Part shown: piece by piece, positions 1 through 64,000 of the stretch | Layout: every line of letters starts with the position of its first letter | Position numbering within the stretch: the first letter of the stretch is position 1 | Source: Sipunculus nudus | Taxonomy: Eukaryota; Annelida; Sipuncula; Golfingiida; Sipunculidae | NCBI GenBank assembly: GCA_026874595.1 | Contig: CM049318.1 | Coordinates: 46,914,456-46,978,455, forward strand | Length of the DNA: 64,000 nucleotides | Reading direction: 5' to 3' | Notes under the pieces: generated by a model | What the model saw: the letters and a program-made list of their open reading frames with translations, nothing else | Told to the model about the DNA's origin: nothing | Database searches by the model: none | Program-made: the position numbers and the translations under genes

Positions 1-989
1 TAAAGATAAAATAGTAAGTTCAAGGTCCAATAATTCAGGTAAAATCAAATGCACGGAAATATTTGAACAAACTTGAACTAGGACAACTTAAGAAACATTT
101 TTGTGCAATATTAACAAAGCTGGCACAGCTGATTTGCAGAAAAAGACTATTGTGGCCCTTAATCTGATACAACTGGCTGATTTTGATAAGAATGCAGATG
201 CTATCTCAGATTAATTAACCTTTCATTTGGTTCTGAAAAATCGGGAGTAGTATCAACCTCGAAATTACGTAGATGTGAGTGGCCAGTATAGTTACAGCCA
301 ATAGGTGCTTAGGACCATTCAGGATGGAAGGAGTTACATTGTTGGTGACACCGGTAAAATAAGTTAGAGGGGGCAGAGAGTTAGGACAAGGTAGACTTTT
401 GCTTGCTTAATTGTGATCACTATGTAGAAGGGTGCCTAATAGGAGAGAACAACTTCCAACACACATGCTGGGGAGACTTCTCGACTCCTAGAGTCCCGAC
501 ATAGAGTAATTAGGCTACCAGAGCAATTTGCTCATAGTTAATTCGCACTACTATGCTTTCCACAAGGCTACATCTTTGTAAACTTTGGAGTACTGGATTA
601 AAATCAACAAGTGTATTCATGACAGTGTTTCTTCTCTGTGCATTCTACTTGCCCGAACCACGGGCGGACCTTACAAAATGACTAAGTTCAGCTTTCTGAA
701 ACTCAGCCAAATATCATCCAATGGAACCATTTGAATTTAAGAGAGTGTCTGGGATACTGTATTCTGTAAAATATTTAACATTCTGGCTTGCCATTGACAA
801 GAAAGTCGATGCATGTGTCACCACAGAAACATCAATCCTTCAACATTTCACATGTATCTGATTTTTGCATAAAATTTAAGAATGTTTTCTCCTGTGATTC
901 CTGAGATAGTATGGTTTAACATATGGACAACAGACAAAGGAAGGACAGATAATAATGCACTATCGCATAAGCTCACAGCTATGCTAAAA
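1..989 (-). mobile_element. Family A element, right-hand part (cut by window edge)
   Basis: This stretch matches the non-repetitive body of family A, with its recurring phrases on losing arms such as GAACAAACTTGA and 'cagccaaaa-atca'. It closes with GCATAAGCTCACAG...GCTAAAA at 965-989, a mutated form of the family A right end (CACAGGTTCGCTAAAAA). The hairpin end lies outside the window. Strand follows the Helitron convention (hairpin at 3'). Confidence 0.6.
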
Positions 990-1098
990 TATAACAACAT
1001 TGATTTGATGCAGGCAGTCTTGAAATGTTACAATTAGTTTTCAATGATACGCAGAGGTATTTGCTAAAATACAGACTGGTGATCAGCTGAGCTAAAAA
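990..1098 (-). mobile_element. Family B element, right-end remnant
   Basis: The stretch ends in ATCAGCTGAGCTAAAAA at 1082-1098, which is the family B right terminus. It directly follows a family A right end. This suggests that the A copy was inserted into a B copy close to its right end. The rest of this B copy is not in the window. Confidence 0.5.
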
Positions 1099-3940
1099 TG
1101 TAAGCTGTTATATGGATCAGGAGAGGGTGATAAGGGAAAGTGGAAAACTCCTAGAGCTGACAACCATCCAGTATCCAAAAGAATCCCACTTAACACAGGA
1201 TAATTTGTAATATAAATACTTAGTATATGAAGCTATCGTACAGGGCAATCAAGAGACTTATACATTTTGTTCTTAACAGCTCAGTGTCCTTATTGGATGT
1301 AATTTTAGTTTTATTCATCAATAAGCTATAATCTATTTCTGTTATTATATTATTATTGTTACCCCCTAAAATAAATCTATAACATCCTCATGAAAAAGTG
1401 TCAAATATCACTGAATTGTCCATTCTCTTTACTTAAGCCTATCAACAAAATGGGCAACCCCCCCCCCCCCCCCCCCCCAATACAAACAAACACACATCCA
1501 GTTCTCTTTGGACTCCTGTTTCAAGATTCTTGTATTGATCACTGAAGGTTAGAAAATTGTTATTTTTTTTTCATTAATATATCCATGTACATCAAAGTCT
1601 GCATCACCAACAACATGGGTGTACATGCAGTCTTTTTACACTTTACTCTGAGTCACAGCTAAAGCATAGCACATTCCAATTTATTGTATTGCTCATTATT
1701 TTGGTACTGTAACAGGTTACATTGGCCTGTTTCTTGTATAAGGCTGTAAGTACTATGCCCTTATCACAGGCAGGCTGCTAATCTTGGGCTTGTCTCTGCT
1801 CATATCACCTAAACTAGCCCAGATGAGACCCAAACCACCCACATCAGTAGGATGGATAACCCTCCTTGGCTGATGTGTGCACAACTACATCACACACAGC
1901 AAGTGAAAGCCTACTTAACTACCTACTACCTGTCTGTCACCAATCTAGTTTTGTCTCTCTGTGTATTGTAAATTGATCTACATGGATTATGTAAAGAGGT
2001 GTGTTTAGAATTATGTATCATTTAAAATTTTGAGCTGATCTGTATCTAGCTACAAAAAGTCACCTAACATCTGTCTGTGCATCTTAATTCTTAAACTGAA
2101 CAGATTGGTACAAACATCTGATGCAGGAATCTAAGGGAAATTAGACAAGTAGTCTAAGACTACATACCTGGTATACACCTCTGCCAGGATCCTTATCAAA
2201 CTTTGCTTTACCCTTCTCTCCAGAAATATCATTACTATCAGTTCATAATTTTGGTCTTTTTGAGGAAAATTGTTAACTTAAAAAAAATAACCAATCAACG
2301 ACAATGAAAACATAGCCAACATGGAGGAAGTATAATAAGGAAGATATATTATTAAATTAGGAAGTATAATAAGAAAGATAAAAGAGAAAAATATAGCCAT
2401 TATAATGGTTCAGAGGAAGGGCCTGAACACTGATTTTTATTGATTTACAATCTTTCTCCTCCAGGCAGAGTTACTTTCACTTGCCAAGATGTTAATTTTG
2501 TCTTAAATAACTGTGTGTCCTGTTTTCTGATAGTGTTGGCTAATTGCTGTCACACTCTAATAAGCGCCCCCCCCCCACATCTGCCAACTTCCAAAGTGCG
2601 TTATGATCCTTTCACTTAACACTGCGGCTTGTGTACATGTATTTGACTTCACAGCACATTCATTGATTCAGGACAATTCTGAAAAACCAACAATCTTTAA
2701 GGGATGGTTGTGTGAAGTTTTGAAAAATAATAACGAATTCAAGTGATACCCATTTGCAGACGATTTTAATTTGTGTTGTATGAGAGAATTGTATGAATGA
2801 CTGCAGTTCAAGATTTCCTTTGCAGGTGAAGAGGAAAAATTAGGATGGTAATAAAAAAAATTTTTAATAAAAGAAACCACCTTATAAGGTAGTAGAATAT
2901 ATAAAATGTTCATATAAAAGCATGTTAAACAGTATTTATTTGAAAGATGAAAAAAATATAATATGGGGCGTCCGTACCCTGATTATGTCAGTCACCTTGC
3001 ACAAATACCTTTGACAGCTGAGCCGATGTATGACATGGAATGGCATCGCCAATAATTGTCCTTTTTGTCCTTCATTGTGCATGATATCACATGCAGAAGT
3101 TTTAAAAAAAGTTGAAATACTGGCCCTCAGACTCCAGCGTATTGTATTAACTACAGTGTGTATACGCACCAAATCCAGGGTTTTGTTTTAAAATTGTGAG
3201 GAAATATGTCATATTTATATCCTGCGGAAACAAGGTCCCTTTCTTGTACTTTGTTGAGCCGTTATAATACATTCATTTCTTGATGTTGTCCAATAATACA
3301 AGCTTGACAAACATTGAATTTCGCGTCATCTGAGGAGAGACCCCTCCATATATATTAATAATTATAACACACTACTGGTTGTCTTGTAATCGAAGTGCAA
3401 TGTGCAAGTCTGTGTATGTCAGTGTGAAAGCCAGCTGACAGCGTCTACATTCACTGGACTCATGAACATATTTATGCAGTAAATACGGCACCGTATGAAA
3501 AAAAACATCCTTGTTTTAAAATACATATTACGTGCTACTGGGCTCTGGGATCTTGAGTACATGGGTAAGCCCCACACGCTGTCAGTGGCATCGACAATTA
3601 TATCACTACATACATTTTTCTAGTGAATTGCCAAGATATTATTGGCCAAAAAATACATTAATACTTATATATTTTCAGGATTGGGAATTCCGTTTCGGAC
3701 TGTCAGTTCCGCGATTCCATCTGCTGATCGCGGGAAAAACACTGGCTCTACTGTCAGAAGGGCTTTCATATATTGATTCAGTTAAAATCCCTGTGTCAAC
3801 TGGGCAAGGGTAAACCTTTTCTTACCAATTATTTAACTATGTGCAGATGTAAATCTGATATAACAAGACTCATTAGCACACCAAATTTGATGACAATACA
3901 ACCAGCCTTTCCTGAGGAACCTGGCATTTTCTGTGTATTT
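1099..3940. other. Unrecognised low-copy DNA, no supported gene
   Basis: I see none of the repeat families of the rest of the window here. The open frames are under 95 codons and resemble no protein I know. A 93-codon frame at 3532-3813 covers a slightly CpG-richer patch, but it has no recognisable domain and no convincing splice context. This is one of the few stretches likely to be single-copy. Confidence 0.4.
1458..1478. repeat. Homopolymer C21
   Basis: This is an uninterrupted run of 21 C. Homopolymers of this length are prone to slippage, so the exact length may reflect assembly error. Confidence 0.95.
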
Positions 3941-4911
3941 TTCATTACTTCTCGGATGCTCAAACATACCCCAAAACTCTGAGAATATAGGTCTCAGTAA
4001 TCCAATTTCAGGATTTGAGGGGAGAACTTTTGAAGAATTCTCAGGTTGCCAAGTGAGAAGATTCTTGGTCCAATGGTTATCATTTGTGCTCTACTTTGGT
4101 ATCAAATTTCATATATTCTGGGGTGTTCTTATGAGCCCCACTGCTCAAAGATTATGGGTAACAGAGACCTAATTTCATGTTTCCAAGGAGACTCCCTGCC
4201 CTGATAACAGACGGCCGCATCTTTGAAGGTCTCAAAAATAGAGAGAAAATGCATAAAAATTGGAAAAATTCCAGGTGACGCCACCATTCTGCAAGAACTG
4301 ATGAAACACTCCATGATAAAAATGCATGCAAAGAATCATGGCAATCAATGCACAATTTGTTGAGATACTAGAGCTTTTGTATCAAATTTTAAGTTATTCT
4401 TTAGGGTCTACTGAGCCCCATAGCTCAGAGGATATGGGTAACAGAGCCTAATTTCAGCACATCAAGATAGAAGATTCTAGGTCCAGTGGTTACTATTTGT
4501 GCCCTGTTAACAGATGACCACATCTTTTAAGGTCTCAAAAATAGAAAAAAAATCATTTAAAAAATAAAAAAAATAAAGGTGGCACCTCCAGTCTGCAGAA
4601 AGTGATGAAACATTCCATGACCAATATCCATGCAAAAAATTATGGTTATCAGTGCATTAGTTGTTCAGATACTGGAGCTTTTGTATCAAATTTTCCATTA
4701 TTCAGGGGGGGGGGGGGGAATTTAGAGACCCATGGCTTGAAGAATATGGGTAACAGAGACCTAATTTTAGGTTTCCAAGGAGACTTTTCATGGACCTCCC
4801 TGCATATTAGGAGAGAAGATTCTAGGTCCAGTTCTTATGATTTGTGCCCTGTTAACTGATGACCGCATCTTTCAAGGTCTAAAAATAGAGAAAAAAAATC
4901 ATAAAAAATAA
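3941..4911. repeat. Family B-type tandem units of about 305 bp
   Basis: Successive units carry 'gagccccatagctc', 'atgggtaacagagacctaattt', 'ggtctcaaaaatagag' and then a degenerate GGTGGCGCCACC site (4272 and 4577, 305 bp apart). The same phrases form the 337-bp units at 56884-58440, inside an intact family B element. The array is broken at 4912 by a family A insertion in an A-rich tract. A run of 14 G lies at 4705-4718. Confidence 0.7.
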
Positions 4912-5105
4912 AACAAGGCCTACAGGCCTAATGCGACCTGTGCAATGAGATTATACCAGGTATAATGCTTCAATGCTGAACCATTACTTTTCAAGAACAT
5001 GTGTAACATGTATTTGAACAATGCAAGTACTAAACACTTAGAACAAGAAACAATTAAACAAACATCACTGCTGCAATTCTGGCATGGGTGCACACAACAC
5101 AAAAA

Positions 5106-6292
5106 CTAGAATATGGGTAGTCAACAAGCGACTACGTGTATCTGCCAAAATCAGAGTGGGAAAGGTGAAGTGAGGCATAGATTGAGTGGCAAGGGGAAAT
5201 AGAGTGAGGTGTGTTGCATAATAGCCTGGATGTCTGCAGCCAATATGTGTATGTAGGTGGCGTCACCTGTCATAAAATCAAGAAAGTTGTCCAGGATGTA
5301 TACACATGCAAAATTCAGGTGGATAAGTCCAACCAATGCAGAGATATGAGTGTTTTTATCCCAAGGCAGATAAACAGACGGACGCTGTGCAAAAATGGTG
5401 GCAGGTGGCGCCACCAATTTTGTGTATGATTAAAAGATATATGAGATCTATACACATGCAAAATTTCAGGGGAATAAGTCAAACCAGTCCTGAGATATAA
5501 GCCTGAATGTCTGCAGCATATACATAAATGTAGGTGGCACCACCTGCCTAAAAATCCAGAAAGCTATCCAAGATGTATAAACATGCAAAATTTCAGATGG
5601 ATAAGTCAAACCACTGCCAAGATAGGAGTGATTTTATCCCAAGGCAGATGAACAGATGGATGCTGTGCAAAAATGGTGGCAGGTGGCACCACCAGTTTTG
5701 CATATGATAAAGAGCTATGGGAGATCTATACACATGCAAAATTTTGGCCCAACTGGTCAAACAGTTCCCGAGATATGAGCTTGGATGTCTGCAGCTTAAA
5801 CGTGAATGTAGGTGGCGCCACCTGTCATAAAATCAAGAAAGCTGTCCAGAATGTATACACATGCAAAATTTCAGGAAAATAAGTCCAACCAATGCTGAGA
5901 TATGAGCAATTTTATCCCAAGGCAGATGAACAGATGGACGTTGTGCAAAAATGGTTCCAGGTGGTGCCACCATTTTAGTGTATGTTATAAAGCTTTCCAA
6001 GGGCTACATTTGTGCAAAATCTTTAGCCTTATCGGTCAAACGGTTCCCGAGATATGTGGGTTTATGTGTGGAAACAGACACACAAATGGACGCTGGGCAG
6101 AGAGGAAAGGTCAGAGGTCAACCAAAAATGAGGGCGCAGCAGTTCATATGTGACCGATCATAATTCCAAATTTTAAAAAATTCTGCCCAGTGGGTATGGA
6201 GGAGTTCTCCGGAAACCTATGCAGCAATTGCGGCAGCGTCGGCGTCCGACTGAAAACATAGTATCCACAAAACTCTGTTTTGGCGGATACAA
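5106..6292 (-). mobile_element. Family C Helentron-like element inserted in family A
   Basis: The left end has a hairpin GTAGTC (5117-5122) / GACTAC (5130-5135), then GTATCTGCCAAAA (5138-5150). The right end has TTTTGGCGGATAC at 6278-6290, the inverted complement of the left arm apart from one base. The flanks read 'acaacacaaaaa' and 'tgattgtagctgg'. In the family A copies at 15764-15790 and 61665-61690 these flanks are fused as an empty site, so the boundaries are well supported. The interior is a dimeric 129/149-bp tandem array and an end region with 'ggaaaggtcagaggtcaacc'. Confidence 0.8.
5253..6085. repeat. Dimeric 129/149-bp tandem array with GGTGGCGCCACC palindromes
   Basis: The palindrome-bearing motif starts at 5253, 5401, 5530, 5679, 5808 and 5957, giving spacings of 148, 129, 149, 129 and 149 bp. 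One half-unit reads 'gtaggtggcgccacctgtcat', the other 'gcaggtggcgccaccagtttt'. The true period is therefore about 278 bp, made of two diverged halves. Both halves share 'cacatgcaaaatttc' and 'gagatatgag'. Confidence 0.9.
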
Positions 6293-7886
6293 TGATTGTA
6301 GCTGGCACCACCAGTATGTCAAACAAAACTATTTATAGAGCTGACATCATCTTGGCTAATGGCCAACATCAAGGCACTGGCAATCTGCCAATGGTAAACC
6401 AAGTGCTGCCATCTGTACACAAAAGTGGTCCCTACTTGTAATAACTTTGAAATTTATTTTCCCAATACGAAAGGCTTTTCAGCTGACTTTTTATAAGAAA
6501 GAATTCAGGAATATATGTAAAATTATTATGGATACATACTGAATGCAAAATTAAAATACAGATATATCTCATTGATGGCAAATTCTTGAATTAAGTTGAG
6601 TAGGGATACCAATAATTTATAATCCACGTACAGTTGTCTTTATATAGCCACAGAGAGCTGAATATCCATGATTGTACCATTGCCTGGTATGATGAATAAC
6701 TTAAATCATAAATCTAGCTTTTAAAAAAACTTTCTTGTCAATATTAACCAAAGATAACCTGAAATCTAAATGTCTAGTGGCATGATGTAATAGATGCTGA
6801 TAAACTGGTGCCAGGCTAGATGTAACAGCATCACACAGCTAACATATATGGTAAAATGACTCAATTCAAGCTCCATATTTCAGCCAAAAATCATTCATGT
6901 GGAACCATTAATGACAATTATTATAAGAATTATTGTAGGGATTATTCTTGTAAAATATTTAACGAACTGCCTTCAGTGGCATCAGTCGAAAAACATTTTG
7001 CAGGTTTATAACTCATATAGGAAGATACAGCAAACTGGCTAAGTTCAGCTTCCCGTACATCAGCCAAAAAGCACTGAACCAAAACCATTTGAACAAACTT
7101 GAATTATCAACATCTGAGGATAATTAATGTGTGAGATTTAAGAATTTGGCCCAGTGGTTTTTGAGAAAAAGATCTTTGTAGTCACTGAGCTCAAATGGGC
7201 TGTTATGGCATATGACTATATTCAGCTTCCCATAACTTAGCCAAAAGTCACTGAACTGAGACCATTTGAACAAACTTCAGAAAGCACTACCCTAGGATCA
7301 TTTCTGTGCGATATTAAACATTTTGGCCATAAGGTTTCAGAGAAGAAGTTTTTTGTAGCCCTCAGTGTAATACAGGCACTGATGACCCCGTACAAAAAAG
7401 GCCGATGCAGGTGGCGCCACCAATACCTCAATTTCAGATATGTCTCATGTGACCAACATTGGCATAAAATTTGGTGATGATAGCTCCAGCCTTTTCTGAG
7501 ATTGTAATTTTAGTATGCTTTTATGGACAGATGACTTAGTTCAACTTCCTGTAACTCAGCCAAAAATCTCCGAACTGGAACCATTCGAACAAACCTGAGA
7601 AAGATTGTTCCAGGGATCATTTCTGTGAAATATTGGACAATATGGCTGGACAGTTTCAGAGAAGAAGATTTTTAAAGTTTTTTGTAGCTTTTCCCCCATA
7701 AAATCTAAGAAAATGCAGTAAGCCAAAAAATAAGCAAAATCTAATTAAGTTTTTTTAGATAAATAATTTTTTGCATAAAATTTTGTGATGCTAACTCTTG
7801 CCTTTTTCAAGATAGTATGGGTTAACGTACAGACGCCGGACGACGGCTGAGGCCACACCATCTCATAAGCAAACAGGTTCGCTTAC

Positions 7887-8375
7887 AATATTTTTTACCA
7901 AATATGGGGGCCAATATGTTGAATCTCTCTTGAGAAAAGAGCATTAATTTATTTTACAGACACAGGAAGGATGGTGTCTGGTTTTCAAGAAAATTTTCAA
8001 GATGGATAGACATGCCAAATTTAAGACCAAAACCTTGAAACACTCCAGAGATATGAGCAATTTTCACCAAAAGCACATGTACAGATGGACACCATGGCAA
8101 AATGATAGCAGATGGTGCAACCAGTCTTAAGTACCAGATGGAGGAGTCTAAGATCAATGGATATGCACAATTTCAGGCCAATAGTGCAAATCACTCCTCA
8201 TAAAAGAGCATCAATTTATTTTTTTAAACAGGAAGGTAGGTGGCACCATCTGTCTGGTTTATGAGAACACTTTCCAAGAAGGATGGACATTCCAAATTTC
8301 AGACAAATACCTTGAACCAATCCAGAGAAATGAGCAATTTTCACCCAAAGCACACATACAGATGGCTGCCATGCT
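7887..8375. repeat. Tandem array, left part, with palindrome-type sites
   Basis: Units carry 'atggatatgcacaatttcaggccaatag', 'gagcaattttcaccaaaagcaca' and degenerate GGTGGCGCCACC sites near 7973, 8112 and 8233. They alternate two half-units of about 125 and 139 bp. The array is interrupted at 8376 by a full family B element and resumes at 11574. Its own terminus on the left is not clear. Confidence 0.65.
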
Positions 8376-8409
8376 AACAAGGGACCCATGGGTCACGGCG
8401 CTCAGCTGA
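8376..8409. other. Family B hairpin terminus, best preserved copy
   Basis: The 12-bp perfect palindrome GACCCATGGGTC lies 7 bp inside the end. It is followed by CACGGCG and the arm CTCAGCTGA, which pairs with TCAGCTGAG at the far end. Other copies read TCATGACG or TTTCGACG between palindrome and arm, as expected from loss of methylated CpG. Confidence 0.75.
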
Positions 8410-11400
8410 TCATGATTGGACTATAAATGTTTCTCCACTGTGATACTATATCGAGTCAATAAAGCTTATGAATATCATGGACATGTTGGGCTATTATAAA
8501 GGAATGTAATGTAATATGTGAGTAAATGATAAATGAAATTACCTGACTGATGGATTAATAGAGTCAAATATAGTGGTTTCTATTTTATTTATTTAGGAGG
8601 GGTTGAAAATTGTGATATATTTGAGGAAATATGAATGCAATGACAGCAGTATTAAGCAGTAGTAGAATGATGATAAGGCTATTTGTTGAAGGATCTAAAG
8701 TGTATGGTAGTCTGCAAGCTTTCAATTTGACAGATATGATGTTATGATTAACTATGCTGATAAAGTGATTTATGAATTTGTGACTGTATGACACAATATC
8801 TCTTTAGTCTTGACAAGGTACATTATTGTGATGCCCACTATGTTTATATTACACAATATTGACATAATTTCTGGCATGTACATAGGTACCTATGGACGAA
8901 TAGTTATACAAAATATTAAAGTATGAATATATCTGATTCTTCTTGTTCTTGCTTACTAAGGCTGACTTTGGGATGGGGTTCAGAGAAGGGAAAAGTGAGG
9001 GCAGCACGAAGGTGGATGTAGAAATATTCTATTGTAGTTTTTCATTTATATAAGAATATGAAAAGCTAATAGGAAAGGGGCCCTCCAACTTGGTTATAGT
9101 AAAGTTCTAAATATATGATTGCAAACTAATACTCTGACAAGACTGTCATGAAGAAAAACAGTAAAATTTTGAGATACTGTGATGCATATGAAAATTTACA
9201 GATGGACAGGCAAGTGGACAGAATGGACTAATACCTTAATTTCACTTTCAAGGGAATAATGCATTTAAGTTTATATATAATCCTATTTTTTTTAAGCATA
9301 TCCACTTTTTCCATTAAGAAGTTCTTATCTGAATCATTTTTTTATTTACAGATTTTATAAATTTTTAATAAAAAAACCTGAAAATATAAGTTAAAATATT
9401 AGAATTGTTGCAAAAGTTGCAATCATTATATATACAGAGTAAAAAACTGAAACTATAAGTTAAAATATTAGAATTGCTGCAAAAGTTGCAATCATCATAT
9501 ATCTAGAGTGTAGCTCATATTGGGTCATATTATGCATACACATATATTTTGTTATTTTTAAATCATAAATGTTTAAACTGAATTTAAAAGAAAATAATGC
9601 CACAACATGGCATCTACAAGAATATTCCTTGAATCACTATTAAAAAGTTTTGCACATTCGAGTTTTCAGTACATGCTTAATTTTATTCACCAAAATAAAA
9701 TAAAAGTAAATTTGATAAAATAAAACATCTTTTCAAATAAAGTATACACACTGTTGGTTGAATGAGGGACAAACAATATCATCGTGCTAATTACTATCCC
9801 AGTGTTAATTTATTACTGGAATTAATAGTCAATTTCACACCTGGTGAAGTTTTTACTCTTCTGAAGTAAGGAATTACTTATCTGATGAACATCCACACTT
9901 TCATAGCAATACACCACTTTGTGGACACAATTAAATGTACACTCAATCACTGTAACCCTGGTGGTACAATACAAAATCTAAAATGTAGCATAGCCTAGAA
10001 TAAGAATGAATCAAATACAGAAAATAATAACATTCATCTAGTTTATGCACCATCTGGGGGGGGGGAGTGCAGGGCAGAGGGGAAGCCTGCTGGTAGTGGC
10101 CAGGCTGACCCAAGGCAAGCTGCCTGGGGTGGGTTACATAATGCAAGTGAAGGCTGTATACTACTAGGTGGGCTAGATGTAAACAACAATTGACATGGTG
10201 TATGAAAACATGAATAAAAGCTATTCTTTCCAATCAATTTCTTTGAAATTTCAGATTTTAAAAGATTAAATCCTTATGTATATATGCTGTGAAAATTAAA
10301 TCAACAGTGCCAAAGTTGGACAAAATTTAAGGTATTGATTTTTTATTTATGCTAATAACTTGGAAAATTTGCAAAATTCAGATCTAATTTTTGGTAAACA
10401 ATTGAATCTTGATTAAATAAAGTTATATTCCTGAAAAAAAGTCTCTAGGTTCAGCAATTCTCATGTTAGGTGAGTAAATATATTTCCTGATTTTTTTAAA
10501 AATTGCATTATGTTTTGGCCCATAACTTCAAAATAATACCCAATACAGAGCTAATTTTTGGTATGTTCATAGAAAATGTATGAAAGAATGTGAATACTAA
10601 ATACAATCAAAAACAGATCAGTGGTTTTGATATTAGGCAGCCTTGAAGTGTAACGATGGCTTTTTTTATGGAAAACGGAGTTTTTTTTCCTTAATATCTC
10701 GAAGGAACAAAGTCCTAATGACCCAATTTTCGGTATGGTAGGAGATTTTGGGGACATCTAAAATTATGCCAACAGCCTGGGGAGCATAGAGAGGTGCACT
10801 GAATGACCTACAGTCATCAAAGTGGACTGCTTGACAATGTAAGGGAATACAACAAGAGCCTCCAAAAAAATCAATAACTAGCCTATTTTGCAGCTTTTAT
10901 TTTCAAATTTCAGATTTTAACAGATTAAATCCTTATGTATACATGCTGTGAAAATTAAATCCACAGTACTTACAGGAAAAAACGTGCCGTGGCCAAAGTT
11001 GGGCAAAATTTAAGGTACCAATTTTATATTTTTGCCAATATTTAAAAAAATTTAACAGATTTTGATCTAATTTTTGGTATACAATTAAATTTTGATTAAT
11101 AAAAGTTGTATTACTGGAAAAAAAGTCCCTACCTTTAACACTTTTGGTCTTAAGTGACCAAATATCTTCCTGATTATTTTACAAAGTCCATTATGTTTGG
11201 GCCATAACTGTTTTAAATTATATAATACTGACTTAATATCTGGCATGTACCTAGGAACTATATAGAAGAATATTTATGGTAAATATGAAGAAAACCAGAT
11301 GAGTGGTTAAGATATTAGGCAGTCCTGAAGTGTGAAAATAGATTTCTAATAAAAAACTGAGGTTTTTCCTTAATATCTCGAAGGAACGAAGTCCTATTGA

Positions 11401-11573
11401 CCCAATTTTCGGCATGGTAGGAGATTTTTGGGACATCTAACTGTATGCCGAATTTCAGATTCGTAGGTCCAACGGTGTCGAAACGTGCCAGTCTTACGGA
11501 CAGAGGGACGGACGACGACGGACAATGGACCACAACTATAGCTCAGATGACTTATAGTCAGCTGAGCTAAAAA
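8376..11573 (-). mobile_element. Family B Helentron-like element, complete
   Basis: The left end is AACAAGGGACCCATGGGTCA, containing the palindrome GACCCATGGGTC, then GCGCTCAGCTGA. The right end is TCAGCTGAGCTAAAAA (11558-11573). The flanks 'gctgccatgct' and 'tgattgctgatgg' rejoin into the host array, so the element is bounded on both sides. It is 3.2 kb, with no transposase-like frame. Internally it holds a 75-bp tandem duplicate near 9380-9500, a G-run, and two diverged copies of a ~690-bp segment (from about 10240 and 10900) ending in 'cttaatatctcgaaggaac'. GGACGACGACGGAC precedes the right arm. Its nearest relative is 18023-22780, which it resembles almost throughout. Confidence 0.8.
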
Positions 11574-11765
11574 TGATTGCTGATGGAACCACCAGTGTTG
11601 AGTACAAAATGTAGGAGTCCAAGATCTATGGATATGCACATTTTCAGGCCAATAGGGAAAATCACTCTTCTTAAAAGGGTATTTATTTATTCTACAAAAA
11701 CGGGAAGAAAGGTGGTGCCACCTGTATGGTTTATGAGAAAACCTTCCAAGATGGATGGACATATA
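11574..11765. repeat. Tandem array, right part, rejoining 7887-8375
   Basis: The phrases 'gctgatggaaccaccagtgttgag', 'gatatgcac-ttttcaggccaatag' and 'ggtggtgccacctg' continue the array interrupted by the family B element. It passes at about 11766 into the AGGTCA-rich array. Confidence 0.65.
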
Positions 11766-12870
11766 TAAGTCAAGTTTGAAACCCATATATCAATCCAAGC
11801 TAGAGTTATCATCAGGAAATGAATTTTTGGACATATGGCTCCTGTGACCTTCACCTTTGACCTTGTGACCTAAAAATGGATAGAAGCCTTCTCTATTGGC
11901 AGGTGAACTATATGTTCAAAATAAATGGTCTGAAATGAAAAGTTTGGCTGAAAATGCATCAACAATCTTTTTGAAGAGGTGTCCTGTGACCTTGACCTTT
12001 GACCTTGTAACCCCAAAATCATTTGGGATCTTTCTTTTTTAGTGGGACATATATAAGTCAACTTTGAAATCCATACATAAAAAAAACTGTAATTATCATC
12101 TGGAAACTAATTTTTTGACAGATAGCTCGTGGCCTTGACCTTTGACCTTGTGACCCCAAAATGGATATGGATCATCACCTATTGGCAAGTGAGCTATTTG
12201 TTCAAGATGGAAGATCTGGGATGAAAAGTTTGGCTTAAAATGCATCCACAATTTCTTTAAAGATGCGAGTCCAGTGACCTTGACCTTTGACCTCATGACC
12301 CTAGAACCTATAGGGTTCTTACTTAAGTGGTGGGCCATACATAAGTCACGTTTGAAATCCAGATGGCTATCAACACTGGAGATATCATAAGAGGTGTGTG
12401 ATTTTCACCAAATATAGAAATATTAAGGTCAAGGCCACTCTCATGGTAAAGGTCATTACCCAGATTAACATAGACCACATCCCATAACCCATCTCTCTAC
12501 ATGTTCATAATATGAAAGAAATCTGCCCATTAGTTTTTGATTTATAATGCTCACAGTACTGTCAAGTGGCAATTATGGGGGTATTAAAAGGTGTAAAAAC
12601 AAGAAAAGGATAATAGGTGGTGCCACCAATTTCCAGCATATCACAAGGCTATCCAAGATCTTCGGTCACCTTGATTTTTGGACCAGTCCATGCAAGCTTT
12701 CTTGAGATATTTTAGAATTTGGGTTATTTTCAGCAAAAATTGATCTATTCAAGATCAAGATCAATCTCCTAGCAAAGGTCATGACCCCATTTTGAATAGA
12801 CTTCGTCCTCTTACCTATATCTATACAAATGTAAAGTTTGAAAAAGATCAGTGAAATATTTTTTGAGTTA
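11766..12870. repeat. Tandem array of AGGTCA direct repeats (~143 bp half-units)
   Basis: The core CTTTGA within TGACCTTTGACC occurs at 11855, 11997, 12140 and 12285, spacings of 142, 143 and 145 bp. On the minus strand each core reads AGGTCAAAGGTCA, a perfect direct repeat with 1-bp spacing, flanked by further AGGTCA-like halves. From 12400 to 12870 the pattern decays into related sequence with 'caagatcaagatcaat' and one GGTGGTGCCACC site at 12615-12626. Confidence 0.75.
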
Positions 12871-12952
12871 TCCCGCTCACAAGGTTTTTCTGCGGCGGCG
12901 GCGGGACCGTTGTGAAACCATAGTATCCCGGCTTTGTTTGGGGATACAATAG
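12871..12952 (-). mobile_element. Family C right-end remnant
   Basis: The stretch has a CGGCGGCGGCGGGACC patch, then 'catagtatcccggctttgtttggggatacaa'-type sequence. This matches the family C right end (TTTTGGCGGATACAA) with several changes. No matching hairpin end was found nearby. Confidence 0.5.
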
Positions 12953-13523
12953 TTATATTGTAAAGTTTAAACCAATCAGCTTAACAGTTTCATCATAAAA
13001 CAGTGTATAACCTAGAAGAGTCTAAAATTACATTTTTCGCTTGTAAAAAACAGATCAATATAGGTGGCGCAACCAATACCTCAATTTCAGTTACGACTTA
13101 TGTGACAAACATTGGCATAAAATTTAGTTATGATAGCTCCAGCCGTTTCTGAGATTTTAATTTTAGTGTGCTTTTTTTCAGACAGATGACTCAGTTCAAC
13201 CTCCTGTAACTCGGCAAAAAATCTCAGAACTGGAACCATTCGAACAAACTTGAGAGAGATTGTTCCAGGGATCATTTCTGTGAAATATTGGAAAATTTGG
13301 CAGGACAGTTTTGGAGAAGAAGAAGCTTTTTAGTTTTTTCCCTATAAAATCTAAGAAAATGCAGTTAGAAAAAAAAATTTAAAGTTTTTCAGATGACTGA
13401 TTATTTACAAAAAAATTTGTGATGCTAGCTCCTGCCATTTTTGAGATAGCTATGGTTAATGTACAGGCGACCCATGACAGACAATGCCGCACCATCGCAT
13501 AAGCTCACAGGTTTGCTAAAAAG
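12953..13523 (-). mobile_element. Family A element, right-end fragment
   Basis: The body phrases 'aaaccaatcagcttaacagtttcatcat', 'aaaacagatcaatataggtggcgc' and 'aactcggcaaaaaatctc' lead to CATCGCATAAGCTCACAG and GTTTGCTAAAAA. Very similar to 45360-45943 and 63850-64000. The hairpin half is missing. Confidence 0.65.
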
Positions 13524-14208
13524 TAATAGACATTTTTATGTACCTTTATTGCAAACTCATCAGCAAGCGTTAATAACTATAGATGAAGCTGACAACCAGC
13601 TGGCCACAAGGTATTCTCTGACCATGTGATTTTTTTATCCTTGGAATCATGAATTTGTCACGGTGGATTATGTTGACCAACAAAAACAATGAAAATAAAT
13701 CCAAACTAATATTCTGAATGTACAGTATATAAATATGTTTTTTGGTGATAATAAAATGTTTAATTCCAATATAAAGCTTTCTTTTTTCATATGTATCATG
13801 CATAATTTTTTTCATAACCAACACCAAATATTCCCAATTTGTCCATTAGAATTAAAGCTTAATACAAACCCTAGGAAATGCAACACATATACAGTGTTAG
13901 TGGTGAAAAGGCTAACACTCAGACGCACTATCACTGTCATATCAAATCACATCACTTGTTCTCATTTTTGAGTGCTTTCAAGTGTATCCCTAAGGTCAAG
14001 GTCACCCATTTTCCAATAAAATTGTGAACTTGGTTGACCCAATTGTGTATCAAAGTTGAGACAAAAATCTGCAAACACTTCAAAAGTTATGAGGTTCTTC
14101 ATAATAATGGATATCAGTTTATTTGACCTTGAAGATTAAGGTTAAGATCACTAGTTTTTGTTCACCTCCCAAAAAAGTGCTTGAAAATTTGTGTATCAAA
14201 TTAAAAGA
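13524..14208. other. Unassigned DNA between repeat elements
   Basis: There is no supported gene. The right half (from about 13980) has 'aaggtcaaggtcac' and 'gaccttgaagattaagg', distant relatives of the AGGTCA array. The left half is AT-rich and not matched elsewhere in the window. Confidence 0.4.
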
Positions 14209-15596
14209 AACTAGGGACCCATGGGTCTCAACGCTCTGCTGCATTTATCTATAAGGATATATGTTTATGAGGTTTTCCAAAATATTGATCCTGTGATCAG
14301 TTTGAAGCCAACCTGTCTACCCAAACTGGAGTTATCATCCATAAACTAATGTGTGAATGGATGGGCCCTGTGAGCTTAACCTTTGACCTTATGACCCCAA
14401 AATCAAAATGAAACTTCCCCTATTGGCAGCTCAGCTATATGTGCAAGATGGAAGGTTTTGGATGAAAAGTTTGGCTCAAAATGTATCCACAATCTTTCTA
14501 AAGTAGTGGGTACTGTGACCTTGACCTTTGATCTCATGACCCCAAAATCAAAGGGATTCTTACTTTAGTGGTGGGCCATATATAAGTCAAGTTTGAAACC
14601 AATATTTCAAACCAAACTGGTGTTATCATCTGGAAACTAATATATGTGTATTGATGGCCCCCATGACCTTTACCTTGTGACCCCAAAATCCATAAGTTAC
14701 TTCCACTATTGGCAGGTGAGCATCATCTAGAAGATAGAATGTTTGGGACAGAAAGTTTGGCTAAAAATACATCAACAATCTTTTTAAAGAAGTGGGTCCT
14801 GTGACCTTGACCTTTGGCCTTATGACCCCAAAATCAAAAGTGTTCTTACATTATTGGTGGGTCATATATAAGTCAAAATGGAAACCAATATGTCGATCTG
14901 AACTGGAGTTATCATCCAGAAACAAATATGTGGACAGATGGGCCCCTGTGAAGATGACCTTTGACCTTGTGACCCCCAAATCGATCAGTTTCTTCCCCTA
15001 TTGGCAGCTCAGCTATATGTGCAAGATGGAGGTTTTGGATGAAAAGTTTGGCTTAAAAAGCATCCCCAATCTTTCTAAATTAGTGGGTACTGTGACCTTG
15101 TCCTTTGACCTCATGACCCCAAAAACCACACGGTTAAGTTTGAAACCAATATGTCAAACTAAACTGGAGTTATCATCTGGAAACTAATTTGTGAACAGAT
15201 GGCCCCTGTGACCTTGACCTTTGACCATGTGACCCCAAATTCATTTATGTTCTCCCTATACTGGCAAGTCAGATAAATGTGCAAAATGGAAAGATTGGGA
15301 TGAAAAGCTTGGCTTAAAATGCAGCCGTAATCTTTTTTAAAAAGTGAGTCCTGTGACCTTGACCTTTGACCTCATGACCCCAAAATCATATAGGTTCTTG
15401 CTTTAGTGGTGGGCCATATGTAATTCAAGTTTAAAATCCATGTGTCAATACAACCATCTGAAATGATAACTATATGGCATCCACTTATGAAAAACACACC
15501 AGGTTTTGGGACACTAGATGTAATTACATCTACATGATCTGACATGATTGTTGTCATTTTATAGTGAAAAAAATTTAAAATATTCGTTTAAATAAC
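14209..15596 (-). mobile_element. Family B start (variant) with AGGTCA dimer array
   Basis: The left end AACTAGGGACCCATGGGTCT keeps the family B palindrome. TGACCTTTGACC cores or variants follow at 14381, 14526, 14668, 14812, 14959, 15103, 15219 and 15364, mostly 142-147 bp apart. Two half-units alternate. One has 'cctattggcagctcagctatatgtgcaagatgg', the other 'tggtgggccatatataagtcaagtttgaaacc', so the real period is about 288 bp. The array is cut at 15597 by a family A insertion. The matching B right end is probably at 24407. Confidence 0.65.
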
Positions 15597-18022
15597 AACA
15601 AGGCCTACAGGCCTAATGCAAACCTGTGCATTGGGAAATAAACCAGGTAAAATGCTTCAATGCTGGACCATTACTTTTCATGAATATGAACAATGCAAGT
15701 ACTAAACATTTTGAATGTGAAACAATTACACAAACATCATTGCTGAAATTCTGGCATGGGTGCACACAACACAAAAATGATTGTAGCTGGCACCACCAGT
15801 CTTGTATACAACGAAGCTATCAGAGGTATATATATATGCCCAATTTCAGACTGATATATCAAACCCCTCCTGAGAAAAACGCAGGGACACACACTGTGCA
15901 AAAGTCATTGTAGGTGGCGACACCTGTCTTGTGAGCGAGAAAGCCATCAAAGACAGGTCAAAATATTAGGCCAATACATCAAACTTACCTTGAGTCTGAT
16001 GTATGGGGCTGACCAGGCTTAGGTGAGAAAGGCAATTGCCCCAAGTGAACTGTGACAAATTGCTTATTCAGGCTACTGCACTGAGTGAACTCATGACCTG
16101 CACCTGGCTAGACTGAGTGAACTTTTGACCTGAACTTGGCTGCACTGAGTGAACTCTTGACCTGTTGCATAATCTGACACAGCTGGCAGTCTGCCAAAGC
16201 TAGGAATAGATCCAGGCTGAACTTTTGTGCCAAATTTGATGCAGTGGGCAGTCTGCCAATGCTATAAATAGAAAGCAGCTACTGCACTGAGTGAACTCCT
16301 GACCTATACCTGGCTGCACTGAGTGAACTCTTGACCTGCTGCCTTAGATATAAATAGATCCAGACTGACCTTTGTCCTGTTGCCAAATCTGAAATAGTAG
16401 CCACACCTTTGCATTAGCTCTCAGATTGGCTCCACATGCAGCCCTGAGGGGCATGACACACACGAGGTGATCACATGGTGCCCATGAGGTGTTCACATGT
16501 CACCCATGAGGTGATCACATGCCTTGTGCTTGGGCTATACTGATTGAACTCTTGACCTATATCTGGCAGCACTGAATGAACTCTTGATCTGTTGCCAAAT
16601 CTGAAACAGTTGGCAGTTTCTTAACCTATTTAAAATTACAGACACAATCTTGGCCTGTTGGTAAATCTGTTTACACATACTGAAAGACTTTGGCTTAAAT
16701 ACTTTTTTTTTCAAGCTGACATATTCATAACTTTTTATCAAAATATCTAGAATAATAAAAGATGCAGTCCTTCATTGATAAAGGTCCAATAGTTCTGCCA
16801 AAAATCACTCAAGTAAACTTGAACAAAAGCCACCTAAGAATTATTTTTGTGCAATGTTACAGAAAACATAATTGAAACAATAATTTTGTAGAAGAACACT
16901 ATTGCAGTCCTCAGTTTGAAATAGGCATAATAATGGCCATAAGACCAATTTAAGCTTTTCACGACTCAACCAAAAAACTCAATCTATTCTGATATGATTG
17001 AAAGAATCATGTCCTAGGATAATTTTTTAAAAAAAATTGAACAATTCAACTTGACAGTTTCATCACAAACATTTTAAGCTGAATGAGGCTAAAATTATGA
17101 GGATTTTGGCCCATAAAAAACAGGTCAATGTAGGCGGCACCACAAAATCTGCAACTTCAAATATGAGTCATGTGACCAACATTTGCAAAATACTGGGTAA
17201 TGCTAGCTTCTGTCATTTTTGAGATTACTATGTCAGTAAGCTTACTTGGCCAAATGACTAAGTTCAAATTTGTGTAACTCCGATAAAATTCATCAAATGC
17301 AAACCATTTGATCAAACTTGAGAGGGGTTCATTTCTGTAAAATATTGAACAAGTTGGCTGGACCGTTTACAAAAAGAAGACTTTTAAAGGTTTTTAAGCT
17401 TTTTCCCTATAAAATCTGAGTACATGCAGATAGCAAAAAAAATAAGCTGAATCCCACATCATTTGATATGTGACAGATTATTGCATAAAATCTGGGGATG
17501 GTAGCTCCTGCTATTCCTGAGAAATTATGGGCTAATGTACAGATGACCAATGACCCCTGTACAAAAAAAGGTCAATGCAGGTGGCACCACCAATACCTCA
17601 GTTTCATATATGACTCATGTGACCAACACTGGCATAAATTTGGTGATGATAGCTCAGGCCATTTCTGAGACAGTCATCTGTCCAAAAAAGCATACTAAAA
17701 TGACAAAGTTCAACTTCCTGTAACTCGGCCAAAATTCACTGAACCTGAACCATTCGAACAAACTTGTAAGAGATGATATAAAAGATTATTTCTGTGATAT
17801 ATTGAACAATTTGGCTTGACCGTTTCTTTGGAGAAGATTTTTAAAGTTTTTTTTTATTTTTTTCTCATTTAAATATAAGAAAATGCAGAGTTTTTCAGAT
17901 GGCTAATTTTTTACATTACATTTCATGATGCTAGCTCCAGTCGTTTTCGAATAGTATTGGTTAACATACAGACAATGGACTACGGACGCCGCCACAACAT
18001 CGGATAAGCTCACGGGTTCACT
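15597..18022 (-). mobile_element. Family A Helentron-like element, complete
   Basis: The left end is AACAAGGCCTACAGGCCT then GCAAACCTGTGCA. The right end is ATAAGCTCACGGGTTCACTA. The 2.4-kb body holds two to three palindrome-bearing tandem units, a block with repeated 'actgagtgaactcttgacctg', a short 'cccatgaggtgatcacatg' array, and the common right half. It has no coding capacity. The copy at 51216-53561 matches it block for block. It lacks the family C insert present at 4912 and 37232, and so supplies the empty site. Confidence 0.8.
16440..16525. repeat. Short tandem array, CCCATGAGGTGATCACATG unit
   Basis: Three to four imperfect copies of a unit of about 25 bp each contain the near-palindrome GGTGATCACATG. 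The paralogous block at 51925-52045 holds about two more copies, so copy number has changed between the two elements. Confidence 0.7.
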
Positions 18023-21000
18023 AACAAGGGACCCATTGGTCACGGCGCTCAGCTGATCATGATTGTACTATAAATGTTTCTGCACTGTGATACTATATCG
18101 AGTCGATAAAGCTTATGAATATCATGGACATGTTGGGCTATTATAAAGGAATGTAATGTAATATGTGAGTAAATGATAAATGAAATTACCTGACTGATGG
18201 ATCAATAGAGTCAAATAGTGTTTTTTTTTTTATTTATTTAGGAGGGGTTGAAAATTGTGATATATTTGAGCAAATGTGAATGCAATGACAGCAGTAATAA
18301 GCAGTAGTAGAATGATAATAAGGCTATTTGTTGAAGGATCTAAAGTGTATGGTAGTCAGCAAGCTTTCAATTTGATAGATATGATGTTATGATTAACTAT
18401 GCTGATGAAGTGATTTATGAATTTGTGACTGTATGACACAATATCTCTTTAGTCTTGACAAGGTACATTATTGTGATGCCCACTATGTCTACATATTACA
18501 CAATATTGACATAATTTCTGGCATGTACATAGGTACCTATGGACGAATAGTTAGGCCAGACTTTTTTAATTTTTCGGTTTACAAACCCGCCGACCTCCGA
18601 TTTCCTCATTTCAGAAAAAAAATAAAATTGGCATTTTGACTTTTTTCCCCTTTTATATTGCGTCGCCCAATCCATCATGGTTGTTGACAAATGAGTGACA
18701 GTGTGTATTAGATCACCTCAAACGTTAGAACTCTTATGATTGGCTAATAAGGCCACTTTCTTAATGACAGATGGAGGGTTTAAGCCAATCACAATAGGGT
18801 ATCCTTGGGCCATAAATGCAATTGTTTGGCCATCAAGTAGTCAAAAGATTCAGCAGGGAAATTGAGAATTCTTGGAGAGTTTTCAAAGTTCGTTTTCTGC
18901 ACTACAGTCCATTTTCAAACCAGCGTTTAGGTCATATTTGTTTAACATATTTGTTATAGATAGATGTGAATTAGAAAAGGAAATTAGTTTGGTTGCATAG
19001 CGGCTTTACCAGCGTGCCACTGTTAATAACTTGCTGGATATACAAACAAATTTACTTCTTAAGACTAATTATTGCACTCAAAGTCAGACGCTATTTATTA
19101 CTGCAAATTGGCCAAGTTTCACAAGTTTACTCTTAAAAAATATTATAACTTGTCAAAACTTAAAAACGTAGTCTTGTAAAGCTTAAAAGAAATTCAAAAT
19201 TACTGAACAGATGAAATTATATACTGCATGAGATCGTCATGTACGCTTTGAAAACTCCAGGAATTCTCATGGTTTCTGCAGTATTTCCGACTATCCGTAG
19301 TCTTAGTGGCGCGGTTTTATGTGAAGCGTTGGCTTTGCGGATATTTTTATAGTCAAAACAAAAGCAAGCTAAAATGAAAGCCATTTAAAATGCAGAAACT
19401 TTGAAAGGTTTCATTTAATTGTTCCAAACGGATGTGATGGAAGCTTTGATGTCACATTGCCGAAAAGCAATTCCGGACTGACAGTGGCCAAGTGACGGCA
19501 TATTAAACTGAGTACGGTACGTACTGTCACGGCCGTGGTAAGAAATGCAGATGAATTAATTAGGTTATTAATACTTTTTAAAATTTTAAAATAGTTGAAT
19601 AATTCAATGTGATATCCAATGGAGACCTCACTTTATTAGCAGTTGTTGTATATTCAAAGGACTGTCAAACATGCGCAACACCAAAAAGGAAAGGTCATGG
19701 TCATGAATCAAACAACTCGTGTTCCATGTTGTTGACATTTGATAAACAATACTCAATAGGCCAATAGCTGCAAGTCGCATATTGTCATTGTTATTGTCAT
19801 TCACGACTGAAAAACAAAAACTGCAGTCTATCATGCTAGCAGTGAATATTTAGTTTTCTCCTTGCATATCTGACAAAAATATATTATTTTGTATTTGTAT
19901 AAGTGTTTGACTGTTCTTTAATTTGTAAAACTTTATAAAATAGGTAGTTCACTTGGCAGGGACAGTGACTTAATTTTTATTTCAGGTGTTAATTTACCTT
20001 CAATGACAATTAAATGGCTTGAAATAACATGGCACACGCAAGATTCATGTGGAAAACTCAAGAGGATGATGATAATATTTTAATTTTTATATATTATTTT
20101 ATATATTTTATACAGGTTTATATAGAGCCATTTAAATATGAATTTTATAACCAAACTGTACAATACAGGATTCACGAACACCAGTATCCAGGTTTGTTCC
20201 AATTTTTTTTTTTTTCCCCTACCTCCTACCTATCACTTTTGTCAATCATGTTCGTAAACCAAAGAATTAAAACAGTCTGGCCTTATACAAAATATTAAAG
20301 TATAAATATATCTGATTCATCTTGTTCTTGCTTACTGAGGCTGAGTTTGGGATGGGGTTCGGAGAAGGGAAAAGTGAGGGCAGCACGAAGGTGGATGTAG
20401 AAATATTCTATTGTAATGTTTTTCATTTATATAAGAATATGAAAAGCTTAGAGGAAAGGGGCCCTCCTACTTCGTTATCGTAAAGTTCTAAATATATGAT
20501 TGCAAACTAATACTCTGACAAGACTGTCATGAAGAAAAACAGTAAAATTTTGAGATACTGTGATGCATATGAAAATTTACAGATGGACAGGCAAGTGGAC
20601 AGAATGGACTAATACCTATATTTCACTTTTAAGGGAATAATGCATTTAAGTTTATATATAATCCTATTTTATTTAAGCATATCAACTTTTTCCATTAAGA
20701 AGTTTTTATCTGAATCATTTTTTTTAATCACCGGCTTTATAAATTTTTAATAAAAAAACCTGAAAATATAAGTTAAAATATTAGAATTGTTGCAAAAGTT
20801 GCAATCATTATATATACAGAGTAAAATATTGAAACTATAAGTTAAAATATTAGAATTGTTGCAAAAGTTGCAATCATCATATATCCAGAGTGTAGCTCAT
20901 ATTGGGTCATATTATGCATACACATATATTTTATTATTTTTAAACCATAAATGTTTAAACTGAATTTAAAAGAAAATAATGCCACAACATGGCATCTACA

Positions 21001-22780
21001 AGAATATTCCTTGAATCACTATTAAAAAGTTTTGCACATTGGAGTTTTCAGTACATGCTTAATTTTATTCACCAAAATAAAATAAAAGTAAATTTGATAA
21101 AACAAAACATCTTTTCAAATAAAGTATACACACTGTTGGTTGAATGAGGGACAAAAAATATCATTGTGCTAATTACTATCCCAGTTTTAATTTATTACTG
21201 GAATTAATAGTCAATTTCACACCTGGTGAAGTTTTTACTCTTCTGAAGTAAGGAATTACTTATCTGATGAACATCCACACTTTCATAACAATACACCACT
21301 TTGTGGACACAATTAAATGTACACTTTAATCATTGTAACCCTGGTGGTACAATACAAAATCTAAAATGTAGCATAGCCTAGAATAAGAATGAATCAAATA
21401 CAGAAAATAATAACATTCATCTAGTTTATGCACCATCTGGGGGGAGGGGGGAGTGCAGGGCAGAGGGGAAGCCTGCTGGTAGTGGCCAGGCTGACCCAAG
21501 GCAAGCTGCCTGGGGTGGGTTACATAATGCAAGTGAAGGCTGTACTACTAGGTGGGCTATATGGAAACAACACTTGACATGGTGTATGAAAACATGAATA
21601 AAAGCTATTCTTTCCAATCAATTTCTTTGAAATTTCAGATTTTAAAAGATTAAATCCTTATGTATATATGCTGTGAAAATTAAATCAACAGTGCCAAAGT
21701 TGGACAAAATTTAAGGTATTGATTTTTTATTTATGCTAATAACTTGAAAAATTTGCAAAATTCAGGTCTAATTTTTGGTAAACAATTGAATCTTGATTAA
21801 ATAAAGTTATATTCCTGAAAAAAAGTCTCAGGTTCAGCAATTCTCATGTTAGGGAGTAAATATATTTCCTGATTTTTTTAAAAATTGCATTATGTTTTGG
21901 CCCATAAGTTCAAAATAATACCCAAAACTGACCTAATTTTTGGTTTATTCATAGAAAATGTATGAAAGAATGTGAATACTAAATACGATCAAAAACAGAT
22001 CAGTGGTTTTGATATAAGGCAGCCCTGAAGTGTAACAATGGCTTTTTTCATGGAAAACGGAGTTTTTTTCCTTAATATCTCGAAGGAATGAAGTCCTAAT
22101 GACCCAATTTTCGGTATGGTAGGAGATTTTGGGGACATCTAAAATTATGCCAACAGCCTGGGAAGCATAGAGATGTGCACTGAATGACCTACAGTCATCA
22201 AAGTGGACTGCTTCACAATGTAAGGGAATACAACAAGAGCCTCCAAAAAAATTCAATAACTAGCCTAATTTTGCAGGATTTATTTTCAAATTTCAGATTT
22301 TAACATATTAAATCCTTATGTATACACGCTGTGAAAATTAAATCCACAGTACTTACTGGAAAAAAGTCCCTACCTTTAACACTTTTGGTCTTAAGTGACC
22401 AAATATCTTCCTGATTTTTTTACAAAGTCCATTATGTTTGGGCCCATAACTTTTTTAAATTATATAAAACAGACTTAATATCTGGCATGTACATAGGAAC
22501 TATATAGAAGAATATTTATGGTAAATATGAAGAAAACCCTATGAGTGGTTTTGATATTAGGCAGTCCTGAAGTGTGGAAATAGATTACTAATAAAAAATT
22601 GAGGTTTTTCCTTAATATCTCAAAGGAATGAAGTTCTATTGACCCAATTTTCGGCATGGTAGGAGATTTTTGGGACATCTAACTGTATGCCAAATTTCAG
22701 ATTCATAGGTCCAATAGTGTCGAAAAGTGCCAGTCTTACGGACGGACATCCGGACAATGGACCACGACTATAGCTCAGAT
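18023..22780 (-). mobile_element. Family B element with nested DNA transposon, right end deleted
   Basis: The left end ACAAGGGACCCATTGGTCAC abuts the family A right end at 18022. The interior matches 8376-11573 closely, with three differences. A 1,729-bp transposon sits at 18554-20282. About 150 bp is missing near 22350, between GGAAAAAA direct repeats. The right terminus stops at 'tagctcagatg', losing the final TCAGCTGAGCTAAAAA. The break falls in CAGATG, a word also present in the downstream A sequence. Confidence 0.8.
18554..20282. mobile_element. PIF/Harbinger-like non-autonomous DNA transposon
   Basis: Terminal inverted repeats of about 33 bp begin GGCCAGACT and agree at 29 positions, including GGTTTAC near the inner edge. 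The flanking TTA (18551-18553 and 20283-20285) is single at the empty site in the related B copy (8904-8906, GAATAGTTATACAAAAT), proving insertion with a 3-bp duplication. A 3-bp TTA/TAA duplication is typical of PIF/Harbinger. CACTA-type transposons also duplicate 3 bp but have different termini. The interior has no DDE-transposase-like frame; the longest is 89 codons (20029-20298). It includes a relatively CpG-rich stretch near 19240-19520, of unknown origin. Confidence 0.8.
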
Positions 22781-24137
22781 GCGCATATTGAATGCAAAAT
22801 TATAATACAGATACATCTCACTGATGGCAAAATCTTGAATTAAGTTGAGTATGGATACCAATTATTTATAATCTATGTATAGCAGTCTTTATATACCCAC
22901 ACAGAGCTGTATACCTGTGACTGTTAACATTGCTTGGCATGAAGAATTTCTAAAATCATAAATCTACATTTTTTAAAAGCTTTAAAAAACATTCTTGTCA
23001 ATATTAACCATAGATAACCTGAAATCTGAAGGTCTAGAGGCATGATGTAATGGATGCTGATAAACTGGTGCAAGGCTAGATGAATCTGCTTTACACAGCT
23101 AACATATACGGTAAAATGACTTAATTCAATCATATATTTCAGCCAAAATTCATTCTTTGGAACCATAAAAGATAATCATTATAGGAATTATTCAGGGAAT
23201 TATTCTTGTAAAATATTAAACAAATTGGCCTCAGTGGCGTCAGTCAAAAAATGTTTTGCAGGTCTATAACTCATATGTGAAAATACAGCCAAATGGCTAA
23301 GTTAAGCTTCCCATAACTCAGCCAAAAATCACTGAACCAAAACCATTTGAACAAACTTGAATTATCAACATCTAAGGATAATTAATGTGTTAGATTTAAG
23401 AATTTGGCCCAGTGGTTTTTGAGAAGATCTTTGTAGCCACTGAGCTGAAATTGGGCTGTTATGGCATATGACTAAATTTCAGCTTCCCATAACTCAGCCA
23501 AAAGTCACTGAACTGAGACCATTTGAACAAACTTCAGAAAGCACTACCATAGGATCATTTCTGTGTGATATTAAACAATTTGGCCATATGGTTTCAGAGA
23601 AGAAGTTTTTTGTAGTCGTCAGTATGATATGGGCACTGATGACCCCATTAGCCGATCCAGTTTGCGCCACCAATAACTCAATTTCAGATATGACTCATGT
23701 GACCAACATTGGCATAAAATTTGGTAATGATAGCTTTAGCCGTTTCTGAGATTGTATTTTTAGTATGCTTTTTTAGGAAAGATGATTAAGTTCAACTTCC
23801 TGTAATTCAGCCAAAAATCACTGAACTTAAACCATTCAAACAAACTTGAGAGAGATTGTTCCAGGAATCATCTCTGTGAAATATTGGACAATTTGGCTGA
23901 ACAGTTTCGGAGAAGAAGATTTTTAAAGCTTATTTAGCTTTTTCCCTATAAAATCTAAGAAAATGCAGTTACCCAAAAAAAAGCAAAATCTGATAAGAGT
24001 TTTTCAGATGACTAATTTTTTGCATAAAATTTTGTGATGCTAACTCCTGCTGTTTTCAAGATAGTATGGGTTAACGTACAGACGACGGATGAAGGACGAC
24101 GCCACAACATTGCATAAGCTCACAGGTTAGCTAAAAA
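22781..24137 (-). mobile_element. Family A element, right half
   Basis: From 'attgaatgcaaaattataatacag' to GCATAAGCTCACAGGTTAGCTAAAAA the sequence follows the A body and right end. It is the counterpart of 53562-54911. In both places the fragment follows a complete A copy, so the A-plus-A-fragment arrangement predates the B insertion at 18023. Confidence 0.7.
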
Positions 24138-24407
24138 TACAGGTGGCGCCACCACTTTTTTGGAACTGACAAAACTACTCATTGTCAATATTCAAGGCAA
24201 GATTCATGACAATCCATGCATTAATTATAAAGATATTTCAGGTTTCCAAGGAGATTTTTTATTGACCTCCCTGGATATTCACTTAGAAGTTTCAAGGTCG
24301 AGCAGTTACGATTTGTGCCCTTCTAATGGACGGCCGGATGTCCGGACGGCCAACGGACAAAGCGCCATTCCTATACCTCAGTTGACTTACAGTCAGCTGA
24401 GCTAAGA
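24138..24407 (-). mobile_element. Family B right-end fragment
   Basis: The fragment starts with TACAGGTGGCGCCACC of a B tandem unit, includes 'ggtttccaaggagattttt' and GGACGGCCGGATGTCCGG, and ends TCAGCTGAGCTAAGAA. It is probably the end of the element that starts at 14209, with the intervening 8.5 kb being later insertions. Confidence 0.6.
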
Positions 24408-24539
24408 ATGTGCTATACTTCACAAGTACACAATTCTATGTTTCACCTGATTTGGTCACGGTCAAGGTCAACTTTATTATAACAAGGCCTACAGGTCTAA
24501 TGCAAACCTAATCAGTCTGTGCTCAGCAAGTACAAGGTA

Positions 24540-25155
24540 TGGAGAAATGTCTAGAGGAGGTATGTTGATGGATGAGACCAAACCAATTAAAACTCAATTA
24601 TGGAAAAACAGAGGTAATGATAGTCACAAAGAAAGCCCAGGTGGACCTCACCAGACATATTTCTGTCCAAATTGGTTGGGAATAGATAACACCAAAGCCT
24701 TTAGTTAAGAACCTAGGTGCCAAATTAGACCATACAATGTCAATGGTGCATCAGGTTAACCTTGTTACATCTAAGATGTACTTTAATATCAGGCGCATCT
24801 CAAGGAAAAATCATCATCTTACTCCTGATATATGTGCAAAAGTGGTCATTGCTACAGTCACATCACACCTGGATTATCACAATGGTCTTCTCCTGGGTCT
24901 TCCTGACAATGCACCTTCCTCCATGCACCCACAGCACCAACTTATTTAAGAAGGCTTTTTGCACTGTACCAACCTTTTAGAGCATTATGCTCTTCATCAG
25001 ACCCACGGTCCACAAACAAAGATGGTGACAGATCTATATAAGTACTTGGTGCCAAACTATGGAATGAACTTTCACCTGACCTTTGGTCTCTAAAGTTACA
25101 AACTGCATTCAAGAAGCACCTTAAGATCTTGTTGTTTAAAAAAGTGTTTGATTAA
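24540..25155 (+). pseudogene. L2/CR1-like LINE reverse transcriptase, C-terminal remnant
   Basis: Frame 2 reads WMRPNQLKLNYGKTE, then LGAKLDHTMS, then DICAKVVIATVTSHLDY and LLLGLPDNA. These are the conserved blocks that follow the YxDD core in CR1/L2-type reverse transcriptases. After a deletion near 24930, a second block reads LGAKLWNELSPDLW and ends FKKHLKILLFKKVFD at a stop near 25155, the usual C-terminus of these proteins. An in-frame stop (tag near 24686) and the deletion make it dead. The catalytic core and endonuclease are absent, as in a 5'-truncated copy. An AATAAT-rich tail near 25285-25310 fits a CR1/L2 3' end. Clade assignment is by motif memory, not alignment. Confidence 0.8.
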
Positions 25156-25869
25156 TTTCTATCTTTACATGAACTCATTTTAATATACTTATTTATTTTA
25201 AATGGGACTTCTGATTTTTTTTAGAATATGATTTTATATGTGAATGCTCATAGAAACACATGAACTGTTGCACCTACAAATGAAATAATAATATAATAAT
25301 AATAATCAATTAGATCAGTTATAATCCTTTAATAATAAAACACTTAACCATTTTTTAAAGTACTTGATTATTTTTAAGTATAAATGTGACAAGTACATGC
25401 ATGTACAAAGCATGTACTAAAGATTTAGAACAAATATACCAATTACACAAACATCAGATCACTCCTGAGATACCTGAGGTTACATGTTGGCCCGCTTGTG
25501 AACACAAGTCATGCATACTACGCCACTGATATGACACATTTATTAATGTGAGAAGGATTAATATTGTATGTTCTTCTTGTAATAAAACATGTGATATGCT
25601 TTTTAAACATAATATCACACAAAAAAAAAAGAAAATAATAAATACATGTCATTACTAGAATCTGTGTATGGGCGTAATAGGGCTTGTGTTCTACCATGGC
25701 AGCATTGGTTGATATACTTACCAGTATCTTGTTTATCATCCCCAGTGAGTTTCAGGTGACTGAAAAACTTGTACCCAATAATAGGACGAACCCCCACTAA
25801 GCCCTCCAAAATTTGGGAACCAATTTGTAGTCCTATACACGAGTAAATACAGTAATTGCACTGATGTCC

Positions 25870-26288
25870 ACTACACAAAAGTGATTACAGGTTGTGCCAT
25901 CAGTCATGTGTATGACAAATCCATCAAAGATGTACGGATGTACAGATTTAAGGCCTATAAGTTAAACCTCTCCTGAGGTACATGAATGAACACTACATAA
26001 AATGACTCTAGGTGTCACCACCAGGCTTGTGTACAAGAAAACCATCAAAGATGTATGGACATGAAAATTTTCATGCCTATTGGTTAAATCACTCAAGAGA
26101 TGTGTGCATGCATGTATGCTATAAAAATAAAATTGTAGGTGGCACCACCAGTCTTGTACACAAGTAAGCTATCCAAGATGTATGGACATGCAAAATTTCA
26201 GGCCAATACATCAAACATCTCATGAAATATGGGTATGGATGGACTCAATGAAAAAAAAGATCAACGGTGGCATCATCAGTTTGGTGTT
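25870..26288. repeat. Tandem units of family A core (~125-130 bp)
   Basis: Palindrome-type sites lie near 25893 (decayed), 26012, 26138 and 26266 (GGTGGCATCATC). Each is followed by 'cttgtgtacaagaaa' and 'gatgtatggacatgcaaaatttc'. There is a single unit type here, without the clear 129/149 alternation. Confidence 0.7.
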
Positions 26289-26311
26289 AAAAAAAAAAAA
26301 AAAAAAAAAAA
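26289..26311. repeat. Homopolymer A23
   Basis: A run of 23 A separates a family A tandem unit from the LINE ORF1 segment. It could be a retroposon tail belonging to something on its left, or an expanded A-rich target. Confidence 0.9.
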
Positions 26312-26553
26312 GCAGCCGTGTACTAGCTTTCAACCCATACAGTTTGACATGTTTAAAGTGTTTGCACGTCTATTGCCAGTTCATACTGAGTGTTCTTACA
26401 CTTAAGCTATGGATACAGGATATTTAGTGAGTGGGGTTTCGCCTGATATACTAAACAACAGAGTTCTGAGATATACCTGCTACAGACTACATTTCCTGGA
26501 ATTACCTTTGACACAACAGCTTCAACTAGAGACAAGTATATGTCTACTCCAGT
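26312..26553. other. Probable 5' leader of the LINE ORF1 segment
   Basis: This is unmatched sequence between the A23 tract and the ORF1 start. It contains an alternative upstream ATG near 26541 in another frame. I cannot define a LINE promoter or a 5' boundary. Confidence 0.3.
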
Positions 26554-27825
26554 ATGCCAGAAGCCGGAAATAAACTACAGAATCTCCAAATATGGAAAAC
26601 TACTGAGGAGTTCAAGCATGTGAATGACATCATTGCGACAACTCACAGACCAAAGTGCCGTCTTAAAAAAGTTAAGAAATTAGAATATCCAGTGGTAGTT
26701 AAAGGCATACCAGTGGAAACTACAGAAGCTCAGCTAATAGAACAGCTACGCCCGGCTCCCATAACAGCGATTCGTTTGAAAACTCGTCAAGGAACACCAA
26801 CAATGAGAGTAAAGATTATTTACCTGGACCAAGTGACCACAAGGCAAACACTTGAAAACAACGTACGCATTGGACCGTAATGCTTCACAACAGAGCCATA
26901 CAGAACCATTGAAGTCACCTTTTGTGGCCGATGCTGAGAGTGGGGGCACCCCAGGCGCAGCTGCCACAACAAAGCCAAGTGTTACAGATGTGCAAGTCCA
27001 AACCACCTCACCAAACAATGCTCAGTACAAACACCAACTTGTGGAAATTGTAAAGGCCCACATTCTTCAGCCTACAGAGGATGCACCTACTATCCCCAGT
27101 ACAAGAGAAAGCACATAACAACACCAAGTGACGTCATTGTGACTACACCACCTAGACAACAAATGCACACTCCTATGGATACTGAACCTACAAGCCAAGC
27201 CACCTACCAAGAAAAACCACCGTTGAACTCCTGCAGTATAGAGGAGCAAACCTTGAAAACTACAATTACCAAGAATATTACAACTCAAACTCCCAAGTCA
27301 GCTACAGAACAAAGCGAAGCGTCCAAAACGAAACAACAGATGAAAACTGCAGAGACTCAAACTGAACCTGCTCAGGTTAACACAGGCACCCAGACTGAAA
27401 TGCCACCTGAACCAATGGAAGAATAAGTACAACCACTTACCAAGTACAGCCCAGAGAAGATAGATCAAGCAACAAACACCACTGCCAAGCAAACCGGATA
27501 TCCACCCATGATACCGGATTATCTTATCGCACAGCTGAGTGAAGAACAAGTTGAAAATATCTTCCAGATGGTATATCAAAACCTTAAAGATGCCCTGAAA
27601 GAAATTACATTCCCCCGGTCAACTCCAGAACAAGACCAAACAGCTGCACCTGAAGAACTAAGAAAGTCAACCAAGCCAAAACAACAGCCAGCAGCAACAG
27701 CCAAGTCAACTACAGTCAAGCCCAAGAAGAAAGCGGAAACTGAAGAAGAAGAATTTCAAGTACAAAAGTCCAAAAAGAAGAAACCGAAGTTCAAGAAATT
27801 CGACCCAAATGACTACAAACTGTAA
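26554..27825 (+). pseudogene. Non-LTR retrotransposon ORF1 (gag-like, zinc-knuckle) pseudogene
   Basis: A single reading frame runs from ATG 26554 to TAA 27825 (423 codons), broken by three in-frame stops (26878, 26935, 27424) but by no frameshift. Residues ~35-110 have the KLEYPVVVKGIPVE...RVKIIYLD pattern of an RRM/PRE_C2HC-like fold. Next come zinc knuckles: a first one whose glutamine-like position is now a stop (CGRC*EWGH), then CYRCASPNHLTKQC (CX2CX4HX4C) and CGNCKGPHSSAYRGC (CX2CX3HX6C). That order is typical of ORF1 of Jockey/I-group LINEs. The C-terminal half is low-complexity (T, Q, K, E) and ends in a lysine-rich tail. ORF1 binds retrotransposon RNA. No ORF2 follows; a family A element begins 41 bp downstream. 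Confidence 0.85.
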
Positions 27826-27866
27826 ACAAAACAGAATCTCTCGAGTAAGAGTCTAAAACACAACAG

Positions 27867-30800
27867 AACAAGGCCTTCAGGCCTAATGCGAACCTGTGCA
27901 TTGGGAAATACAGCAAGTATAATGCTTCAATGCTGGACCATTACTTTTCATGTATATGAACAATGCAAGTATTAAACATTTTGAATAAGAAACAATTTCA
28001 CCAACATCACTGCTGAAATTCTGGCATGGGTGTCACAACACAAAAACGATTGTAGCTGGCACCACCAGTCTTGTATACAATGAAGCTATCAGAGATATAC
28101 ACATATGCCAATTTTCAGACAGATATATCAAACCCCTCCTGAGAAATAAGCAGGCCAGGACACACATTGTGCAAAAATTATTGTAGGTGGCGCCACCAGT
28201 CTTGTATACGACAAAGCTATTTGATATGTATAAATTTGCCCAATTTCAGGCTGATATATCAAATTCCTCTGTAGAAATAAGCAGGCACATACACTCTGCA
28301 AAAGTCAATGTACGTGGCACCACCTGTCTTGTAAATGAGAATACCATCAAAGACGCATAGACAGGTCAAAATATCAGTCTAATACATCAAACTTCCCCAG
28401 AGTTTGATGCACTGGGCTGACAAGGCTTAGGTGAGTAAGGCAGTTGCCCCTGAGTGACCTGTGACAAATTGCTGCCTCAAGCTACTGCACTGAGTGATCT
28501 CTTGACCTGCACCTGGCTAGACTGAATGAACTTTTGACCTGTACCTGGCTGCACTGAGTGAACTCTTGACCTGTTGCATAATCTGACACAGGTTGCAGTC
28601 TGCCAAAGCTATAAATAGATTCTGGCTGAACTTTGGTGCTAAATATGATGCAGTGAGCAGTCAACCAAAGCTATAAATAGAATGCAGCTACTGCACTGAG
28701 TGAACTCTTGACCTATACCTGGCTGCACTTCTTCCAATCCTGGCACTGTGCCAAAACTATTTATAGAGCTGACATCATCTTGGCTAATGGCCAACATCAA
28801 GGCACTGGCAATCTGCCAATGGTAAACCAAGTGCTGCCATCTGAACACAAAAGTGGTCCCTACTTGAAATAACTTTGAAATTTATTTTCCCAATACGAAA
28901 GGCTTTTTAGCTGACTTTTTATAAAAAAAGAAATCAGGAATATATGTAAAATTATTACAGATGCATACTGAATGCAAAATTAAAATACAGATATATCTCA
29001 CTGATGGCAAATTCTTGAATTAAGTTGAGTAGGGATACCAATAATTTATAATCCATGTACAGTTGTCTTTATATAGCCACAGAGAGCTAAATATCCATGA
29101 TTGTAACATTGCCTGGTATGATGAATAACTTAAATCATAAATCTAAATTTTTTAAAAGCTTTTAAAAAACTTTCTTGTCAATATTAACCAAAGATAACCT
29201 GAAATCTAAATGTCTAGTGGCATGATGTAATAGATGCTGATAAACTGGTGCCAGGCTAGATGTAACAGCATCACACAGCTAACATATATGGTAAAATGAC
29301 TTAATTCAATCTCCATAATTCAGCCAAAAATTCATTCATGAGGAACCATTAATGACAATTATTATTAAGAATTATTTTAGGAATTATTCTTGTAAAATAT
29401 TTAACAAACTGGCTTCAGTGGCATCAGTCGAAAAACATTTCGCAGGTTTATAACTCATATAGGACGATACAGCAAACTGGCTAAGTTCAGCTTCCTGTAA
29501 CTCAGCCAAAAAGCACTGAACAAAACCCATTTGAACAAACTTGAATTATCAACATCTGAGGATAATTAATGTGTGTGATTTAATAATTTGGCCCAGTGGT
29601 TTTTGAGAAGAAGATCTTTGTAGCCACTGAGCTAAAAGGGCTGTTATGGCATATGACTAAATTCAGCTTCCCATAACTTAGCCAAAAGTCACTGAAAAGA
29701 GACCATTTGAACAAACTTCAGAAAGCACTACCCTAGGTTTTTTGTAGCCCTCAGTGTGATACAGGTACGGAGGACCCTGTACAAAAAAGGCCGATGCAGG
29801 TGGTGCCACCAATACCTCAATTTCAGATATGACCTATGTGACCAACATTGGCATAAAATTTGGTGATGATAGCTATAGACATTTCTGAGATTTAAATTTT
29901 AATATGTTTTTTTTGCACAGTTAACAAAGTTCAACCCTCTGAATCTCGGCCAAAAATCTCTGAACTGGAACCATTTGAACAAACTTGAGAAAGATTGTTC
30001 CAGGGATTATTTCTGTGAAATATTGGACAATTTTGCTGGACAGCTTTACATTGGACTGTCATTCTCCAAGAGTATACATTTAAAGAACTTATCGTTGTGA
30101 TAGTGGTGGTATCCAGGTACTGTTCACATTGTTTATTTTACTGTGTGATTGTATTGATTTGTTGTTATACCGCTGTTATACTGCTCAATTGTATTGATTT
30201 AGTGTATTGTAATGTTAGGGTTGTTTTAAGAATAAATTATAATTATTTGTTAACAAAAAAACCACTGACTTCTTTATTCATTCCCCTAGACATTTCACGC
30301 TGCCTAGTGTTACAGAATCTGTTTTTTTTATATCCATTACAAAATTTTGTGTTCATCACGCATAAGTGATCTGTTTATATTAGGTTCCGTAACAATATAT
30401 TTATATATATATATATATATATGCAACTGACATCACCAGTCTTGTTTGCAAGAAAGCTATTCAAGATGTATGAACATGCAAAATTTCAGGCTGACACGTC
30501 TAAGTACCATATCAGCCCTCTGACATTATGACCAGATTACTGGCTGTCAGAGTGCCTTTACATGTAGGTCTGAGGATTGCATAATAAGGCCCCATGAGGA
30601 TGCAAATATTTTTGTCATTTTTGACATCTCATTGCCTTTAAGTACATTTCTTATCTCTAAAACAACACCTACAATGTGTGTGAAATATTCTGTAATAACC
30701 CAATATATTTGTATATTGTTCTGCATGTATGGGAAATTTCAACCTGCCAACCAAGCATGGGCAAGTATGTCTCCTGTGGCATCTCTGATTGGTTTATTAT

Positions 30801-31163
30801 GTTTAAGGGAAGCCGTAACACTTTGTAGTTATGAAAACCTCAATTTCAAATAGGAACATGTGACCAACATTTGCTTTAAATTTAGTGATGCTAGCTCTAT
30901 TTCTGAATCTGTAATTGAAGTTAGCTTGCTATACCAAATGACTAGGCTCAGCTTCGAATAACCCAGCCAAAAAAATCACTGTCAGTTTTTTACCTTTTTC
31001 CTTGTAAAATGTAAGTTGATGCAATTGGTGTGAAAACAAGTTCAATTCAATAATGTTTGACATGTGACTGATTTTTTGCAAAAAATTTGGTGATGCTAGC
31101 TCCTTCCATTTTTGAGAGAGTATAGGTTACAGATGACGGCGTATGAAAGATGTGCTAAAAAAT
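27867..31163 (-). mobile_element. Family A Helentron-like element with internal insertion
   Basis: The left end is AACAAGGCCTTCAGGCCT then GCGAACCTGTGCA. The tandem units follow (sites at 28050, 28183 and 28310 region), then the 'gtgaactcttgacctg' block and the long right half. The right end is degenerate (GATGTGCTAAAAAATAA near 31150-31163). The hairpin loop here reads TT where other copies read TA. The copy shares the 'ccaaaactatttatagagctgacatc' block with 4912 and 37232 but lacks their family C insert. Confidence 0.65.
30046..30420. other. Foreign ~0.37-kb segment inside family A, possible solo LTR
   Basis: The A body breaks off after 'ttttgctggacagctt', and tandem-unit sequence starts again at 'atgcaactgacatcaccag'. 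Between them, 30057-30394 begins TGTC and ends AACA, holds AATAAA at 30231 and a T-rich 3' part. That is loosely LTR-like, but there is no target duplication, no primer site and no sister copy. A (TA)n run at 30402-30422 adjoins it. Confidence 0.35.
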
Positions 31164-31773
31164 AAATATATATGTACTTGTTATTAATAAATGTTATATT
31201 CCAAAAAATTTTCGGAGTAAACCCTTACATTTCTATAATACCTTTTATAAAATTGTCTTTAATGATTCTGATTCATAAAAATAAACAATTGAAATGTTTA
31301 AAAAAATGTATCAGCATTTAGGCAGTGATTAGGATAAAGTTATGGAAACTTCCACTCCATCAGCCCTGGAGTGCTTCAGCCTCTCGCCAGCTGGCACACA
31401 ATGAAACACTGCCTGCCAAACAATGGCAAAACCTAGCTTATATTATATTGTACCTACAACAGCCTGAACATGTACCAACTGATTCTTGTGATACCTAGTC
31501 TTGCATACATGACATCTCTCCATGAATTCAAGTTGACAAGGTTAATGCTGACATAGATAAGCGGACCTTACCTGTCAGGTTAATCACCTTATTCAACCAT
31601 TTATGATTATGATGTCTGCTTATAACTTGCACAGGCATGATTTCCCTGTACAAGGGTCGAAATGTAACTTTCCATCTTAATTTCCTGTGGGAAAGCCATT
31701 ATGAGCTCGGGAAATCTATATGAATACCTTACTTCCCAATCCAGGAAATTCCTGAAATTGGCCAGGAAATCCA
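31164..31773. other. Unassigned DNA, no supported gene
   Basis: There are no repeat-family motifs and no long frame. The last part (31640-31773) has 'ggaaagccattatgagc' and 'aggaaattcctgaaattgg', a weakly inverted arrangement beside the satellite. Confidence 0.4.
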
Positions 31774-31840
31774 AAGAGCTGAGAGGTGACTTTCCCTGTA
31801 TAGTACTAACATTTGAGAAGGTGAGATATTTTACACAAAG

Positions 31841-34001
31841 CTAACATAATATTATAGACCCATATTACTGATATTAAAAACATAATATTATAGACCCATA
31901 TTACTGATGTTACCAACATAATATTATAGACCCATATTACTGATGTTACCAACATAATATTATAGACCCATATTACTGATATTACCAACATAATATTATA
32001 GACCCATATTACTGATTAAACCAACATAATATTATAGACCCATATTACTGATGTTACCAACATAATATTTTAGACCCATATTACTGATATTACCAACATA
32101 ATATTATAGACCCATATTACTGATTAAAAAGCTAACATTATATTATAGATCCATATTACTGATATTTCCAACATACTTTTATAGAACCATATTACTGATA
32201 TTACCAACAAAAGAGCTGTGAGGTGACTTTCCCTGTGTAGTACTAATATTTGAGAAGCTGAGACATTTTACACAAAACTAACATAATATTATAGACCCAT
32301 TTACTTGATATTACCAACATAATTTTATAGACCAGTATTACTGATATTACCAACATAATATTATAGACCTATATTACTGATGTTACCAACATAATATTAT
32401 AGACCAGTATTACTGATATTACCAACATAATATTATAGACCCATATTACTGATGTTACCAACATAATATTATAGACCCATATTACTGATATTACCAACAT
32501 AATATTATAGACCCATATTACTGATTAAACCAACATAATATTATAGACCCAAATTACTGATATTACCAACATAATATTATAGACCCATATTACTGATGTT
32601 ACCAACATTATATTATAGACCCATATTACTGATTAAACCAACATAATATTATAGACCCATATTACTGATGTTACCAACATTATATTATAGACTTATATTA
32701 ATGATATTACCAACATTATATTATAGACCCAAATTACTGATATTACCAACATTATATTATAGACCCATATTACTGATGTTACCAACATAATATTATAGAC
32801 TTATATTAATGATATTACCAACATTATATTATAGACCCAAATTACTGATATTACCAACATTATATTATAGACCCAAATTACTGATATTACCAACATTATA
32901 TTATAGACCCATATTACTGATGTTACCAACATAATATTATAGACTTATATTAATGATATTACCAACATTATATTATAGACCCAAATTACTGATATTACCA
33001 ACATTATATTATAGACCCATATTACTGATGTTACCAACATAATATTATAGACTTATATTAATGATATTACCAACATTATATTATAGACCCAAATTACTGA
33101 TATTACCAACATTATATTATAGACCCATATTACTGATGTTACCAACATAATATAATAGACTTATATTACTGATATTACCGACATTATATTATAGACCCAA
33201 ATTACTGATATTACCAAGATTATATTATAGACCCATATTACTGATGTTACCAACATAATATTATAGACTTATATTAATGATATTACCAACATTATATTAT
33301 AGACCCAAATTACTGATATTACCAACATTATATTATAGACCCATATTACTGATGTTACCAACATAATATTATAGACTTATATTAATGATATTACCAACAT
33401 TATATTATAGACCCAAATTACTGATATTACCAACATTATATTATAGACCCATATTACTGATGTTACCAACATAATATTATAGACTTATATTAATGATATT
33501 ACCAACATTATATTATAGACCCAAATTACTCATATTACCAACATTATATTATAGACCCATATTACTGATGTTACCAACATAATATTATAGACTTATATTA
33601 ATGATATTACCAACATTATATTATAGACCCAAATTACTGATATTACCAACATTATATTATAGACCCATATTACTGATATTACCAACATTATATTATAGAC
33701 CCAAATTACTGATATTACCAACATTATATTATAGACCCATATTACTGATGTTACCAACATAATATTATAGACTTATATTAATGATATCACCAACATTATA
33801 TTATAGACCCAAATTACTGATATTACCAACATTATATTATAGACCCATATTACTGATATTACCAACATTATATTATAGACCCAAATTACTGATATTACCA
33901 ACATTATATTATAGACCCATATTACTGATATTACCAAAATTATATTATAGACCCATATTACTGATATTACCAACATTATATTATAGACCCATATTACTGA
34001 C
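31841..34001. repeat. 36-bp satellite array with 108-bp higher-order units
   Basis: About 60 copies of a 36-bp unit (ATAATATTATAGACCCATAT then TACTGATGTTACCAAC). In the right half three variants are ordered as a trimer (…CCCAAATTAC…, …CCCATATTAC…, …CTTATATTAA…). The third variant starts at 32941, 33049, 33157, 33265, 33373, 33481 and 33589, exactly 108 bp apart. Because 36 is a multiple of 3, frames stay open on both strands and give false 60-100 codon ORFs. Confidence 0.95.
32205..32290. repeat. Duplicated satellite-flank sequence inside the 36-bp array
   Basis: The sequence 'aaagagctgtgaggtgactttccctgtgtagtac' through 'attttacacaaaactaacataatat' repeats 31772-31853 with few changes. The left flank plus the first ~12 units were therefore duplicated together. 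Confidence 0.85.
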
Positions 34002-34649
34002 GTACCAGAGGTTTAGGCTTTCCAACTGCCTGCACCACTTTGTACATGACAAATGGGGTGTCTTATTCTTTTATTTTTATATTCTGAACTTGTGAGGAGT
34101 TGACTGACAGTTTACACTTTCATGTGAATGGCAGGGAGATGCCCAGTAAGACACATGCCTGGGCATTCAGTTCCATTCCATTTTTTAAGGTGTAACGTTT
34201 TGCCACAGACAGTTGTTTAGAACTGTGCTTATAAACCAAGCAAAGAACAGTGTATGAGACTGATGTTTAGTGACGATCATCTGACTTACAAGGAGATATA
34301 TTATGTTTTTAGAGAATTCCTCTGGTCTCAAAACTATCAACCAAGTAAACCCTTGACCTTGTATAGGTATATGAGTAATGGACAGAAGCCATAACAGCAT
34401 TGACCTTGAGACTTTACACAAGCCAACTATTCCATTAGCTTAAATCCTGGTGAGGTTCGGAAATTTGGAAAGTTATCCAAATGATCATGAACTCTTGACT
34501 TACATGGTCAAAGGTCCAAGCATATGTGTCTGACATCAGCTACTTTTGTGCCAAAAGCTGACATAGCATACATTTTGCAAGAATTCAATGAATAATCATT
34601 CAATCATTTTTATCAGGGAAAGCTATTTTTGTACAGGGAAAGAAATATG
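34002..34649. other. Unassigned DNA, no supported gene
   Basis: There is no match to the repeat families and no convincing frame. It forms the right flank of the 36-bp satellite and ends at the first of two adjacent family B left ends. Confidence 0.4.
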
Positions 34650-34690
34650 AACTAGGGACCTATGGGTTTCGACGCTCAGCTGAATCTATT
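34650..34690 (-). mobile_element. Family B left end of an outer element
   Basis: AACTAGGGACCTATGGGTTT and GACGCTCAGCTGA form a complete, mutated family B left end. A second left end starts at 34691, so another B element landed 41 bp inside this one. The outer body probably continues at 37107 and ends at 42482. Confidence 0.6.
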
Positions 34691-37106
34691 AACAAGTGAC
34701 CCATGGGTCATGACGTTTAGCTGCCAAGCATGACCTGTGACATCATGGACTGAGATTCACAACTTCCAGTCAAATTGTTGAAAATTTTCTTTGACAACAG
34801 AAATATATTTCACCTATGTCAGGTTAAAATAGAGTGAATTGATGGTCTGAGGAAAATGCATGATTGTTAAGCTATCAGGAACTATTCCAACAGCTTGCTT
34901 GAAACCTGTCAGTCTCAAAGTAACACCACAAAAGGCAAATATAAGATCAAAATATATAGCAAAAATCAAGGAAATACATGCAAGAATTATTGAGAAACAG
35001 GTGCTTCTGTATGAATTTTTATTCAATACAAGCTAACTGTACTGCACTTTTATAAATGATGGTAATATTTATTCAGAAATATTTGACCCAATCCTTTACA
35101 AGATTACATAAATATACATCCAACTGCATTTACTTTAACTGTTCTTGAGATAATATGATCAAAAGGAATTAAAAGATGGTTGCCTGGTGGCCATATTGGA
35201 CTTCTGACAAGTCTGAAATCAGACAACAAACATTCTCTAAATCGGACCAAACATTAAAGAAAAATTACTGAAACTGCACTGAAGAAAGAATTTCTAAGGT
35301 GGCTAACTGGAAGACATAATGGATTTCTGACAAGTATGACATTTGATATCCCACATTCTCCAATAAAAGACCAAACTTGGGGCAAATTATCCAGTAATGA
35401 ATGCCCAAAATAATTCAAAAGGCATGTCCAGGCCCTCATATCAGATTTATAGATATGCAATTGTAAAAAGTGTAAGTCCAATATTTTTTATTATCACTCT
35501 GCTTTTCAATGGGGTCAGCAGGGTAGGTAAACTGCCAAACCTGAAAGAAAAGAAATGCAGAAAGCATGACTAAGAGTCTTGAAATAAAACAAAAAGCCAT
35601 CCTAAATCAAGGTACACATCCACATATTATGAGAACAAACACTTGCTTTTATATGTGGTGATATATATTAAAATATTCAGATATCTAGGAAACTAAGTTT
35701 ATTGCTAGGATTCCATAAAATAAACTGCAAAATGTTCCCATCATCTTATAAATCAGTAGCTAAACCTTAATACTTTACTCTCATAGTCTTAATGCCTGGC
35801 TGAAGCATTCTGACAACAGTGTTTTTGTTATGAAGTAACGAGGTACTTATCACTGAGCCTTATCACTTAATAGGCTGATACAAAAGGGAGTCATATGTCA
35901 CCAGTGTCAGTCACAATTACAGCCACACAGGGAGATGTACCAGCTGGAGTTGGATGGTTATATATACAAGAAAAATAGAGATGGTCTATAAAATAAGTAA
36001 TGGTGAACATCCCTGACCTATGACCTTGGCCTTTTGCCCATATATCGACTGGATTCTTTCTAAATGATGGGTAACTACTAACCACTTAAATCTGGTGTAA
36101 TTACTTGGCAACCAATGGGTGAATAACTTTGACCTGCAACCTTTAACCTGCTGACCAGCTGACCCAAAAATCAATAAGTTATTTATTCAAGCAAAAAGAC
36201 CCATAAATATGAAGTTTGAGTTAAACTGAGTGATGCATAGATGTGGCATATGTGAAAGACTGAAGGTTTGGGTTGAACAGTTACACTTGAAATATGCTCA
36301 CAAGCATTTAGAACAATTAAACATTGTGACCTTGACCTTTGACTTTTTGACCTCAACATCAATGGGCTTCTTCCCTTATTGGTAGGTAAGCCATATATGA
36401 CAGATGGAAGGTACAGATTGAAAAGTTTGCCTGAAAATGACTCCACACAAGAAGTGGGTGCTGTGAACTTGACCTTTGACCTCAAAATCAACAGGTCTTT
36501 TCCCCTGTTGGCAGAGAAGCGATATTAATGCTGGAAGGTTTGGAATGAAAAGTCTAGCTTGAAATGTGTCCACAACCTTTTCAAAGAAGTGGATCCTGTG
36601 ACCCTGACCTTTGACCTTGTGACCTCAAAATCTTTAGGATTCTTCTCCAACTTAGTAGGTGAGCTATATGTGAAAAATCAAAGAATTGGGATGAAAGGGT
36701 TGGCTTAAAATGCATCCACAGGCTTTTCAAAGAAGAGGCTCCTGTGACCTTGACCTTTGACCTTTTGACCTCAAAAAAATTATGGTACTTCCCCTGTTGG
36801 TAGGTGAGCTGTATGTGAAAGATGGAATGTTTGGGATGAAAATTTTGTCTCAAAGAGTTATTTCTGGGGGGTGCAAACACACCCCATAACTTCGAGAATA
36901 TAGGTCACAGTGACCTAATTTAAGGTTTGCAAGGAGATTTTTTTATAACCTCTAAGACTGCATAGGGTTCATGGCCCTAGCCCCTAAGGTTACGATTTGT
37001 GCCCTGCTAACGGACAGACGGCCAGCCGGACGGACAGACGGAAGGACGACGGACAAAGGCCCATCGCTATAGCCCAGCATGACTGAAAGTCAGCTGAGCT
37101 AAAAAT
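34691..37106 (-). mobile_element. Family B Helentron-like element, complete, nested
   Basis: The left end is AACAAGTGACCCATGGGTCA. The right end is GTCAGCTGAGCTAAAAA, preceded by a GGACGGACAGACGG-rich stretch at 37015-37050. The left 1.3 kb is not shared with other copies. It includes a loose ~130-bp duplication ('ggacttctgacaagtctgaaat' near 35200, 'ggatttctgacaagtatgacat' near 35320). The right part is the AGGTCA array and then a B-type tail. There is no transposase frame. Confidence 0.75.
35995..36800. repeat. Degenerate AGGTCA direct-repeat array
   Basis: TGACCTTTGACC-type cores lie near 36129 (decayed), 36333, 36473, 36610 and 36759, about 137-149 bp apart at the right. On the minus strand they read AGGTCAAAGGTCA. 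Half-unit phrases 'tgttggtaggtgagc' and 'atgaaaagtttg' match those at 14400-15350. Confidence 0.75.
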
Positions 37107-37231
37107 GATATTTTAAAAGAAATTATTCAGAATGACAGTCCTGTGACCTACACAAATGACCTTATGACCAAAAAATCTGAGATCTTATCATCGTTGGACT
37201 TGCAGCATTTAGATCATTGTAACAATCTTTA
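37107..37231 (-). mobile_element. Interior fragment of the outer family B element
   Basis: The phrases 'cctgtgacctacacaaatgaccttatgacc' continue an AGGTCA-type unit after the inner B element ends. The fragment is cut by the family A insertion at 37232. Confidence 0.45.
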
Positions 37232-37412
37232 AACAAGGCCTACAGGCCTAATGCGAACCTGTACAAAGAGATTACGCCAGGTATAATGCTTCAATGCTAG
37301 ACCATTACTTTTCAAGAACATGTGTAACATGTATATGAACAATGCAAGTACAAGAAACAATTAAACAAACATCACTGCTGCAATTCTGGCATGGGTGCAC
37401 ACAACACAAAAA

Positions 37413-39008
37413 CTAGAATATGGGTAGTCAACTAGCGACTACGTGTATCCTCCAAAATCAGAGTGGGAAAGGTGAAGTGAGGCATGGATTGAGTGGCAAG
37501 GGGAAATAGAGTGAGGTGTGTTGCATAATAGCCTGGATGTCTGCAGCCAAAATGTGTATGTAGGTTGCGCCACCTACTACAAAATCCAGATAGCTGTCCA
37601 AGATGTATAAACATGCAAAATTTTAGGCAAATAAGTCAAACCACTACTGAGATATGAGTGATTTTAGCCAATGGCAGACAAACAGATGGACACTGTGCAA
37701 AAATGGTGGCAGGTGGCACCACCAATTTTGTGTATGATTAAGAGATATGTGAGATCTATACACAAGCAAAATTTCAGGGGGATATGTCAAACCAGTCCTA
37801 ATTTATAAGCCTGAATGTGTGCAGTGTATACATAAATGTAGGTGGTGCCACCTGCCACAAAATCAAGAAAACTATCCAAGATGTATAAACATGCAAAATT
37901 TTAGGCAGATAAGTCAAACCACTACTGAGATATGAGTGATTTTAGCCCACGGCAGACAAACAGACGGAAGCTGTGCAAAAATGGTGGCAGGTGGCACCAC
38001 AAATTTTGTGTATGATTAAGAGCTATGTGAGATCTATCCACATGCAAAATTTCAGAGGAATCTGTCAAACCAGTCTTGAGATATAAGCCTGAATGTCTGC
38101 AGCGTATACATAATTGCAGGTGGCTCCACCAGTTTTGAGTGTGATAAAGATCTATGTGAGATCTATAAACATGCAAAATTTTTGCCAAATCGGTCAAATG
38201 GTTTCTGAGGTATGAGCTTGGATGTCTGCAGCGTAAATTTGAATGTAGGTGGCGCCACCTGTCATAAAATCAAGAAAGCTGTCAAGGATGTATAAACCTG
38301 CAAAATATCAGGTGGATAAGTCAAACATAGCTGACATATGAGTGATTTTATCCCAAGGCAGATGAACAGATGCACACTGTGCAAAAATGGTTGCAGGTTG
38401 CACCACCAGTTTCGCGTATGATAAAGAACTATGGGAGATCTATACACATGCAAAATTTTGGCCCAACTGGCCAAAGGGTTCCCGAGATATGAGCTTGGAT
38501 GTCTGCAGCCTAAACGTGAATGTAGGTGGCGCCACCTGTCATAAAATCAAGAAAGCTGTTCAGGATGTATACACATGCAAAATTTCAGATGGATAAGTCC
38601 AACCAATGTAGAGATATGAGTGTTTTTATCCCAAGGCAGATGAACAGATGGATGCTGTGCAAAAATGGTTGCAGGTGGCGCCACCATTTTTAGTGTATGT
38701 TATAAAGCTTTTCAAGGGCTTCATTTTATGCAAAACCTTTAGCCTTGTCGGTCAAACGGTTCCCGAGATATGTGGGTTTATGTGTGGAAACAGACGCACA
38801 AATGGATGCTTGGCAGAGAGGAAAGGTCAGAGGTCAACCAAAAATGAGGGCACAGCAGTTCACATGTGACCGAACATGATTCTGAATTTTAAAAAATTCT
38901 GCCCAGTGGTTAGGGAGGAGTTCACCGGAAACCTATGGGGCGATGAAGGCAGTGTCTGCGTCCGACTGAAAACACAGTATCTGCAAAACTCTGTTTTTGT
39001 GGATACAA
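37413..39008 (-). mobile_element. Family C Helentron-like element, complete
   Basis: The left hairpin is GTAGTC-aactagc-GACTAC, then GTATCCTCCAAAA. The right end has GTTTTTGTGGATACAA (39008). The flanks 'acaacacaaaaa' and 'tgattgtagctgg' are as at 5106-6292. It is longer than that copy because it has more tandem units. Confidence 0.8.
37560..38800. repeat. Dimeric 129/149-bp tandem array, nine spacings
   Basis: Palindrome-bearing motifs start at 37560, 37709, 37838, 37987, 38116, 38245, 38393, 38522 and 38671. The spacings are 149, 129, 149, 129, 129, 148, 129 and 149 bp. The strict alternation is broken once, where two short half-units follow each other (37987-38245), consistent with unequal exchange. 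Confidence 0.9.
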
Positions 39009-41296
39009 TGATTGTAGCTGGCACCACCAGTCTTACATACAACGAAGAGATATATAAATATGCCCAATGTCAGACTGAAATGTCATACCCCTCCTGTGAA
39101 AAAAGCAGGGACATACACTGGGCAAAAATTATTGTAGGTGGCACCACCAGTCTTGTACATTATAAAGCAACCCGATATGTATAAACATGCCCAATTTTAG
39201 GCTGATGTATCAAAATCCTCTGTAGAAATAAGCAGGCGCATACACTGCAAAAGTCAATGTTGGTGGTACCACCTGTCTTGTAAATGAGAATACCATCAAA
39301 GACACATAGACAGGTCAAAATATAAGTCCAATACATCAAACTTCCCCAGAGTTTGATGCACTGGGCTGACAAGGCTTAGGTGAGTAAGGCAGTTGCCCCT
39401 GAGTGACCTGTGACAAATTGCTGCCTCAAGCTACTGCACTGAGTGAACTCTTGACCTGCACCTGGCTAGACTGAGTGAACTTTTGACCTGTACCTGGCTG
39501 CACTGAGTGAACTCTTGACCTGTTGCATAATCTGACACAGTTGGCAGTCTGCCAAAGGTATAAATAGATTCAGGCTGAACTTTGGTGCCAAATATGATGC
39601 AGTGGGCAGTCTGCCAAAGCTATAAATAGAATGCAGCTACTGCAATGAGTGAACTCTTGACCTATACCTAGCTGCACTTCTTCCAATCCTGGCACTGTGT
39701 CAAAACTATTTATAGAGCTGACATCATCTTGACTAAAGGCCAACATCAAGGCACTGGCAATCTGCCAGTGGTAAACCAAGTGCTGCCATCTGTACACAAA
39801 AGTGGCCCCTACTTGAAATAACTTTGAAATTTATTTTCCCAATACAATATGCTTTTCAGCTGACTTTTTATAAAAAAGAAATCAGGAATATATGTAAAAT
39901 TATTAAGGATGCAAACTGAATGCAAAATTAAAATACAGATATCTCATTGATGGCAAATTCTTGAATTAAGTTGAGTAGGGATACCAATAATTTTTTAATC
40001 CACGTACAGTTGTCTTTATATAGCTACAGCGAGCTGAATATCCATGATTGTAAAATTGCCTGGTATGATAACTTAAATCATAAATCTTTTAAAAGTTTTT
40101 TAAAAGTTTTAAAAAAAACTTTTTTGTCAATATTAACCAAAGATACCCTGAAATCTTAATGTCTAGTGGCATGATGTTATAGATGCTGATAAACTGGTGC
40201 CAGGCTAGATGTAACAGCATAACACAGCTAACATATATAGTAAAATGACTCAATTCAATCTCCATAATTCAGCCAAAAATCATTCATGTGGAACCATTAA
40301 TGACAATTATTATAAGAATTATTGTAGGGATTATTCTTGTAAAATCTTTAACAAACTGGCTTCAGTGGCATCAGTCAAAAAACTTTTTGCAGGTTTATAA
40401 CTCATATAGGAAGATACAGCAAACTGGATAAGTTTGGCTTCCCATAACTCAGCCAAAAAGCACAGAACAAAAACCATTTGAACAAATTTGAATTATCAAC
40501 ATCTGAGGGTAATTAATGTGTGAGATTTAAGAATTTGGCCCAGTGGTTTTTGAGAAGAAGATCTTTGTAGCCACTGAGCTAAATTGGGCTGTAATGGCAT
40601 ATGACTAAATTCAGCTCCCCATAACTAAGCCAAAAGTCACTGAAAAGAGACCATTTGAACAAACTTCAGAAAGCTCTACCCTAGGATCATTTCTGTGCGA
40701 TATTAAACATTTTGGCCATATGGTTTCAGAGAAGAAGTTTTTTGTAGCCCTCAGTGTGATACAGGCACTAATGACCCCGTACGAAAAAGGCCGATGCAGG
40801 TGGCGCTACCAATACCTCAATTTCAGATATGACCTATGTGACCAAAATTGGCATAAAATTTGGTGATGATAGCTCCAGCCGTTTCTGAGATTTAAATTTT
40901 AATATGCATTTTTGCATAGTTAACAAAGTTCAACTTCCCGTAACTTGGCCAAAAATCGCCGAACTGGCACCATTCGAACAAACTTGAGAAAAATTGTTCC
41001 AGGGATCATTTCTTTGAAATATTGGACAATTTGGCGGGACAGTTTCGGAGAGGAAGATTTTTAAAGCTTTTTTAGCTTTTTCCCTATAAAATCTAAGAAA
41101 ATGCAGTTAGAAAAAAAATAAACAAAATCCGATATAGTTTTTTCAATGACTGATTATTTGCAAATAATTTGGTGATGCTAGCTCCTGCCATTTTTGAGAT
41201 AGCTATGGTTAATGTACAGACGACGCACGATGTACAACGCACGACACACGACGCACAACGCCGCACCATCGCATAAGCTCACAGGTTCACTAAAAA

Positions 41297-42139
41297 TTGG
41301 CTTCAGTGGCGTCAGTTTAAAATGTTTTGCAGGTTTATCACTCATATAGGAAGATACATCAAACTGACTAAGTTCAGCTTCCCGTAACTCAGCCAAAAAG
41401 CACTGAACTAAAACCATTTGAAAAAGCTTGAATTATCAGCATCTGAGGATAATTAATGTGTATGATTTAAGAATTTGGCCCCGTGGTTTTTGAGAAGGTC
41501 TTTGTAGCCACTGAGCTAAAATGGGCTGTTATGGCATATGACTAAATTCAACTACTCGTAATTCAGTCGAAAGTCACTAAACAGAGACTATTTCAACAAA
41601 CTTCAGAAAGCACTACCCTAGGATCATTACTGTGTGATGACCCTGTACAAGAAAGGCCGATGTAGGTGGTGCTACCAAATACTAATGTGACCAGCATTGG
41701 CATAAAATTTGGTGAAGATAACTCCAGCTGTTTCTGAGACTGAAATTTTAGTATGCTTTTTTAACAGATGACTAAGTTTAACTTCCTGTTACTCGGCCAA
41801 AAATCATCAAACTGGAACCATCCAAACAAACTTGAGAGAGATGATATAACAGATTATTTCTGTGAAATATTGAACAATTTGGCTGGGCCATTTTTGAAGA
41901 GAAGATTTTAAAAGGTTTTTTTTAGCTTTCTCTTTATAAAATCTAAGAAAATGCAGTAAGCCAAAAAATTTGCAAAATCCGATATAGTTTTTCAGATGGC
42001 TAATTTTTTGCTTAAAATTTCGTGATGCTAGCACCTGTCGTTTTTTAGATATTATTGGTCAACGTACAGACGACGGAAGACAGACAATGGAAGCCGGACA
42101 AAGCCACACCATTGCATTAGCTCACAGGTTCCCTAAAAA
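41297..42139 (-). mobile_element. Family A right-half fragment
   Basis: The sequence restarts inside the A body ('cttcagtggcgtcag') immediately after a complete A right end, and finishes CATTAGCTCACAGGTTCCCTAAAAA. This is the third A-plus-A-fragment junction in the window, with 18022/22781 and 53561/53562. Confidence 0.7.
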
Positions 42140-42482
42140 TACAGATGGCCCCACCAGTTTTCGGGAATTGATAAAACTGGTCATGGTCAATATTCAAGGC
42201 AAGATTCATGGCAATCCATGCATTAATTGTCAAGATATTGGAGGTTTTGCATCAATTTTTTTATTATTGTGGGAGGGGTACTTAAAAGCCCCATAGCTTG
42301 AAGGTTATTGGTTGCACTGACCTAATTCCCGGTTTCCAAGAAGATCTTTTGTGGACCTATATGGGTGCTTAGTTAAAAGTGTTTCTAGATTCAGTGGTTA
42401 CCATTTGTGCATTCTTAACTGACAGACAGAAGACGGATGAAGAGTGATCGTTATAGCTTATTTCAGTCAGCTGAGCTAAAAA
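42140..42482 (-). mobile_element. Family B right-end fragment (outer element)
   Basis: The fragment starts in a B tandem unit with a decayed palindrome (GATGGCCCCACC), continues with 'gcaagattcatggcaatccatgcattaatt' and ends GTCAGCTGAGCTAAAAA. It is the likely right end of the element beginning at 34650. Confidence 0.6.
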
Positions 42483-43080
42483 CCTGGAAGATTTTGGTAA
42501 TGGAACAGATCTACTCAGATGATAGGTGAGATTTAAGTAAACAACAGTGTTTCTTAGAAAACTGAAAATTTTGATAAAGACAGCTCTACCAGTACTAAGC
42601 TCGTGCAAAGAACTTGTGAGGTCTTGGTTTACAAACATTGTATTTCTCAGAAAACTGGGAGACTTTGGTCAATGGCAGAGTTCAGCCTGGCAAACTACAT
42701 GAACTCAGTAATGAACACTGTATTTCTCAGAAAACCAGGAACATTTTTGTAAATAACAGTTCTACTCAGAAAACAGGAAATATTTTGTAAACTACATACC
42801 TATACAGTATACTCTGAAAATCAGGCAGATTTCGCAATTCTACTTTAGAGGTTAAGTAGAAACACTAAATATGATAGTCCTAGAAAAAAAAAGACAAATA
42901 ATGGTATATAATGCTGACCCCAAAGGACAAGATATATCAATGTAACTAATACTGTTGAACTAAGGAGGCAGAAAAGATTATGGTGAATTACACATTCCTA
43001 TTAAGAAAACAGGAACAGTTATGGTGACCAGAGGAAGATTATAATGACAAAATGAAATTCTCCAAGAAAACAGAGGTAAG
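42483..43080. repeat. Degenerate tandem repeat with TTTCTCAGAAAAC cores
   Basis: Variants of 'aacactgtatttctcagaaaaccaggaacattttggtaa' recur every 45-100 bp (42545, 42635, 42721, 42765 and others). The core TTTCTCAGAAAAC is nearly palindromic. The array is old and irregular. Confidence 0.6.
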
Positions 43081-43324
43081 TTGTACTCACAGGTAGTTGT
43101 ACAGGTATCCTGGTTCCCAGTACAGCTTGTATGTCAATTTTCATGTGAGTTCAGCAATAGTTAGGGCAGCATGCTAACCTATAGCCCAGCAAGCCAACCA
43201 AGCCAGCCATACAAGCTTGTACTTGTAGCACTGTAAAGTTGTGCAGGCTGCCAGCTATTTTTACACAGCATCAAAGACAACATGCTGTTCTGCAGCAGGT
43301 TGCTGGGGTTACCTTACTCCTCAT

Positions 43325-44485
43325 GAAATGCCAGGGTGGGGAAACATGACCACACTGTGGCTCCACCTGTACAGGAAATGCCAGGGTGGGGGGACATGAT
43401 CACATTGTGGCTCTACCTATAAAGGAAATGCCAGGGTGGGGAGACATGACCACTCTGTGGCTCCACCTGTACAGGAAATGCCAGGGTGGGGGGGGGGGGG
43501 GGCATGATAGCACTGTGGCTCTACCTGTAGAGGAAATGCCATGGGGAAGATATGACCACATGGTGGCTCTACCTGTAATGGAAATGCCAGGGTTGTGAGA
43601 GATGACCACACTGTGGCTCCACCTGTACAGGAAATGCCAGAATGAGGAGATATGTCCACACTGGGGCTCTACCTGTACAGGAAATGCCAGAGTGGGAATA
43701 TATGACCACACTGTGCCCCTACCTGTGAAGGAAATGCCAGGGTTGGGAGATATCAATACACTGTCACTCTTCCTGTACAGGAAATGCCAGAGTGGGGGGG
43801 GGGGGGGGGGGACATGAACACACTGTGGCTCTACCTGTACAGGAATAACAGAGTGGAAGGACATGATCACACTGTGGCTCCACCTGTACAGGAAATGCCA
43901 GGATGGGGGGGAAATGTCAACACTGTGGCTCTACCTGTACAGAAAATGCCACAATGACTACACTGTGGCTCTTCCTGCACAGATAATGCCAGAGTGAGGA
44001 GATACGGCCACACTGTAGCTCTACATGTACAGGAAATGCCAGAGAAGGGAGACATGTCCATACTGTGGTTCTACCTGTATAGGAAATGCCAGGGTTGGGG
44101 GACATGACCACACTGTGGTTTTACCTGTACAGAAAATGCAAACGTGGGGAGACATGATCACACTGTGGCTCTACCTGTATAGGAAATGCTAGGTTGGGGA
44201 GACATGATCACACTGTGTCTCTACTTATACGAGAAATGACAGGGGGGGGGGGGGGGGGGGACATGATCACATTGTGGCTCTAGCTGTACAGGAAATGCCA
44301 GGTGGGGAGACATCACCACTCTGTGGCTCCACTTGTACAGCAAATGCCAGTGTGGGGGGACATGATAGCACTGTGGCTCTACCTGTACAAGAAATGCCAC
44401 GTGGGGAGACATGATTACCCTACATGTAGTTCTACCTATACAGGAAATGCCAGGGCAGAGAGATATGACCACACTGTGGCTCTGC
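43325..44485. repeat. 50-bp minisatellite with expanding G tracts
   Basis: About 23 units of CCAGGGTGGGGAGACATGAC and CACACTGTGGCTCTACCTGTACAGGAAATG, exactly 50 bp apart at 43374, 43424 and 43474. Each unit contains the palindrome CCTGTACAGG. Three units carry G runs of 15 (43488-43502), 18 (43794-43811) and 19 (44242-44260) in place of GGGG. Frames on both strands are open by chance and are not supported as coding. Confidence 0.95.
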
Positions 44486-44563
44486 ATATACCAGTTACAA
44501 AACATGTCACTCTCTCATGATCTTTTACTTAATACATTAATTATGTGCTACCCACCATAACTA

Positions 44564-45027
44564 AAAAAGGCCTACAGGCCAAATGCGAACCTGTGCAAAG
44601 TTTAGGAGTATGAATGGAGGTTTATTTTTCAAATTTAATATTGATCCTTTTATGTCCAGCAAAATGGACATTTCTGACCTGCAAGTTTATGACTAGGTCA
44701 TTTTAAAACTAGGATGTATCAGTCAGGATATCTGGATATGTTCTTTTTGCCAGGGAGGATTACTGAGACAGATGAACGGACAATTTGGCAGCATGGTTTC
44801 AGATAAGAACATTTTTTAATGTTTTTTAGCTTCTTCCCTATAAAATCTAAGAAAATGCAGTTAGCCAAGAAATAAGCAAAATCCAATAGAATTTTTTAGA
44901 TTTTTTTAGAATTTTTTAATTTTTTTGCAAAATATCTAGTGATGCCAGCTCCTGCCCTTTTTGAGATAGCTATGACGCACAACGGACGACGCAATACCAT
45001 TGCATAAGCTCAAAGCTTCCCTAAAAA
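44564..45027 (-). mobile_element. Short family A element (about 460 bp)
   Basis: The left end is AAAAAGGCCTACAGGCC then GCGAACCTGTGCA. The right end is GCATAAGCTCAAAGCTTCCCTAAAAA. It lacks the tandem core. The beginning ('aaagtttaggagtatgaatgg') matches the element at 61964, so these form a subfamily with a different left interior. Confidence 0.65.
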
Positions 45028-45943
45028 TGCAAACCAAGTTATTTCAAACAGTTGAAAGATATAGTTCCAATAGTTCTAATATGGGCATTCTGCATCTAGA
45101 CAATTGTCTAGACGTCTAGACCATGTGTCTAAACATATAGACACATTGTCTAGACACCAGACAGAGCCAGGTCAGTTGCCATGGTCATATCTGGGCCCCA
45201 CCTGGTTGAATGAGTGACCTCTTGACTTGTCATGTTGTCAAATCTGTTTTAAAACACAGAAAGCCTTTTTTAATTGGCTACACTGCTTTTTTAAAGCTGC
45301 ATTTACCCAATCTATTCTTATAAAACTGGCAGAAGCCTACCATAGAATAATTCTTGTAAAGTTTAAACCAATCAGCTTAACAGTTTCATCATAAAACAGT
45401 GTATAAGCTAGAAGAGTCTAAAATAACATTTTAGCTTGTAAAAAACAGATCAATGTAGGTGGCGCCACCAATACCTCAATTTCAGATATGACTTATACGA
45501 CAAACATTGGCATAATATTTGATGATGATAGCTCTGGCCGTTTCTGAGATTTAAATTTTAGTGTGCCTTTTTGGACAGATGACTAAGTTCATCCTCCTGT
45601 AACTCGGTCAAAAATCACCAAACTGGAACCATTCGAACCAACTTGAGAGAGATTGTTCCAGCGAACATTTCTGTATAATATTGTACAATTTGGCTGGACA
45701 GTTTCAGAGAAGAAGATTGTAAAAGGTTTTTAAGCTTTTTCTTTATAAAATCTAAATTAATGCAGATACCCAATAATAAGCTCTAGGGCACCAAGTTCAC
45801 ATGTGACTAATTCTTACATGTAATTTGGAGCTGCTAGCTCTGACAGTTTCTGACTTACAGCCATGGACGGTGGACAGCCAACCTTGGACGGCAGACGGCT
45901 GACGGATGCTGCCACGCCATAAGCTCACAGGTGTGCTAAAAAT
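45028..45943 (-). mobile_element. Family A right-hand fragment with TCTAGAC palindromes
   Basis: The body from 'gcaaaccaagttatttcaaacag' to AAGCTCACAGGTGTGCTAAAAA is the counterpart of 63505-64000. A GGTGGCGCCACC site lies near 45457-45468. Confidence 0.65.
45093..45160. repeat. Cluster of TCTAGAC / GTCTAGA palindromes
   Basis: Five to six copies of TCTAGAC-type words occur in alternating orientation (for example TTGTCTAGACGTCTAGACC), which could form cruciforms. A paralogous cluster with different arrangement is at 63568-63632. Confidence 0.8.
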
Positions 45944-46289
45944 ATTAGTATTTACTGAAAGTTTTTGATGCTGACATCAAGTATCAGGAAAAATAACAAA
46001 TACCAGCATATTTATGGACCCAGTGTTTGATATTATTTTTTGTTTGCTTTGTCAATCCACATAAAACCTGAAAAACCACATAAAGACTGAAAACACTTGG
46101 TGCAGACTTAATCAGAGAACCTAATCTGCAGCCAAAAAGGGAAGTGACTTATAGTATGCAACTTCATTTATAATTAGAAGTAGATCTTAATAAAAATTTT
46201 TGAGAAATAGTGTCGCATGTTAAATGAAAAAAATTGTATAGAACAATTCATAACAAAAGCACAGCTAACATGCATAGTATGCCTGTTGT
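45944..46289. other. Unassigned DNA, no supported gene
   Basis: I see no repeat-family motif and no frame of note in this 346-bp stretch. It lies between a family A right end and the ~140-bp tandem units that follow. Confidence 0.35.
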
Positions 46290-46777
46290 ATATCTGGTGA
46301 CCTCTTACCTCATTTAATTGGTGTGAATTTTGATGAGATTGAAATTCAGGTGAGAATCTCTATTGGTTAATATGTCTTTTGAATGTCATGAAAATCCATG
46401 AGATTTTTGTTAAGTCACCATGGTGCCACCATAGTTTGGGTGACCTCTGCCCTTATCAATATGTTTGGATTTTGCTGAAAATCAAAATTAGGCGAGATAC
46501 TATATTAATATTTCTGCCGAGTTTGATCAAAATCCACCCTATTCCTCATAAGTTATCACAGCGACACCACAAAGAGGCCTTGTGACCCCTGACCTCATCT
46601 AATATGCGGGGATTTTGCCTTTAATCAAACTCAGGTGATATAATCTATTGTTTAGTAGTTATGGTGAGTTTCATGAAAATCCATAAAAGCCCTGGTACGG
46701 TAATGGACGGACAGACAGAAGGAATGATGGAAGGAATACCTTAATATGTCCCGTCCTAGACGGAATTTTTGCATAGG
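46290..46777 (-). mobile_element. Possible fourth element family, right-hand fragment
   Basis: Three tandem units of about 140 bp carry 'gattttgctgaaaatcaaa-tta' and 'cataagttatcac-gcgacaccac' phrases, and one contains GGTGCCACC. They lead into GGACGGACAGACAG and then a compact hairpin CCGTC-cta-GACGG at 46749-46762. The layout (tandem core, then GACGGAC-rich stretch) resembles A, B and C, but only one end is visible. Confidence 0.4.
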
Positions 46778-46788
46778 CCAAATATGCG

Positions 46789-47439
46789 AAATATTCTATT
46801 GTAATGTTTTTCATATATATAAGCATATGAGAAGCTAAGAGGAAAGGGGCCCTCCTACTTAGTTATAGAAAATTTCTTAATATATGACTGCAAAACTAAT
46901 ACTCTGACAAGACTGTCATGAAGAAAAACAGTAAAAGTTTTGAGATACTGTGATGCATATGAAAGATTTACAGATGGACAGGCAAGTGGACAGAATGGAC
47001 AGATACCTTTATTTCAATTTCAAGGGAATAATACATTTAAGTTTATATTACAGCCTATTTTTTAAGCATATCCACTTTTTCCATTAACAGTTTTTATCAT
47101 ATTCATTTTTTTTATTTACAAGTACAAAAAAATCTGAAAATATAAGTTAAAATATCAGAGTTCAAAGTTGTAATCATTATTTATCCATAGTGTAGCTTAT
47201 ATCAGGTCATATAATCACAAATGTTTAAAATTAATTTAAAAGAAAATAATGCCACAACATGGCATCTTTAAGATTATTCCTTGAATCACAATTAAATTAA
47301 TTTGTACATTGGAGTTTTCAGTACGTGCTTAATTTTATTCACCGAAATAAAAGTTTCAGAAAATTTGATAAAATATAAACATTTTTTCAAATAAAGTATA
47401 CACACTGTTGGTTGAATGAGGGACAAACAATATCATTGA
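46789..47439 (-). mobile_element. Family B interior fragment
   Basis: From 'gaaatattctattgtaatg' to 'gaatgagggacaaacaatatcattg' the stretch parallels 9022-9780 and 20400-21165. It has the 'cctgaaaatataagttaaaatat' unit once rather than twice. Both termini are missing. Confidence 0.7.
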
Positions 47440-48827
47440 TTTTTTTAGTAGTGGTCAACCATATCACCAGGTTATCACATGACACTTGGGCAATATAAAT
47501 ATTTGATGAAGGGGGTTTAAAGTGATGCTGGCAGTGCCTGAGAAACATATAATTAATTTCTTTTGGCCCTATGTTTGAAAATTTGTTTATAATTTTGTTT
47601 AATGCCTGGGTAAATTATTAATTTTGTGAAATACAAGAAAATCTGAGGCATTTCTTGATATGCCAGATAAAACAGTTTGTCCATAACATACATCTGCCTA
47701 CCAACCAGCCAACCAAATAGAGGAAACATTAATAATGGCAAGTTTGCTTCTATCTGTGCTTTCCTGCTGAGCATTTAAACTTTCTTATTATTTATATTTC
47801 ACACATGAATTACATTTACAAGTAGAAAACTCTAAAAATGTTAAAACCTATTCTATTGAAATACTGCTCTGTGTGTATTTACTGAAGATGTTCAATTTGC
47901 ATGTTTTATTTCTGCAATGAGCACATTTTCATTTTTTTATTTAGCACATTTTATCATCAAGTACCTGTTTATAATAAAGGCACTTGCAGAAAATGGTTTA
48001 AAAGATTCAGACTGGTAGAGACTGGAAACCACCTCCTAAACCGGATCAACAAGTGGTTTGGTTGCATTTGACTGCCATGTGAAACCATTTTGTATTTGCC
48101 ATGTCAAAGGATAACAAGACAACACTGGATAGACATCAGGTGACCTCTGACCCAGCCTTGTTTGTTGTTGATATGACATGAATCAGACACTAATACTACA
48201 GGTCCTCTGGGAGGTGCAGGTACAAATGAATCCATCAAAGACCAAGCAGTCCAGGTAACCCACAACATATGGCAAACCTTGTAAAACCTTGCTGGCTCTA
48301 AACGACACATTGATGTGACTCGGCCCATTTCTTGTAGCTTTGTCTGGTGTTACAAATAGACAATGGTACCAAAAATTTATTTATAACTCTCCCATAAATA
48401 TATATTTTGGCTCCAAATAGCTGTCAGAAAACTCTTCTCACATGTCATTCATGTTTTTACTTCCATCTCTCCCATATAATTTAGCCAATATACAGTGTGT
48501 TGTCTGATCACAAGCTGCCCGGTCCCACATGTGAGAGGGATGAAACTTTTCACACCTTGTAGCACTTCCAATGGTATGTAAGTAACGCTCTGGCTCTGGT
48601 CCTCCATCCTTCAGATTTGGCACAGTACCTAAGTACTATAAATGTTAGGCAGCCTCAGTCTATTGTCAATGACTCCTCTAATGTAAACAGGTATTTTCTG
48701 TAATTTCTGACTTAAATACTAGGTTATACTTTCATCCATGTCTGCCTGCTGATCTCTTTGTATGTTATTTTGTCTGTTTGACGGTGTAAGATATATTTCA
48801 TATATACCGGTAATGGATATATTTAAA
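47440..48827. other. Unassigned low-copy DNA, no supported gene
   Basis: None of the repeat families is recognisable here. All frames are under 75 codons and none is recognised. It is the second of the two largest unique stretches in the window. Confidence 0.4.
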
Positions 48828-50553
48828 AACAAGGCCTACAGGCCTAAATAAGATGAACCTGTGCAACCAGATATACATCAGATATAATGCTTCCATGCTT
48901 GACCAATTATTTTTCAGGTACATGTGTGACATGTATAGGTACAGTGCAAGTACTAAACATTTTGAACTGGAGTACAAGCACCAATTACACAAACTTCACT
49001 GCTGAAATACTGGAATGGGTGCACACAATACAAAAATTATTATAGGTGGCGCCACAATTCTTGTGTACAATAAAGCCATCAAAGATGTATGGACATGCAA
49101 AATTTCAGGCAGATACTACAAACCACTTTTGAGCTATGTGCACAGATGCATGAAACAATTGTAGGTGGCATCAAAAGTCTTTTATACAAAGTATCTATCT
49201 GAGATGTATACATATGCCATATTTCAAGCTGATATATCAAATCCTTCCTGAGAAATAAGCATGGACATAACTGTGCAAAAAGTTATTGAAAGTGGTGACA
49301 CCAGTCTCGTGCATAAGAAAAACCATTAAAGATGCATGGACAAGTCAAAATGTCAGGCAAATACATCAAACTTTTCGAGTCAGGTGCACTGGGCTGACCT
49401 TAAAGCTCAGGTGAGGAAGACAGTTGCCCCGAGTGAACTAAAACAAATTGCCAGGTGTAGCTGCTGCACTGAGTCAACTTTTGACCTGAATTTGGCTGTA
49501 CTGAGTGAACTCTTGACCTGTTGCCAAATCTGATACAGTTGGCAGTCTTCCAAAGCTATAAATAGATCCAGACTTATCTTTGACCTATTGCCAAATCTGT
49601 TTACATATATTGAAAGACTTTGGTGACAATGCTTTTTTTCAAGCTGACATATCCATAAGACTGTTTTATCAAAATGTTTAGAATAAAAAAATGTAGTCCT
49701 TTAATTGTAAAAGGTTCAATAATTCTGCCCAACAATCATTTAAGTAAACTTGAAGGCCACCTAAGAATCATTTTTGTGCAATGTTACAGAAGTTGAAACA
49801 ACAGTTTTATAGAAGAAGACCATTGCAGTCCTCAGTTTGTTTGAAATAGGCTCACTAACGGCCACAAGACCAATTTCATGCAGCTTTCTTTGATTCTAAC
49901 AAAAATAAATTAACCAAATCTATTCTTAAACAACTGAAAGAACCCTACCCTAAGATAACCCTTATGAAAATTAATTGATTCAGCTTGACAGTTTCATCAT
50001 GAACCATTTTTAAACTGAAAGTTCTAGGCTTAAATTATGAGGTTTTTTGTCCATAAAAAAACAGGTTGATGTAGGTGGCACCACAAAAACTGCAATTTCA
50101 AATATGAGTCATGTGACCAACATTAACACCAACTTGGTGATGCTAGTTCCTGTCAATTCTGAGATTGTTATGTCAGTATGCTAAATTGGCCAAATGACCA
50201 AGTTCTAATTCATGTAACTCTGCCAAAATTAATCAAACTGAAACCATTTGAACAAACTTGAGAGAGCTCATCTCTTGGATCATTTCTGTGAAATACAGAA
50301 CAATTTGGCTGGACAATTTTGGAGAAGATTTTAAAGTTTTTTAAGCTTTTTCCCTATAAAGTCTATGTAAATGCAGATAGAAAAAAATAAGCAAAATCCT
50401 ACTGAGTTTTTTACATGACTGATTTTTTTTTGCATAAAATTTGGTGATGCTAGCTCATGCCATTTTTGAGGTAGTATAAGTTAATGTACGGCCTACAGCT
50501 GACGGCTGACAGTTGATGCCACACCGTCGCATAAGCTCCCGGGTTGCTAAAAA
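48828..50553 (-). mobile_element. Family A Helentron-like element, complete, compact
   Basis: The left end is AACAAGGCCTACAGGCCT then GATGAACCTGTGCA. The right end is CGTCGCATAAGCTCCCGGGTTGCTAAAAA in type. The length is 1.73 kb. The order is hairpin, three palindrome-bearing units (near 49046, 49165 and 49293), the 'gagtgaactcttgacctgttgcc' block, the body with 'aaactgaaaccatttgaacaaacttgag', and a GACGGCTGACAG stretch. This is the simplest full-length copy and a good reference for the family layout. Confidence 0.8.
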
Positions 50554-51215
50554 GTGTACCCAGTGTGATCACAGTAGGCCTGCCACATTTACACAAAAAT
50601 GAATGGGAAAAACTGAGACTGAGAGTATCTGTATTAGTGATATCCCAAATAACTGTGGCTGAACATGCAAAAGAAATGCAAAAATGAATGGGAAAAACTG
50701 AGACTGAGAGTATCTGTATTAGTGATATCCCAAATAACTGTGGCTGAACATGCAAAAGAAATGCAGTCACACCAACTGGCAAGTGACAGTGACAGTTTTT
50801 TTAGAGAGATTCTAAGGGCTGACAGGTGTACAATAACCAGACCTACAATGAAAAATTTATTTCAATCAAAAGGTTTTGATGTATCTTATGTGCCCTTCAT
50901 TCTCCATAAAGCTAAATCTAAAATAACCATAAGATAAAACAGGAGTTTGTGGTTGAATCAGTGGGTGTAAAAATGTCACTCTTGAAAAAATTTGAGATCT
51001 GCCATGCATGTGCAAAATCAGAGCTCCAGTCACTCGGCCTTTTTATGGTAAACAGACACACATGGACTGTGTTTACACACACAAATCCTCACCACACAGA
51101 ACCATAACAAGCTGTTAAGCAGCTAAAGTGGAGGTACCTGGACCATGTGCTGGGATAGTTTTGCTTGGAAACTTTCGGATAAAGCATAAATGATTTGATA
51201 GTGTGAAATAATAAG
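50554..51215. other. Unassigned DNA with a recent 85-bp duplication
   Basis: The stretch is flanked by two A elements and shares no family motif. A frame covering 50665-50937 is open for 90 codons but is partly created by the duplication. Its product is not recognised. Confidence 0.4.
50599..50764. repeat. Two tandem copies of an 85-bp sequence, nearly identical
   Basis: ATGAATGGGAAAAACTGAGA begins at 50599 and again at 50684. The copies agree without visible mismatch up to 'aagaaatgca', so the duplication is recent relative to the decayed surroundings. A period of 85 shifts the reading frame by one. Confidence 0.9.
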
Positions 51216-53561
51216 CACAAGACCTACAGGCCTAATGCAAACCTGTGCATTGGGAAATACACCAGATATAATGCTTCAATGCTGGACAATTACTTTCCAT
51301 GTATATGAACAATGCAAGTACTAAACAATTTGAGTATAAAACAATTACACAAACATCACTGTTGAAATTCTGGCATGGGTGCACACAACACAAAAATAAT
51401 TGTAGCTGGCACCACCAGTCTTGTATACAACGAAGCTATCAGAGATATATACATATGCCCAATTTTAGACTGATATATCAAACCCCTCCTGAGAAAATGC
51501 AGGGACACACACTGTGCAAAAGTCAATGTAGGTGGCAACACCTGTCTTGTGAGCGAGAAAGACATCAAAGACACATAGACAGGTCAAAATATTAGGCCAA
51601 TACATCTAAATTACCTTGAGTCTGATACATGGGGCTGACCAGGCTTAGGTGAGAAAGGCAGTTGCCCAAAGTGAACTGTGACAAATTGCTTGCTCAGGCT
51701 ACTGCACTGAGTGAACTCATGACCTGCACCTGGCTAGACTGAGTGAACTTTTCACTTGTACCTGGCTGCACTGAGTGAACTCTTGACCTGTTGCCTAATC
51801 TGATACAGTTGGCAGTCTGCCAAAGCTATAAATAGATCCAGACTGACCTTTGGCCTGTTGCCAAATCTGAAATAGTAGCCATACCTTTGCATAAGCTCTC
51901 AGATTGGCTCAACATGCAGCCCTGAGGGGCATGACACACATGAGGTGATAACATGATACTCATGAGGTGATCGAATGCTACCCATGAGGTGATCACATGG
52001 TGCCCATGAGGTGTTCACATGTCACCCATGAGGTGATCACATGCCTTATGCTTGGCTGCCCTGATTGAACTCTTGACCTATATCTGGCTGCACTTAATGA
52101 ACTCTTGATCTGTTGCCAAATCTGAAACAGTTGGCAGCTTCTCAACCTATTTAAAGATACAAACACAATCTAGGCCTGTTGGTAAATCTGTTTACACATA
52201 CTGAAATACTTTGGCTAAAATGCTTTTTTTTCAAGCTGACATATTCATAAACTTTTTATCAAAATATCTAGAATAATAAAGGATGCAGTCCTTTTATTGT
52301 TAAAGGTCCATTAGTTCTGCCAAAAATCATTCAAGTAAACTTGAACAAAGGCCACCTAAGAATGTTTTTTTGTGCAATGTTACAGAAAATATAATTGAAA
52401 CAATAATTTTGTAGAAGAACACTATTGCAGTCCTCAGTTTGAAATAGACATAATAATGGCCATAAGACCAATTTAAGCTTTTCACAACTCAACCAAAAAT
52501 CAACAAACTCAATCTATTCTGATATGATTGAAAGAACCATGTCCTAGGATAGTTCTTTTGAAAATTTGAACAATTCAACTTGACAGTTTCATCACAAACA
52601 TTTTAAGCTGAAAGAGGCTAAAATTATGAGGTTTTTTGCCCATAAATACAGGTCAATGTAGGGTGGCACCACAAAATCTGCAACTTCAAATATGAGTCAT
52701 GTGACCAACAGTTGCACAACACTTGGTAATGCTAGCTTCTGTCATTTCTGAGATTACTTTGTCAGTATGCTTACTTGCCCTAATGACTAAGTTCAAATTT
52801 GTGTCACTTCGCTAAAATTCATCAAATGCAAACCATTTGAACAAACTTGAGAGGGCTTGCTTCTGGGATCATTTCTGTAAAATATTGAACAATTTGGCTG
52901 GACCTGAAGAAGACTTTTAAAAGTTTTTCAGCTTTTTCCCTATTAAATCTAAGTACATGCAGATAGCAAAAAAATAAGCGTAATCCCACAATTTTTGATA
53001 TGTGACAGATTATTGCATAAAATCTGGGGATGGTAGCTCCTACTGTTCCTGAGAAATTATGGGTTAATGTATAGATGAACAATGACCCCCCATACAAACA
53101 AAGGTCAATGCAGGTGGCACCACCAATACCTCAGTTTCATATATGACTCATGTAACCAACACCGCCAAAAAATTTTGGTGATGATAGCGCCGGCTGTTTC
53201 TGCGATTGTCATTTTAGTATGCTTTTTTGGACAGATGACTAAGTTCAACTTCCTGTAACTCGGCCAAAATTCACTAAACTTGAACCATTCGAACAAACTT
53301 GTAAGAGATGATATAAAAGATTATTTCTGTGATATATTGAAAAATTTGACTTGACCATTTTGTTTTAGAAGATTTTTAAAGTTTTTTTTAGCTTTTTCTC
53401 TATAAAATCTAAGAAAATGCAGAGTTTTTCAGATGGCTTATTTTTTTAATTAAATTTCATGATGCTAGCTCTAGTCGTTTTTGAATAGTATGGCTTAATG
53501 TACAGACGATGGACTACGGATGCCGCCACAGCATCGAATTAGCTTACAGGTTCACTAAAAA
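51216..53561 (-). mobile_element. Family A element, complete, sister of 15597-18022
   Basis: The left end is CACAAGACCTACAGGCCT then GCAAACCTGTGCA. The right end is TTAGCTTACAGGTTCACTAAAAA. It has the same block order as 15597-18022, including the 'cccatgaggtgatcacatg' array at 51925-52045 with more units. Confidence 0.8.
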
Positions 53562-54911
53562 TTACTACAGATGCAAATTGAATGCAAAATTATAATACAG
53601 ATACATCTCACTAATGGCAAAATCTTGAATTAAGTTGAGTATGGATACCAATTACTTATAATCTATGTATAGACGTCTTTATATAACCACAGAGAGCTGT
53701 ATACTTACGTGATTGTTAACATTGCCAGGCATGAAGAATATCTAAAATCATAAATATACATTTTTTAAAAGCTTAAAAAAAACATTCTTGTCAATATAAA
53801 CCATAGATACCCTGAAATCTGAAGGTCTAGAGGCATGATGTAATGGATGCTGATAAACTGGTGCCAAGGCTAGATGAATCTGCTTTACACGGCTAACATA
53901 CCAGTATATGGTGAAATGACTCAATTCAATTTTTATAATTCAGCCAAAATTCATTCTTTGGAACTATAAAAGATAATTATTATAAGAATTATTCAGGGGA
54001 TTATTTTTGTAAAATATTAAACAAAGTGGCCTCAGTGGCATCAGTCAAAAAACGTTTTGCAGGTTAACAACTCATATGGGAAAATACAGGAAAATGGCTA
54101 AGTTAAGCTTCCCATAACTCAGCCAAAAATCAGTGAACCAAAACCATTTGAACAAACTTGAATTATCAACATCTAAGAATAATTACTGTGTGAGATTTAA
54201 GAATTTGGCCCAGTGGTTTTTGAGAAGATCTTTGTAGCCACTGAGCTGAAATGGGCTGTTATGGCATATGACTAAATTCAGCTTCCCATAACTCAGCCAA
54301 AGTCACTGAACTGAGACCATTTGAATAAACTTCAGAAAGCACTACCCTAGGATCATTTCTGTGTGATATTAAACAATTTGGCCATATGGTTTCAGAGAAG
54401 AAGTTATTTGTAGCCCTCAGTATGATACGGGTACTGATGACCCCCGTACAAAAAAGGCCGATCCAGGTGGCGCCACCAACACCTCAATTTCAGATATGAC
54501 TCATGTGACCAACATTGGCATAAAATTTGGTGATGATCACTTCAGCCGTTTCTGAGATTGTAATTTTAGTATGCTTTTTGGACAGATGACTAAGTTCAAC
54601 TTCCTGTAACTCGGCCAAAAATCACCGAACTTAAACCATTCGAACAAACTTGAGAGAGATTGTTCCAGGAATCATTTCTGTGAAATATTGGACAATTTGG
54701 CTGAACAGTTTCTGAGAAGAAGATTTTTAAAGCTTTTTTAGCTTTTTCCCTATAAAATCTTAGAAAATGCAGTTAGCCAAAAAATAAGCAAAATCCGATA
54801 GTTTTTTAGATGACTAATTTTTGCATAAAATTTCGTGATGCTAACTCTTGCCGTTTTCAAGATAGTATGGGTTAACGTACAGACGACGGACGACCATCAC
54901 AGGTTCGCTAA
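53562..54911 (-). mobile_element. Family A right-half fragment
   Basis: The body restarts at 'ttactacagatgcaaattgaatgc' right after a complete A right end, and finishes CATCACAGGTTCGCTAATAA. It corresponds to 22781-24137. Confidence 0.7.
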
Positions 54912-55370
54912 TAATATTGCTCTTGATCATCTTTAAATTACAAGTAGTATTATGATCCCTACTGTACATATGAGTCTGAGTAAGGTCTGAGTGTGTAAAT
55001 TTGCTGTACATTGTGTATATGACAGCTTGTATACGACCACATTAATCATGCTGGGGCCCAGATTAACAGGTGTCTGTGACCTGCCAAGAGTACACCAGTA
55101 CAATGTAACCCACCTGGCAGCGATCATTCACCTTCTTCATCATTTATCATCTATTTTCAGGTGTTTTTTTCCTCACATGTTTTACATGACTTTCAAGGAG
55201 TTTACTGAGCCTACAGATGTATGAATGATGTATTTTTACAGAGACTCTTGACTGAAATCTCTTAACTGCAGTGATTGTGCTTATTTTTTACAGTTTTTGC
55301 TGTAATGATCATATCAGATTACAAAGTTAATAAATCCAGCTTGGTAAATAATATTTATGATGTGTTAAAA
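54912..55370. other. Unassigned DNA, no supported gene
   Basis: I recognise no repeat motifs and no frame longer than 77 codons. It forms the left flank of the 28-bp minisatellite. Confidence 0.4.
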
Positions 55371-55513
55371 AGGACTCTAAAGAGAAGATAACAGGACAAC
55401 AGGAAAACTGAAGAGGTGATAGGACAAAGTGAAAACAAAGTGGTGATAGGACAAAGTGAAAACAGAAGAGAGGACAAGACAAAGTGAAAACAGAAGAGGT
55501 GAAAGGATAAAGT
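55371..55513. repeat. 28-bp minisatellite, block 1
   Basis: The units are variants of GTGAAAACAGAAGAGGTGAT AGGATAAA. The block is cut after 'aggataaagt' by a family B element, and resumes at 58584 with 'cagaagaggtgaaaggat'. Confidence 0.9.
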
Positions 55514-55698
55514 AACAAGTGACCCATGGGTCATGACGCTCAGCTGACTGGGAAGAGATTCGCTAAAGGAAATTTTATCATCAGAATGGTAGTATATACC
55601 CATTCAACTGAAGCATCAAACAGATTAACCAACAGGCCAAGATTTAGTCTGTATTTATATATCTCAAAAATAGAGAAAAAATGTGTAAACTTTAAAAA

Positions 55699-56877
55699 CT
55701 AGAATACGGGTAGCCGACAAGTGACTATGTGTATCCGCCAAAATCAGAGTGGAACAGTTGAAGTGAGGCATGGATTGAGTGGCAAGGGGAAATAGAGTAA
55801 GGTATGTTGCATATTAGCTTGGATGTCTGCAGCCTTAATGTGTATGTAGATTGTGCCACCTACCACAAATCCAGAAAGCTGTCCAAGTTGTATACATATG
55901 CAAAATTTTAGGCAGAAAAGTCAAACAACTACATGTATATGAGTGATTTTAGCCGACGGCAGACAAACAGACAGACGCTGTGCAAAAATGGTTGCAGGTG
56001 GCCCCTCCAGTTTTGTGTATGATAAAGACCTATGTGAGATCTATACACATGGAAAATTTTGGCCCAATCGTTCAAACGTTCCCCAGATATGAGCTCGGAT
56101 GTCTGCAGCATAAACTAGAATGTAGGTGGCGCCACCTGTCATTAAATCAAGAAAGCTATCCAGGATGTATAAAACTGCAAAATTTTAGGCAGATATGTCA
56201 AACCACTGCCGAGATATGAGTGACATTATCCCACAGCAGAAAACAGACAGACGCTGTGCAAAAATGGTTGCAGGTGGCGCCACCAGTTTTGCGTATGATA
56301 AAGAGCTATGTGATATCTATACACATGCAAAATTTTGGCCCAATCGGTCAAACTGTGTCTGAGATATAAGCTTGGATGTGATCAGCGTGAACGTGAATGT
56401 AGGTGGCGCCATCTGTCATAAAATCAAGAAAGCTATCCTGGATGTATATGCATGCCGAATTTCAGGTGAATTAGTCAATTCACTGCAGAGATATGAGTGA
56501 TTTTTACCCAAGGCAGATGAACAGATGGACACTGTGCAAACATGGTTACAGGTGGCGCCACCACTTTTGTGTATGTTATAAAGCAATCCAAGGGCTACAT
56601 TTGTATAAATTTTATTTCCTGATTGGTCAAATGGTTCCCGAGATATGAGGGTTTATGTGTGGATAAGACGCACAAATGGACGCTGGATAGAGGGGAAAGG
56701 TCAGAGGTCAACACAAATTGGTTAGGCACTAGTTCACATGTGACTAGATAATTAGTGTAAGTTTCTGAAAAATCGGTCCATTTTTCTCAGAGGAGCTCTC
56801 TGGAAACAAACGTGGCGGCGGCGGAGGAACCCGGTCAAAAACATAGTATCTGCAAAACTTCGTTTTGGAGGATACAA
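55699..56877 (-). mobile_element. Family C element inside family B
   Basis: The left end is 'ctagaatacgggtagccgacaag-tgacta', a weakened hairpin, then GTATCCGCCAAAA (exact arm). The right end is CGTTTTGGAGGATACAA. The flanks 'gtgtaaactttaaaaa' and 'aaatacaggtggctccacc' are the two sides of a B tandem unit. Here too the target is an A-run. Confidence 0.8.
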
Positions 56878-56883
56878 AAATAC

Positions 56884-58440
56884 AGGTGGCTCCACCAGTC
56901 TGCAGAAACTAATAAAAACACTTAATGGTCAATATCCATGCAAAGAATCATGGTGATCTCTGCATTAGTTGTTCAGATACTTCAGCTTTTGTATCAAATT
57001 GTCCATTATTCTGAGGGATAATTCAGAGTCCTATAGCTTGAAGGATATGGGTAACAGAGACCTAATTTCAAGTTTCCACAGGCACTCTTCATGGGCCTCC
57101 TTGTATGACAAGAATGAAGTTTCTAGGTCCAGTTGTTGCAATTTGTACCCTGTTGACAGATAACCACATCTTTAAAGGTCTCAAAAAAAGAGAAAAAAAA
57201 TTCGTAAAAATTTGAAAAAAATAGAGGTGGCGCACCCATTCTGCAGAAACTGTTGGAACAGCTCATGATCCATATGTATGCCGAAAATCATGACCATCAG
57301 TGTTGTAGTTATTGAGATATTGAAGATTTTGTATGAAATTTTTTACTACTCTGGGGGGTACTTTGGGGCCCCATAGCTCTAGGGTTGGGTAACAAAGACC
57401 TAATTTCTGGTTTCCATGGAGACTTTTCATAGGTCTCTCAGTGTGTCGAGAATGAAGATTCTAGGTCCAGTTGTTACGATTTGTGCCACGCTAACAGATG
57501 ACAGCATCCTTAAAGGTCTCACAAATAGAGGAAAAAATCGTGAAAAATCGAACAATACAGGTGGCGCCACCAGTCTGCAGGAACTGATTGAACATCTCAT
57601 AATCAATATGTATGCCAAAAATCATGACCATCAGTGATGTAGTTATTGAGATATTGAAGTTTTTGTATGAAATTTTTGACAACTCTGGGGGGTACTTTTG
57701 GGCCCCATAGCTCGAAGGATATGGTTAACAGAGACCTAATTTCTGGTTTCCAAGGATATTTTTCATGGACCTCTCAGTGTGTCAAGAATTAAGATTCTAG
57801 GTCCAGTCTTTACGATTTGTTCCTTGTTAACAGATGTTCACATTTTGAAAGGTCTCAAAAATAGAGAAAAAAATTCGTAAAAAATTGAACGATATAGGTG
57901 GCGCCACCAGTCTGCAGGAAGTAATGGAACATCTCATGATCAATATGTATGCCAAAAATCATGACCATCAGTCAAGTATTTAATGAGATATTGAAGTTTT
58001 TGCATGAAATTTTTTACTTTTCTGGGGGGTACTTTGGGGCCCCATAGCTGCAAGGATATGGGTAACAGAGACCTAATTTCTGGTTTCCATGGAGACTTTT
58101 CATAGGTCTCTCAGTGTGTCGAGAATGAAGATTCTAGGTCCAGTTGTTAGGATTTGTGCCTTGTTAACAGATGTTCACATTTTTAAAGGTATCAAAAATA
58201 GAGAAAAAAATTCGTAAAAAATCGAAAAATACAGGTGGCGCCACCAGTCCTCAGGAAGTGATGGAACATCTCATGATCAATATGTATGCCAAAAATCATG
58301 ACCATCAGTCAAGTAGTTAATGAGATATTGAAGTTTTTGTATGAAATTTTTTACTTTTCTGGGGGGTACTTTGGAGCCCCATAGCTGGAAGGATATGGGA
58401 AACAGAGACCTAATTTCTGGTTTCCAAGGAGATTTTTCAT
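56884..58440. repeat. 337-bp tandem array of family B with GGTGGCGCCACC
   Basis: AGGTGG starts at 56884, 57225, 57559, 57896 and 58233, with spacings of 341, 334, 337 and 337 bp. Each unit has the palindrome (or a decayed form), 'ctgcaggaa-tgat-gaacat', 'ccatagct', 'aacagagacctaatttctgg' and 'ggtctcaaaaatagag'. Confidence 0.9.
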
Positions 58441-58583
58441 TGACCTCTCAGAATGTAAAGTTACAAGATTCTAAGTCCAGCGGTTACGATTTGTGCCAGG
58501 TTAACGGACAGACCGACAGACGGACGACGGACAAAGAGTGATTGCTATAGCTCAGCATGACTGAAAGTCAGCTGAGCTAAAAA

Positions 58584-58911
58584 CAGAAGAGGTGAAAGGA
58601 TCAAGTGAAAACAGAAGAGGTGATAAGTCAAAGTGAAAACAGAAGAGGTGATAGGATAAAGTGAAAACAGAAGAGGTGATAGGATAAAGTGAAAACAGAA
58701 GAGGTGATAGGATAAGGTGAAAACAGAAGAGGTGACAAAACAAAGTGAAAACAGAAGAGATGACTGGACAAATTGAAAACAGAAGAGAGGACAAGACAAA
58801 GTGAAAACAGTAGAAGTGAAAGGATAAAGTGAAAACAAAAGAGGTGAAACGATAAAGTGAAAACAGAAGAGGTGATTGATTAAAGTGAAAACAGAAGAGG
58901 GGCAAGACAAA
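58584..58911. repeat. 28-bp minisatellite, block 2
   Basis: There are about 12 units. The unit-variant order at 58745-58875 (…gagatgactggacaaattg…gtagaagtgaaagg…) is repeated at about 60985-61110 in block 3. The blocks were therefore one array, with higher-order copies, before the insertions. Confidence 0.9.
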
Positions 58912-60816
58912 AACAAGGGACCTATGGGTCACTGTGCTCAGCTGACGTTAACCTTGAAGGTAAAAATCTAAAATGATATCTAATGGAGATAAAGTGTAAG
59001 AGGAAGAGGTAATAAAGGCCATGGTTGGTTTATATGATTGGTTTGTATTGATGAGCAAGAAATTGTTGCAAAAAATATTTTGTGACCTGACCATGTGTTT
59101 CCTAATGTTGAAACTAAAGCATGTGAGCAGTTTGTGAACAAATGATCTGTACTATAACCATGATCATTAATTGGTTTTTTGATTAACTGTTGACATTTCA
59201 GTAGTTTACACATTTGTTCAACTGAATCTATTTTTTTGTATAATATATATTATTAAATATATATGTATTTTTTTTATGAAATGTATACAGTTGAAATACA
59301 GCTAATAAACAACATAAAACAGGGCAAACAAAGCCTGATCTCAAATTCTGCTGAGGCAGGAAAATAATGAACACATGTTTGTATTAAATCCTGATTTTTT
59401 TATCACATCAATTATTTTCTAATTTAAGTTTATATTTCTATACATTTCCAATTTAACATATATATCTGGATATAAAAGTTGATTCATAATTCTCAATTGT
59501 ATCATCATAAATCTCAATCTTGTCAGATAACACACCACATCATGCATACAAATGTTTATCTATTTTTTACCACAAAAATATATCTTTTAAATCTGCAAAA
59601 CAGTATCTAAAAATAATACTTGATTTAGATTTCACAATTTTTAATTGTGTCTTTATTTATTCATAATGTGCTTCATATTTTATAATAAATTAAGCATACT
59701 GATGGGTTCATTTATATTTATAAAATCATTTAAAAGAAAATTGATTTCTTTAAAAATGCTACATTACACAACATTGCATCTTCTGGGTTACACCTTGAAT
59801 TATTTTTTCAATGAAAGTTTTTGCATATCGGAGTGGAAACAGCATTACAATTAAGGAGATACAGTGAAAACAATAACAATTACTGCATAACACTTGGTGG
59901 GTTGGGTTTGCGGGGGGGGGGGGGGGGGGGTGATTGGGGTGGTGATATGAGAATAACTGTACACCTGTCACAGCAGGGGATCTCCCCCAGTGACTGTAAC
60001 AAATCAGAAACCCTGGCATAGCTGACTTCCAGTGACCTGGAGTGGGACCCTGCATCTGTAATCAAAGCAAGTGACTACAGAAAAAAAAATCAATAACTAG
60101 CTTAATTTTCAAGCTTTTATTTTCAAATTTCAGATTTAGACAAACTAAATATTTATGTTTACATGCTGTGAAAATTAAATCAATGGTGCTTATAGGAAAA
60201 AAACGTGCCATGGTCAAAGTTGGGCAAAATTTAAGGTACTGATTTTTTTTTTATGCTAATAACTTAAAAAAATTACAAAATTCAGATCTAATTTTGGGTA
60301 AACAATTGAATCTTAATTAAACATAGTTAAATACTTGAGAAAATAGACTCTAGTTTCAAAATTTTTCATGTTAAGTGAGTTATTATTTTTCCTGATTTTT
60401 TACAAAGTCCATTATGTTTGGGCCCATAACTTAAAGAATTTATACTTTTCAGTCTTAATTTCTGGCATGTACATAGGAACTATATAGAGGAATATTTATG
60501 GTAAATATGAGGAAAAACAGATGAGTAGTTTTGATATTAGGCAGTCCTGAAGTGTGAAAATAGGATTTTAATAAAAAATTGAGGTTTTTCCTTAATTTCT
60601 CAAAGGAACGAAGTCGCAAAGACCCAGTTTTCGGCTTGGAAGGAGATCTTGGGGATATCTAACATTATGCTGAATTTTGGATTCCTAGGTCTTACGGTTT
60701 CAAAACGTGCCACATCTACGGACGGACGGACGGACGGACGGACAGACAGACGGACGGACGACTGACAATGGACCACGACTATAGCTCAGATGACTTATAG
60801 TCAGCTGAGCTAAAAA
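58912..60816 (-). mobile_element. Family B element inside the 28-bp array
   Basis: The left end is AACAAGGGACCTATGGGTCA then GTGCTCAGCTGA. The right end is ATAGTCAGCTGAGCTAAAAA. The right 750 bp matches 10100-11573 ('cttaatttctcaaaggaac', 'tctggcatgtacataggaac'). The left 1.1 kb is AT-rich and private to this copy, with a 19-G run at 59912-59930. There is no coding frame. Confidence 0.8.
60718..60762. repeat. (GGAC)n microsatellite before the family B right arm
   Basis: There are about ten GGAC/AGAC tetranucleotides. Shorter versions occur at the same place, 20-60 bp inside the right end, in nearly all A and B copies (for example 11497-11522, 37013-37056, 58499-58533). Confidence 0.9.
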
Positions 60817-61480
60817 GGAGAAGTGAAAGGATAAAATAAAAACAGAAGAGGTGGAAGGAAAAGGTGAAAACAGAAGAAGTGACAAAACAAAGTGAAAACA
60901 GGAGAGGAGCCAGGATAAAGTGAAAGCAGAAAAGGTGATAGGACAAAGTGAAAACAAAAGTGGTGATAGGACAAAGTGAAAACAGAAGAGATGACTGGAC
61001 AAATTGAAAACAGAAGAGAGGACAAGACAAAGTGAAAACAGTAGAAGTGAAAGGATAAAGTGAAAACAAAAGAGGTGAAACGATAAAGTGAAAACAGAAG
61101 AGGTGATAGGATAAAGTGAAAACAGAAGAGGTGATAGGACAAAGTGAAAACAGAAGAGGTGATAGGATAAAGTGAAAACAGAAGAGGTGATAGGATAAAG
61201 TGAAAACAGAAGAGGTGATAGGATAAAGTGAAAACAGAAGAGGTGATAGGACAAAGTGAAAACAGAAGAGGGGCAAGACAAAGAAAAAACAAAAGAAGTG
61301 AAAGGATAAAATAAAAACAGAAGAGGTGGTAGGAAAAAGTGAAAACAGAAGAGGTGACAAAACAAAGTGAAAACAGGAGAGGAGCCAGGATTAAATGAAA
61401 ACAAAAGTGGTGATAGGGCAAAGTGAAAACAGAAGAGAGGACAAGAAAAAGGGAAAACAGAAGAAATGACAGGAAAAAGA
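60817..61480. repeat. 28-bp minisatellite, block 3, with ~475-bp higher-order repeat
   Basis: Adjacent units start 28 bp apart (61144, 61172 and so on). The variant 'gaggagccagg' occurs at 60904 and 61379, 475 bp apart (17 units less one base). The minus strand is free of stops in all frames over long distances, which gives spurious proteins up to 261 residues. Confidence 0.9.
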
Positions 61481-61830
61481 AACAAGCCCTACAGGCCTAA
61501 TGCGAACCTGTGCATTCTGATATACACAAGGTATAACGCTTCAATGCTGAACCATTATTTTTTATATTTATGAACAATACAAGTACTAAACATTTTGATC
61601 AAGAAACAATCACACAAACATCACTGCTGAAATTCATCACTGCTGAAATTCTGGCATGGGTGCACACAACACAAAAATGATTGTAGCTGGCACCACCAGT
61701 CTTGTATACAACGAAGCTATCAGAGATATATACATATGCCAAATTTCAGACTGATATATCAAACCCTTCCTGAGAAATAAGCAGGGACACACACTGTCCA
61801 AAAATTATTGTAGGTGGCACCACCATTATT
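61481..61830 (-). mobile_element. Family A left-end fragment
   Basis: AACAAGCCCTACAGGCCT then GCGAACCTGTGCA abuts the 28-bp array. It has the tandem-core entry ('acaacacaaaaatgattgtagctgg', another empty site for family C) and one further palindrome site at 61816-61827. It breaks off near 61830 into 130 bp of unassigned sequence. Confidence 0.65.
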
Positions 61831-62135
61831 CTCACTTGATCAGAAGGGAGACAAAGTTGAACTGCAAAAAAAGGTTTTAATTTTTTTCAATCCAGTATTC
61901 ACAGTGCAGAAGGCCCATCAGACGAGATGTTGGTAATAAACCAATCAACTATTTGGAGATTTAAACAAGGCCTACAGGCCTAATGCGAACCTGTGCAAAG
62001 TTTGGGAGTATGAATGGTTTATTTTTTTAAATTTTATATTGATCCTCTTAAGTCCTGCATATCTACCTTAGTCATTATGATTTCAGCAAAATGGATGTTT
62101 CAGACCTGCAAGTTTCAGACTAGGACATTTTAAAA

Positions 62136-63480
62136 CTAGAATATGGATAGTCGACAAACGACTATGTGTATCCACAGATATCAGAGTGGGACAGGTGGAG
62201 TGAGGCATGGATTAAGTGGCAAGGGGAATAGAGTGAGGAGTGTTGCATATTAGCATGGATGTCTGCAGCCTAAACGTGAATGTAGGTGGTGTCACCTGTC
62301 ATAAAATGGAGAAAATTGTCAAGGATGTATAAACCTGCAAAATTTCAGGTGGATAGGTCAAACCACTGCTGAGATAAGAGTGATTTTATCCCAAGGCAGA
62401 TGAACAGATGGACGCTGTGCATAAGTGGTTGCAGGTGGCACCACCAGTTTTGCCTATGATGAAAAGCTATGTGAGATCTATACACAAACAAACTTTTGGC
62501 CCAATTGGTCAAATGGTTCCCGAGATATGAGCTTTGACGTCTGCAGAGTAAACATGAATGTAGGTGGCACCACCTGTCATAAAATCGAGAAAGCTGTCCA
62601 GGATGGATAAACCTGCAAAATATCACAGATATCAGAGTGGGACAGGTGGGATAAGTCAAACCACTTCGGAAATATGAGTGATTTTATCCCAAGGCATATG
62701 AACAGATGGAAGCTGTGCATAAGTGGTTGCAGGTGGCTCCACCAGTTTTGCCTATGATGAAGAACTAACTGAGATCTAAACACATGCAAAATTTTGGCCC
62801 AATCAGTCAAACAGTTCCCGATAAATGAGCTTGGATGTCTGCAGAGTAAACCTGAATATTGGTGGCACCACCTGTCATAAAATCAAGAAAGCTAGCTGTC
62901 CAGGATGGATAAACCTGCAAAATTTCAGGTGGATAAGTCTAACCACTTCTGAGATATGAGTGATTTTATCCAAAGGCAGATGAACAGATGGACGCTGTGC
63001 ATAAGTGTTTGCAGGTGGCGCCACCAGTTTTTCCTATGATGAAGAGCTATGTGAGATCTATGCACATGCAAAATTTTGGCCCAAACGGTAAAACAGTTCC
63101 TGAGATATGAGCTTGGATGTCTGCAGAGTAAACGTAAATGTAGGAGGTGCCACCTGTCATAAAATCGAGAAAGCTGTCCAGGATGTATGAACCTGCAAAA
63201 TTTCAGGTGGAACTACTGCTGAGATATGAGTGATATTATCCCAAGGCAGATGGACAGATGGACGCTGTGCAAAAATGGTTGCAGGTGGCGCCACCATTTT
63301 TAGTGTATGTTATTAAGCAATCAAAGGGTTACATTTGTGCAAAATTTTTAGCCTGATCGGTGAAACGGTTCCTGAGATATGAGTGTTTATGTTTGGAAAC
63401 AGACGCACAAATGGACGCTGGGCAGCGAGGAAAGGTTGGAGGTCAACCAAAAATGAGGGCGCAGCAGTTCACATGTGACC
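62136..63480 (-). mobile_element. Family C element, right end missing
   Basis: The left end is 'ctagaatatggatag-tcgacaaacgacta', then GTATCCACAGATA in place of the usual arm. The core is eight palindrome-bearing half-units (62282, 62431, 62560, 62729, 62858, 63011, 63140, 63281). The copy follows family C to 'cagttcacatgtgacc' and then stops, about 150 bp short of the usual right end. Confidence 0.7.
62282..63330. repeat. Dimeric 129/149-bp tandem array
   Basis: The spacings of the palindrome motif are 149, 129, 169, 129, 153, 129 and 141 bp. The short half-unit is constant at 129, while the long one varies through small insertions and deletions (including a copied 'agatatcagagtgggacaggtgg' from the element's left edge at about 62628). 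Confidence 0.85.
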
Positions 63481-63567
63481 TGATGATAAACCCAATTCAC
63501 TTAAAAAGCAAACCAAGTTTTTTCAAATAGTTGAAAGATATAGTTCCAATAATCTGGGAATTCTGCA

Positions 63568-63632
63568 TCTAGACATTGTGTCAAGAAGTCTAGATGCTGT
63601 GTCTAGACGTCTAGACACATAGTCTAGACACC
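63568..63632. repeat. Cluster of TCTAGAC / GTCTAGA palindromes
   Basis: Inverted TCTAGAC words occur as at 45093-45160, with GTCTAGACGTCTAGAC at the centre and different spacing at the left. Confidence 0.8.
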
Positions 63633-64000
63633 AGCCAGAACCAGGTCAGTTGCCATGGTGATGTCTGGACCCCACCTGTTTGTACTGAGTGACCTCTTGA
63701 CTTGGCTGCTGAAACTCAGCATGTTGTCAAATCTGTTTTCAAACACAGAAACCCTTTTTCAATTGGCTACAATGCTTTTTTAAAGCTGTATTTACCCAAT
63801 CTATTCTTATAAAACTGGCTGAACCCTACCATAGAATAATTCTTGTAAAGTTTAAACCAATCAGCCTAACAGTTTCATCATAAATCAGTGTATAAGCTAG
63901 AAGAGTTTAAAATTACATTTTAGCTTGTAAAAAACAGATCAATGTAGGTGGCGCCACCAATACCTCAATTTTAGATATGACATATGTGACAAACATTGGT

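Follow-up and report, generated by a model that had tools for sequence, protein, structure and literature searches.

Two families of non-autonomous Helentrons in Sipunculus nudus and their orientation relative to host genes

Elements of the window

The window, a stretch of 64,000 nucleotides from Sipunculus nudus (assembly GCA_026874595.1, contig CM049318.1, positions 46,914,456 to 46,978,455), is dense in two families of HINEs (non-autonomous rolling-circle elements, here non-autonomous Helentrons) of ordinary build, termed A and B. End models of both families were built from window copies, so that the training copies match by construction. At E ≤ 1e-6 they gave 35 matches in the window, 35 on the plus strand and 0 on the minus strand: 9 with the A-left model, 13 with A-right (two of which are halves of one end), 6 with B-left and 7 with B-right (one partial). 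Weak minus-strand matches, at E above 1e-5, were the palindromes in reverse reading. Features are assigned to the canonical Helentron strand, and by this convention all A and B features lie on the minus strand.

Family A is represented by complete copies at 37232–41296 (both ends; cores of 278 bp and about 127 bp), 48828–50553 and 51217–53561, and by further copies at 4912–7888 (278-bp tandem core, degraded right end), 15597–18027 and 27867–30050 (intact left end, right end missing). A right part at 22776–24137 and a fragment at 41294–42139 both retain an intact right end. Right ends were found at 13425–13522 (the canonical 5′ end), 44946–45027, 45845–45942 and 54841–54913, and left ends at 24481–24520 (partial, E = 3e-6), 44564–44686 (diverged), 61481–61825 (with the start of the body) and 61964–63999 (with a 282-bp core, running past the window edge).

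Complete copies of family B lie at 8376–11573, inserted into another element's tandem monomer and with a weaker empty site at 70–83% identity, and at 55514–58583 (337-bp core) and 58912–60816, the last two within a 28-bp satellite that hosts element insertions and occupies 55393–55513, 58584–58911 and 60817–61480. The body of the copy at 58912–60816 provides, at 60025–60149, the empty site for an insertion found at another locus (L016:215-2844). A B copy at 34691–37105 has a second B left end at 34650, 41 bp upstream. The left end and adjoining body at 18023–18553 are 96% identical to 8374–8906, and the A copy ending at 18027 directly abuts this left end at 18023. The remaining B features are a weak left end followed by a 286-bp tandem core (14209–15448), a right end (24331–24408) and a fragment with an intact right end (42139–42482).

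The first-pass annotation had proposed three families. The 35 end-model matches bear out A and B; C, for which no coordinates had been given, was not supported. The best fit found was an array of 60 36-bp units between 13-nt inverted arms at 31641–31653 and 34629–34641. A genome search with the left flank of this candidate returned the candidate itself, a partial match within its own array and two weak matches elsewhere. The array at 31641–34641 (no strand assigned), whose left flank is thus nearly without genomic relatives, is a candidate for C.

Stop-to-stop frames within the A and B bodies did not exceed 140 aa, and absence of coding capacity is a HINE trait. No Pfam family scored above cut-off in 20 selected window frames (of 123), some of them in A or B, and Rfam gave nothing in the window at gathering scores. 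In the genome, left-end matches numbered 8,001 for A (3,940 + 4,061) and 7,567 for B (3,698 + 3,869), against 0 for the reversed controls.

Ends, internal plan and insertion sites

The left ends of A and B begin with AACAAG, as had been claimed, and an outer palindrome lies just inside (AGGCCTACAGGCCT in A, with two central mismatches, and GGGACCCATGGGTC in B), so placed near the canonical 3′ terminus as in HINEs. AACAAG by itself was not enriched in the window (40 against 61 expected). Most right ends terminated in GCTAAAAA or ACTAAAAA, and the proposed terminal word CTAAAAA was counted 44 times on both strands of the window, against 24.3 ± 5.0 expected (0 of 100 shuffles reached 44).

Matching of a subterminal arm across the two ends was clear in B and weak in A when exact arms were compared with shuffles. 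In B the arm was 10–12 nt exact in three of four complete window copies (0/500 shuffles) and 7 nt in the fourth (57/500). In A it was 8 nt in one copy (7/500) and 7 nt in another (39/500), and in three of five the search for the expected arm recovered no exact match; the A arm is weak in any single copy, and the arm motif recurs at a fixed place in many copies. One arm lies 6–8 nt from the oligo-T terminus, its partner about 24 nt from the opposite terminus, and subterminal inverted repeats close to one terminus and deeper at the other characterize HINEs. The tandem cores were confirmed, with units of 278, 337, 286, about 130 and 69 bp. An ACGG × 10.8 microsatellite (60718–60760) adjoins one of the B right ends; similar GACGG stretches occur at the other B ends and are less regular in A. 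A microsatellite and a tandem core between the modules are also HINE traits.

Given a minus-strand reading of the window, the asymmetric Helentron/HINE layout proposed earlier applies to A and B. The 5′ part comprises TTTTTAG, the subterminal arm, its inverted partner and a GTCC-like stretch, and the remainder the tandem core, 3′ arm, 3′ palindrome and a terminal CTTGTT. In their ends A and B would also be compatible with Helitron2, which is defined by asymmetric terminal inverted repeats, palindromes at both ends and a Rep/helicase lacking the endonuclease.

Insertion was into A/T runs, with the T run on the strand receiving the element and no clear target duplication, again as in HINEs. Consistent target-site duplications, a trait of DDE MITEs that the first-pass annotation had named as evidence against its reading, were looked for and not found: flanks of complete copies had 0–2 nt in common in 12 of 13 cases and 4 nt (ATAT) in the remaining one, a duplication composed of A alone being invisible to this comparison. 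Among the matches listed, one empty site was clear (98.4%) and three, in tandem repeats, were weaker.

As far as the available text of PMC7492417 describes it, Cg_HINE of the Pacific oyster resembles A and B in its 5′ subterminal arm with inverted partner, GTCC-like microsatellite, satellite-like core, 3′ arm and 3′ palindrome, in its T-rich target without duplication and in forming several families unrelated in sequence. Its monomers measure 138–181 bp, against about 130–337 bp (also 69) in A and B. Pearl elements of bivalves, later re-classed as non-autonomous Helentrons, are described in the same source as having a short central tandem array. DINE-1 and HINE-Mo (PMC4067079) have the subterminal inverted repeats, 3′ palindrome, TT target and variable oligo-T ends of A and B, with tandem repeats in some copies; arm spacing is 2–4 and 38–60 nt in the mite against the 6–8 and about 24 nt given above. 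Both have known autonomous partners whose ends match theirs, whereas none was found for A and B.

Helentron proteins (Rep/helicase with a fused endonuclease) are present in the genome, one combining OTU, Helitron_like_N, PIF1 and Exo_endo_phos domains within a single frame some 2,240 aa long, and the endonuclease was present in both Helentron proteins scanned. The end models found no A/B ends at five Helentron loci in the DNA examined, two of them extended, which did not reach the loci's own ends. The two extended copies share 99.2% identity across at least 11.8 kb, so their ends lie outside the examined DNA and were not reached within 14.9 kb. Mobilization of A, B and C by the same or sibling Rep-helicase enzymes, as first suggested, gained no support from these loci.

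Orientation along contig C1 and relative to genes

The orientation of A and B copies was mapped over the beginning of contig C1. Pairs lay on the same strand in 124 of 131 cases at less than 20 kb, 159/190 at 20–50 kb, 186/247 at 50–100 kb, 276/445 at 100–200 kb, 284/469 at 200–300 kb and 466/846 at 300–500 kb, and the 253 positions formed 52 strand runs against 123.2 ± 7.7 when shuffled. In a nearest-neighbour test limited to the first 16.47 Mb, which took in 93 of the 100 A and 160 of the 200 B places, A shared the strand of the nearest B in 36 of 39 cases within 20 kb (0/5,000 circular shifts) and in 20 of 22 within 10 kb (8/5,000). One orientation is common to the unrelated families over tens to about 200 kb. 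Some single-orientation runs span 0.9–1.2 Mb, which is long for single genes.

For comparison with genes, gene strand was taken from exon matches of two gene families only, and A/B pieces were sampled between the exons of 26 genes. Of the 19 informative genes, 18 had the canonical Helentron strand of their A/B pieces mainly in sense and one disagreed; the other seven had no A/B-body match. Plus-strand genes gave 11 to 1 (of 15) and minus-strand genes 7 to 0 (of 11). The A/B-body filter was chosen after the end-model counts were known; unfiltered, the result was 20 to 1 with 5 blank, and with end models alone 8 genes agreed and 2 disagreed. Support in agreeing genes was thin at L039 (91 against 86 bp, a near tie) and L022 (one 36-bp piece). 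Exceptions to gene-strand agreement were the C8 channel gene, L040 (weak old ends) and a 1.5-kb piece in L035. By identity, pieces agreed and disagreed 6:0 at ≥90%, 18:2 at 80–90%, 11:2 at 72–80% and 7:4 below 72%, the bias being greatest among the youngest. A and B copies in the sampled places point nearly always one way relative to the host gene, and about 94% of copies would obey this rule by a hand estimate from the 124/131 close pairs, with independence assumed. Target supply does not explain the bias, because T runs on the sense strand are only 1.03–1.21 times as frequent as A runs.

A less clean direct comparison between genes, using window-like pieces, gave 220 agreements against 48. 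Other repeats shared between introns, few in number and unlike the window, were also co-oriented (38 pairs against 5, with 14 of the 38 from one locus pair), and some of these may be other HINEs. Neither control transposon was clean: a LINE from intron locus L010 had 18 genome matches, and a guessed SINE core had 9, fewer than its reversed control (25). Some of the ABC-transporter matches lay on contigs of bacterial appearance, and around those on the mapped part of C1 the nearest 300 kb held no mapped element.

What is new is the orientation rule, the elements being ordinary HINEs. No earlier report of a rule tied to gene direction was found in the literature examined. For Cg_HINE, PMC7492417 reports integration in both orientations and, in the text consulted, mentions no relation to gene direction, in contrast to the rule described here.

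Proposed mechanism and alternatives

The reading we favour, at a probability of roughly 0.58, is that a Rep enzyme inserts A and B into the non-template strand while transcription leaves it single-stranded. An HUH Rep enzyme would require a single-stranded target, which would be the displaced non-template strand of a transcription bubble or R-loop; transcription would thereby set the insertion strand, and the all-plus layout of the window would mark one or more predicted minus-strand transcription units. According to PMC5371812, peel-and-paste transposition of IS200/IS605 likewise combines an HUH enzyme, a single-stranded target and orientation set by host strand opening, features that we infer for A and B; there the strand opening is replication, whereas for A and B transcription fits better. 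In HeLa cells, highly expressed genes were enriched for Helraiser insertions in their bodies and promoters, and for the initial steps of Helraiser transposition the authors considered two candidates, replication of the lagging strand and supercoiling driven by transcription (PMC4778049). We suggest more tentatively that insertion of the two unrelated families is almost confined to the displaced non-template strand of transcribed DNA, with R-loops or bubbles supplying the target, and that the left ends, over 15,000 in number, would show which strand of each region has been transcribed in the germ line. Near-complete coupling of strand and gene, if true, would explain single-orientation nests such as the window, would make element orientation a record of germ-line transcription, and would make the source of single-stranded DNA for eukaryotic HUH transposases testable in annotated HINE-rich genomes.

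Transcription is preferred to replication direction because of the gene-strand test. Entry into lagging-strand single-stranded DNA, with fork direction setting orientation and gene agreement a by-product of co-orientation of genes and forks, has a bacterial precedent in IS200/IS605 (PMC5371812), and runs of 0.1–1.2 Mb would suit replicons. The agreement in 18 of 19 genes nevertheless exceeds what partial co-orientation would give (about 1% probability by hand calculation, assuming 70% co-oriented genes), which leaves this explanation unlikely.

About as unlikely, and marginally behind fork direction, is random insertion followed by selection that removes copies with the A-rich strand in sense and leaves a single orientation in introns; poly(A) signals or effects on splicing are possible grounds for such selection. 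Other elements in introns show a weaker orientation bias, and in 32.4 kb poly(A) hexamers numbered 76 on the element plus strand (antisense in the sampled genes) against 51 on the canonical strand. Many hexamers stand on both strands, however, and the bias is strongest, not weakest, among the youngest pieces. Moreover, unless nesting gives much of it, the gene-blind agreement below 20 kb (124 of 131 pairs) would imply that hardly any copies lie outside genes.

Purely local causes, namely tandem rolling-circle products and insertion into the A runs of earlier copies to give head-to-tail clusters, are quite improbable as a whole account, although some of the agreement at short range can be put down to them. 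Copies do abut or nest in one orientation (18023–18027; copies B3 and B6), and tandem Helitrons are known (PMC7492417 and PMC5148889), but strands still match in 345 of 437 pairs separated by 20–100 kb, and independent genes on both strands obey one rule. A reading of A and B as MITEs of the DDE type, their hairpins arising by chance, is barely credible in view of their asymmetric ends, their insertion into A/T runs and the lack of a consistent target duplication.

Ends, layout and insertion sites of families A and B

The window lies at C13:46914456-46978455 in a genome of 1.43 Gb. Repeats make up a large part of it, and much of this is supplied by A and B, two families of HINEs (non-autonomous Helentrons). 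When the window was compared with itself, internal repeat matches of ≥150 bp, among the matches listed, lay on a single strand throughout, and end models of A and B gave 35 matches at E≤1e-6, 35 on the plus strand and 0 on the minus strand. Both families have sharp ends: A starts with AACAAGGCCTACAGGCCTAATGCGAACCTG and finishes with ...AAGCTCACAGGTTCNCTAAAAA, and B starts with AACAAGGGACCCATGGGTCACGACGCTCAGCTG and finishes with AGCTCAG...AGTCAGCTGAGCTAAAAA. The ends of A and B have no evident sequence relation to each other, and the tandem arrays between them differ from one another. Of the terminal words proposed in the first-pass annotation, CTAAAAA is enriched in the window and AACAAG by itself is not.

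Excerpts of PMC4067079 and PMC7492417 describe HINEs with an oligo-T 5' end adjoined by an arm and a palindrome just ahead of the 3' end. This order was found on the minus strand of the window (TTTTTAG, arm, inverted partner, GTCC-like stretch, tandem core, arm, palindrome, CTTGTT), so that the Helentron/HINE layout attributed earlier to these families holds for A and B. The B arm is exact over 10-12 nt in three of four complete copies of the window; since the A arm spans only 7-8 nt in two of five copies, its support comes less from how long any one match is than from recurrence at one place. The same annotation had proposed a third family, C, without coordinates. The sole tandem array with perfect inverted arms found outside A and B in the window, at 31641-34641, was taken as the candidate; besides its own position, a genome search with its left flank gave one partial match, which lies within the array, and two weak ones elsewhere, and the array was not counted as a mobile family. 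A and B are thus borne out and C is not.

Consistent target duplications, named earlier as grounds for refutation, were not found: among 13 complete copies (window and introns), the flanks share 0-2 nt in 12 and 4 nt in one, a duplication of A alone being invisible because A is also part of the element ends. For four insertions an empty site was recovered. One is clear: the B copy at L016:215-2844, a locus outside the window, lies in another B copy and splits a nine-A run, and its unoccupied match is window 60025-60149 (98.4% identity). Those of three further B copies (B1 and B2 within a 28-bp satellite, B3 within a tandem monomer) are weaker because they are located in tandem repeats. Insertion of A and B is Helentron-like, not DDE-element-like.

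Element strand relative to genes and along C1

Genes were sampled through exon matches of ion-channel and kinesin domains, DNA was fetched between exons of one gene, and strand was taken from the exons. Intron places were picked by exon position, before the elements inside were known, and gave 14 pieces from six channel genes and 20 pieces, each 4 kb long, from as many kinesin-domain genes. By pieces of A/B body, the canonical strand (the Helentron reading direction, minus in the window) was mainly sense in 18 of the 26 genes, with thin support in L039 (91 versus 86 bp) and L022 (a single 36-bp piece accompanied by a match to an A end model), and opposite in one; seven genes had none, and one of these, L040, carries weak old ends in the opposite orientation. 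Agreement to disagreement was 11 : 1 in plus-strand genes (of 15) and 7 : 0 in minus-strand genes (of 11), and the rule is therefore no chromosome-strand artefact. Aligned A/B length in the sampled genes was 27,819 bp canonical-sense versus 3,184 bp opposite. Opposite-strand pieces are also present in three agreeing or near-tied genes (the C5 channel gene, L035 and L039). The exception, the C8 channel gene, sits partly within a 7.9-kb local duplication, and two of its three copies therefore represent one event. With any match to the window counted, 20 genes agreed, one disagreed and five were blank; end models alone gave eight and two.

Window-like pieces aligned directly between genes agreed in 220 cases and disagreed in 48. 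Intron repeats unlike the window gave 38 agreeing orientation pairs versus five (14 of the 38 from one pair of loci), a warning that elements other than Helentrons may also obey the rule; some of these repeats may be further HINEs. A repeat at about 360-bp spacing in L030:1581-3989, common to L028:454-834 and without a match in the window, is perhaps a third HINE family.

Across the genome, the A left end (≤1 mismatch) has 3,940 forward and 4,061 reverse matches and that of B 3,698 and 3,869, with 0 in either reversed control. A map was made of the start of C1 from the first places among the matches listed (100 A, 100 B of the T subtype, 100 B of the G subtype). Strands formed long runs (52 runs in 253 places versus 123.2 ± 7.7 when shuffled). 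Same-strand pairs numbered 124/131 below 20 kb, 159/190 at 20-50 kb, 186/247 at 50-100 kb, 276/445 at 100-200 kb, 284/469 at 200-300 kb, 466/846 at 300-500 kb, 1,233/2,197 at 0.5-1 Mb and 3,519/6,648 at 1-3 Mb. A and the nearest B shared a strand in 36/39 cases within 20 kb (equalled by 0 of 5,000 circular shifts) and 20/22 within 10 kb (8 of 5,000). From the runs and nearest neighbours together, A and B have one common orientation map.

Proposed insertion during transcription and its alternatives

The polarity of HUH enzymes is fixed and their substrate is single-stranded DNA; of its donor, Helraiser takes a single strand (PMC5876387, where the account concerns the donor and does not show that a target has to be single-stranded). 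If the transferred strand joined T/T on exposed single-stranded DNA, the element would lie on that exposed strand; during transcription this would be the non-template, sense strand. Insertion there predicts a canonical strand that is sense, which matches the observation, and we infer that the target is opened by transcription itself. Helraiser inserts preferentially into highly expressed genes, in their bodies and promoters (PMC4778049). No such orientation rule appears in the main-text portions of PMC13286980, PMC5148889 and PMC5738225 consulted; the last, on barley, terms superfamily signals relative to genes relatively weak and tabulates transposon versus gene orientation in its supplement.

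The direction of replication forks might instead set the orientation, since some single-orientation runs on C1 reach 0.9-1.2 Mb. IS200/IS605 elements follow the same logic, orientation through strand opening (PMC5371812); there replication opens the DNA, whereas transcription is proposed for A and B. Random insertion followed by slow selection within genes is a less favoured reading. Poly(A) hexamers number 76 on one element strand and 51 on the other. Among pieces that are not all independent insertions, the bias is complete (6 : 0) at ≥90% identity to window copies and weakest, 7 : 4, below 72%, whereas slow selection should leave the opposite trend. With genes disregarded, about 94% of C1 copies would follow the local rule (a hand estimate that assumes independence and is inflated by nesting), which selection confined to genes would hardly produce. 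A greater supply of T runs on the sense strand is not favoured, as these are only 1.03-1.21 times as common as A runs there in masked introns.

Helentron enzymes and other sequences

A genome search for the Helitron Rep domain gave at least 143 matches, and two frames, each about 2,240 aa long, combine OTU, Helitron_like_N, PIF1 and endonuclease domains, the Helentron set. Autonomous Helentrons with A or B ends, suggested as a check in the first-pass annotation, were sought in five Helentron loci, and the DNA retrieved from them, reaching 14.9 kb in two, contained no such ends; we therefore only infer that the genome's Helentron enzymes serve A and B. The Helentron copies in L003 and L006, on two chromosome-size contigs, share 99.2% identity across 11.8 kb or more and carry a 69-bp tandem repeat near the protein start; their activity looks recent.

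In the window, 8374-8906 corresponds to 18021-18553, and 8904-10982 to 20283-22365, both at 96%; this is a local duplication carrying B parts, its second copy interrupted. A 162-aa open frame at 26938-27423 (+) weakly matches a chain of a retroviral nucleocapsid over 17 residues (E 0.008) and is possibly an old gag-like remnant; the next frame, 27427-27822 (+), had no match among solved structures, and frame 26530-26877 had no Pfam match. LINE-like frames at L010:700-10000, in which reverse transcriptase and endonuclease domains were recognised, lie within a 7.9-kb local duplication that has 1.4-kb repeats of 99.8% identity on both sides. Small contigs of the assembly (C61-C137) carry ABC transporter frames that are intact and about 600 aa long. 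Several of these frames score identically from one contig to another, and the contigs look bacterial (symbiont or contaminant).
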